From: Brugia malayi
Lineage: Eukaryota > Nematoda > Chromadorea > Rhabditida > Onchocercidae
Direction of reading: 5' to 3'
Assembly: GCF_000002995.4 (NCBI RefSeq)
Contig: NW_025062475.1
Span: 6,142,187 to 6,206,186 of the forward strand
Length of the DNA: 64,000 nucleotides
This document shows, in pieces, positions 1 to 64,000 of the stretch (the stretch's first letter is position 1; each line of letters begins with the position of its first letter). Made by a program: the position numbers and the translations under genes. A model generated the notes under the pieces. It was not told the origin of the DNA. It searched no databases and was given only the letters and a program-made list of their open reading frames with translations.

Positions 1-3000
1 TAAATCTCGATTGTACAGCTAGAATTTACCCTCGCTGATACCCTTCAGTTTTACAAGCACTTACGTAGTGAACATAAAATCCAAACACATGGGTAGATAT
101 GAAAGCGATGGGAAAAACGGGGCTCTGTGATTTTATTGACTAAATTTGTCTTTTTTTATACTATATTCAGTCATCTGTTTGTTTTTTTTTTCTGCAGAAT
201 TTTTTTCTTATTTTTTTTTTTCTTTTTTTCTTTGCTCTGCCGAATTTCTTATTTTAGAAGTCAGTTTTTTTACAACTCTTGATTTAAACAAAAGTTTCAC
301 TAAACCAACACATAAAAGGAGTATAAATTATGCTCTAAAAGGTGAAATTCAGCTTGAATTCATAAACAAAATTTCTCTTTTCAAATATTAGAATATCCAT
401 TATTTTTTGATATCCATTACGGAAACATTTTTTAATATTTCGATCGCCTGTTATCGCTGTCTTATTGCAAAAAATTATGGTTAGAATGAATACCTAAGTA
501 CTGATTTGATAAAAATCTCTGTGCTAGCTTCCTTCATCCCGCAAAAAAAAAAAAAAAGAAAAACCATACTTTTTTTTTTCGAATCACTGATAAAAGAGAC
601 GGTCTTTGCTATGAACAGTTCCTGAACACTCATTAATTTTGAACAAATATCATTAAACTTTGATGTTAAAACAACATTTCAACTTAGATAAATTCAAAAC
701 GGTGCACATTTCAAGTTCTAAAGGACAGATTTAATAATGAGCAATTCTTGAAATTTATTTTCAAATATATAAAGAAAAGGGTTTGGTAATAGAAGTTTCT
801 AAGCCTAACTCTCACTAAAATATCTAAATGTATCGTTTTTGCAGGTAATCTCTTCACCATTATTTGATATCGTGTCACAGCAATTCAAACGTTTAATGCT
901 TTAAAATGCAAAGAAATTTTAGTATTTGGTTTTTTCACTGTTTTGAAGTTAATTTTACTAATTTTTTTTTTTTTTTTTGAAAAAGCATTGGTTTTTGAAA
1001 TGAATTTGTATCAGAAATCACAATTAAGAATTTTAGTCGATTAATCTTGAGTCGATTCTTAGTTCTCTAATGCTATTCTTGAGATTTATAAATTCTTGGG
1101 GTCCTTGTTACCACGTTTTTCCAGCAAATGTAGTGAGTTAATAGATAATGCAGTTATCAATGGTAATTCGCCTATCTGAACTTGGTAAATACTCAAATAT
1201 GAGCTATAGGACAAAGTTACATATTTGTGTTGTACTTTTCAGTACTTCTCGATAAACACATTTGCCTCTCATCGCTCTTTCTTTCCCACTTCTCCCGTGT
1301 TGCTTTAATTAGTGCTCATTAAAAAAACATGTAAAACTGGTAAGAATGATCGGATAAAGTTTAGGTCAGAAATCAGCTAACTGAATGACTAAGAATTTTG
1401 ATATGTTCTGATTTTTTAATATTTCTTTTCCATATTTCGCACCCAATCACTTTCACATATTACCTGACTTTGCTACATTGTCTAACAAAAGCATTGATAA
1501 CTGATAGTGGAGAAGAAGGAAGAGAGCGTACTAGACAATTTAGGTTGATATCAACTTTCTATGCAAACGTTTCATTTACAATATAGATTTGACTCAAACT
1601 TTTGTTGAGTAGCTTTTTTGCATAATTTATTAAGTTGTTAAGAAGTGATCACCTAATTGAGCTTCAAGTCAGCGATAAAGAGCTAACTGCTTGTGCAAGC
1701 TACATTGAGTAGTAGATTAATAAGTAAGTCGAATTGGTTTATAGTCTTGCAAGCCATTAGTAAATATTTACTGAACACAATGTGATGTATGTTGTTCTGG
1801 TTGATCTGCTGTCATATGCATGCTGCATGCACTGTTATTTGATATGAAATGTTTGAGGATGATAATGTGCCTTCTTGATTTTGAAATCCAAAAGAACAAA
1901 TAGATTTTAAATTAGTTGAATTTTTTTAAATGCTATTTCTATTCTGCATTGGAAATGAAAATAAGCGTTGTTAACGCGCCCGTTATTTCCGTAATGCTCT
2001 ATTTACAAATGATTGGTGAATTGCCAGAACAAAATCTCAGATTGCCATACTGAAGTAATTGAATTCGATATTAGGCTTCATTGAAGGCAGTTGACTGCAC
2101 TTAAAATTACTGATCAAAATTTCCCAATTAAGATATATGGAGATTTATATATTTTTTTTCCATTTCTAATTTTCCATTTCATTTTTCAATTTTCATAAAT
2201 GATTACTGCCTAAAATTCGTTTCGCAATTATTACAGCTCGAAATGAGATCTGAATTTATGAAATTAATCGATAGTAGATTAAGTTTCCACTCTGCAAGAA
2301 TAACGTTACTTAGTTTCTCTACTTACTCTATTTCGTGATGTTCAGAAATAGATGAACTAGTTCCCTGAATCATTTATCAGAGCCAATTTAAGTTAACAAT
2401 CTCGGGATTTCAAGGATGACTAATTTCTTATTAGATTTTTATCAACTTCACAAAATCGTTGTGAAAGTACAAATACAGATCTAATTTGTTTTAAATTTCT
2501 TTTTTATCTTACTTGAAATTCTCACCAGCTATTTTTAAATCTTTCGAAATAAATTCTAATAGTTGTTATTATAACAAAAATGGCTTAGCAGGTAAAACGT
2601 ATGAATACTTGGCCAGGATTTTAATCCTTGCAAAGAAAAAACCGGATTTATGACTTTTTGCAAATCGAAACTCGTTTATCTCAAAACTGATTTTTTATGT
2701 AATACATTCCTCTAATTACTAATTAAAAATATTTACTCTATCACATAAAATCACTTCCAGAAAATTTTTTTCGACAATTATTTGCTTTGAGAGGCGATGT
2801 TCCAAATTCGTTCCAAACTTAGGTTTTCACCGTATTGCGTAGAATGTCTCTAATGGAAAAAAGTAAGCTGAAGAGTTAATATATTCAATCAAAATTCTTC
2901 CGAGTTAGTTTTCTGATGCAAACCGTTCTTGTTAAAAGTTGTATTTGCATAGATCATATTCCTTCAAGGCATAAATCATATTAGAAAGTCCTTTAGTTTT

Positions 3001-3036
3001 ATTAAGCGAAATTTCAAGGACTGCGTACTGTTTCAG
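1..3036. other. AT-rich sequence upstream of the PIM-like kinase gene
   Basis: No convincing exon is seen in this stretch. It is AT-rich with homopolymer T and A runs near 185-235, 541-580 and 961-978. Open frames here (for example 146-391 and 1398-1586) are low-complexity or have no family resemblance. It probably holds the promoter and any outron of the kinase gene, because a 3' splice acceptor (TTTCAG ending at 3036) lies directly before the proposed start codon. Confidence 0.5.
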
Positions 3037-3040
3037 CAAA
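3030..3040 (+). promoter_or_regulatory. Probable spliced-leader acceptor before the kinase start
   Basis: The sequence TGTTTCAG ends at 3036 and is followed by CAAA and then ATG at 3041. An acceptor four bases before a start codon, with no donor exon needed upstream, is the usual look of a nematode trans-splice site. The assignment is inferred; an ordinary non-coding first exon would look the same. Confidence 0.5.
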
Positions 3041-6000
3041 ATGGAATCGCACTGCTTAACACATATGTCTATTACCTCGTTTAAAACAAAAAAATTAGGT
3101 GGGGTCATTGTTATCAAAATGTTACTCTATCGACGCCTTATAAGAATGACTTTCGTGAGTTCGCCACCTGAAGCTTTCAATCCATCGTCACACACCTACA
3201 TTATCACACCTTCTTTTCTTATTTTACAAATTTTAAGTTCATTTCATGGTCAAGTTCTCTTCAAGTTGACACATGTCTCGTCAGTTGCACAAAAAAAAAA
3301 AAACAAGTCACTTATAAATTGTTATCATTTTATCAGTGAAAATATTGCAGTTTACGAATGTTTCAAATCATTGCTTTAGCTATTTCAGCATGTTGTGCCG
3401 CAGATTACAAGATCTAACTTATTGTATATCATATAATGTCAATTTTTTAAACGATAAAGGTTTACTTTCTTTAAATCTTTTAACACTCAGATTTTTTCGT
3501 TTGTTAACATGGAATGAGAAATTTTCTATCCTTTCCATAAAGACCTTTAAAAAACTTACCATTGGGATTAAATATAAACATAATTCAAACCAAGCAACTT
3601 TTTATTTTAGAAATAAAAAGGCTGAAGCCCACATATTTTATTTTAAAAAATGACTAAAGTTTTTCATTGCAGCACACGGAGCAAAGCAATTCCGGAAGAG
3701 GTACACAGTGCTGGAGGAGCTTGGCCGGGGTGGATTTGGGATTGTTTACAAAGCGGAACGTAATGAAGATAACGCTGCAGTGGCTGTTAAATTCATTGAA
3801 CATAAACGAGTTAGAGAATGGACTATGGTCAGTTCCAAATTGCAAACTTGAACTACTGGCCAAGTTTGCAATTAACTGCGTATTAGCAGTTAGATTACTG
3901 CGAAAAACTGTTTTGTTTTTTACTATTTTTTTTGGTTATTCAATACAAAAATGTTGCTTTTGTTACAGAAATGTAAGCAGTTAATTCCAACAGAAATTTG
4001 CTTACTGGATATGTGTCGTAGTGTCCCGGGCGTAGTTCAGCTAATTGATTGGTTTGCCAAGTACGGTATTTCTTATGCATCTCATCTCTAAATCTCGAAG
4101 TAAATTGTATAAGTTTGTGAATAATTTCGAATTTAAAAAAAACACTGTCTCATAGTTCTTCGAAGTCGAAAATTATTTTAAAAAATTTTTAAATTTCTTA
4201 ATGTCGGGTGCATTATTATCATATTTATCTTAACATATTTTCGTGAATAGTTTATGTTTAAAAAGTGGTGAGCAAATTACTTATTATAAAGACTTAGTTA
4301 TAAAAGATATTTAAATTGTAAAGCATAATTTAAATTTAATGACAATTTGAATCACTTCGTGCTTCAGCATCAAAGTATTATTCTCCACACGCAATGATTA
4401 ATGAAAAATACACTAGCTTCATTAACAGTCTCTGCATTGCAGTTCGAAAGGATTTCTGGTAGTAATGGAGCGGCCGGAACAGTGTTTGGATTTGTTCGAT
4501 CTAATTTCAGTTTATGGTTATTTGGATGAAGATATTGCACGATCGATATTTGTGCAGATATTGAATACAACTTGCTTGTTATATAACACATATGGTATTT
4601 TCCATCGAGATATCAAAGTGCATTTTTAATTATAATTTCATTCATCCCTGAAAGAATTAATTTAATAATGAACAGATAAGTCAAAGAGAATAGTAAGTCG
4701 AAAGAAAGTATCTATCATTCATGTCTACTTGCTATTTCATGTTTGGAAATCATTTTGAAATCTAATAAAATCGTAAATTTTGCACAAATTTCAATTCAGA
4801 AGGATGTGAATAGTATAGTCTATCAAGTGATATTTCTGAAATTTACGAAGTACCGAATTTATAAAATACAATAATTTTAACAATGAGCAGCAAATAAAAT
4901 TGCTAACAACTAAGTTGTTGTTTTTTATTTTCATGTTAATGACTCATGAAAAGCTGAATTTATTTTTGAAGGATGAGAATATAATCATTAATATGGATAC
5001 GGGCGAAGCGATCTTGGTTGATTTTGGTGCCGCAGCACTCATTTCTGAGGCGTGCATCAAAGAATTTCAAGGTTAATAGAATAAACTTAAGTTGAAAAAA
5101 AAAAAAAAAAACCTTTATAGTACGATCTCTTCATCTCTTCAATCATATAGTATACCTGTATCCTACAGTGGTTTCACTGAATATCACTTATGTAATTAAA
5201 GCAGCCAAGAAGTGAACAGTATATATTGCATTAAAGAAGATAAGTTAAACAAAAAGTCAAAATTTTCTGGCCCTAATCTTTAATTTGATGATTAAAAGAT
5301 TTAATTATAATGACTATATTTATACAACCACTCCATAACAAGAATTATATTGAATACTTGAAGGGTGGAATTTTCCTGAATTTCAGGTACACGTTCGTAC
5401 TGTCCACCAGAATGGTTCAAACGCTTAGCATATAAGCCATTAGAAGCAACTGTATGGTCTCTAGGTATAGTCCTGTACGTTATGGTTTCTGGTTGTTTGC
5501 CTTTTCAGAATGAAATACAAATTTGCTTAGGCAGATTTACCATTCCAAAGCATATCTCAAAAGGTTGGTTCAGCATGTAATTCTGATCATTTTGCCAAAA
5601 ATAAACTTGCGAATTTCTTTTGAAAGTCTCGAAATTAACTCTTCCAATCTTCCTTCAAAAATTTTTCTGCTTACTTTTTAATTAGTTATTAGTGACTAAA
5701 CCGTTGAAGTCAGGTTATGCATGTTTGTTTGCAGATTGTGAAAATTTGCTGCGTCAATGTCTTGCAGTCACACCGTCCAGACGACCGGAATTGCTGGAAA
5801 TTTTCAAGCATCGATGGTTGAATCAACCTATTGTTGTGCATTCGGAATCATTCAAGGTCGTACTTCAACGACATTTTCAAAAGAAGAAAGAAGCACAAGG
5901 TCGATATAAGCTACAACAGTGTGGAATTCAAGAAAATAGCAAGAAGAGCGCTATTGCCGACGAAAGTGCTAACACAAACGAGTTCATTACAAAGAAAAAC

Positions 6001-7179
6001 GCTTTTACAAGTTGCGACATTTCGGTTGACGACAATCTCTCCGCCATGTAGTATTTGACTTAATCTATAATCATTCTTTTTGGGCTAGTTCTTATCTTTC
6101 TTAATTATAAGTTCTTATATAATAGTCTGCATGCTAATGATCTCTTCAGTTATGTATTTCACTGCATAATATTTGCGTACATGTAATGAATGTTCTTCTG
6201 CAGATCAATGCTATCTCATACCAACAGCGCTTTCAATTCCAACTTATTGAAAAAGCACCGCCACCATTCAAGGTATTCACAGATATTTTGGAAGTGCTTT
6301 CTGTTGCCAGACATGAGCCAATTTAACAAGAAGAAAGAGAGGAAATGATTATAATTGATGCTTAATTAAAGAGTGTGGCAGTAGTGTGATAAATATGTGT
6401 TGGCATTACAATTATTGTTTTTGCCACTAATTTGACTACGATTGCATTTCACACATTCCATTTCATATTTCGAGTACACTAATTTTGGATAATTAACATA
6501 AAGTACCTTTCAGTTATGATAATGTTGTGATGAATATACGAACAGATATGTTCACTTCACGAAATTGTTATGAAGATGATAATAATGTGTTAATACGTCC
6601 AAGTTCTATTGCGGAGGAATCAGAATACAGTGATTCTCCATTTTGCTCAGCTTATGAATCGATTTCCATGATTAGCACTGATCCACAGAATTCCGAATCA
6701 TATGTCACTGCTTTAGAGGTTGACAGGTATTCTTATTGAATTTTTTCCTATTATTGTTTCCTATTAGTGTGGTTAGGGAAGTTTTTAACATTGTTTGCCA
6801 CTGCACCTCAATTTTCAGAGAATGTTCTTTCCAAAGATCGAAAGAAGCTACTGCAATTGAACATTTTAATAACTCCTTTCGTGATAATAGTAATGCTAAC
6901 AATCACCGCAAGGAAGAAGTGGTGCAAGCAAACTGTCCAGACAGGCCTGTGGAGAATATCTATCCACAGAAAGTAATGAATTCTAGGCTTGTAGCAAAGC
7001 ATTGGCTTCAGAATGTAGCAATAAGATCTAAATATGGATCTCTAAAGTTGCAAAAGCCTTCAATTTGTCAGGAAAAAGGGGAACTGCAAAAAGAAGCAAA
7101 TGCTAGCAGTAATTTATTAAGGATATTTAATATTGATTCACGGCGATCCTCAAATCCTAGTATTTTCCAAATAAATTAA
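3041..7179 (+). CDS. PIM-family serine/threonine protein kinase with long C-terminal extension
   Basis: Exons: 3041-3098, 3673-3827, 3969-4060, 4443-4617, 4972-5071, 5387-5563, 5735-6047, 6204-6272, 6514-6726, 6819-7179; all phases match, giving about 570 residues. The kinase domain spans roughly residues 30-290. It has a glycine loop GRGGFG (37-42), VAVK with Lys59, Glu80 in helix C, the hinge MERPEQ (110-115) with the proline typical of PIM kinases, the catalytic HRDIKDEN (156-163) and DFG (177-179), then CPPEW and ATVWSLG, also PIM-like. C. elegans PRK-1/PRK-2 are the likely relatives. Vertebrate PIM enzymes are constitutively active and end soon after the kinase domain; here about 230 Ser/Asn-rich residues follow. 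Reading through the 6047 donor gives a stop at 6049-6051 and a 357-residue form. Least certain are exon 1 (short, chosen by phase and acceptor) and the tail exons. Confidence 0.88.
7170..7175 (+). terminator. AATAAA poly(A) signal overlapping the end of the kinase CDS
   Basis: AATAAA overlaps the last codons of the kinase reading frame, whose TAA stop is at 7177-7179. Cleavage about 15-30 bases later would leave a very short 3' UTR. A long A run follows at about 7244-7262. Confidence 0.4.
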
Positions 7180-8069
7180 TTATTGCCAATGTTTTTATCA
7201 ATGCAGATTTACTATGTATATCACAGCTTGTTGTATTTCAATGTAAAAAAAAAAAAAAAAAACTTTATTTCTCTAAATCAGTAAAATTTTACTTGTTTCA
7301 CTGAAATTTCATTTCTAAGCGACAAAATGAATGGACGTAATTTAATGTTTAATAAGATCACTCAACAATAGTTCATAGATTTCCATCACATTATTTCAAA
7401 GCATACAGGTAAATTTTTTACATTTCGGATTATTGTTACTACATATTTGAAGGATTTTTCCAAAAATTTCAAGTTCGTTCCAAATTTGAGCGATACCGTG
7501 AAACTGTAATGCGACGCTTGCATTCAATGCTGGCATTCTAAAAAGAAGTGGCATAAATTAGATGTGAATTTGAATAAACACTATAATCTACGTGATATTT
7601 AGATGCTGTGAAAACGGAATTTGAAGTATTTAAAGTTAGAGCTGTAAGTAAAGGAAAAATTAATTGTTCGATTTTAGTGATAAGCTTTTAGCAAGAACAA
7701 AGGTCACTTTAATCTTTAAACAAAGGTAACGTTTCTTGTTCAATAACACGCAATTAACATGCTAGGAAATTTTAGTTGGAATAATGCAGGTGATTTGAAA
7801 TTAAACTAAAGATTGATTGGAACATAGCGACAGTCGCTATCTTACTCCAAAACTGATCATTAAAAATCAATGAACACGTTTCTTGATTCAATAATCGATT
7901 TAAGCATGATGTAGAAGAAGAGAAATAATACTTTTCATATTGATTTCATGTGTAAATTCAGTTTGATCAATAATCTAATTTAAACTACGAAAATTCGATA
8001 AATTTTTTCAAAATACTGAATCCAACACCATTGAAAGAGAAAAATCATTGTGTACCGTATGCGTATAGT
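7180..8069. other. Tail-to-tail intergenic region between kinase and CARP genes
   Basis: The kinase gene (+) and the carbonic-anhydrase-related gene (-) converge here, with about 890 bases between their stop codons. The segment is AT-rich with an A run near 7244-7262 and has no credible exon. It should contain the 3' UTRs of both genes. Confidence 0.6.
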
Positions 8070-10548
8070 TCAGACAGTGAGGAATAATAAGCTGTGTTCC
8101 TTCTGCTGCAATGAGGAGAATCATGACAAATTAAATGAGATGATATTTAAACTTACTTTGCTGATAATATTTGTTCTAATTAGTCGCCCGTAGGAATGTT
8201 GTAGTGGCCTGAAATTAGGGGCCACATACTGAGGCTCTTTTTCTTCCGCAATGGTCCGTTGTAGTTTCCGCCACTTATTTAACTGCAATGTACTCATTGT
8301 GATTACTCAGTTACAAATTTATTAAATGAAAATTTCACATTGAAATTCTTTGTCGACAATGAAAAAATAAAGCATATAGATTCAACTTTAATTCTACAAC
8401 TGAAAACAATTTAGTCTTTAAACTTTTAATTAACTACTGCTCAACATTCATTCAACCTTGGTCTGTATCTTTTGTGAGGCTGCGAAATAAAACTATGAGA
8501 GCTGGAATAAATTTGCTAAAATTTAAATGTTCATTCTGAACTCTTTCTCTCTCTTCTTGTTGAGCAATACGCAATTAATGTGTTAGATTAACTCATCCTA
8601 TAAAAAGATTTACATTTGTCCTAGTGATATAAATTGGATGATTAAGTATAATCCAGGTGACTGTTTCATAACATCCTGGTGATGTCATCGATCCTTCGTA
8701 TGTCACATAGTCCATTAAAGCAGGGAATAATTTCCATATTTTTAATTCATGCAGTGTAATACGCTTCTCTGAAAATTTCTTTTTCTTCATACATTGCTAT
8801 CAGTTGACAAAAATTTTAAATTTTGCAAATGATAAACTGATTCTAAAAATTCTAAAAAGGTCATATAATGGAGGGAGTTATTTCATTTCATTTCCGATAT
8901 TTAGAAATGAAAGCTAAGCATTACTTCTGAAAGGTACTTTTTCGATAGATTCGGTGATCTTTGACAACTCTTCATTGGTATGTTTATCAACCTGTAATTT
9001 TTTCTTGTGATTAAGACAATAGAATTTCAACGCTGCTCATCGAGGTACGATCTATTTTCTTTTAAGGACAAATAATTTGAAATGAAACGATAACCCTGCT
9101 AAGGTGAAATGATCATGATCATTTGAGTCACTATTAAAGGCTCGCAAAAAACTATTTGGATAAAATGAACGAAACAAATGGATTGCAATAATCATAAGGG
9201 AGCTGTGTGTGCGTGAAATTCAAACACAACCAAAACGATAATCGAAACAGCCGCGATTCCACGTGGCAACGTCAAAGCTGTTGTAAAATTACTGTATAAA
9301 TCAGTGTTATATGTTATCAGTTGAATCTGGAAGTAGGTGAAATTCGCACTACTTTGATCACAACAATAGCACTTTGGAATAGTTATCTCAATTCATTGCT
9401 TTCTGTCCTTATGTTTGTGAATTGACCTCTTCGTAAGTCACATTACTTTGATTGAATTTTCAACATACAAAGTTATAACTTAAACGTGAAAAGTAAAAAA
9501 AAAAAAAAAAAACACCTCCATAGGGAAGTTTTTCGAATTGATAGCATGCTCCGAACCTGTCATGTCATCGTTTGAATAATGAAAATCTATTCTTTGTAGG
9601 CGGTATTTGTAAGGGCGCAATGGCCCGCCAGTGATGTTTACCGCAAAAGAATGAGTATCATAAATTACTCGTAATCGTGGCATCTGACCTATGTTTATCA
9701 TTTCAGCAGTCGCCTAAAAACCGTTGCATAGTTTTATTGCGACCTCAATATGGTAGTGGGAATATTTTAGAAAAAGTGAAAAATGAACGAGTTTGCAGGA
9801 TAACTTCATATTCTAAAATTTGTTGCGCAGTCAACCTATTTTCAGTTTGACTTCAGCTCATTCAATTTATTTCAATTCAAACATAAAAGATTTCTGCCAA
9901 AGTAAGGAGGAGTTGCATAGTTATAAAAATTTTCTTGCTATATAAAACACAACTAATAGGTGCACTGAAAGAAATTTAAAATGTCACCTCTCGTTTTCAC
10001 ACAAATTTCAGCATATTGAAATTATTTCCTGGTTCGTTTTAATTTTAATTTAAAATCTATTCTAATGATAGAAGTGAAAAGAACTGAGTGTTAGTGTTGA
10101 AAATTAATATTCGCAAAATCTCTTCTAATCATTTTACAAAAGCATTGGCATGTCTCAGTCATAAAACTAGAAAAAGCTTACTGATATTTGATCTATTTTA
10201 ATATCACTTAGTCGAGGATCGAATAAAATCGATGCTGGTTTAATGTTTATTGGCGATTGCATTTTTCCTTTTGCACACATCTTCCACTTTTTGCTCAATA
10301 AACCCCAAAAGTCGGGTCCTGTAATGAAATCGATTTCCACTTCAAAGTGCTATAATTTTTTTGATTTGCAAAGGAAAAATAAGGCGAAGTATTTTTCGAC
10401 GGCTGATGAATTCTGATGTAAAATTTATGTGCACAATAAAATTACCTCCAAAAAGGTCATTATCATATGTCCACGGATAATCGTTCATTCTTAATGTCCT
10501 CAATTGTGGATAAAACGTTGCTAAGAATAAAATAGTAATATATGTCAT
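8070..10548 (-). CDS. Secreted carbonic-anhydrase-related protein (CA10/CA11-like, catalytically inactive)
   Basis: Minus-strand exons: 10548-10446, 10318-10182, 9713-9516, 9326-9231, 8991-8925, 8768-8614, 8282-8157, 8105-8070; phases agree and give 305 residues, the usual alpha-CA size. A hydrophobic N-terminus (MTYITILFLATF) looks like a signal peptide. Family marks in order: YPWTYDND, GPDFWGLL, QSPINI, NITGGPL, GSEH, PRGIAAVSI, YEGSMTSPGCYETVTW, APNFRPLQ. Of the three zinc ligands of active enzymes (His94, 96 and 119 in human CA2 numbering), the first is Asp123 and the third Gln148; only His125 remains. The protein therefore should not hydrate CO2, as in the vertebrate CARPs X and XI and, probably, the C. 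elegans cah-1/cah-2 group. Those vertebrate relatives are secreted and bind neurexins; a similar role here is inference. The last exon (11 residues then TGA) is the least certain. Confidence 0.87.
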
Positions 10549-10567
10549 AGTTGCGCCACCAAACTGA
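10549..10567 (-). promoter_or_regulatory. Possible spliced-leader acceptor before the CARP start
   Basis: On the minus strand AATATCAG ends at 10564, 15 bases before the ATG at 10548. It fits a trans-splice acceptor but has a weak pyrimidine tract. A cis-spliced upstream 5' exon is not excluded. Confidence 0.35.
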
Positions 10568-13500
10568 TATTAACCTATTTATCCGGCAGCTATTATACGG
10601 TTTTCACCTGATTCCATTTTTCATAATTTTCCACCATTTTCATTGCTTATAGACATAGAATTCGATTAAGTTAATGTCTATGTTGAAATTAATCGCGAGT
10701 AATTAATAGCATCATTGATGGTGGTTGTAAATCATCAGAATAAGGAGCTCAATTTAGGAATTCTTGAACAAATGGAAGTTATTCCACATCTTGCCGGATT
10801 CCTTTAGTTGAAAAACCGGAAAAAGCATGGAATTCACAATGATCATACAGTCTTTGAATTAACTCAAAATTGACAGGCTTAGAATGATTGATCAGCATGA
10901 ATCGGGTGATACAAATAATGATAGTATTCGTAATTTTTATGATTAAGTAAGTACAAGTAAAATACTTAAATTGTAGATGCAATAATTGAAAATGAAAGAG
11001 TTTGTTCTTGAAAATAGAAAAAGCTAAAAAATTTTAATTTCAAGATGGAGAACAAGTTCGCAATTTGTATGATGACAGTTGTACTGAATTGAATAAAATT
11101 AGCTTCGTCTAAGAATGAAGCTGTCTGTGACTCATTCATTTCTACCTCATTTTCATCCGCTCAATTCAAAAGTAATACAAGCAGAGCGAAACAGCTCCGC
11201 CTAATCAATTTCAAATTCATCAACGTTTAAATGCAAAAGAAATTTCTTCATTCTTAAATGTCGTCACTAGCTTCACTAACTATTCCAACAGTAAAAACAC
11301 TGAATTTAATTTCAAAAAATATTTTGCTTAAATCGAAGGGATAATTAGTCTCATTCAATTCTTCATTCTCATTGGATGTTCACACTTCATTAAGTTATAT
11401 TTAAAATGATTCACAGATACTACATCTATTGGAATTGTTGTCCTTCAGGTTTGTTGATGATTTCAACGAAATTTCAAAATCTTTTTCACCCATAAGAAAA
11501 AAGCTGCTGCTCCAATTTTTGATGCAAATTTCATCGAAATACATTTAAAAACATTAAAGTATTTGATTGTAGAGATAGCTAGCTAGCAGAATACTTGATC
11601 ACTAGTCTTCTGCGCCTTTGAATTTCCACAAGAGTTAAATCAGCTACTCAAATTCATTTAAATTTTTTTTTTAAATTTTAATTACTAAAAGACTTGTTAT
11701 CGTTTTTCTGCAGCACGAAACTATGCTATAAAAAAAAAAAAAAAACCAATTACTGGAAAAATGCGAGAATGTAAATGATTATTTTAAGCAGTGAAAAGAT
11801 GTCAAAGAAACAAAACAGTCGAAATTAATTGAAAATCATTAATCATTTAGAAATTAGGTGGGAAAAAACTTTTAGTTACTAAAGAAATTCTCCCAGACAA
11901 ATGCATTTATTTTCTTTTAATACTTCAATGTTGGGTGCACAACTAAAATGCTTGGAATTACATAAAGAATTCTTGAATTTCTCAAAAACATAGAATTTTT
12001 TGTTATTTCAAACTATCACACACAGTAATTTCACCAAGTCTTAGTCTTCTTTCTTTCTGTCGGAAATTTTCAGTTAATCTTATGAAATTGCAAATTTCAT
12101 TTTAGATCCATTTCATGCCTCTAGAGACACTCCTTCACAAACATTTCACTCACTTTGTCACAACACTTAACGATTATATGAGGAGAGAAATTACATTTCA
12201 GTCAAAATAGTTTTATGATCTGAAAGGAAGAAAAAAATGCCAATATTATCAGGGTTAGAATAACTTCATTGCAATTGAGATGCCATTACTAACAATTCAA
12301 TTTAAACGGTTTGAAATAGCTTCTTAAACATTCCTTGTGAGGAATTTCCACTTCAGAGAGTAATATCTGAAGCACTACAATGTTTTTTAGTAGAAACTCT
12401 TTTTGATTTAGTTGATTAAAAATTATATTGAGACTTTTGAGTGAATTGCAAGAAATGCGTTGAAATTTCTTTTCAAATTTTGTCAACGAAAAGCTTCTTC
12501 TACTTTATGATGAAAGCTTGATCCTAATCTGAAGGAGTAATTAAAAGCACTATAATACTTTTAATGATTCATCTCTATAATAGCATTCTTTGATTTTTAA
12601 TAGTGATAGCTGGATTGATGAATCAAGCAAATAAACAACCATAGAATTTTAATTATCGTTAGTGCTTGAAATTCAACTTTCATTATATTTACCACTCTGC
12701 ACTAATTTATTTAAAAATCATATTGAAATTTTTGAACAAATTGTAAGAAAAGCCAACACGATTAAGAGTCAAATGAAAAAGAGAGCTGGAAATCTTTTCG
12801 ACTGAATGGAATTCATTTAATGTAAAGCAATCAATGTTACAAGAAATTCGATACTGCATAAGGCATTCTTTAATACATCTAATGAATAAGTGATTAATTT
12901 GAAGCGGAATTGCACAAAATTTGCAGTAAAATGTTAAAGAAATAAGGAATGAAGCCAGAAATTGCATGTGTGAATATTAGCTGGGCAGTCAGTTATTTTA
13001 GACACTATTTTAAACTATTTACTTATTACTAATCTACTCTCATAAGTGGTATTAATACTGGATTATGCAATGGAAGCAATTTGACTGCAAATTGATGTAA
13101 TAAATAAGTATTGGAGAGAGAAATTTGAATTAAATATAAAATGACCAGAAGATAATAAAAGCAACGGCTTTTGGATCAAAACTTGAATATTATTACGGAT
13201 CGTTTATTAACAGAGTTTAACTATGGTTTCTGCTAGCACTGTTGCTAATTATTTCAGAAGAACATTAGTTAACGCTTTTGTATCTACCACTTCGATCTAA
13301 ATTTAGTACTGAATTAGTATTTTTGATGAAGATTGAATAAATTCAAAGTGGTATTTCAGTGGAATTAAAAGTTTGTAGTGTAGTTCAGTCTTTCTTAAAA
13401 CCTTCGAAAAATACTGAGAAATGTTTGGACTTTGGAAAAAAAGATCCGAAGAGAAAAAAGCAGAACTGCAAAAGTAAATTATTGAGTAAGAAAAATCTAT

Positions 13501-14950
13501 ACGTGAATGTATCAGGTGCAATCCAATATGGTGCAAAACTTTAGCTTCATCTCAATGCCTAAAAGAAAAATAAATTACTTTTTGCAGCTTTCCCACATAT
13601 ACTTTACAATCTTCATCTGATAATCTAAGTAGTAAACATATAGGAAAAGATTCAGAAGGAATTTTTTTTGAAATGCAAAATTTTATTAAAAAATGGAAAC
13701 ATGAAATAGGAAAGAATAAAAGAAGTAGGAGTAGAGAAACTTTTAACAAGATAACGCTAGCAATTCCAATTGATTCTAGCATAAAACAATCATTGTTTAA
13801 TCTTACTCTTTAATTTTCTAATAAAAAGAGGAAATTAGTTTTTAAAGAATACAAGATTTTAAATTTTGAAAAATATTTTTTAAGTTCTGAATCTAAAGGT
13901 CAGAGTTGAAAGCTTCTTTGATTATATTATGCTTAACTTATAGAAAGTCATGAAGAAAAAAGATGCAACTTACAGATGTAATTAAAACGATCTAAAAAAA
14001 CCAAAAAATGTAATGTTTTCTGGAAAGCCAGAAGTCGGAAGCAGAATTACTTCCTGCTTCATTTCAAGTCGGATATAATTACAGTTTAACCGTAATATGA
14101 TTAAATATTTTTCATATCTGATCTCTCATAAATTTCATAAACAACATTTAGGTTATTCAAAACTTTTTCTCCTAGAGTGCATTATTTGTCATATATAAGG
14201 GATGTCACGCAATCACGCAATTTTTTCATTACTTTCCGTCACAGCGATAATCTCAAAGAGACTTATTCTCGAAGATTCTTTCTCTGTCTCTTCTCTACTA
14301 CACAAAATGTCACACCTGCTAAATCACTTACTTCATCGGCACTTTTTATTTAACACATTAAAATGTATTAAGTGTAAGCCACTAACCTGATCCATCCACA
14401 AAGTTTAGTGAGTGATGTAGTACGTGATAATTGTAATCCACGTAGAATCTGACTTTTAAATCTTTTTTTTTATTGTGGAAGTAATGCGTGACCTGATATT
14501 ACTGAAAAAAAAAAATTTCAAAAGCATCTAAGAGAGAGGCGGAAAATCGTTTCTCTCGTAGTAAGTTTTTTTTTTTCAGTGTTTGCTAAAAGTATTGTTA
14601 CTTTTAGAAGTGAGCTGTAGTATTGATCTGATGTAACTGATTCCTTCATGTATCGATCACTTTATTTGGACAAAATTAGAGATCAACAAACTGATTATGC
14701 AACAACTACAAATGCGCATTTTGAGAGAAGGAGGAGTAAAATATTGCATAATTGAATATAATTTTAAATTCATTTTACATTATTTCTGATTATCCATAGG
14801 CTTTCAGAAAACTGTATTAGGTAGTAAATCACTCTGGCAGTCCTGGTTCTCATGCTAATTTGTTTATTTTAAGTTCATTTGATACATTTCTTTAAGCTTA
14901 AAGCTACTAAGTTATTTGTAATTGGTTTTGATTCACTTCTTAAATTTCAG
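10568..14950. other. Intergenic region between divergent CARP and globin genes
   Basis: AT-rich sequence with no recognisable exon. It should contain the promoters of the CARP gene (-) and the globin gene (+), and at least one unseen 5' globin exon, because the first globin exon found enters in mid-codon. Open frames at 12289-12486, 12707-12967, 13359-13544 and about 13573-13812 look like chance openings. Confidence 0.45.
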
Positions 14951-16241
14951 CAGTATTACAGGTGATTTTCTATCAATCCAGGTAAACGAGCTTTCTCTCG
15001 AAGACCGTAAATTGCTACACGAAACATTTAACTTATTTGAAAAGGACTTAACAACGAATGGTCTAAGAATATTTCTTCAGTTAGCTCTTATAACGAAGTT
15101 TATTTACTTATTTTGCATGAGGTCGTCTGTCCATTCCATACTCGTCGTTTCAGGTATCTGTAGGTATCTCTCTACTACCGTTCAGCTATCTTGCAGACTA
15201 CCTTAGACTTTTTAAAGTACTGCTGTCCATTTGAAACTTTTTTTATGCTAATTTTTATGAGATCATTAAGATAACAATGACACATATGCAGCACAGTATC
15301 CTATCTGTCCGTCTATTTCATTTTTAGAACAAATCATTTTGGGAAGATTATTGTTACTGTGATAAATAAAGCTTATGAACAATAGAGAGTGTCAGTTGAT
15401 CATTGAACTCAAATTTGCTGGGATTGGAATCTATATTCACAGTCAGTTTACTAATCGAGACTAGTGTTTTAATGAAAAATGTGAGTCCCTTTATAGGACG
15501 CTCTCGGAAAATCCGGATTACAAATACTTCTGGCCTCAGTTTCGCGCCATACCGGATAGCTCATTAATATCATCCAGTGTTTTGCGAAATTTTGCGCATA
15601 CTTACATGAACGCTTTAAAAAAAATCGTTGAAAGTTTAAACAATGAGCAAATGCCTTACGAAGTATTGCAACGAATCTCAGCCAAGCATGCTAGGCATAA
15701 TATACAAATGCATCATATGCAGGTTTCAGATTGATTTAACTCTAACAATTGATCAGTTCTAATTCGAGATATATCCATTTCAACTTATGGCAAAGTCACT
15801 ATAATTTTCCTTTAAGTAGAGATAGAAATTCATGTCAAACTAGAAAAGGAACTAAAAATTTCAAATTCATAGTAAAAATATTTTTTAAAACTTCTTTCAT
15901 TTTAAATGGAAGAATATTTCGAAAAAAAAAACCGAAATTAGAAAACGGATTTTATCCGTTTTTTTTATAAAAAAAAGAATTTGCTAAGACGTTTGGAATC
16001 GTAGTGCTTAATAAATTAAACGAAATGGCCTCATATGTGTTTTTTTTAGCATGTAATTATTATCAATCTATGTAATTAGAAATTTCTTACAATCAAATTT
16101 TTATAGAAAATGATAAAACCACTGCTGGAAAATGTGCGCAGGGCATTAGGACGACATGATGAAAATGCGGAACGAGCATGGGAGACGTTATTTCAAACAG
16201 TTGGTGCTATTGTTGAACACTATAAGACGTCTCAGGTGTGA
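14951..16241 (+). CDS. Nematode globin (5' exon not found)
   Basis: Exons: 14951-15079, 15497-15722, 16107-16241, with matching phases. The fragment encodes about 164 residues and covers almost the whole globin fold. Helix A/B is LSLEDRKLLHETFNLFEKD, then NGLRIFLQ; the CD region reads YKYFWPQFRAIPDSSL, a pattern familiar from nematode globins. The helix E histidine is in NFAHTYM. The proximal F-helix histidine is most likely the first His of AKHARHNI. Helices G/H read KMIKPLLENVRRALG and ERAWETLFQTVGAIVEHY. Heme binding is expected; the ligand or redox role is unknown. The end is taken at GTG-TGA (16236-16241), since AATAAA follows 45 bases later. A further splice at GTGTGA is possible. The exon could instead begin at 14982. 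The start codon is missing from this model. Confidence 0.82.
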
Positions 16242-16285
16242 CACACTTATTAATCAGATACTAATAATGTTAAGGCAGTTACAAA

Positions 16286-16291
16286 AATAAA
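16286..16291 (+). terminator. AATAAA poly(A) signal of the globin gene
   Basis: AATAAA lies 45 bases after the TGA at 16239-16241. This spacing supports the proposed globin stop and argues against further downstream exons. Confidence 0.5.
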
Positions 16292-19200
16292 TTTTTGGTA
16301 TGAAGAAAAGGAGATTTAGTTTTTATCAAATTCTTTATCATACAAAAATTTAGTTATTTTAAATCATTTTTGGAATGATTTAAATTGAAAAAAAAAATTT
16401 AAAAAGAACACACGGTGATTAATTTGACTGTTACAATCGTAAAATGCAGTAAGAAGGAAATAAAATGTTTGCTAAATGATTGCAAATAATATCAGAGAAG
16501 TATAAAAATGTTTATTTGCTGAAGTACTTCTACAATTAATCTTTCAATTTTATGTTATCTTTTTTGTCAGATGGGTTCATTAGTGATCTGAAATGTTAGA
16601 CTAGACAAAAAGAAAATCGAAACAAAAAATAAAAATTGAAAGCAAAAGTCCATGGACCAAATATTATTTATTTTCAAAATTTTCAACACTTAGGTTACAG
16701 TTATCTCATTTTATAAAAAGACAAAACCTGGAGTTTAGAAATACTACCAAAAAAAGATTGCTTAAAACTAACTGCCATGTATCATCCAGATTTTGCGGTC
16801 ATTTCTTTTCATTGCCTTTCATTACTCGAGGTACGAGTGTACTTCAATTTGAAATCATTACTGTAATTTAGATCGATAGGTCATTTTATTCCACATTTTA
16901 TGCATTTGCATTTCTGGGAAAGTAATTGAATCGTTTATCTAAATCATAACAATTATAATATAATAATCGGTGACATAGCAATTGTAAATACGTTCTGAAT
17001 ATTTCAAATATTAATCATTTCAAATCATTCAAATCGCTTTACAATTTTATTTTAATATTTTTAATGTTGCATGAATTTGCTTGGAAGTATTAAACTCGCT
17101 GATTCATTTGAATGGTCATCAAAAGTTGACCATCGTTTAAACTTGAAGTTATCTCAGAAATTTTCAATTTTAGTTTGAGAATTAAACAAAGTCACATATA
17201 ATAGAATAGATGGCGAGAATTCAGGGCTATTCCAGAAATCTTCCACTACCTACTGAGTCGCTAAAGAAAACGTTATATACATATTTAAGTATAGAAAAGC
17301 GACTATCTAAGTTTTTGAGGAATTCTTAAGTTCAGAAAGTGACGCTAACAGTAATTTGCGCGTTATTTACTCAAAGTGTACAACTTGTCCATTCTCACCA
17401 ATTTTTTGGTAGTGTTAAAAGAATAGCTGCACATGTGTGTCCAGTAGAAAGAAAGAAAAAAGATTGAAAATTTTTGCTAATTTTTCTAGAACTTTTCTGG
17501 CCTCGACACTTAATTTTTTTTTCTTAAAAATAGATCAAATTTCTTTGTCAAGTAAGGATAAGAAAATAAAAGTAATAAATTTTCAAGAGCAAAGTACAGT
17601 GATAAAAATATCAATTAATTATAGAGCTGTTTGGCTTTCTAATTCTTTTTTCGTTATATCTTCATGTCCTCTTGAATAAGTTAAATAAAATATTAAATCC
17701 GGTTCAGTAATGTTCGGAGAATTTCAGTTGAACACAACCATTTCTTTTTACTTTCCTGTCAAAAGTCTCGAGCGGTAATGATACTGGCTGATACTAATAG
17801 CAAAAATAGTAATGATCTGGGTTTTTGTGCGTTAGACAAGATTCAGGTGTTATTCTTGAGCAAATCTGGTAACATTTTAATGATTAATACATTTTCAAAT
17901 CGCAGAAAATCATTGATTTAATAAGCTCTCTATGCTGCCATATTTTAAATAAAGTTTTCCTAGAGATTTGTCTTCCAAACCTCTTCAAGAACATGTATGA
18001 TAAAATGAAAATGAAAAAAAAAAAAAAATAAATTTTAAATTATAGCGACATTTGCGCCATTTCGGTGTTTAAATGATTACATTTCCACATAGAAAAAAGT
18101 TAAAAATTTCTATCCACTAATCATACATTAGAAATGGTACTAGTTCTTTGATGTCACAACTCAAAAGAAATTCTCTTTCAAAAAGGACATACTCGATTCC
18201 TTTATTTGTAAAAATTTTTGAATCCAGTTAGCTTCCAAATCTCGATACAAATAATTTTTACTGAATCACAACTTTTTAAAGTGATTGACATAGCTATAGA
18301 GGAAAACAATATCAAATTTATGACTATGAAAAAATTTCATTTCCATGTCTGTTTATCCCGATATGCAAATACCTCAGCTCTTCTTGACCTGTTATGATCA
18401 AACTTTCAATAAACAAATGGGGAAAGAAAACGGAAATAAATATGGAATAAAGATTTCGAATTTTTCAATTTCTTCAGATGTTTCATTAAAGCGTATAGGT
18501 TACGGAGAGCAATCACAACATAAAAATCTAAGCTCTAGCAAAGAAGACTACAAATTCGATATATCTATGACAAATATTTAAAATATCATAGTGTATATTT
18601 ACTTGATACTATTCCACAGATCATTTTTTTAATAATCAATATGGTTAATAAGCATTCTTTTTTGTTTTGTTTTTGCAACTTAGAGTTATCGGTAATATCA
18701 ATGAATGAGTAAATTTTTCAGTTCGAGTGTTCAAATTTAACATTTCACAAACTTCAAAAAAAAAAACTACTGAGAGCAATTCAACAAAAGATAGTGGAAT
18801 TTATTATATACCATAATTGGTCAGATAATAGTTTTAAAGTGTATGATTAACAATAATGGTTCTCAAAGCTTTCTTTCGAGGGTCTTTCGCATTTGAATTA
18901 ATATATACACTTGTGTCACAACAACACCCACTATTAATGCTACATGTCAAAAATGTTTGGACGGTGAGAAGGAGTAATTAACTGAATTAGAAATATTTAT
19001 TCCCTTTCTGCACTAAATGCTAAATTCACAAAATTTCTCCGTTCGTTTTTATGTGTCAACTTGTGCACTTTTCTGTAAATGTGTCATTTGTGTAATCCTT
19101 TTGTTTACCGGTTTCATCTTGGTTGGTACCACTCGAACATGCGACTGCTAGAGACAAACAATATTGCTAACGACGGAAGAGCAGAAATGAAAAAGATCAC

Positions 19201-20098
19201 TTTTAATTCTAATTTCCTAACTTATTGAATATGATCGCCAACTGACTGAGTTAAAAATAAATTGCATTGTTTATAAGTTTTTCCACAAAAATATCTTTCA
19301 TTTTTCGACTTATCAATTAAATTTCATTATTATCTCAATCCCTCATATTAGAATTGAGTATTGAAAATCAAAAATCAGAAATTTTCGAAGTAATCAAAGG
19401 AAGAGCATTATACAAAAATAGACCCACTACCGTACTACTATTGAAAAAATATATTGCAGTAAATAATTTCATGTCGTTTAATTATTACAATAGTAATGCA
19501 AAAGTTACTGACAGCATTACCTGAGACTTTTTGTAGACGATTTTATTGTTTCGATATAAATATATAATTTTATAACTTCAGTACATAGACATTTGCAAAT
19601 AGTTTCTTAGTAAAAGAAACCGAAGCACAGATAAGAAAAATACAATGTAGTGTTTTCTGAACAAACAAGAAAATTTCTTTTCAATTAATGAATACATGAT
19701 AACTTCCAGATAATCAATTATTTGGGAACACTTATTTCACGTAATAACTTGTACAAATGCATATAGAGCTAACTAAATATAATATTAATGAAGTATTAAT
19801 TAACAGCTAAATTTGTTATTGTGTTAAAAACACTCATCTTTGTGTTGTTAGGTGATGGTGTTTAATACCAAAACAAGTCACAAAATTTTAAGGTAATAAA
19901 TTTTAAGGTTTTGACTCTTCATGATTTTAAATCATCAATTAAATGTGCTATAGATTGATGCTTTTCTCTATAAAAAGTTAAAAAGTCTTCAGTTAATAAG
20001 TACTTCAAAATTATTTTACTGTATTTGCTAATTCATTATTGGTCGATAAAACATTTTGTCACCAATCATTGATAAACACAGAACTATTCAAAATTTTT

Positions 20099-20131
20099 AG
20101 AAAGGCTGAAAGTAAGTTAGAAAGGCTGAAA
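20099..20131. repeat. Two-copy tandem repeat, 20-base period
   Basis: AGAAAGGCTGAAA occurs at 20099-20111 and again at 20119-20131. Intergenic, with no sign of function. Confidence 0.6.
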
Positions 20132-22127
20132 AAAGTTGTGCAACATCGGAAGCATAAGTAATAGGAATTGCATAATCTAATAAATAGCATTTTTATTTAT
20201 TGAACTTGCCTAAACTGAACTTAATAAGAATCAAAGGTCGATTTGTTCATTTCTTACTAAAAGTAGCTTCAGCTAAACTAATGATGAATAAAATTTAGTA
20301 TTTCGAAAAATTTTAATGAAAGTTAAATCACATAAAATAACTAATATTTTGTAAAAAGAAAAATACTTTTAGCCGAATTTTCTATTTTATCTCGATTTAA
20401 TATATTCATTTTTAAATTTCATTTCAGCTTTTGAATATATTTAATTTAATCATCTTCTTTTAGTATCAAGATCTGTCGCCTTGTATTTATTAAAATATAA
20501 TTTCAGAAGGTGAAATAGCTTTCTTATTTTCTTGAATTTTAGAAATTTGAAAAGTTTTTGACTATTCATAAAAGAAAAAGGCGGACTGTATCATAAAAAT
20601 AGCAATAAAGTGAAAGTCCCATGTCCACCTATAGCTTCACTTTTTCATCATTGGTCACAATTATTTATCTCAGCAAGTTTACAATTTGATGAGGAAAGCA
20701 CAAATTAACATAAATGAATAAAACATGAAGTATAAAAAGAATGACGTAAAACAAATGTAATATGCAAGCATGAAAATCTCTAGTTGTTTAAATAATTATT
20801 ATATTAAAAATCTTATTATCCTCTTACTAGCTGGATTTTTGGTCAAACAGTCGATTTAAAACGCTAAACGCTTCGAAATTAAATCTTTAAATTTTAATGG
20901 AATTGAAAAACTGAGGTTTGTGGATTAATTTCCATAATATTGTTTGAATTTTTTCTGCTGATCAGTCAGTTTTGGATATCGATCATTTCTATTCAGAATA
21001 ATTTATTTCTATTTAAGGATTAATACATTTTATTGAAGTGTTTTATTGGAAGATCTCCTTTCTTTTTAATTGTGAGTCAACTTCCCACCTATTTTCAAAG
21101 TAGAAACATTATGTTCATAAAAAACCATGTTTTTTCAAATAAATGAAGCTTAAAATTTAGATGCACTATATTATTTAATAATGAGTTCTACAGATGCACT
21201 ACTTTTGAACCATTTCTGTTCTAATGATGAACATGTTAGTATGGAGACAGATTATTCGTTGTGCTTCGCCTCGTAATATTACCGAATATCGAAGTAAGGA
21301 AAGTTTCTAGAAAAAATCTTCTTAGTGAGCTGTCGAATGTACATACATAGTTTTTCCAACTACCAGAATTCGCCAACTTTTAAAAAGATTTTTTCTCAAC
21401 GTAGCATAAACGTTTTCTTCACAGAATTACTAGTGGATCGTATAAAACGTCTAGTTCTGACAAAATGAGAACAATTAAAGGTATCGCTGGTAAATTCAAC
21501 GGTTAGCTTTTTTATTATTTCGTCTTACTTCAGATTTGTCAGTCGCAACTATAATTTATGCTAAGTTCATAAGTTCATCCAGTACTACATGACCAAGCAG
21601 TGATTTCTTCGTTCAGATTCAGATGTTTAAAAAAGGAAGGATTTCATTTAGCTTCCTTCAAACTTAATTATATTTGGTTATTCCACTAAGATGACATTTA
21701 CTATATTTTTAAACAACGAATAGATAAAGTATATCAACCAGTATGATATATTATAATGTTAAGTTTCCAACTTACATCGATTTTTAGTCCCAAGTAATTA
21801 TTAACACTTACCTCTGCCTTTTCATTTTTCAATGCAAATATGAAAAACTAAAAAAGTGATTTACAAAGTTATTTTGTAAATGAAAACGAAAGCATTGCCT
21901 CATCTCTACAGTGTCAATTATAAGTTCAACACTTCTTTGAAATCATTGCGCAGATCCCACTTTATCATTTATTACTGACATTTGATCATTTTACGGTGAT
22001 AGTAATAATGGAAATAAAAGGCAAACTGATAATCAGTTGGTTACTTCTTTTATTGTAATATTCAGTAATTTCTAAGAATATTTATCAAAAATAGTTGAAA
22101 TCTCATCTCAAATTTAAATCGAAATTG

Positions 22128-22164
22128 AATCAAAATCTACTTGCTTAAATCAAAATCTATTTGC
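22128..22164. repeat. Two-copy tandem repeat, 20-base period
   Basis: AATCAAAATCTACTTGC at 22128-22144 is repeated with one change at 22148-22164. Intergenic. Confidence 0.6.
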
Positions 22165-24360
22165 ATTTTTCGGAAATCACACTTCAAATATTTCCACAAT
22201 TCGGTTGTATATGTTAAAGATTTGATACTAAATTGTTATAAATCATCTCTTGTAGATAGAATTTACTGAGTCATCAAATAGTGTCCTTGTTGTTTTATTT
22301 TTAATCACACTGTAACATCTCAAGCAATTGATCATTGTCATAAGTCTGAATGCCACTTAACTGTACTTACTATTATTTTAAAAGTTGATAATTACAACAA
22401 AAGTTAGAATATTATTATCAGCCACCATTTAAAATTCGATCACTCCGAAGAGTAAAATGTACTGTAATTATTTGTAAAAATTTTGCACAATTAAGATATT
22501 TCTTTGATCGTGCTGGCTTCTTTGTTTATTAAACTGCAATCAAGTATTATGCTGATTTTTTGAATTCTTCTTTTCGGCGTTATAAAATCAACAAATCAAA
22601 AAGTGACTGATATTTTTTTGAAAATTTGATGTCTAAAGTTGCTAAGGGTCAATATATTGTAATTTATTAATGGATACAAAAGCCTTAGACAAATCGTTTT
22701 CAGTTTTTTTCATTCTTTTTCATTAAGGGCACATTACCATTTAGTAAAAGTTTGATGAACTAGGACAGGAATAGATCTAAATTTGAGAGCAATCTTGTTT
22801 TAGTTCAGTTACAGATAATGGCAACAAAAATCCCCATAGATATTGTAATAAACTATTCATTGAATGTCACTTTAAATAATAATAAGAAAAAACTAAAATA
22901 AGAAAATATAACGAAGAAGTTAAAAACCTAAACAAAAAAATCCAACAAAAAAGAAAAAAAAAAGAATATAACTTTTAATTTTGACTAAAAGTTGAAAAAA
23001 AAAAAAACTAAAAAATCAAAATTAACCTAAATCCAGTCTATTATAATACCCATATCTAACAAGATGAAGACTATAAACAGAAGTGTCCTCACTTAAATCT
23101 TGTAACACAATAGTTCAAGATTGGAGATCTCTTCCACAAAAGAATTAGATAAAGAGCATTAAAAACATAGATGACAGCTGCACCGGAACTCCTTTATATG
23201 AGCTCAAACTATTCGTTAACGAAGCATTACAATAATAAAAGTATTTTACAAACGGTCATCAAAGAACTCAAAGAATCTCTGTATTTCACTTCTAGTTACC
23301 GTACTCCAAAACGGATACCGTAGTCTAACGTACCAGAACCACATCTCCTCAACTTCACATCCGTAAAATTTTTCTATTTTAGAAATGAAAAAATTTCCAT
23401 TGTATTATGAACTTCATCAAATGAATTTCAAATGATCACAAACCTGAGCTTAGCAACTCATTTAAAAGCGAAAATGTGCCATGATGTGACTCGGAATTTT
23501 TCTGTCTGATTATACGAAATACGATTTCATTTTTTGAAGCAATGCCTACTTACGACTGATATGAGTACACGCAGTTCAAACAGTATAATGTCATTTGACT
23601 TGATGCAATTCCGTAAATTTACGAGAATATTCGAAGAACACAAAACAATATAAACGTAATAAGTCCTTCCTCACCATTTAACTAAATGATTAGAGTTTCT
23701 ACAAGTACAATAAGATTTAAAACAGAACACTCTCGATCTGCGATTAAAATGCAACAAATGTCACTCTATTGTTTCACTAAGAAATGAGCTAAGATCAGAC
23801 CCTTACCATCATTCTTTTTCTTCCCTTTTGTTTCACTAATAATAAAGAATGATTTAATAGTTTTTTGATTTCCTCATTTTATATGTAATAGTATTCATCT
23901 TCTTGCACAAATTTATTAGGGAATTGTACAAGTGAAGGTTCTTTCATATTTATTTGTATAACTTGTAATTATTCAGTGATATCAAGCAGCTAACAGTAAT
24001 TGAGAATAAAATGCTACATATAGATAGGTCATCATTAATGAGATGAGGGAGAATTTTCGGCTTAAAACAACAAAAAAGAAACATAAAAAGAATATTCCCT
24101 TTGATAAAGTAACATAGCACAAGAACATTACAAACTTAACAAAATGCACTTGATAATATGGATGTGTGACCATACACCGGATTTAAATTTTTGTTAAGAA
24201 GACTTTAGTCTTTGAATATGGCATTTCAAAAAAAAAAAAAAAAAAAAACAACCTGGTGAATAAATAGGTCATCAGTACGATATGTTAAGAATCATATATT
24301 TTGGTAGGACACACCGCCAATAACATTTCTTGACGCATTACGATGTAAGGAAGATATAAA

Positions 24361-24406
24361 ATAACTAAGGTTTGATCTATTCCAGGATAGATCAAATCCT
24401 AGTTAT
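24361..24406. repeat. Near-perfect palindrome (inverted repeat with almost no spacer)
   Basis: The left arm (24361-24383) reads ATAACTAAGGTTTGATCTAT then TCC; the right arm (24384-24406) is its reverse complement with three or four small differences. There is essentially no loop, so it could form a cruciform in DNA or a long hairpin in RNA. It lies about 440 bases past the PCGF stop. A relic of a small inverted-repeat element is one explanation. Confidence 0.75.
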
Positions 24407-24762
24407 CTTTCTTAGTATTATGTGAAAATGATAAGCTAGAGTGAATAGTAGAAATGACCAGCATAACCAGTAAAACAAGGATGTTTTTGATATCAACTAA
24501 AATAAAATAACTTATCTACACTTTCTTGTACAGCAAACAGCAAAATATACTACAGATGAGGAACAAAATCCCCGAATAGTCCAACGTTGATAGTTTGAAG
24601 CTGCAAACGTCAATCATATTACCACATTATGAGAATATTAACAACATAAATTAGCTATCTTAACTTATCCGTGAATGAATGATGTCATACACAGGACTAA
24701 AAAAATTCAAAAGATGATTATTAACAAGGTTGACATCGAACTGAGGCTTGAGGAGAATATTA

Positions 24763-24768
24763 TTTATT
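24763..24768 (-). terminator. AATAAA poly(A) signal of the PCGF gene
   Basis: TTTATT on the plus strand (AATAAA on the minus) lies about 75 bases beyond the PCGF stop codon at 24843-24845, a normal distance for a nematode 3' UTR. Confidence 0.5.
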
Positions 24769-24842
24769 AGAACATTCCTATTAGCCACTGATCTTCTTGA
24801 AATTGGCCAGTTCTTCAGCTTTAAGTAAAAGTTCAAGAAGAA

Positions 24843-27800
24843 TCAACTATGGCTCATAAAGGGTGTTATGTGAGCAGTCGGAATTGGAATCGGTGAAACA
24901 ATCTTCTGCTGCAGTTTAGCAGCTGGTGAGGATGCTCTACTGTTGCTACTGCTGTTGTTTAACAATTTGTTGCCGCTACCGTTTGAACTAACAGTTGCTG
25001 GAGGAAGAGGCACTGCTGTGGGATGTTTAAGTTGTTGCTGAGAATTCTTCGAGGAAACATTACTGTTTGGAGGACTATGTGTCGATGTAACTTGATTAGA
25101 TGATGAACAGGACAGTGTTGAACTACTGCTGTGAGAGAGAAGAGGTGGAGTGCTGGTACCGGGAAGTCCAGGAATTGGAGGTGGTTGCATATGCAAGTGA
25201 TGCATGAAATTTGCCAAAGCTGGATTCCTACAAACAATTTATACTCCAAATATTCCTGCAGCCATTGTCCGTGAAGCAACAAATGATTCTACAATTTTTC
25301 TCCTATGATGCTGAAATAAATTGCTACGCAATTTATTAGTTAATTAATTAATAAAACATATATATCTCGACGTAAAGTTTTATGTTTCATTTTGACAAAA
25401 AGCACCTTTATTAAAAGCTTTCACAACACCAGTAATACTTATAGTTCATCATAAAATATTCAACGTAAGAAAGACTATGGGAGAACATTCATTCATCTAC
25501 TAGAAATAATATCCTGTCCTTTAGAGGATGTATATAATTTAAGCTAATCAAATGTACTTTAATAATGTGACTGCTCTGTGCATTACAATTTCAAAAAAAA
25601 AAAAAGAAAAAAAAGACAAAAAGAACCTTAAATAAGGAGTGGCTTCAGGCACAATGGGCATACCACGTCCAGAAAGAATATGTTTAATTGGCTGTGCGGC
25701 AATTTTTGGATCCATAAACAGTGGTGGTGCCTGCATATGTATCGGTGGACTAAAACCAACATGTTTTCCATCCAAAGGGAAAGAGGAAAGCTGAAAATAA
25801 ATTATGAAGTTAATGGTAAAATATAATTTCCTTTAAAAAAAAAAAAAACAAATTACACACCTTATTTCCAATTCCATTTAAACCATAACTTTTCACTAAA
25901 GCTTCATAATTTGTTTTCATTTCCAATGGACGAGGCTGTATTGGTCTCGGATGGCTGATTGTTGTTGCTGTTGCCGCCGTCGTACTTGCCGGAGTAGAAA
26001 TAGTTGTAATCACCGTGGTATTTTCCGTGATTTTCGAAATTGTATGTAATTTACTAAGGGTTTTTTCTTTGTTTGTAACATTCTCAGTTTTCACATTGGA
26101 TGAACTCGATTCTGTTTTAATACCATCGGTGGATATTAGCTTCATAGCTTGCAAGCTACCGTTTTTATTTCCAGGTTTACTACTTGATTCCATAGATTTG
26201 TCATTAGACACGAGTTTAGACGACGATTCAGCAAAACCAGATGCTGCTTTTGCTAACGTCTTCGTCTTGGATCCCTTAGAAATCTTTGTTGAACGACTTG
26301 GAGAAGAATCAATGATTTGTTGTAATCTGAAAAATAAGTTCAGTGTGAAATATACTTCTCTGAAATAAGAAAGATGAAAATATAGTATGTTACAATAACT
26401 TGTCAAAAATTTACTTGTTATCAAAGGATGTCGGCATTAGCTTTGCTTGTTTTGTAGCTGGTGTATCTTCATGGGGAGGTGTTTTTGCAGGAGTTTTTTC
26501 AGTAGACTTTATACGTCCACTGCTAACAGACTTTTTGCTTAAACCCGTGTTTTCAAGTCGCATTAGCGGAGGAGGTCCTTTTGCAAGCGGTGACACACCG
26601 GTCATGCGCTGCACAGGTATTGGAGATGCAACTTGTTTTTTTGTTGGTGCAGTAGACTTCCTCTTCTTCCTGTTAAAAAAATCTGAAGTTGAACGAGAAA
26701 ATGTGAATTATTTATTGTATACGTGAAATACCTTGGAAAAGAAGAAATTCCTGAACGCAAATTCATTATTCCATACTAATTATCTTCTTATTAGTCTAAG
26801 GTAAGGGATAAATTTCAGATTGCAATATTGCTACACGCTTAGAGTAATCAATAGAACTAATCATAAAAATCATCTAAGTGCGCCCAGATATTTCACGACC
26901 AATTTATAGAACAAGAAACTTATTTAAACTAAACTGTATTTGAAAATGGAAACGATAAAGAATCATCTCACCTAGGTGGTGGATGCACCTCGGTAGTAAT
27001 GATAGGCTGGTGATTCGGTCCACCTTCCATCATTGAAGTATTTAGTGAAACCGTTAGTGCTGGTAATTGTACAGGAGTTTCAATTGCAGCTGCAACCGAA
27101 ACGCTTCCCTGTGAAAGAGGTTCTTCAGCAACCAGTTCCGGCATAAATTCCATATCTAACACCGGTGGTTTTTCCTCTTCGAGATGTCGCTGTAATATAG
27201 TAATTTTAAGTATATATGTTTAGAAAAAATTCAGAACTTGTGAGATCAAAACCGGACTTCCAGTGGTACTGGAAAAACGATATACATGATAAAATTTAAA
27301 TCTTTCCAGGTACTTACTTGCAAAGTAAAAAGAACTTTCATAGGTCCCAGACGTCGCCATGAAAACATATAAGCAACATCCTGTAGTGTGCATTGATCAT
27401 CCAACGTCACATTGCAGTCACTGTCGACAAAAAATAATCGATAAGTATCCGAAACCTCCAACTTCGCTTCCAGTAATTTCCGCAATGCACTAATTTTTGT
27501 TGATGCTTGACAACGAAAATACCTGAAAAATTTTATTCCTGAAAACTAATAAAATGCACGATATTAATGTTCACAGTCGTAAAAGGCAACAATTATTAAA
27601 ACAATAATAACAGTCTACTATTAAAAAAAGGAAAAAAAAAGATATGAAGAAAAAGCTGAAAAGGGCAAACATCGAGAAAGTGGTGAGACTACGGAATCTA
27701 TAAATTAAACTTACCTTCAATTTAAAAGGATTAAGGACAGTCGAGAAAATATGAATACCTTTTGAATGTAGTCAACATTGCTTCCTGCTTTTCTAAGCGA

Positions 27801-28986
27801 TCAGCTTCTGCAACTGTAGAAGGTTTGTCATCGAGCAACCTTGATGCATTTACTGCTTCCTTATCATTATTATCTTCATTGGTGTCATTATCTGACACAC
27901 CCGGTGATACGTATTCTAAACATAATGAGACCATTTCATTTGGAGCACACAGTTCTGAGGCGAGTTGCATGAGCTTCTAAAATTTGTAGAATTATTTAAC
28001 GAATTGTTCCCCACTTTCGCTTCATAATGAATTGCAAAAAAGTCAACACAATGCAAAGGTTCATTAACAAAACAATTTCTTTTTTAAAAATCAACTTTTT
28101 TTCCTAACTTTCCTACATAATCAACGATGCCAACAAAAGCTCGCTGGACATGACACAAGGGGTTACATAAATGTAAGAATCACAGAAGCTAGAGAACATC
28201 TTTAATTAATCTTAGATCGGCTTGTGAAATTTCAGTTCCCGCAAACCTTGTCATACCAAGATACCAAAAATTAAAACGTGAAATCTATCCAATCAAACAA
28301 TCCCAAAAAGAAATCACTTTATCAAGAATTGTTGCTTTCTCATCAGGTGAAACGATTCGTTTCTTGAGAAATTCACCACGCTGAAATAGCTCTTGCCAAT
28401 AAACTTCTGGCACCATTTTGTAAACCAATTTCTGGAGTGTATCATCACGTACAAAAGCATCAGAAAGATCTCTGCCGAATGATGCGGCACACTTTGTACA
28501 GTGGTACACTTCGGTTTTTTCGATATTATTCAACAAACAAGCTCGACAGTCTGAAATTACGTAGCATATTGTATTATACAAAATAAATTTTCAGATATTT
28601 TATGAATATCGATGATAAAACTAACTCAGAATTTTAATAAAAAGTACAACATTTAGACCACTAATTCTAGTGTAACTTTAACTTGGAATTAATCTGAGGG
28701 AAAGAAACTGAATTATTAGAACAAAATACATTTTAAAAAAAAGTTGAAAATCTCTATGGAACGGATGTTCGAGCAAACAGAGTAGCGCAACCTATCAATA
28801 TGAAGGAGTAAATGAAAAAGAAAAAATGAGTGAAAACGATAAAATGTGAAAAGTGAAGAGAAATGGGAAAATGAGCAACTAACAGGAGTGAAGACATTCG
28901 GTAAGTGTCACCGCATCAATCAAATACGATTTGCACAACGAACAACATAAATTCTCGTTCAGATCTGCTCCATGAATGTCTTTCAT
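24843..28986 (-). CDS. PCGF: Polycomb group RING finger protein (PCGF; PRC1 subunit)
   Basis: Minus-strand exons: 28986-28884, 28550-28318, 27976-27759, 27522-27318, 27189-26972, 26669-26415, 26326-25861, 25790-25627, 25227-24843; phases agree and give 748 residues. A C3HC4 RING lies near the N-terminus: Cys15, Cys18, Cys31, His33, Cys36, Cys39, Cys52, Cys55, with LTECLHSYCRAC typical of PCGF proteins. A RAWUL (ubiquitin-like) domain starts near residue 125 (MVSLCLEY) and continues at about 183-253 (RYFRCQAS, DVAYMFSWRRLGP), split by an acidic insertion of about 40 residues. The rest (254-748) is low-complexity Ser/Thr/Pro/Gln with basic patches such as RKKRKSTAPTKK, and has no domain I recognise. 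PCGF pairs with a RING1 E3 to ubiquitinate histone H2A; C. elegans MIG-32 is the nearest analogue I know. The start follows a trans-splice-like acceptor by two bases. The gene faces the Polycomb gene. Confidence 0.9.
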
Positions 28987-28996
28987 AACTGAAAAT
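28985..28996 (-). promoter_or_regulatory. Probable spliced-leader acceptor before the PCGF start
   Basis: On the minus strand AATTTTCAG ends at 28989, followed by TT and the ATG at 28986-28984. A near-consensus acceptor two bases before the start codon of a protein that already has a complete RING strongly suggests trans-splicing. Confidence 0.55.
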
Positions 28997-31830
28997 TAAT
29001 TTACAAATCAGTGATTAAAAATTATTTCACATTAGGAGAACGGTTCTAGTTACTAAACGTCGTCGCACAGCAAAACCTAATCATTTGTTCGATACATCAT
29101 ATTCTATGAAAAGATAACTGTTAACCTTGATCACCAGAAAATTCGAGAAAGAGAAAATGGAATAAGACAAAAAAGAAAAAGAAAGTTAACAAATGACTAA
29201 GTTTCTTGGAAGTCTCTGAAATTACTAATTTTTCTTTTTAAATATATTTAAATCACACCTACTTCGTGAAATTTGATGAAATCTTTATGTCGCTGTAGAA
29301 TAATAAGTCAAATAACTATTTTAGCCTTATTTACTTACTACAATTTTTTATGGTTATTACCATACTTTATTAATATTACCTGCTTTGTATGAAATCTGAG
29401 TAACATCTCAAGCGAGAATTTCACATCTGACACTGCCGTATCATTCAAGCTCATATGATACTCACCGAAGGCAGTGTCAATTTTACATCTTCATATAATC
29501 GATCTTTAAGATGCAGAATGTATGAGTAATCTAAACCAAAGTTCTAGTATTCGAAACACAAGTCTCAAACCTGGAATAATAATAGGGATCGGAAACAAAC
29601 AGCAAATGCACATTTCAGTTCAGTTCCAAATATATGGATGGCGTTCTTCTCTTGTAAAACAGTTAATCAGAAAGAGGTGAGGCAACAGAAAGTTTATGAT
29701 ATAATGTTTAATAATTACATTTTTTCCTTCATCGGTTGCAAAATTTGCAAAAACCTTCCGCTTTATAAAAACTGATACTAAATGCAAGACAATAGTGCAT
29801 TGGAAAATTTCCGTAGAAGATAATAAATCAAACAGAAAATATATTACTTGCTCTTTGAACTGTTTCCTTCTTACATCCAATAATTAAATTTTTCTTACTA
29901 AACTTCAACAAAAAATCCAAACCAATCAAATGTTAACAAACAGATAAAGACAGGAATATACGTTATAACTGGAAATATTGCTGCAGAAAATAGCTTTTCA
30001 GCGTTATTGTTACTTTTCTAAATGAAATCGCCTTACCATGACACTCATGAAAAGGAAAGGGAAAGCTTCACTGAATTTGAAGGATATCAAATGCTTTTCT
30101 TCTTAACTTTATAAGAAAGCTCACATAGAAAAAATGACTATGTAATGATCAATGATTACGCGACCTGAGACCCAAACAGCACTCTCGACCAGCCAACAGT
30201 CATCGACCGATTAGCAAATTAAAATTTATGTCAGTGCAAAACGACATTTTCCATTGATAGCCAAGCGCACTTGGCAATTTACAGTTGAAATATTCATTCG
30301 CCTTCTAACTAATCAATAATCGCCTCCATAAGATTCAAAAAGGCTATAGCAAGTAATTAGGACAAAACGTATTGTGACAAGAAGGCAACCTTAGCAGTCG
30401 TTAAGCAGATAACCTATGTGTAATACCTGAAGCACACGTCCTAAGCCTTATTTATTAGGAAGAATGATTTCAATTTTACCAGGAAAAATGTTCTACTCAC
30501 TGTAATCGAATTATTCATTGTAACAGAAAATGAAAAGGTTCCTGTCTGACATAATGAATAAAAATGTGTGTGACAATCCCTAAGATGACAGTGTATCTGA
30601 AATATTGCACTAATTATGAGCTTAAACTTCGACAAGATTAGTGAAAAGCGAACTTGACGATAATGATAAGAACACTTCTCAGATTATAAACTAATAATGA
30701 TATCAAAGCAAAATGCATCATAGAGATTTTTCAGCAACGGAAGATGAGCGACGATGGAACTAATAACTGGAAAGTTAAATTTAAATGACAAACAAAAATT
30801 CAACATTACTAGTTGGATCGTTGACACCTCTTCAAATTTTGCAGATTCCTCATCAATGTTTGCTAAGAGCAGATGCAGAAAATGAGCACATGCATTTAAG
30901 GGAGTGTATAATTAACACGTGTTATAAATTTCCTATACTAAAATCTAAAGAGAAGAAACTGTGTATAGTTTTCAAAGCACAAATTATACGTAAACTATAC
31001 ACTGTGTAAGTTTTAGGCTTGTAGAGTAAATCAAACTAGGATAAGCCTTAAATAAGCAAGTGGAGTCAGAAATAACCTTCGGAAAATACAAATGAAGGAA
31101 TGGATTAAGGAAATGAGTCAAAAATTGAGTGGAATTATCATTGTATCAGTGATGGCGCAAATGTACTTTAACTAGGTTATACATGTCGTTCAACACAAGC
31201 TTAAGATATTAACTTGTAACTATCAGCAAGCTCGCTTCAATCCGCAGCAGCTAATTGAAATTAATAGATAGGATTTTAATTGTGACAATCAAACAGCAAA
31301 ATTTTCATTCATGTGCAAACATGCTTTGACACTTCTCAGCTATAAGTACTATGACGGGGTGAACAGATCAAATATCAAAGCACAAAATTACAGAAATAGC
31401 AATAGAAATGTTAGAAATGAAGTCCAAAACTGTTATAAAGCAACAAAATTATTTAAACAGTTATTTTTCTCATTCAATTTGATGTGATTTCTATGGTTTT
31501 GAAGACAAATGCAACAGTTTTTGATTGTTCGTTACACTAAAGCAACCTAATCCTTAAAGAAATCGTGGACATCGTACTACCATTTACAGTTTTCACTAAC
31601 CTTTAATTACTCAATTACATGATCAATTTAACTTGTGAAAAATCTCAATGTTCTCCCTTCCATGAAACTTTCACAGTGTTACTTCACCTATTTTATTTAG
31701 GAAAGACGGTTCGATCATTCATTCATCACATATTGAAATCAGCCGAAAATGAAAGGATACTCTATATTGCACCGCATCATACGCTTATTTAGTATTGCAT
31801 TGGTATTATCAAATCAGCAGGACAACTTAA
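28997..31830. other. Upstream flank of PCGF, no exons seen
   Basis: AT-rich sequence with only chance open frames. It is the likely promoter side of the PCGF gene. The only notable structure is the inverted repeat at 29428-29479. Confidence 0.45.
29428..29479. repeat. Compact two-part inverted repeat (hairpin-forming)
   Basis: TGACACTGCC (29428-29437) and GTATCAT (29438-29444) are matched by ATGATAC (29455-29461) and GGCAGTGTCA (29470-29479). The 17 paired bases are perfect, with a 10-base loop and one 8-base bulge on the right side. It lies about 440 bases upstream of the PCGF start. It could be a small RNA hairpin, a protein-binding palindrome or chance. Confidence 0.7.
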
Positions 31831-32020
31831 AAGATGAAATATGACCTGAAAATAGGAGGACAAGGGCTCTGGCTGTAGCCTAACACTGAGATGATAACGA
31901 GTGGCTGATAGGACTGAGGAGTGGAGTAAAGCCCTGGAGGGAATGCTATAGCCAAATAAGAGAACAGACGCATAAGTGATGGATCAGTTCTGCTCGACCT
32001 GAAGAGAATGAGAGAATTGC

Positions 32021-32044
32021 GTGTGTGTGTGTGTGTGTGTGTGT
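32021..32044. repeat. (GT)12 microsatellite
   Basis: Twelve uninterrupted GT units within the GC-richer island. Confidence 0.9.
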
Positions 32045-33380
32045 TGTCATTCAGTACAATGTGCACCCCTCTCCGCTGCCCCCACGCGCCCAACGGACCT
32101 ATATCGTCAAATCTGTCCGTTGCTGTTTAAGCTGCCCAGTAGTTGCCTGCAAGACACTATTTCGGGAACAAATAACCCACACAAATAATCATACTGCAAA
32201 CGAATCGGGATGACAACGAAAAAACACGCCATCACCACATGAAGAGAAAGAAGACCAAAGATTTCTGATGCTTTTGGAAGGGAAACTACCACATACATAC
32301 ATACACGCAGAAAGGAAAGAAGAGGATAGGAGGGCAAGGAAAGAAGCGGGGGCAGCGGGGATGCAGGGATTGCACCTGATTTCACTTTGACAGTGCTGCT
32401 GCAAGAGAGGATGAAGAATGGCCGTAGCGTCCTGCAGCTGCAGCAACGAAAAGCTAACACGTGGTGAAAGATGATGCAGGTGGGTGGGTAAGACTGAGGG
32501 AAGAAAGGAAGGACTTATGGTAAGTGGGGCGGGAGGGGCGACAGACCCCGAAGAATCGTGCAATAGACCGGTGTGTTACGTTACCTTGCAGTACAGACAC
32601 CCATGCACTCGTCCTAAACATGGAGAGTTGAGAGGAGGAGGGGCGAATCAATGGGGAGAGACTGAGAGTACAAGATGAGAGGGCCTTTTCAAAAATTAGA
32701 AATTTGTGAAAATCTGTTGGGAGTACAAAGAGGAAGAAGGATAGAATGTACGCAGTGGAGCGTATGAAAAAAGAGCCAAGTGAGAAAGTTTTTTAGTGTA
32801 GAAGAATGGACAGATAGCATAACGCCATACTTATCCTTGGGTAATTATGCCCACCTGCACTCCGGTAAATACTCCATCTTTTCCTATCCTGATTTTCCCA
32901 ACCATTCATAATTCTATATATTTGCAATAAACGACAAAAGGAACCGAACACTTCTCATTTTAACTCCTTTACAAAATGCGATTCCCATCTCTTCCATTCA
33001 ATTTCAGTGAGAATACCCACCGTATGCTACTCTCCGGAAAACAAGTTTGAAGAATATAGTAGCTAAATGAGTGATTTCTGGAAAAGTGCAATGAATACTA
33101 AAGATGGATTGTCAGCAGTTTGTGATAGTTTTTGTCTTTATCTAGTTCTAGTGTCACCTTTCCTAAAAGCGTGTGTCAGCCATTTCCCACAAACATATTC
33201 TTAACGCGTAGGTTAGTTATGTGAAGTGACATCTCAATTCGTCAGTGAAACAAATTTAAGTTAACGAAGGGAATACGAGGTCTTTCGAGCTTATTTCCCC
33301 TAGGCCTACCCATCTACTCATTCATTTACCCACTTATTTACCCCACATCAAAATGCCATTCACTATAGTAATAGCATAGC

Positions 33381-33409
33381 ACCAGCACCAGCAACAACAG
33401 CAGCAGCAA

Positions 33410-33440
<31 letters not shown>

Positions 33441-33455
33441 AACAACAACAACAAC
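33381..33455. repeat. CAG/CAA trinucleotide repeat
   Basis: About 75 bases of imperfect CAG and CAA units, plus two ACC-type units at the left end. On the plus strand it would encode polyglutamine or polyasparagine, on the minus strand leucine runs (seen in the open frame 33338-33598). No flanking exon supports translation, so it is listed as a simple repeat. Confidence 0.85.
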
Positions 33456-33841
33456 GCTATACCATGCCATGGCGTAGAGGCGGGGCATACAACCACGCCT
33501 TCCTCTCCCTTCCCTAACTCCCAACTCACGCAGCCAATCACAATACGTCTCCCTTCTCCCATACTATAGTCTGCAGACAACGATACACTGTAGCTCAAAC
33601 CATTGAGTCCTCCTCTATCTATCGATTGATGCTTATCTATTTCTCTATGTACGTCTCTCTATCTATGTATGCTACGTATGTGTCTGTGTCTGTATCAAAG
33701 CAAGCGGACACCACGTCTGTCCGTTTCGGTTAGAAATGCATGTCAGTCTGCATTTTGATGTGTGTGTGCAGCACTCATGGGGCCTTATCTAGAGAATATG
33801 TTCACCACTTCATCCTCCATAATATGCCTGTCCGATTGGCC

Positions 33842-33863
33842 CACATACACACACACACACACG
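33842..33863. repeat. CA microsatellite
   Basis: A short run of CA units with one TA interruption, in the GC-richer island. Confidence 0.8.
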
Positions 33864-36101
33864 CATACAGATATATGTTTGTGCATTTATAGATATGTAC
33901 ACGTAACACTCACGTACAGACGTAAACACGAACACGCGCTCACTACATGTATTAGTGAGCCATGTGCTATGGTTTACAGTAATGTGACATATGAGCAAGT
34001 AAGGCCAGAAGAGTAGGTAAACAGCATTTTTCGACATGTGCAGTGAAGGAATTCGATTCACGGAATTTCCAGAGGGATCACGACGAGACCGGAATGGGGA
34101 ATGGTTACAACGGGCTTTCGTGCGGGCAAAATAGTGGGTAATCTGCGATTTCGGGCAGAGCGAGTCGAGCAAGAAATCAACGACACATTCCTTTCCACCC
34201 CACCAAATGAATCCGTCCCTTCGACACTGTATGCACAAGCCTGCCTGTCTCTCTGCATGTCTGTGTGTGTCTGCGAATGTGTGTAGTGTCTATGCATGTA
34301 TGTATTGTGTATGTGCAAATGGAGCACGGAGCTCGTTGGGGGCGTCGACTAACAAGGAACGGCACTACCCGCAATGCCTGCCCATCCATTGTTCGTCTTC
34401 GACACATGATCACTCTCCTTCTCTGGTAGCTCTTAGCATGCCCATCCTCTCTCGCTAAGTTGAAAAATACATTTAAATGAATTTAGGATGAGGATTCTGC
34501 ACAGGCATGTGTCCTCGTTGCTAAGAAGACGTCCTTCTTTTTTCCTTTTTTCTCTCAACCTACCCGAGATCTGGGTATCTCCTGTCGAGAATATCTACCA
34601 CAAACAATCCTCTTCATCCACACCAACACACAAGCGTACACACAAACATACACACACTCATTGACCCACATTCTACCCCCTTGCACTCATTCACTCGTTA
34701 TCGGCCGAATACGGTAGCATTCGATTACCACTAATGCTAGGTTACTTGTGCTCTAAGCACAATTTCAGTGACGACAATAATTAGTAGCACCTCTATGCGA
34801 CAGCAGAAATGAAACAAGGAGATGGGAAGTATTCAGGAAAGCAAACTTGCAAGTGGACAGCACTCCCACGGCAGGGGAGTGGAAGAATGCACGGCAGCGA
34901 ATGTTTAGATAATAGCGCAAGTGCAGCGTGGACCAACCATTCTAGCAATCTACCGACAGTCGTCCTTTGTTGCTGATGTATCTGTCAACGTGACCTTCCA
35001 ACACTAACAGTTTTTGGTTGGAAATAGAAACATTTCGGGCTAACGTCGAAATTCATTTTGATTAAAATATTAAAAAATTTACTTAAACTGTACTTTGACT
35101 ATTTATCTTAAGTAGATCAAACGATTGATCTTGTCATCACTTATATCAAATCGTAATTTCTTTCTGAGCATAAAAATAATCTATCAATCCGAATAGAGTC
35201 ACAATGGACTAACACTACTTGCTGTTACTGACTTCTAAAAATAATTATCATTGCGATACTGCTTTATGAAACAGATGGAATATTGAAAAGCGGATTAAGG
35301 ACAAGAGGAAGTAGTAACATAAGTGTCTCTGCTATACAGAGATATTTATCTTAAATGAACTTTCATTGTCATCAACTATAAGTGAGCGATCAACGATTTC
35401 TCCCGTTGATTTACAAAACCAAATTTCAGAAACTTTTCCAGTGATTATGTCGTAAGAGGTACATCATTTTTCTGGCTTTTGGTTAGGATTTCCATTTCAA
35501 ATCATTATGAAAATCGAAGAATTAATTTATTCATTGAATATTTATTAGTGGGAAGAAATTTGCTGTTTAACCATTTTTTGGAATCGGACAAAAGATTGCT
35601 TCAAAACTCCTATCCTACGCCACTTCACAATATTTCTAAAAAGATTCCCAAAACTGATGGCCACAATTTTACAACATGATATTACCATCTTCCAATAAAA
35701 GACTTATTTAGTTCATTTCGTATGTCAAAACAAAATGCGTTTGGAAATTTTGACAAAAAGAAGGGAAATAAATGGATTAATGTATCTAGTCACTGAATGT
35801 CTAATAAAACTAATTTCACACTTGATCATGCATTAAGTGGCCATTGTACGGGAAATTGTTGGCATCAGAAAATATGAGGAAGCACTGACATTTCGGTAGA
35901 TTGATTTTGTTACTTTATCTTACAAAAACGAATAAATTTAAAAGAAAAGTGCTAAATTTTTTTTTTTTTTTTTTTTATTGAGTATTTAGAATATTTCACA
36001 CTATGATAACCTAAAATGGGAAGAAATATTTGTGTTTTTCTGCCTCAATATTTTTAAAAAGGCGATAAATACACGCTGCAAGCATTAACTCTTGAAATTC
36101 C

Positions 36102-36128
36102 TTTTTTTTTTTTTTAAAAAAAAAAAAA
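36102..36128. repeat. Poly-T/poly-A palindromic junction
   Basis: Fourteen T followed directly by thirteen A, then GAAA repeats. Perfectly self-complementary; likely a simple-sequence product. Confidence 0.85.
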
Positions 36129-39100
36129 GAAAGAAAGAAAAGGGGAATCTGAAAGCGAAATTATGAACTGAATTTGAATTTAAATTAAAGGGACGTTGAA
36201 ATTAGGACAACAACGAAATCAAGACATCGAAAAGGAAAACAGATGTATTTTAATGTATGTGTATTTCTAATTTTGTATTTTTAAAGTTTTTCAAAGCTTC
36301 GTGAAGTTTCAGCTTCTCATTTTTTTTTCTGTCTTAGTTTTCTTATTTTTGATAAAATATGACCAATGCGATTTTAACATATCTTTTAATGATGTAGTCC
36401 GGTTATGATTTATAATATAAGCTTCAATTCCTCAGAATGATTAAAACTGAACAAATCAGATAAATGCATACAATTCCGCATACATTTCAATAATCAGGAA
36501 TGTTTAACTTAATAACTCTAACTTATAACATGTAACTAAGTTTTGATTACTGACTTATATTATAAATCATATCTAGCATAATACCTTTCTTAAAATCTCA
36601 GGATATTTCAATAAGTCCATATTTTATATTTTAGATGCTGGCCACGAAAACCTTCTCGGCAATTACAAAGGTGAAAACTATAGTTAGAAAATTGAGATTT
36701 TCAAGTAATTTTCCATATTATCATGCATTCAGGTATGAGTAATTAGGAAGGATACAAAAAATTTACACGGCATCTGCCTTGTACAGTTTTCAGTGTGAAT
36801 CACCAATCCGATTAAAAAATTATAAATCACCAAATCCGAAATTCGAGAAGTCCAGAACTCCTTTTGCTTTACTCAAAATATAATCAAGAATATAAATTAT
36901 TTGTCAGCCTACTGTAATTTGCCGGTACGATAATTTTTAGTTTTCACTCTCCAGATAATTTGGCAAAATTATGTAATCTAATGTCTGGACAAAGATGTCT
37001 TAAACTTTCTATTTTCACCTGTTGCAAAGCAAATCCAGTTTTACCGAAAACAGGTTGCACATGGCATAATTTCTTCACAATTACCATACACGTTGCTATT
37101 TTGCAATTCTCAAAGTTACTCTGAAGATACGACATAAAACTAATTCTATAATTAATAGAAAAACATTCTCGACTTGATATGCAAGGTATATTCTTCCTGC
37201 CATATTGTCTTTACAACCCCAATTATAAAAGTTATCTTGACAGCTGATGAATAATATCCAATTTGAATTTTGGTAACTTCTCATAACATAACTTTTCAGC
37301 CAAATTGTTTAAAGTTTTCTAGATCTTGTGATAATTCTAAAAAGAGATGAAAAATAGACATATGCATAAATTAATAAGCAATCTGTTGCAAGTTGATCGT
37401 TGAGGACGTTCATCTCGTTTCAAGAAAAACGATAACATTAAACTTGGCTTCAACGTGTCCATGAATATAACGTTTATTGACCTTATTGGATTGTATGTTA
37501 GTGGGTGATTGTTAAGCAGCAATCATGCATGCTCTTCGTGCATCACATATTTTCAGCTCTTGAAATGTTGGTTGGGACATTTCGATAAGTTCCATTGCTT
37601 TTAATTGTTGCTTCTGATATTGAACCGCTTAATTTTTCCCTTTTTTTATTTTTAGAAGATTCATTTCCCGAAGAAAATGTCTGCAAAGAATTCATTGCAT
37701 AATGATGCAATCTGCATGCTATGTGCAGCGTGCTGTTTGCTACTACTTGTACGAGTCGTTCATCCAAATATATGGATGTGTCTGCATTTGTCTATAACCA
37801 TTCATTATGTCCTTGTACATAATGCTAGAGGAAAGAAGGTGTAACCAGTCAGGCGCTTCTTGTCCACTGATCTGTTTGCTCATCTGCTAATGGTCTTTGT
37901 CCACAAATAAGCGCTAACCACTCCATTCTATTTTGCTAAGCTAAGCACTGAAATTAGCCACAGAGATGGCCTCTTTTACAGCTGTCGAGGCGTCAATGCA
38001 GCTTTGTTCAAAGAACTGACAATTGATTGCGCTGTTAATTACCGCCGCCTTCATTGCCACAATGCTAATTATTTTTACAGTAATTGGGAGAGGACTGAAT
38101 CAGTACCAAGTTATGATGGCATGCTGAAGACCACCTCCTACATGTCATCATTGTCCCATTGCGCCCACTGTCGGCTCCTTTGCGGCAATATTTCTTAAAA
38201 CATCTATTCACACTTCCAAATATCATTCCACTGATAAAAATCGCTCCCGAAATAATCCAACCTTTGTCATCTCTTTTATTCTATTCCATTCTGTTTCTAT
38301 TCTATCCTCCCTTACTTGACTATTTCATTTCACTCTATATTCACCCTTTCCTCTCTTTTCTCTGTTATGCTCTTTCTTCCATTCTATTTCTTTATATCGT
38401 ATCCCATACCATCATAAAATATGAAATAGTTGAAACCCATCAAGTCACAGCAGATCTCACTTCAACACATAATTACGACTTCAATAACCTCAACGGCATT
38501 GATCTGAGTATGGAAAACCGGTTACTGCTTTCAGTGCATATTGTAACGCCGTGTACAATTCTCGTTAGATTCTTCTCCTTCCCTTATTGTTCAATTAATT
38601 AAAATTAATTTCATAGTCAACAGAAGAAATTCAGGAAAACATTTCTGCATGTCACATTTCTCATTACCATTTGAAAATTTGTCAAAGACCCTAAAGGCCG
38701 CTTAAAGAAAGATCATGCGCAAGTCGTACCAGAGAGTTGGTGACAAATTGTCAACGAAGGAATTTCATTTTGCAATGGTTTTCAAATACGTTTTAACAGT
38801 GAAAAATTAGCAGTTACAAAAAAAAAAAAAGACCGAAATTATGGCAAAAAAAGGTCAAGATAAATTGAATCTTTGCGCATTCTTTTAAACTATAATGAAT
38901 AACTTTTTTTCAGGTGACAGGAATTTGGACATTCATTACCGGGCTAGGTCCTAATCACGTCAACTTTTATTGTCACTTAAATTCTAATAGCACTTCGTTA
39001 TTGCAATTTCAGGTAGCTAAAAATACTACTGGTGAGGAATAATAGGGTATTTGAAAGGCATAGTGTTAAAGTCTGTAACCGTAGCTGTTCAGTGAGTGAG

Positions 39101-39261
39101 CATTTTCATGAGGACAGTAAATGAGGACTTTTCCAGGCCTTTCCGCCTCATTTCAAACATTCAAAGAGCCATCCTAGTAATCTCTTCACCACCATACTGC
39201 AAGCAGTGAAGGAGAGCGGCTGTTCAAGTGCTACTTGCAGGCAGTTAACAAACGGGCTGAT

Positions 39262-39375
39262 TACTACTACTTTTACTACTACTGCTATTACTACTACTAC
39301 TACTGCTATTACTACTACTTCTACTACTATACTATTACTACTACTACTACTACTGCTACTACTACGACTACTACC
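39262..39375. repeat. (TAC)n trinucleotide repeat
   Basis: About 110 bases of imperfect TAC/ACT units with TGC, TTC and TAT interruptions. Open frames across it on both strands are products of the repeat. Confidence 0.9.
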
Positions 39376-39546
39376 GCTGCAATTACAACTGCAGTGAATG
39401 CTGGCATGCAACGACTCACTGCATTACAGAGCTTCTCCACCTCTCTACTTCTCCATCTCTCCGCACTACTTAACATATCTGCCATCCTTATCGATACATT
39501 TGTACACACATATAAATGTATATGTGTACATTTATAACGAAGCCTG

Positions 39547-39586
39547 ACACACACACATATATATATGTACACACACACACACACAC
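39547..39586. repeat. AC/AT compound microsatellite
   Basis: CA units, then TA units, then CA units. Confidence 0.85.
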
Positions 39587-42500
39587 GAGGAGAAGGCTGT
39601 TGATGATAGGGCAAGAGGAGAGAGCACTCTGCAATGCGACGCATCCATTGAACATTCAAAGAGCGATGACAATATCGCTGGGGACTTTTTCTTTATTATA
39701 TTTAGGAACACATGACTGAAGGAAGAAAAAACGTGACAACGCTCGCTGCATGCATCTGCAAAAGTATTCACGTGGTTCTGCAGTGTACAGTGCACTAACA
39801 CAGTGAACATTTTGCCAGTTTGCAATATTATTTTGAAGCAAAAAACTTTGTGTCAAAAAATGGAACTGATCCTCGGCAGAGAGTTATACAGAAAGGAAGA
39901 TAAGTGCAAGTAAATAGCTGACTAGAGTGAACAGTGAATTCTTCAAGACCAAAGGATTATCACTTCCCAAACCTATGCATATCAATAGAGGATTCTTTTC
40001 AGTAGAGATCCTCAATGAATCCGTCTTTTGCCCTCTTAACTAAGCAGTCATTGCATTCTGTCTATTCCACACATTTTAATACCATTTCAGAACGAAAATT
40101 CAAGGATGAAATTTGTTGAAGCCTGAAATAATAATAAAGTGAAAATTGAACCTTCACTTCAATAATGATCGATTTTCTCATTATACACTTTGCTTTTTTG
40201 CTTTTGCATACATCTTTTCATTCTTTTCTTAAAATATCTGAAAGTTTTCTTCAAGCGTTCCCTACTCATAACTGTCCTGAATGACAAAGTTAAAACTAAC
40301 GTAACACTCGTAATGCTGAGCTAAACTCTAAGCGCAATATATTTCATAAATAGGTTTCACTCTTCTCTTTCTTATGGACACTATAAAACAAAAAACTTCA
40401 CCTCTTATATTCATTATCGACTAATTCACATGCAATTGCATGCAGAAATTCAATCGTGTGCCATTTCAACGTGTTAATCACAGTTACACAATTTATTTAT
40501 TTCTCTTTTTAAAATTGTACATGGAAGGAGCAGAAAACTGCGTATGGCGAATTACGTTAGCAAGTGCGGCTAAGCCCAAGCTAGACATTCTTATGAAGGC
40601 GGCAATACCAATAGATTCACTGCTAGCTCACGGGATGAATTCCATCCGTGTTAAAATGCCTAATACCAACAAAAAACACATTTCACTTAATAATTACATA
40701 ATTTCATAGTTAAAAATGGGCGCATATGGCAATTAATGAGTACACAATAAACAACCATCGGATTATCTCACTAGCAACTGGCACACGTCTATAGCATTTA
40801 AAATGAGAATCAGAAGACGGAAAAAGCGATAGCAATTTAGTGGTCTTTGTAAAATGGCTGGCGCCGAAATGTTTTAACAAGTAAAAATAGAATTGAATAA
40901 ATGGCTGCTGCTATATCACCACCATTCATTTAATGTCTGTACTGTGAGAAACCATTGACCGATGATGTTCTCGTCCATGATTAAGACAGTTCTTTTTCAG
41001 TAAATTTCAGGTGATAAAAGTTATATGGAAATAATCTGAAATTTAAGAGAACTATACTGGTAGATATTTCAATAAGAACTCCACCAATTTATTTTTTCCT
41101 TGTGGTACTGCGACCGGACAGTGTTTATGTGAATTGCATTACGTTTGCAGATCTTACGTTAAGCCGTTGAATTTAATAAAATAATGTAAGACAATTTACT
41201 TTAGCATTTGTATCAAAATTCGTACAACATGATAAAACATATTTGCAAAAAACTTGTTCTAACTTAAATTGTATCAAAAATTTTGATGGGATAACAGTTA
41301 GGAAAAATTTATGACGTATAATTTGAGAAAACTACTATGACGTATACCTACCACCACGCAATTTAGAAAAGTTTTAAAAGATGGGTCGGCTACTTAGGAA
41401 AAATTGAATACATAAAGCATACTTTAAATTTGGTGCCAAACCCTAATTTAAGACTTGAAGTCTTATTTCGAAATATATTTTTTGGAGGAAAAGTTCAAAA
41501 AACCTTCCTACTAGCAACCAATTGATCAAAATTGTGACCGTATGAAGATTATTGCATTAAAAAGAGAATCATCGAATAAAGTTAGTGCTTCAAAGTAAAA
41601 CATTTTAAAAACAGTGATTTGTTGCCTTATTAAAGCAAAAGTACCGTAGCAGAGTTTACCATTTTCATTAATGAATAATCATCAGATGTAGAAGTGGAAG
41701 TATCTGCATTATCTGAATACAAATCTTATCTGATATTTATAAAATAAATTGAAACTGCTAAAGGAGATGTGCAGATAGAAATTTTCCAAGATAGAAATAT
41801 CAAAGCGAAAATAGTTGGAATCAAAGCATAAGGTGTCGGTCAATAGTCAAATAATCTAATGTAAATAATTATTTCCACTAGAAGAATGATATCTTTAGTA
41901 ATTAGCCATTAAATAAGAATTAAGATTCGAATTGCAGCTTCTAACAGGGTAGATGAAAGCAGGCAATATGATGATATCTGCAGATCTTTTTTTGGTTTGT
42001 AAGTACAATTATACTCATTCACGTTTCCTTCTACTAATGCTCTGAATCATCTTGCAACTCATCACGTTTTCAAGCGTAACAGTTGAAAGCTATCAGGATA
42101 AGCTGAGTAATGATAAGCTGAGATATGGATAAGCGAAGTCAAAGGAAGGAAGATAGCAAGGCCAAAATAAGATGATAAGACAAGATGAAATTTCGGCATA
42201 GTATCCATTTTTTACTGCCCCCGTCTTATCGTTTGTATCATTGAGATGAAAAAAAAAAAAAAAAAAATGTTAATTTCAGAGAAGATATGAAAGGATTGAA
42301 AGTATTTGTGATTAAATGGTTTTCTTCTTGAAGCAAAAAATAGTCGTCTTGATTGGAATGGATTGCAATTTTTTTGATGTCGAATGCAAAATTATTTAGA
42401 AACATTGATGATTTCCAATTTCTTTTTTGATCAACATAAAACTTTCAAGAAATGACGATATCATTTAAATAACAATCGTACTTTGAGAAATACTTTGAGA

Positions 42501-43044
42501 CCCAATTGCTGGATATGATCTTTTTTGTGTCAGTACTGTGAGAAATGCGGAATTGTCCAATGTCGTTGTTAATGAATAGCCATTCCTTCATTTATCCATC
42601 GACAAACTGAGTGACACGTCTCTCCTAGATGGGTCAACAGTGAAGATATCATCTTTCCTTTGAATATTATTTAATCATGTGGCAATCAGATGAATGCAAA
42701 TTCTAACTTTCTGTAACTTTAATTGCAAAATAGTTCCGTACGTGAAAGTTAATTTCTCTTTTAACTAATTATTTCTTAAGAAACTGTTTCAGTGAGTGTG
42801 CGCAACAGCATTTTTTTTTTATTTTTTATTTTTGAAATTGTGACGAATTTTTATTATTTACCAACAAATCTTTATTATCAAATTTCTGTTATGCAAATTA
42901 TCGAAAGTTCAATTTAATAATTTTTTTAATTAAAATATTGTTAAATTATGCTAAATTTGAACAGATAGTACATCAACTAATCGTTTTATTTCAATGTTTC
43001 ATTGTGATGCAGAGCACTGACAAGTAATCAGCATATCATATTAT

Positions 43045-43074
43045 GATCTGATCTGATCTGATCTGATCTGATCT
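43045..43074. repeat. (GATCT)6 pentanucleotide repeat
   Basis: Six perfect GATCT units, with GATC recurring every five bases. Intergenic. Confidence 0.92.
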
Positions 43075-43189
43075 AATCCGACAAATAAATAAATGTGTTT
43101 CCTTTAAGTGAATGTGTTAAGATGTCTGAATTTATGCTCTGCAATCATTCAAAATCATAATGACGATGCCCTCGCCGCATAGATATGCA

Positions 43190-43300
43190 GACACAGAACA
43201 GATACAGACATAAACAGACAGAAGCGTAGACATGCACACATACATGCATACGGACACACACACATACGCAGACATGCACACACATACACGCACTTACACC
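43190..43300. repeat. Degenerate ACAGAC/ACACAC-rich repeat
   Basis: A stretch of ACA-rich units (gacacaga, cacacata, gacatgcaca), low-complexity and on both sides of a short CA run. Confidence 0.7.
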
Positions 43301-46009
43301 CCTGCAAAGTCTCCTCACTATATCTTTTAAATGTGACGTTGAAAATTTGTCGCAGTATACTAGGACTGTTATAGAGCACTGCGATTTGGTTTCTCTGGCT
43401 AATGAGGAATAATTACATCTCAGTGTTAGACTAAGACCAGTGCACATCCATCAAATATTTGAACTTTTTATCTCAACTAGATTGTTTAAGAAGACATTTC
43501 AAAATTGATGGTTGAGAGTTTTTCAAATCTTAGTAGTACCAAAAAAGAAAATCCAATAACAAGGAATTTTGAGAGTTTGAAATCATTTCAACTTACATGC
43601 TAAACTTATAGTATTATTAATAATCATTTCAGTGTAAATTTCCATTTTATGTGCATCTTTTTCCTCACTATATAACGTGAAATGAATCTTAGAAAGACAA
43701 TATCTGTATAATTTGGAGGCAAACTATTTGTAAACTATTGCAGTGTGAAATTTTAGGATGAGTAGCTAATGATGATGATTAAATGTTATAATGTGGATAC
43801 TGTATTACATTATTTTTTTAATTCATAATTAGCTCTTCTCCCTCCAGACAATTCCTTGATAGAATCTTGCCGAGTGAATGGGAATTGGCTTATGAAAATG
43901 CCTGCAGTTGGTGATGATGAAATTAGCAGGAATAAGTGATGGAAATGTCATTTATAAAACAAAATTAATCATATGCTTACTAGAAAGTCAAAGTAGCAAC
44001 AAGTTGGTATGACTGCATCATCGCTTCATTTCGATCCTGTATTCCGCTGAACTTTTATTTGTCCAACTGTCTCTATAAATGTTCATCTATTACCAGTATA
44101 TTAGTGATACATGTAAGCAACAAGGTAAACAAATGGTGGAATTAAAAAAAAAATTAACTCATCAATGATTAAGCAAAGTTTTTGTCTTAATTCAATTGAA
44201 TTCAAGAATGTGTTTAATCATCCCGATCAATAAAGCAATTGGGCACATTAAAATTTACTTTATTACTTGAAAAAATGAAAAGGATGAGGTTGTCACTAAC
44301 ATTTTGTAACAGATCAAAATTTTTACTGCAAGATGCAAAATTACTGAAAAGACACAAAACATTTTTTAAAAATTCTAGCTTACTTAAATCTCACTTTTGT
44401 ACTTTCTTAAATCCTACCTTTAAATATGCTGAGAAAGATCTCGCAACCATGTCATTTATATGAACATGATCTTTTATTGATTCGATGAAAGGTTAACCGG
44501 CTCAAAGATAGTGAAAGCAGCATGATTTCTTCATCACATGCTTGTCCCTAAGTACTCACAATGCATTTGTCCTGATATGGAAACGTTATGGAACGCTGGA
44601 AGTTTTTTGGAATTATTTATGCTTTACTCATAGGCCTATATTGATTGAAACCTGTTGTAAAACGGATAGCTTTTGAAAGGCGATAAGAGTTAAATAAGCT
44701 GCAAATATTTTCATACTAACTTAAAATTTCATTACGGGTTTGTCATTTTTTCAGTTCATGTTTTGATAAAATCACTGATTGGCTATTTTCGAAAAAGAAA
44801 TTGCTGAAAGGCTGACCGTTAACTGTTTGTCATATAATTGGCTTTCACATTGTCACTTGTCAGTAATTCCAATGTTACTGCTAAAAAGGTTTTTTTTTTT
44901 TTACTGATAAGGTTATTGAATGAGATTAAATGAGACACACCCTATTTTTACACAAATACTAGTCCGATGGTCTGATAATTACTACTGCTTCAATGCTTCA
45001 GTTAGACTGAATTTGAAAGGTCTATGAAAGTTAATTCTAAAGTATGAATCGAAATTCATTCAACCATATTTAACTAATGTGTCGAAACTCTTTCAATGGC
45101 TGACAAAAGTTACTGAGAATAATAAGAGAAACACATTTCATCTTCCTTACAGTAATGGGAAGTGTTATGCGGTCCCTTCCCTCCTGCATTACGGCCTGTT
45201 CCTCTTCCTCAGCACCTCAACATTGCGCCTTCTCATCTCTCCTCACGCGGGGTCAGCCGAACGAATTTTGAATATGTGCGGTGAGTTCAACAAATGATGA
45301 ATGGCAAAAGAATGAAGTAAATGACATTCCAGTCTCAGTGGGGTGCTCTTCTCTTCTCGGAGACAAACAGACAGACAGAGAGACCATTACTGTACAGTAC
45401 GTGAAGTCGCGCATCCTGGAGGATTGCCCTACCGATTGATTGGTTTACTCGACTGCACTTTGAAACCAATTCATCACTCTTCCATTTCTGATAGAGTAGT
45501 TGAAATTATGAAAACGACTTACAAAGTCATTTAAAACGAATTGGGAATGGGCATAAATTGTGTCGTTCTCTTCTTGTTTCTTTCGACTCACAAACATAAT
45601 TTATGTTTACCTGCAAATTGCATGAGAGCATGTATTGTATCTTTTGATGCTTACTGTGCTCTTTGATGGCGGTACAGGACTGAACTGAAGTATTGCATAC
45701 TACGAGTGAATTAATGATGACAAAAGAAATTGAACCTCTCTAATATTTCAGATCGACCTTCCCCTCTTCTGTAATTTTGTCTCTCTTCTCGGCAGGTGAG
45801 CTGATAAATAACCTATCGCTACTACTCGACCAACGATGATATCATTTTCGCAAGCAAATATAAACGCATTCAGAAGTAACTTTCCACTAATTGGTTGTAA
45901 GTACAACGCAGATGAGTTAAATTATGTTTACTTTAAAAAAAAGTGCAAGAAGAATTAAACAAATACAGCTTGAGCTATTAAATTTTCTGTTCCATTTGAT
46001 TATTTAGAA

Positions 46010-46080
46010 GCGGAAGGAGAAAAACAGAAAAGAGAAAGAAAGGTGAAGAGAGAGGGAGAGTGAGAGGGAAAGAAAGAGAA
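46010..46080. repeat. Purine-only GA-rich tract
   Basis: About 70 bases almost wholly A and G (GAAAGA, GAGAGG), a low-complexity polypurine tract capable of unusual DNA structure. Confidence 0.85.
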
Positions 46081-47070
46081 TAATTAAATGTTGAGGGAAT
46101 GCTGATCTCCAAACATTCCAATGAATTCTCAACTGTCCATTCTTCATTATTCTTTCTAGAAAATTTCTAATATGCATTGATTACTAAATGATTTGGAGTG
46201 ATAGAATATCGACAGATTTCTGTAGCGAAATCTCTATTACAGAACCGGTTATTTATCAAGGGAAAAGGGTAAACAACAAAACCGAACACTGTATACTATT
46301 TCAATATTGTTCTAAATTTAAGAGAAACTGCCGCTTCCTCCTTATCTTTTTTAAAAAAAAAAACAGGCAACTTGTGTTCCTAGCTAAAAACTAGTATGAT
46401 TTAAAAGAAATCTAAAATGAATTCCGATCTTAAGCCTTTATTAGCAGATCCCTTATTAGCGTAATCATAGCATGCACTGATAATTCATTTACATTTTTGG
46501 TAACATTACTTTTCAATCAACAATTACAGCTGCAATATAAATTGTATATTAGCTTAACTTCTCAAGCATATTTCAAACTTTCTTATCAAAACCGAAATGT
46601 CTTCGTTGTAGAGTTCATCGCAGCACTTTCACCGCACTATTTCCGATTGCGGTTTTTTTGAAGATTTATTTTCGATTTCTTTGAAAAGTTTCTCAAATAA
46701 AAATCATCAAAATAGTATCACGATGTGACATTTAATTTGGATATTCAAAATCTAATTAGCTCAAGCACTGTATTGTTAATTGATAATTGGCTTTATTTTA
46801 CACTTTATTTTTGATTGTTTATTGCAACGGAAATAATAAAAGGATCTGTAAATGTTTTTTTTTTAATAAGAGACAACATGCTATTTGTACTTACAACAAA
46901 ATGAGTATCACAAACACTGCAGTCGTTGCCGATGTAAGGTGCAACTGCAAATCGATTAATTCTGATGTTTTTTCTAGGTCAAATTTCAAGAAATCCTAGA
47001 AACTTCATTATCAATTTATATCTATTATTAGCAATATTATATTTTTTAAGTTGAGGCTTGTTGATCTTCC

Positions 47071-47098
47071 TATATATATATATATATATATGTATATA
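47071..47098. repeat. (TA)n microsatellite
   Basis: About 28 bases of TA units with one TG change. Confidence 0.9.
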
Positions 47099-48500
47099 AT
47101 GAAATAAGAAGTTTGTATACAATACTTATCACCGCAACATAAGGAGGAGAGCCATCCATCAGAAGTAATGAAACTAAGTCGAAAGCAATCGTAAGAAATG
47201 CGACAAATCTGTTGACTCCTGCTCTATCACTCATAGATTGATCAAATCGAAAAGATGAAAAACTGGAAACAGATGGAACCAATTATTTGCTTCTAAGTTT
47301 GCTGCAATTTTTACTTTATCACTTAATTTATCTTTTCCGCTTCTTCAATACATTACCATTTAAAGTTGATAAATTAACTGATATGACCATAAAGATGAAT
47401 CATTTGCGGTTTCGCGGGAGTTTCTTTCCTTGCAGTATTAGCCATTCAATCTATTACTTTGACTAATTCTGTACTTTAATTTAGATGGAAAGATAATGTT
47501 CAAGTTTATTGTCACTGTTTTTTATCACTTCATAGCTGTAATTTCTGCGTAGGATGAAAGCAGCGTTTTTCGGTATTTGCTGATTTCTGCTCAGATGGTG
47601 ATGGTAATACTTCGATACGAGCTTGTGATTTTCTAATAACTAATAACAGTTCTTATTTTGTCTTGAAATAGTAGGAATGGATAAATTGATTTGATTAATG
47701 ATTAAATCGAAATTAAAAGAAATGACAAGGATAAAATGAATAATGAGTTGAGGATGGTTTGAGAAAGTCATAACCATCAATCATAGCATCCTCCCATGTT
47801 GATCTTCTCTGCTGTACTGTTTTTTCTTCTTCTTTCTTCTGTTTATTCTTGCATTCTTGAGTAGGTTTCAATTTTTTTACTCACTCTTTTCCGACAATTT
47901 ATAATTTTTGCTACATCAGTTATGAATGTTTATCATTTTCTTAATAATAATACAAGACGAAATCATTCCGCCCCCAAAACTTTGAAGTGATCAACAAGTC
48001 GATTACCTTTATCACAATCTTAGAGCTGTTCTGTTGATTTACTTTGACTTATATTGCAGATATCACACCTGTTCATTAGCAATGAAAAGATGCTTCAGGT
48101 TAATTGTATAATTAATTAGTACTTCTGAAAATAAACTTCCTCTTTATTGCAAGCGGTTCATTAACCAACATGATGACAATGTCAGTAATAACGAAATTAA
48201 TAATTCATACTAATAGATCATATTCTCTTGCTGAATTAGTGCAATGGAATAGACAGTTACAAATATCGTTCTAAACATTCTGATAACATCTTATAATAGA
48301 CATTTATCTGAAATACTGATGTCAGAATCAGTAGAGTTGTACTCAATACTGCGAGTACTGGCCGCCAATCTCGAGCACATTTCAAAAAAACACTGCAGAG
48401 AAAGTAGAAATCGCTATTATAGAAGGACTGATGAGAGAAGCGGTTCACAGACAGCTGATGAAAAACAATGAACCTCAAGAAAATCAGGGAAGTGTCAAAT

Positions 48501-49080
48501 AAAAAGAGCACACTTTGGCACAGGTAACATTTATTAGTGATAGGATACGATCGAGTGAGGAAGCGCAGTGAGTGTTCGAAAGTGGTAGTTTCGAGAAACG
48601 AAGGCTAATAAACAGTACCGAAATAGCGTTGACCTTTGAGGTGTATGTGCAACATTTATGATATGGCGGGGTCGTCCATCTATATATGGCTGAGAACAGA
48701 AGTGCAAGGCGATGGCGCCACTGTCGCTATGGAAATTAAGTGGTGTCACTATTTGGTATGAATTTTGAAAATTGAGTGGAAGGCAAAAAGCCTTGGTCAT
48801 GTAAAGACTAACAGGTATCCTCTACTTCGTCATACAGGCGGTCATTTATGCAAATTGACTGATTTATGGGAGTGGAAATGTCCTAATGCATTCCTGGTCC
48901 TGAAATGAGAGTCAGTGTCCACTGATTCAGGCCGCTCATTCGGAAGTACAAAGCACAGTAATCTCTGTGTGGTCACGATAATAATAAGAAGGGATAAGCA
49001 ATAATTAGCGGTTGGAATGAATGTTGATTAGGCAGTGGTCATTATTCACTTCTATCTCATCATTTCAACTGTAGGGAAGA
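48501..49080. promoter_or_regulatory. GC-richer patch, possible regulatory element
   Basis: About 550 bases noticeably less AT-rich than the surroundings and without a credible reading frame. It contains TGACCTTTGAGGTG (about 48630), resembling nuclear-receptor half-sites, and three copies of ATGG within 75 bases, two of them ATGGC: TATGGCGGGG, GATGGCGCCAC and CTATGGAAA. It lies 2.3-2.8 kb upstream of the Polycomb start. Regulatory function is inferred from composition and position only. Confidence 0.25.
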
Positions 49081-51325
49081 GGAGGGATTCATCTATTTCT
49101 CCTCCCTTACCTTTTCATTCAATGCAACAGATGTTCTGCGCATTGTGTCACCAAGTACTATGCTGTATTTCTATTTAATTAGCCGTAAATATGTCACTAT
49201 TACCATGATTACTACACTAATCATCACTTTGTTATTTAAAGATAAATTTGGAAAGTGTGTATAAACTACAAATATCTCAGTTATAATTTCTTCATTATTT
49301 GCACCTTTTGGCGTCCATAATTTTTTCAGTTAGAGTTGAATAAGTGCTCTTAATGCTAATTGCTCTTAATGATAAAACAGAGATACTGCAAATATATGAA
49401 ATATAGAACTCACTAAACGAATATCCTTCTGCAATTCCGGATTACGGGAGATTCTGACGGATAAAAAACACTTTGCTTTATTTTGCAAACGACCTGATGG
49501 AATAAGATGAGAAGGAGCAATGCTTGTCGATAATGTCTTTCATTTAATAGTTCTAACAGAATGAATGTCTTTCATCTAATAGTTCAACATTAAGGCAGCA
49601 GCTGTAGGACAGGAAATTATGAATATTTCATTTTTTTGAAGTTTGAAGCGCAGAGTAATCACAGAGTAAAAATCCGTCTCCAGATACTAATTCATTTTGT
49701 TTAGAGAAGTGACCGAGTAGAACGTCTACAACCGATAAGAAATCCGACCGAAGCCACAACCACACGACACACGCACCTATGCCTTGCTCAATTCCAAAAT
49801 ACTTCTCCGTTTTCACAACGATCCAATTTCACGACTGAAAACAACATTATCTCGCTGGAGGACGACCTGGTTCAATCAATTCTTCAGTGGAGTTGTGACT
49901 CGGTTCTTGATTAGCTTGTTTGTGAGTAGAGTGGTTGCCTTGTGGGTTGGCGGAATTTGTCTCCGATAAGTGAAGAAAGTTTTGACTATTAAGATGATTT
50001 TAGGGAATGTCATGGTTTTATTCGTTTCTGTCATCTCTCTTCAAGAAGCTTCCATAATTTTTTCCCAAGTCGAATTACTGATAAATATCGTCAGAAAGAA
50101 AATGTGTGTCTTGTAAGTTAATTTGCGATAGATGTTGGAAGTTGAGAGCACGGTGTACATGTAGACCAATTATAAATGTCCTCCATGTCACTTCTTCAGA
50201 GAATAGCACGAATAGGGTTAATCACTGGTCACAACCATAAAAGCTTCAGGTTCATGTTGCAATTATGATTCATTAATTAAGGAATTCATGTAGAGTTTTT
50301 CACGTACAGTTCTCATTCTCAATTTTCTGATTATCTGTTTCTCTTCATTCTTGAATTATCTTCCTTCGATTATTATGTGTTAGACGGTTTCTGTTATGTC
50401 TACCAAACACTCAGAAGTTCGTAAAACAGTTTAAAAGCGAAAACATATAAGCCCTTTTGAAATCTTCACTTCATTCTTATTCCAAACACCTTAATTATCG
50501 GCGTGTAGAAATGATTTCATTTAGAGTGTAGAGAATACTTTAGGGGATGATTTCTCTCAGATTGGATGAATCAAGAATGTAGTGAATGATATGTAACAAA
50601 TGCTAAATAGCTGTCAGCCAGCAAGTGGTATTTATATTATGAATTGATAGAAGTATACGCGTAACTATGGAAATAGAAAAACGCGATTAGAAACGCGTCT
50701 TCTTATTTCTTTATAAGATCATTGTGTGAGTGTGTTGTACTCTTTGGCTGTGACGATTGCCATTTGATAATCAGTGGTTGCATATACTTTCTTGCACAGT
50801 TTTCTCTTACCAGTTGAAATCTGATATGTCGCTTCACTCTTCTGCAATTCAATTTCAAATTTTGATCAACTCCACCTACTTCTCGCACTATTACGGTTTA
50901 AATAGAAATAAATGGGATGGCTGTTATTGATGTTTAGCACTTCGTTTTTCTTGATTACTGATGCATTGTAATTCAAAGCTCATTTTACTATTGTGAAATT
51001 ATAGTTGTGCTATTATGGGAAGTATAGAGGCTTTACTGCGTTGTTCTATTGTCAAACTAGTTGCTGCTTAATTAAAAATAGTGATGCTAAGCTTGATATT
51101 GCATTATGCTCTGTTGCAAGAAATAAGGGAGTTGATTGAGAAATTGATGCAGAAATTCATTTTGTGTGATTTGCCAAAAGCTCGCATAAAATATTATCTG
51201 TTCTGTTTATTTTCTCTGCAGGCTATATTCAAAGTTTTTTATTCACAATCGTTTTTTATGCGGTTTGAAATTACTAATCATTTGTTTGTTATGGATGCAG
51301 CAACTTACTTGAAGTGTGCAATTAT
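49081..51325. other. Proximal upstream region of the Polycomb gene
   Basis: AT-rich with no convincing exon. The open frame 51081-51335 is not in frame with the Polycomb start and shows no family signal. It probably holds the Polycomb promoter and outron. Confidence 0.45.
49531..49590. repeat. Imperfect two-copy tandem repeat, about 33-base unit
   Basis: TAATGTCTTTCATTTAATAG at 49531 recurs as GAATGTCTTTCATCTAATAG from 49564, each followed by TTC and an AACA/AACAT end. Confidence 0.75.
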
Positions 51326-51338
51326 TTCAGCATAAATT
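51324..51338 (+). promoter_or_regulatory. Probable spliced-leader acceptor before the Polycomb start
   Basis: ATTATTTCAG ends at 51330 and the ATG follows at 51339 after CATAAATT. The encoded protein begins nine residues before the chromodomain core, so no upstream coding exon is needed. Confidence 0.55.
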
Positions 51339-54300
51339 ATGGATCCATTAGACGGACAGGACGTCTATGCAGCGGAAAAAATTCTGAAGTCTCGAACAAG
51401 GAAAGTAAGTGAATGTTTTTTTTGAACATTGTAATGTCTCTAAGCTTACTTTGGCTGTCAGTGTGATCTTACGAATCGATCGTGATAATGGAAATCTAAT
51501 AAAAACGCGTATTGCTACTGACACTTTAGAATTTAGCTTTAAATGACTATTTAAATGACTTTAAATGAAATAGTCCCATTTTGCTGTTTTCTATTTCTGC
51601 GAGATTTGTGACCTATGACTATAAAAAAATATTTAACAAAAATGCACTCGTTGATAAGCCGAATAATAAAGCATACTATGCACAAGGTGATCATGAATTG
51701 ATATAAAATGTTTTTGTAAATTGTTGGGCGAATTATTTTAAATTTGCAATACAGAAAATCCCTGCTGCATTTTTATTGCAAAAATATAAACCCAGTAATT
51801 ATTTCGTAGTGGCTTTTTTATGAAACACTCAAAAAAATATTTTTTCTAATCTTCCAATATGTTTTAATCAACATTATCAAACTAATCATAAAACTCGAAT
51901 TTGCACCCAAATTTTTACCCTAAAAAAAAAGGAAAACGTACGTTAGGATTTATAAAGACATCTTCATAGAATAATATTTAAAATGATGAATCATTTTTGA
52001 GAAACGAATCATGTCATGATCTCTGTTAAATTTCATATGCTGATTTTTCAGTAATCGTATTGGATTCTAATAAATCGTTCAGATTACACGCTTTCTGAGA
52101 TCATTGCAGCTAGTTTATTTTCGTTGAAACTGAGCTTATTTAGCGCTTCATTGAGCTACTGGCGTAGTTTTTAAAAGCTGATATTTGACTAGTAACATTA
52201 TGATTGAAAATTGAATCGTTGAAATTATTAAAAAATGTGCTGATAACTTTTTCTTCAAGTTTTGGTTTTAAAGGGGAAAACAGAATATCTGATCAAATGG
52301 AAAGGATGGTCAAACCAGTAAGTTGCCTTTGCTTGTTAATTTCTCACTACTTAGATATCAGCATTCGTATATCATTTTTCACTCGTACATATTCAATTGA
52401 ATTTTGTCGTAAAATAATTCAATTTATTATTTTATGATTAATCAATCCTTAGGCATAACACATGGGAACCGTCAAGTAATATCTTGAACGAAAACCTGTT
52501 CACGGAATCAGGTTTTTCCATACCAAGCGATTTCAAAGGTGGGACTCGGAAGGGAAACAGGAGGTCAAATCGTGGAAGGAAGCGAAAAGTAAAAGAAATT
52601 TCAGATTCCGATGATTCAGATGACGATAATCACAGTTATGATGAAGGTGCTAGTGAAAGTCATTCAGAAGGTATATTCCATAACTGTTTACTAGTATTTT
52701 CAAGATTATGTAATTTGGTTGTTCCTCTTTTCCAAATAATTAAAATACTACTAGTTGTTTCTTTTAAGGCTCAGAAGTTTCACCAAAGTCAAGTATTCAT
52801 TCAAGGCTCGGAACACCAATACCAAGTGGACCTGTTGTAGAAAGCAGTAAATCCTCAAAAACGCCTCGAAAACGAGGCCCAAAAAGTAAAAAGATTTTAA
52901 GCGATGTACCGATGACTTCAATCCCAACTCCAAAAGTCAATGAAGTGAAGCATAATGATGACAGTAAGTTAGACCCGAAAGAAGAAAAGCCGGATGAAGA
53001 ACAAGTAGCTGAAGATTCTCTGGAGATGGAAGCTGAGAAGGAGCTGGATAAGAAAGAGGAAGCGGAATTTAGGGTTCGTTCAAAATCGTGAATAATCTCA
53101 CTTGAGATTTGTAGTGCAAATAATAACTGAAGAACGAATTAAAAACTCTTCATCGTATGTCCCACAAATAATCAGGAATTTGATCTTTTTTCTTCATTAA
53201 GGCGTCCATTTTTCTTTTTTGAATTTTGCACTTTGTTTTCTCCTTCACGTTTTTCTTTTCTTGTTTTATTATTACCCAGGAACTTTGTTTCTATTGCAGA
53301 TTCTACCGTCGGAGACGATGTTGAATTTACCAGGTGCTGACAAAGTTAGGAAGGATTCTGCATTATCGGAAGCTGAAATATTCAGGACCATTAAAGATGA
53401 TGAAAGCAAATTGGTTGAAGAGAAAAACGCAAAAAGAGTTGAGGTAATCCAGTTAATTGTTCATATAAAATTTGTTGAGGTGATAGTAGGAGTTGTAAGA
53501 AAATAAAATAAGTTGCAATTCGTATTTATCCACTTGTCCATTGAAGACATAATGCTAATAAGTTGAATAAACTGCTGAAAATTCTCAAAGATGTATTTAA
53601 AATTTTGAAGTTGATTAGGATGAAGCAAGAGCTGTTGCTTTTTTATAGATAAAACTGAAGAAACCCGAAGTTTTCGAAGGTCGTTCTGGATCAGTACAAG
53701 TCGTTTCTAATGGACAAGGTAAATTCTGCTATAATTGAAGTTTATCATTCCTCATTCATATTAAGATTAATAGTGCAAAATGAGGATTTACTTATTGTCC
53801 ATATATTTTTTTGTTTTTTATGTGAAATCTACCTACACATGGTTATTTAGTTTTTGATTGGGTGGGTGGAAGTCAAGTTGAACTGTAAAATTTGTCTCAT
53901 TATGAAGCAGATCACAGAGAGCTTCATTTTTCAGAGCAGGTAATTAATAGGTTGGCATTTGTTGTTGAAGGGACATCTGGTTTGTCTCGTAGTTCAGAGC
54001 AGTTACAGTTACACGACTATGGGGACAGTGATGAGAGACGGATTCGCGTAATAGCTGATCAGTTAAAAAATGAAACTGTTAGTTTCCAAATCTGATTGAT
54101 ACATCTTTTATATGTTAATTAATGTTTAGTACTTGTCTTCCTTGTTGTTGTTTTTAAGCAATTGCTAAACATGATCATTTTGCTACTTGTGTTTCAAGGA
54201 TTTCAGTTATAATCCTTCTCCTATAGACTTTCGAAAGTGTGATATAAGTCGCATCCGTACAATCTATTTTCAGTTATAATGGATTAAAACCATGCTGAAG

Positions 54301-54430
54301 TTTTGCTGTGTTACAGAAAATTTGGACTGATGCTAACAATACGCGTTTCGAAAGTTTTCAATACAATGGTTCTCACACAATCACCGAAGTAACAGTCAAT
54401 CAGCATACTGTCCCAATTATTGAACTGTAA
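51339..54430 (+). CDS. Pc: Polycomb/CBX protein: chromodomain plus C-terminal C-box (PRC1 subunit)
   Basis: Exons: 51339-51404, 52274-52317, 52453-52670, 52769-53073, 53300-53443, 53649-53718, 53911-54077, 54317-54430; phases agree and give 375 residues. The chromodomain (residues 9-58) begins VYAAEKILKSRTRK and continues [20 protein letters not shown], very close to Drosophila Pc and vertebrate CBX2/4/6/7/8. The three aromatic cage residues for trimethyl-lysine are present: Tyr10, Trp31, Trp34. The middle has an acidic SDSDDSDDD run and two basic AT-hook-like patches (RGRKRKVK, RKRGPKSKK). The last 16 residues, ITEVTVNQHTVPIIEL, match the spacing of the Polycomb C-box, the segment that binds the RING1 RAWUL domain. 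The predicted role is recognition of H3K27me3 and recruitment of PRC1. HP1 is unlikely: there is no chromoshadow domain. The 44-base second exon has a weak acceptor (TTTTAAAG) but is needed to complete the chromodomain. Confidence 0.9.
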
Positions 54431-57400
54431 TTGTATGTAAATATTTGAATTGATGATGCCAACTGATGATAGTTTCTTGTGTGTCTTTGGTATATTTGTT
54501 TGTTAATTTCGTATTCCACTTATTGAAGTCTTCAAAACAATAATGTAGAATAATTCTTAGTAGCTTCTCATATATTTTCGAAAATACTGTGTACCTTACG
54601 TCCCACTATTTATCTTTCATAATTCCATAATTCGAGTATAAACTTTTATCCCAGTATGTTCAGTGTGTACTAGTTGAAAATCATAAAAGCTGAAGAATTC
54701 TGGTTGGAAATTTAATTTTCAGTAGCTGATATCAAAGTTCTTTGTGACTTTGTTTCCTTTCTCATTTTTTTGACAGCTGCAAAACGTCATAGTTGTGCTT
54801 AACTCTTTGTGCCAAACAATTCTGCTTGTAAAAGATAGGTTTGAAAACCGGAGGATTCATTTTGAGAAACGTAACCACTTTTACATTTTCATAAATTTGC
54901 ACTGGTCTTGAAAGGAATTATCGATATTTTAATAGTTAATAGACAAACAGCTCTTGAATTGCTATATGTACAGATATATTCGTAATATCATTTCTTTACA
55001 ACACCAGGGGTTACTGTAGTTCTAGTAAATACACGGAATTTCGGACTGTATATTGATGTAGTGCGTGACATAGATAGTGTATACGCCCTCATAAATTAGT
55101 TTTTGATGAAGAATTCTACTACATCCGGAATGATGGTTAGCCAACCATTTCGATATTTTGTGGGAATGTGTCCAGAACGAATGATTGAGCAGAGCGGTGC
55201 GGAGCGACTGACTAGTGCTGGTGGAAGAGCGGAGTTGTGACAGAAGAAGAGGGGATTCAGTGGGTCTGGTTGGAGCTTAACGGAAGTAAACGGGAGGAAC
55301 TGAGGAGTACAGTGCTGTCAGCACTGTACATTAGATGAAACACCAAAAGGTAGAATACTGCGGAGACAAGAAGACAGACGTTCACTCGTACTATCAATTT
55401 AGAGAATGAGAGGCCTGGTTTTTGTCTCCACTCTATTGGCTTTGTGATGATAACTGGTTGACAATATGAATGATGCGATAGCATCATACGCATCTGTTAA
55501 CTCTTCAATTTTATTGATAGAATTTAATTGAACTTCACATAAAATCGATGTGACTAGACAAGAACATTTCAGCTTACTATTAAAAAGATAAAAATTTCTA
55601 AAATTTCAAAAAGAGATAAAATGAGAAGTTATGCTTGTCGTATTTCACTTCACAATGAGTTGAAAACAAGTCGTCATTAATTAAACAAAGTGTTATTTGG
55701 ATTTGGTCTTATGTGTAAGTTTTTTTACTCGGAATCATACTTTCATCTATATCAGGCGGATAAATTTCGTGCATGATACTTCACCAGTAACAACAGGAGC
55801 CATTTGCACACAAACGATTATAAAAAAGTAATTAATGTGCTACGGTAACAGAGAAGGGCATCTGGAAGCGTGTACCGTAATTTGTTATTGGGTTAAATAA
55901 CGGAGATGAGGTGATCATCCGAAATACCACTGCCATACGCTGCGACGATGCATGCATTACCAGTGAACGAGCAGTTGCTGCACATACGACATGCATTCTG
56001 CAGTCATAGCTGCAACAATAATAATTGCCTTCTCGCACTACTATTTAGTTGCGCCCGTGCTCAGTAGACAAGGAGCCATCTCAAATCAGCAACCCTCAGG
56101 GCACTCATCCATCTATCCTTCAATGGAAGACGGATAGGTTGACAAATATGTGCACCCAACCTGTTCCTTCCTTCCTTCGCTGGCACTATGGTATGTACAC
56201 ATGGCGACAGGTCATCACTTTGTCATCCTTCATTTCACTAAGGGGTCGTATAAGAAATATTACTCAACGATTCGAACTTGCATCATTTGCTAGTGAAATT
56301 AAAGTTTGAAAAGTGAAAAAATGAGAAAGTAAATAGAAATGGCAAAGGAAGAGGAAAGTGTTTGAGATGCTCAAATTTCAGTGTTTGCCCTAACATTGTT
56401 GAGAATATAACGAATGAATCAATAAATTAGTTACATATAGAACCGTTGTTTGATAATGTCATCGTAGCGTTATTGAAGCAATTCAGAGGCTCGAATGTGA
56501 CATTTTTGCTCCATTTCCATGGCTTCTCTTTGCCTTTCTGATAACGATATAATAGTATACTGGTGATAATAATATAATGGTCACTTTATATGAGGGAATG
56601 GGTCATCTCACCAATAACAGAATAAAAAAGTTTTTGCTTTCTTTATCTGTTTCAAAATTCTTATAAAATTTATTCTTCGAGTACGCATTTATAAACTATT
56701 CAAATGCAAGTCCTTTTGTATTGCTTATTATAGAAGAGTAGAGAAAGGAGTGGAATAATTGACAAAATCTTGATTTGATAACGAATCCACTATTAATAGT
56801 TGCATGATAAGCACTGATGTAGTTCATTGTGCATCTATACTTAGAGTCTCAGACGAAATTCTGCATCCGATAATCATCAATCAAGATAGTCAGTCATCAG
56901 CAATGCAGCATCGCTTTTCAAACTAACGGGAGAGAAGTGCCATTGTCGCAGTGTCCAGTAGAGAGTTATCTTTTGCTATGACATCTATTCCAAAACAGTG
57001 TAGTTCAAGATGACACTGGGACGAACAGCAGCATACTGTAAACTTGGTAAGTAGAATGTGAATGATGACGAAAGAGGAGAATCGTTCCGTTGTTATTGAG
57101 GGTTTAAAATGAGGAAGGATAGATGAGAACATTTTCAAGCAAAAGTAATGAAGTGGTGAAAGGATAAAGAAGCGGTAGATGGATGGCGTAGTTGGTCTTA
57201 ATTAGTGTTCAGCAGTATCCATCCATTAATGTAAACATCCAAACAGGAAAACAAGAACGAAACACAAGCACATAGTAGTTTCCATGGAATATTTTATAAA
57301 TACACTTGTAAGATTAACTGCTTAGATGAAATATTTCGGGTAGTTACTAAAGTAAATAATAAGTAGGGCCAAAGATAATTAATTAATTACCTTAGGAAAA

Positions 57401-58056
57401 AAAAATCAAAGGCTAGCAGTATTAAGTGTTTGTATTCATGTTGGAACTAGATGGGTCTTATTACTTTTTGTATTTTTGAGTTTTAAATAGGTAAGACTTG
57501 GTTAGCTTAAGTGATTCTTGCTTCTTAGATTTTACGATACTTTTTTACAGACTGACGTTCTCCAACCCACACATTCTCCATTTTACTTACTTCAATTATT
57601 TAGTTTAATCCATTTTCAAATGGCCAAGAAATAAAAACAGTAGATCCTTGATTTTATAACAAGAATTTTTACAATGAGCAAGATTGATTATTATTACACA
57701 ATGGGAAACTGATGTCCAGTGCATTATGCTCCCGATCATAATTACAATTGTTATCTCTATTTACACTATGACTATCCTTGTTATCATCACATTGTGATAA
57801 TTTGTATATTTAGAAGAATGTGATCGGCATTGGAAGTGATGATTATGACGAACAGGATGTTTAAAGGTCAGAGTTCATCCTCCAATGCGATTTGTTTCTA
57901 ATCAAAGAGGTATGTACGATGTAGACGACGAAAATAATTTTAGGGAGCAAATAGAATAACGTCATTCTTGTGTGCTGCAAACATTACTTTACAACTTAAG
58001 GTTTTTTATTACTTTCAATATCTGAGTTAATGTTAATGCTTTAATTTTATGTTTAG
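54431..58056. other. Intergenic region after the Polycomb gene
   Basis: This region holds the Polycomb 3' UTR and the upstream part of the next plus-strand gene. No exon was assigned. Possible small coding pieces around 57830-58000 were examined, but their phases do not join the exon at 58057. The stretch 55130-56300 is slightly GC-richer and shows only chance open frames. Confidence 0.4.
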
Positions 58057-61000
58057 TAACCTTATCGAAAGGCCATTAACATCGCAAGCAATTGGCACAA
58101 CAAGCAGTTCGACAGTAACAATAACTAATGAAGAAAAGCAGAATCTCATAATAAGGTCATATGGAGTAATGCATTTAATATAGCCATTAATCTAAAAATT
58201 TATTTGCGGGTTTAACATAAATCTGCAAGTTCAAACTAAAATCTAATGTCTCAGTTTTTATCATTTAATATCCATCAGTTATTAATCCTGCAATTGTACT
58301 TGTAGTAGAATAATTGTTCACACCTGTACTATCAGAAATTCAGAAATTTTTTCGCTTCTATCTAGATCATATATCTCGAAGTGTCCTGCTTTAAACTTAT
58401 TGCTTTTATCTGTCCTCTATAAGCTTTACATTTAAAGAAATTATTTGCATAAATTTTTTAATGTGAAATATTTCACTATTATATTGCTTCCATCAGTTAT
58501 TATTTTTTAATTTTAATTTTTTAAATCTAATTTTATTCAGAATAAGGATTCAAAATTAGAACAAACAGTTTAAATTTAGAAAAGCAGAAATTTGAACGTC
58601 GTTGAGAATTGCAATGCATTTAAATCATAAAATCTTGAGGAAGCCAATTCTAATACTGAGTGTGGGGTTGAAGTATTTAATTAATTTATTTTTTTTTCTT
58701 CTGGAATAACAGAGGGAGATTTCTTCTAAGTAAAGAATTTTGTTGCATTTCATACGGATATAGTGACTAATAAATTTCTAAATTTTTATATTTTCCTGTA
58801 AGTGAAATTTACTTCTGTTTTCTTGAAGTTTAAATTTAATATTCATCGTGCTAAGAGAAATGATTTGTAAAGTATGTAGGACAACTTAAATGATGGACTG
58901 GTTGATAAGTTAATATGAAAGAGAGAGGATAAAATTCTTTTTTCCGAATTTGTAAGATTTATACAATTAAAATTTCTTACTTATTGGAAAAGTTTAGCTT
59001 TTTTCTTCGAATTTTTCACAAGCGAAGAAGTTAATTAAGCTTCTTTATAAATTTCAATGTGAACTTTTACGTATGATAAATTAGACATATTTTGTATCTT
59101 ACAATTTAAACCAGTATTGCAGAACTAGTTATAGCGTTGCAAAAGAATTGAATGCTTGAAAAAAAAAGATATGTGAAGCGTCTTAGATGACAAGTTAACC
59201 ATCCATCATACACCTTAAATATTTGATTTGGACTGATCTGCTGGATAAAATAGTAAATTAGTTCAAAAATAGTATAACAACTTGAAAATGTATATTGCTA
59301 TATTAGCATCATTTCATTAACAAGAAAGCTGCACTCATATTTTACTTCCTTAGAATGGTGTTCTTAAGAGCTTTTTATCCTAATAAGTCAGAAAATTGAA
59401 ATCGTACATTAGTCGTGCAGTAATTACATAAGATAACAACTGTACAGGAATGTAATCAGTTATCATCGCATTTCCTCACCAACACTCATGTTATCATTAT
59501 CAACCTCACCATTATCACCCTTATCACTTCCATCATTATCATCGTCATTTAAAGACCTGTCGCATCATTTATTCGACTTCTTCAAATAATTATTACTACA
59601 AACGTCATGCTGCCTTTAAAATAACTGAAAATAACTGTTTCTTACTTAGATTGCAAACTGATGTAAATATATTTAGAAAAGAGAGTCAGTTATCACTGTA
59701 TTTCCTCTACTAATTGCTTCGAAATAGATAGAAGCAGTTGTTCATTCACATGCAGAATGAGACTAACGAGAAAATAAGTGCAGAAGGGACTGAAGTGAGC
59801 CCAAACTTTTCTGATCACATTGAAAATTTGTTTTAAAGTGCAACAAATTTTTCACGCATTATTAGATTGAAAAGTTCATTGAAACGTGGAAGTAAAAGAA
59901 AAATTAGATGGATAAATTTTCATCTTCTTGCACCCTCACTTCCTCTCCCTCTCTCTACATATGAACAAATAATTGCGAACACATTTGTAGATGAGCGGTG
60001 ATAAACTATCTTATTGCACTCATGATATGAACTTCTAGTACACTGATAAACTAGTGATATGTGCAGAAATTAATCATAAAGAACAGAGAATTATCTTAAA
60101 AGTCAGCAACTACAAATCCATTAAAATATTTCATTGCTGTCACAAAGTTACTGCTTATCATAAATTTCGTTCTCACAAAACCAAATCCATCTGTAATTGA
60201 ATTTGTCAAATTCACAGGATCAGTTTGCATTTTCTGCTCTTACATCTATCTAACAATCTCGTTGTGAAACAGGTAAAAATAAGAATAAAACCGTAAGATG
60301 CAAATATTTTTATTTTCTTCAAGAATGCGAAGTACAGTTTTTCCAGTCCGTATGATACAGTAGTTGCTGATGGATATCTTCAATCTAATCATTTGTTATT
60401 ATGTAATAAAACTTTCCTCATAAGATTACTTTCAATAATTAAAAAACCATTAGATTTTCATATATTTTAATTCTCAAACTTCGATTCAAAAAAATGATTC
60501 ATTAAAAGCTGAACGAAATATTTTGCATCAGATTACCTATCATTTGCTATATATAGTTTTATTGCCAAATGTAACAACGCATCAAGAGATAATGTTCCCA
60601 CATCATTAAAAACATTAATCTGATCACTTTTCATCTTTTTAGTTCACCTGGACAAAATCACTTCAGAGAATTTCAGCAATTGTAGTCTATCATTTATTAA
60701 TTGTTGTGGATTCAAAATTCTAAACATTTCCCAAGAACGATTTGAGAGACTCCATATGCCAAATAAACCAAAAATCTTATGGACAGTTCATTTTTATGAA
60801 GGAAATTTGTCAGAGTGAATCAAACATGAACTATTAAGTGCCATCTTTTGCTTTAATACTACTGATAATATTTCATAGACCTTCAATTAAAAAAAGTTCA
60901 ATGAGTCTTCTTAGTCTTTGTTTCTTTTATGTTGTAGCAAATAAATTGGGTGTTATACAAAACTACGCAATTAGTAGGAAATAGAAAACCCATTATTATA

Positions 61001-62989
61001 TTACAGATCACATCATTCCACAGTATATATATATATATATATATATACTTAAAACAAATTATTTTTTAAATTACTTCACACAAAACAAGTGATTCAAAAT
61101 GACAATTTTGAGGCATCATTATAATTAGATGAATTTAATTGCTGCTTTGTCATCAAAGACGTTCTCATCATAGCCCAAAAGTTTTATTGCATTATTTCTC
61201 AGAAAGATTTGAAAATGCAGAGTTTTAAGTTATGTATAATCAATTTTCACAAAATGTTTTATTAGTCATTACTTATAAAACATGTATCCTCTTCACAAAG
61301 AAAGAATCAGCTAGTGCTAACTCAAATAAAAAGTTTTCAAATACGACAATATCTTTCACCGATCGTTTATATTTGTTGCAGTTCTGAACATTTGTTACCT
61401 TTTTGAGCATTTTAACATCTTGGTTTTAATAATGTGTTAACAGAGGAGAAAAAGATTAATTTATTTTAAACAAATGTAACGAACTATAAAAATTGATTTT
61501 TTAAGATATTAGAAACAGTGGATGTTTGTGGCACTACTGCATACAACTATGTCAGTATTGGGGGTTAAAGGTCAGAGTTCAGCATAGTGATCTTTACAGG
61601 AGGAAAACATTCCCTCCCAAAATCCAAGAGATGAGGTCAGACACAAAGGTGAGCATAGCTAGAAAACTTCCCCTGCTATTTTTAACATTGCGCAATCCGC
61701 TCTGCACGATTTCAATGGTTCCTGTCAAAAATAGAATTGATCGTTCCACAGGTTTTTTTTTTTTTCAGATTTTATATTGAAGCTAATTAAATTTAAATAT
61801 CTGAAATAGGTTTTCTATTTCTAATGAGAAAATTTATGCAAATTCAATCAAAAATTTAAAAAATTTACTGGATCGAAGAATAACTTTTTCAGATAAACAG
61901 CAAAAGAATAATGTGACGCAGCGAACCAGAAAGCGAGTATCTTGTCGGGAGAGATGGCTGGTAAGAACAATTTCAGATAGATTTTTCATTTTCTTACAGT
62001 AGTTGAAATAAATGCTTTTCTAGGCTCAGCCAGGTGCATTTTTCAACTGTAATTAATTAGCATGATTGAGCTGCCTTACAAAAGTAGTGATCGTAACTTA
62101 AGGATTGTATTGCTAATAATAGATTGAACGTTGTTGAAAATGTCAAAAATATTTGAGAGAAAAATGTAGTTAAAAGTAGGATATTCAGGAATCAAGATTT
62201 TATTTTAAATACAAACGCAAAAGGTTTTTACGTTATTAGCAATAAAGAACATAAAATAAACAGAAATGGATATTTCAGAACTAACAAGTCTGGGATTTTG
62301 GAAACGAAATATTTAGAATACCCTGAGGTATTGAATTGCGGTATATTACGATGATCGGATAGTTTTGCTAAGTTCGACTAAAGTATTAGCTAAAATATAT
62401 ATTTCATTTCACTTTCTTTTTTCAGAAGAAATATTATAACTTAAGCTTATTGGGATGGCTAACTAAACCACTTTCACCTTTACAATCTGAAGAATCAGAT
62501 GATGAACCTATCAGCAGCTCACCACCTCCGAATCAACTATCACAGAATCTAAGGATAGAAAATGAACCCGGATCAATTCAGTTAGCAGAAGCACCAAATG
62601 ATTCTCAGTTTCCCGTATCAAGCATTCAGCTATTCACCGAGACAGTCATACCACAGGTAGAACCTGATAATTTAGCGTTAATTCTGCCAGCTGAAGAACC
62701 TTGTGACCAACCACCATCACATCTTCCAAATATGATACAACGTGTCCGACAATCTAAGTTGTGCATTGATCCAAAGAATTTCGTCGTTCCTTTCACTCCG
62801 ATAATAATAGAGGAAAGGTTAGCTGGTACCAACGAAGTTCATACAACAGTGATCAATACGTGTGGCATGACAAGTCTACCATATACCCTACACGACGATG
62901 ATCCATTTGACACCAAATATCCCAATCCTAAAACATTATTACCTCCAATATCAGTGTTTCTCAATTTTCGTCGTGTAAGACGATCATGA
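58057..62989 (+). CDS. Unrecognised, probably nuclear protein (5' end not found)
   Basis: Exons proposed: 58057-58165, 61600-61648, 61893-61960, 62426-62989; phases agree through all junctions, ending in TGA at 62987-62989 and giving at least 262 residues. The long last exon is the surest part; the 49-base exon has a good acceptor (TTTACAG) and donor (GTGAGC). The first exon shown enters in mid-codon, so at least one upstream exon is missing. The protein has a basic segment TQRTRKRVSCRERW followed by KKYYNLSLLGWL, an acidic EESDDEP run, Pro/Ser-rich linkers, and a C-terminal part containing DPKNFVVPFTPIIIEERL and DDDPFDTKYPNP, ending FRRVRRS. I do not recognise a family. The basic cluster could be a nuclear localisation signal or DNA-binding. 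The 3.4-kb intron between the first two exons may hide further exons. Confidence 0.6.
61024..61047. repeat. (TA)12 microsatellite
   Basis: An uninterrupted TA run inside the large intron of the unrecognised gene. Confidence 0.9.
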
Positions 62990-64000
62990 TTATGTACATC
63001 TATTTAAACGATGTGTTGGGATCTCTGCTTATCGAAATTTGAAAATGATTTAATAGACTTTAAGTTTTTTGTTTTTTAATAGACCTTTAAGACGTCACAG
63101 CAAGAAATTTTTTTGAAAAAAAATAGGATCAGGTTTCAATCTTAATTTTGTTCAAATCGTTCGTAGTTTTTCTTTAAACAAAAATTCAATATGTGACTCG
63201 TTTTATGGGTTTCTCTTTTCTATGAGAGTTCCACTTGAAGTTTTACAGCAGTCATATTTTCAAAGATTTCTACCTCAGATCCCAACACATCACCTTTTTT
63301 TTTCTTTTCTTTTAATAGAGAGGATATAAGGTGGAATATTAAAGCAATAAGCCGGTACTTTTTTAACCCTTAATTCCACAAATTTCAAATTTCACTCCTT
63401 TCCATTATAACGGAAAAACAAAGTTTATATATCTATGCGGAATCATTAACTTATTCTTTGTTTATTATTTACTTTCTAATTTCTGAGTTGTTTCTAAAGT
63501 TGTTAAATTCCAGAATTTAAAATATGTTCAGCATCAGAAAATTTTATGAGCAAAGATAGTATAACACTACTTCGTCTTTTCTGAAAGTGCCTTCAACTAA
63601 TGTCTATTTAACTTCTAACAGGATTGCTTTTGAAATCTTTCCTCACATGAAATGCATGTCATTAATGTCTTTCACACTTGTCAGCTTCTTTTGTTTATTT
63701 CTCAAATATATTTTCAAGTAGCTTATAAATGAAATAGAGTGCCATCTGTGAAGTCAAATGACTTCAGTTAAGTTTCAGAAAATATTATACAGAAGTATTG
63801 CTATCAGTAATTGCAATTACTAATAGGAACAAATCATTTCAGAGAAAATAAGCATGATAAAGTCCATTTATTTATCGTTATCAATTTTAATGTTATGAAA
63901 GATGACAAAAGGGAAAGAGTTGCAGTGTTTTATGTCAAATGATAATTTCATTTATGTTATGGTGAACTGCACAGAGTTAATCTTTTTTCATATTATTTAG
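62990..64000. other. 3' flank of the last gene
   Basis: AT-rich with T runs (about 63294-63315). No further exon is recognised before the window ends. It should contain the 3' UTR of the unrecognised gene. Confidence 0.5.

Follow-up and report, generated by a model that had tools for sequence, protein, structure and literature searches.

The locus considered here raises the question of whether a nematode possesses the parts of a canonical PRC1. In one passage of a 2008 paper, PRC1 homologues were thought to be missing from nematodes (PMC2447854), and part of a 2009 paper describes the PcR box of Caenorhabditis elegans CEC-1 as poor and questions whether CEC-1 should count as a genuine PC homologue (PMC2784810). 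The sections of a 2020 study that concern us here report that the CEC-1 chromodomain is CBX2-like and bound H3K27me2/3 in vitro, describe the CEC proteins as divergent outside the chromodomain, and leave open whether any of them sits in a PRC1-like complex (PMC7649781). We analysed a stretch of 64,000 nucleotides of the Brugia malayi genome (the window), in which a PCGF gene and a Polycomb/CBX gene lie on opposite strands. Our reading, to which we give a probability of about 0.7, is that their products are core parts of a canonical PRC1 together with RING1, and that their neighbourhood is coincidental.

The PCGF gene spans 24843-28986 on the minus strand and comprises nine exons with GT/AG borders and a single open frame of 748 amino acids. 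Splice borders, frame and the zf-C3HC4 match place the start codon and the first half of the RING (CSLC...CLHS) in exon 1 (28884..28986), while the frame, Pfam and PDB matches place its second half in exon 2 (28318..28550), followed by a linker conserved in PCGF proteins (DDTLQKLVYKMVP); exon 4 (27318..27522) carries the RAWUL ubiquitin-like domain (Pfam PF16207). Splice borders and frame define the others, namely exons 3 (27759..27976) and 5 (26972..27189), exons 6 (26415..26669), 7 (25861..26326) and 8 (25627..25790), which encode a low-complexity tail, and exon 9 (24843..25227), which includes the stop codon. The first-pass annotation had located both genes correctly, positions 24843 and 54430 being the last bases of their stop codons, and its description of the PCGF product as RING plus RAWUL holds as well, since both domains exceed their Pfam cut-offs in the protein (zf-C3HC4, 31.2 bits against 21; RAWUL, 37.8 bits against 33.5). 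All eight ligands of the N-terminal C3HC4 RING are present (pattern at residues 15-55), and a profile scan of the genome gives 42.5 bits for RAWUL PF16207 at exon 4. BMI-1 is the top PDB match (E 1.1e-28, with residues 1-278 of the 748 as query), and the BMI-1 RAWUL structures 5fr6 and 2na1 are also matched; the RING alone gives a tie between BMI-1 (61.3 bits) and PCGF5 (60.9 bits). The gene is probably, as judged from these matches, a PCGF of the BMI-1/Psc type. Its RING, conserved linker and RAWUL are features of the group of BMI-1/PCGF4 and Drosophila Psc, to which MIG-32, given as the C. elegans PCGF orthologue in one section of PMC9126393, would also belong. The tail from residue 256 (493 amino acids; K+R 53 against D+E 30) is net positive and recalls the long disordered C-terminal region of Psc, as an excerpt of PMC10821450 presents it.

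The Polycomb/CBX gene spans 51339-54430 on the plus strand, in eight exons encoding 367 amino acids. The chromodomain begins with the start codon in exon 1 (51339..51404), continues in exon 2 (52274..52317; EYLIKWKGW) and ends in exon 3 (52453..52670; NTWEPSSNIL), where a basic stretch follows. Exon 4 (52769..53073) has an unusual donor, GTTCGT, and the frame joined across it is that of the public B. malayi protein P0002; exons 5 (53300..53443) and 6 (53649..53718) are placed by splice borders and frame, the product of exon 7 (53935..54077) can be aligned in filarids, Thelazia and Parascaris, and exon 8 (54317..54430) carries a conserved ESFQYNGSH block, the C-box and the stop codon. P0002 matches our model exactly at residues 1-354, and the final 13 residues, with most of the C-box, are replaced in the public model, which has a splice junction to about 55118. 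Reading through the exon 7 donor gives a tail, NETVSFQI, that ends at a stop codon and carries no C-box. An earlier model of 329 amino acids had exon 7 wrong, and alignment with homologues led to the present one; the PDB ranking and the database-name match given below were obtained with that earlier model as query.

The gene could be taken for an HP1-type chromodomain protein, as the chromodomains of both classes are related and an AU test, on few columns, does not reject a clade uniting it with HP1 (p 0.109). Its Chromo domain scores 56.4 bits (cut-off 25.1), no chromo shadow domain is reported by Pfam, and the PDB matches run in the order CBX2, CBX8, Pc, CBX6, CBX7 and CBX4, all ahead of any HP1. 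In a tree of 43 chromodomains, it groups with Pc/CBX rather than with HP1/MPP8, all 32 Pc/CBX rows (15 of them from nematodes) lying together on the same side of a branch supported at 97/97; B. malayi moreover owns a separate HP1-like chromodomain, L002, which falls away from that side. An HP1-type identity is thus strongly disfavoured, to the point of being barely credible, and the domains and the tree uphold the earlier proposal that a nematode has both a PCGF and a Pc/CBX. That proposal had also set CBX against a grouping with HP1 or CEC proteins. The gene is already known, being recorded publicly as 'Protein cec-1, putative', and its Dirofilaria immitis counterpart is named cec-1 too; because the name is thus shared, CEC and CBX are not true alternatives for the B. 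malayi gene.

In flies and mammals, the C-box is the RING1-docking motif of Pc/CBX, the tail through which the chromatin reader is docked onto the complex. With a matrix built from 27 distinct C-boxes, all non-nematode, the core TITEVTVNQHTVPIIE (54377..54424, plus strand) scores 20.5 bits and ranks first of 44,357 six-frame windows, the runner-up reaching 13.1 bits. Pfam CBX7_C gives no match to the Brugia protein at an E threshold as loose as 10, nor at the locus in a genome scan, and is likewise not reported for P0001 and P0015; when the Brugia tail was compared by itself with PDB, no CBX came back, the two matches both being to LRP4, which is unrelated. The protein ends in ...VPIIEL. Fly and vertebrate C-boxes end in G-F-F, whereas that of B. 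malayi and those of most nematodes do not; this tail is common after the core, but we did not take it as defining for Polycomb/CBX. The N-terminal Pc-class chromodomain, the low-complexity middle and the C-terminal C-box core are common to the B. malayi protein and Polycomb/CBX2,4,6,7,8. On sequence grounds, we consider that its C-box is real, though shortened, so that the canonical Pc/CBX make-up first described, chromodomain plus C-box, stands for the former and has to be qualified for the latter.

With the non-nematode matrix, the motif also proves to be C-terminal in many relatives from clades III, IV and V, although not in every one. A protein search with a nematode-only alignment reached clades IV and V, with no Caenorhabditis-named protein among the best 120 of 561 matches; when insect Pc was included in the alignment, the matches were mostly insect. 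For the C-box test, 43 of the fetched proteins were taken as nematode (35 by name and 8 by judgement) and the remaining 176, many of which bear no species name, were called non-nematode; of the latter, 143 fitted the C-box pattern and were kept, the other 33 being left out. With this matrix, the extreme C-terminal window is the best one in 20 of 22 nematode proteins (14.1-22.3 bits), and 19 of these 20 windows outscore the best of 300 shuffles; P0106, at 18.3 bits, stays under its own shuffle maximum of 18.8, and P0147 and P0142 fail (3.7 and 13.7 bits against shuffle maxima of 9.4 and 14.4). Conversely, a reverse matrix made of nematode tails recovers the pattern-defined C-box in 143/143 non-nematode proteins. 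The C-box is below threshold in 13 of the 35 named nematode proteins and in 6 of the 8 assigned by judgement. Many nematode proteins without it are models or transcripts with a different end.

Among the 24 C-box-bearing nematode proteins, 21 end one residue beyond the core, without G-F-F, and P0004, P0007 and P0012 extend 56-94 residues past it, probably through model errors; an [FY]xY[NH] block precedes the C-box in the nematode tails that were read. At E up to 10, Pfam CBX7_C matches 10 out of 21 nematode proteins, the lowest E being 0.0019, and does so C-terminally in the four inspected singly (P0136, P0153, P0093 and P0143); these matches, from clades IV and V, are all under the curated cut-off of 22.2 bits. 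The tails TITDVTANDTTLTFIE (Heterodera) and IITDVTLNGITTTFIE (Meloidogyne incognita) are intermediate between that of Brugia and standard C-boxes, and the strongylid tail TITDVTVNGQTCQFIE also bridges the Brugia tail to standard ones such as FITDVTVNLETVTIRE. Taken as sequences, these tails speak for retention of the C-box by clades III and IV and by the strongylids of clade V.

A competing explanation is that the CBX protein is a Pc-derived H3K27me reader acting outside PRC1, its tail being a relic, as supposed for CEC-1, and that the worm PRC1 is a variant one with RYBP. This and the canonical-PRC1 explanation are mutually exclusive. The short tail devoid of G-F-F is in line with a relic, as are the nematode models and transcripts that lack a C-box and the doubt voiced over CEC-1 in the 2009 passage (PMC2784810). 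The genome also contains a RYBP motif (29.1 bits) and a second, PCGF5-like PCGF (116.9 bits), which would suit a variant complex. RING1 is present elsewhere in the genome, its RING part scoring 194 bits to RING2; its C-terminal domain, which would offer the docking surface, has no PDB match and no RAWUL in Pfam, which also favours the relic, and the candidate exons for it were read by eye alone. The relic is opposed by the T-[DE]-[VI]-T motif and the terminal E, which persist at the C-terminus in clades III, IV and V even though the sequence between chromodomain and tail has diverged over much of its length; a relic would hardly keep them there. We regard the relic as possible, but doubtful. 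A SUZ12-like sequence is also present in the genome, and a search for Polyhomeotic gave a SAM-like match on C136 (37.8 bits) and an FCS finger of 22.1 bits, under the cut-off of 26.6, a match that 2 of 14 control genomes give too.

In the canonical-PRC1 reading, the plus-strand gene is the Polycomb/CBX gene of B. malayi and belongs to the CEC-1 lineage; the chromodomain of its product would read H3K27me3, and the shortened C-box, at the extreme C-terminus, would dock this reader onto RING1. The RING of PCGF would pair with that of RING1, the three proteins would form the core of canonical PRC1, and the complex would bring H2A ubiquitination and compaction, and hence silencing, to H3K27me3 chromatin.

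The two genes had been described as head to head, which is right for their orientation, but their start codons (28986 for PCGF and 51339 for CBX) are separated by 22,352 bp (28987..51338). A functional arrangement, in which a shared regulatory region would co-express two subunits of one complex, would agree with the divergent orientation and with the intervening stretch, where a scan of 105 ORFs with 55 or more codons (out of 173 with 45 or more) showed no convincing protein domain; an Rfam scan of the whole window likewise gave no match. The distance between the start codons weighs against it, as does the fact that C. elegans mig-32 and cec-1 lie on different chromosomes (IV and III, respectively). 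We hold such an arrangement to be quite improbable, and the neighbourhood is most likely coincidental. TTTCAG occurs within 10 nt upstream of both start codons, consistent with either an acceptor for a spliced leader or an exon further upstream; the promoters of the two genes are therefore not located.

The locus had been thought to bear on when nematodes lost canonical PRC1. The question now concerns the loss of the RING1-docking tail more than the loss of Pc itself, and this tail is found in many relatives of clades III, IV and V. The recognisable C-box of B. malayi bears on the 2009 doubt about CEC-1 as a true Pc homologue; C. elegans CEC-1, which we know here by its published description, is credited in that passage with a poor PcR box (PMC2784810). 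We can tentatively imagine, without holding it as likely, that the chromadorean ancestor had a canonical PRC1 with a true Pc, which would survive in filarids, tylenchids and strongylids, that CEC-1 would be its eroded descendant, and that splicing could control whether the reader joins PRC1, given that the C-box is encoded by a separate last exon. The public B. malayi annotation hides this C-box, and the present gene model shows where it lies. C. elegans, on which the picture of Polycomb biology in nematodes is usually based, may be odd in this respect and, if a Pc with a functional C-box persists in other nematodes, it is the Caenorhabditis lineage that would be the exception.

The Polycomb/CBX gene lies on the forward strand (51339 to 54430), with eight exons encoding 367 amino acids, the seventh exon being set from relatives. 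It is not new as a gene, since it already carries names in the public databases: "Protein cec-1, putative" in B. malayi, and "BMA-CEC-1" and "Chromobox protein" in D. immitis. Residues 1-354 of our protein equal those of P0002, the cec-1 model that the databases give for B. malayi. Its chromodomain scores above the Pfam cut-off, and a PDB search places those of CBX2 and CBX8, then Pc, as its nearest solved relatives. The first-pass annotation had set a CBX identity against a grouping with HP1, and we examined this in a tree of 43 chromodomains, 32 of them Pc/CBX rows, of which 15 are from nematodes. Few forks are resolved because the alignment has only 49 columns, and a single clade of this chromodomain with HP1, 17 log units worse, is not rejected with these columns (p 0.109). 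A branch with support 97/97 nevertheless keeps all 32 Pc/CBX rows, the 15 nematode ones included, on the same side, which puts our gene with Pc/CBX.

This identity is strengthened by the presence of a C-box, the RING1-docking motif of the Pc/CBX C-terminus, whose core consists of the 16 residues preceding the final one (TITEVTVNQHTVPIIE). We derived a matrix from the 143 of the 176 fetched proteins classed as non-nematode that matched the C-box pattern (27 distinct 16-mers). When all six frames of the 64 kb are scored with it (44,357 windows), the C-box of this gene comes first, with 20.5 bits versus 13.1 for the next.

The end of the gene is modeled in various ways. In P0002, a donor within the C-box is joined to an exon near 55118, so that 42 other residues replace the last 13 of our model and the motif is missing; the public model thus loses its conserved end through a splice inside the C-box, in the region 54317-55240. 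The motif is kept in B. pahangi, Wuchereria, two Onchocerca species and others, and the models of D. immitis (P0004, P0012) and Setaria (P0007) extend beyond its end. Reading through the exon 7 donor (54070-54100) gives a C-box-less end, ...NETVSFQI followed by a stop. Comparable ETV... ends are found in several tylenchid proteins and one Acrobeloides protein. Relatives with such a C-box-less end are P0105, P0112, P0118, P0130, P0131 (a cluster from short contigs, standing for 90 contigs) and P0155. That read-through and C-box exon form a regulated switch is a guess.

The PCGF gene, on the reverse strand (28986 to 24843), has nine exons in a single joined frame with GT/AG borders and encodes 748 amino acids, including a tail of 493 residues (53 basic versus 30 acidic). 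Its RING and RAWUL both exceed the Pfam cut-offs, which bears out the earlier call of a PCGF, and gene models and Pfam domains confirm the pair with the chromodomain gene. The Pfam check proposed for both proteins held for Chromo, RING and RAWUL and failed for CBX7_C, which gave no match to the window CBX tail in protein or genome scans. A query with residues 1-278 brings up BMI-1 as the closest protein of known structure, matched across RING, linker and RAWUL. The RING alone ties BMI-1 with PCGF5 (61.3 versus 60.9 bits), so that membership of the BMI-1 class is likely, not proven.

The two start codons are 22,352 bp apart, on a contig (C135) of 14,701,151 bases in an 87 Mb genome that also holds at least 50 copies of SL1 RNA genes, which mark it as that of a nematode. 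In this interval no convincing Pfam domain was found among the 105 ORFs with 55 codons or more (out of 173 with 45 or more, 68 of which fall below 55), a scan to which domain-less genes are invisible; ten families appeared at E 0.004-0.05, in one ORF each, with about five expected by chance. A GC-rich island at 31900-34900 (0.44 at 32001-34000 versus about 0.32-0.34 around) holds CA and CAG/CAA repeats, and no gene was found in it. In the flanks (1-24842 and 54431-64000), 97 ORFs with 55 codons or more gave pieces of carbonic anhydrase (three ORFs), protein kinase (three) and globin (one). Judged from this one nematode genome, the linkage is probably incidental, and the arrangement carries no weight as evidence.

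Other partners are found elsewhere in the B. malayi genome (G000). A RING1 orthologue (L030, G000:C138:5150201-5150594) shows 79% identity over its main RING exon, and its RING region scores 194 bits to human RING2. Its C-terminal domain, the expected receiver of the C-box, can only be suggested from a candidate picked by eye, and searches with this candidate did not find RAWUL. There is also a second PCGF (L018, L032; G000:C139:17071800-17074500), with a RING nearest PCGF5 and a weak RAWUL (21.5 bits), an RYBP/YAF2 motif (L033, G000:C139:17388395-17388484) at 29.1 bits, over the Pfam cut-off, and a Polyhomeotic-like SAM domain (37.8 bits). Two adjoining VEFS-box pieces (L021, L022; G000:C139:3844905-3845278; 20.2 and 18.3 bits, below cut-off) make a SUZ12 candidate; SUZ12 is reported in B. 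malayi (PMC9253717).

C. elegans CEC-1 has long been regarded as a possible Pc homologue, and a 2009 analysis found its PcR box poor and left its status as a true homologue in doubt (PMC2784810). A 2020 review gives CBX2 as first among the human relatives of CEC-1, with binding of H3K27me2/3 in vitro, describes the CECs as diverging outside the chromodomain and leaves PRC1 membership open (PMC7649781). In the parts available of the open-access literature, subscription journals and preprints aside, we found no C-box report for filarial, tylenchid or strongylid CBX proteins.

With the non-nematode matrix, the last window is the best one in 20 of 22 nematode proteins (P0147 fails and P0142 is doubtful). 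Of the 43 proteins classed as nematode, 24 score at least 14 bits (22 of the 35 with a name and 2 of the 8 without); many of those below it have a different last exon or a cut sequence. Reversing the search, a matrix based solely on nematode tails recovers the C-box in all 143 non-nematode proteins. Fly and vertebrate C-boxes carry a G-F-F tail, whereas the nematode ones lack it, since 21 of the 24 passing proteins end one residue past the core. Tails that look intermediate by eye occur in Heterodera (TITDVTANDTTLTFIE), M. incognita (IITDVTLNGITTTFIE), strongylids (TITDVTVNGQTCQFIE) and Heterorhabditis (MVTDVTVNGKTCQIVE). With E allowed up to 10, Pfam CBX7_C matches 10 of 21 nematode proteins (best E 0.0019), all scores seen being below the cut-off. 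When run on seven single proteins, it matched the C-terminal tails of P0136, P0153, P0093 and P0143 but not the window CBX, P0001 or P0015, which argues that the tails of clades IV and V are nearer the standard C-box than those of clade III. Of the earlier picture of a canonical Pc/CBX in a nematode, the chromodomain and the C-box stand, while its frame of a loss in nematodes does not: a C-box Pc appears to be retained in several nematode lineages, and this replaces that frame.
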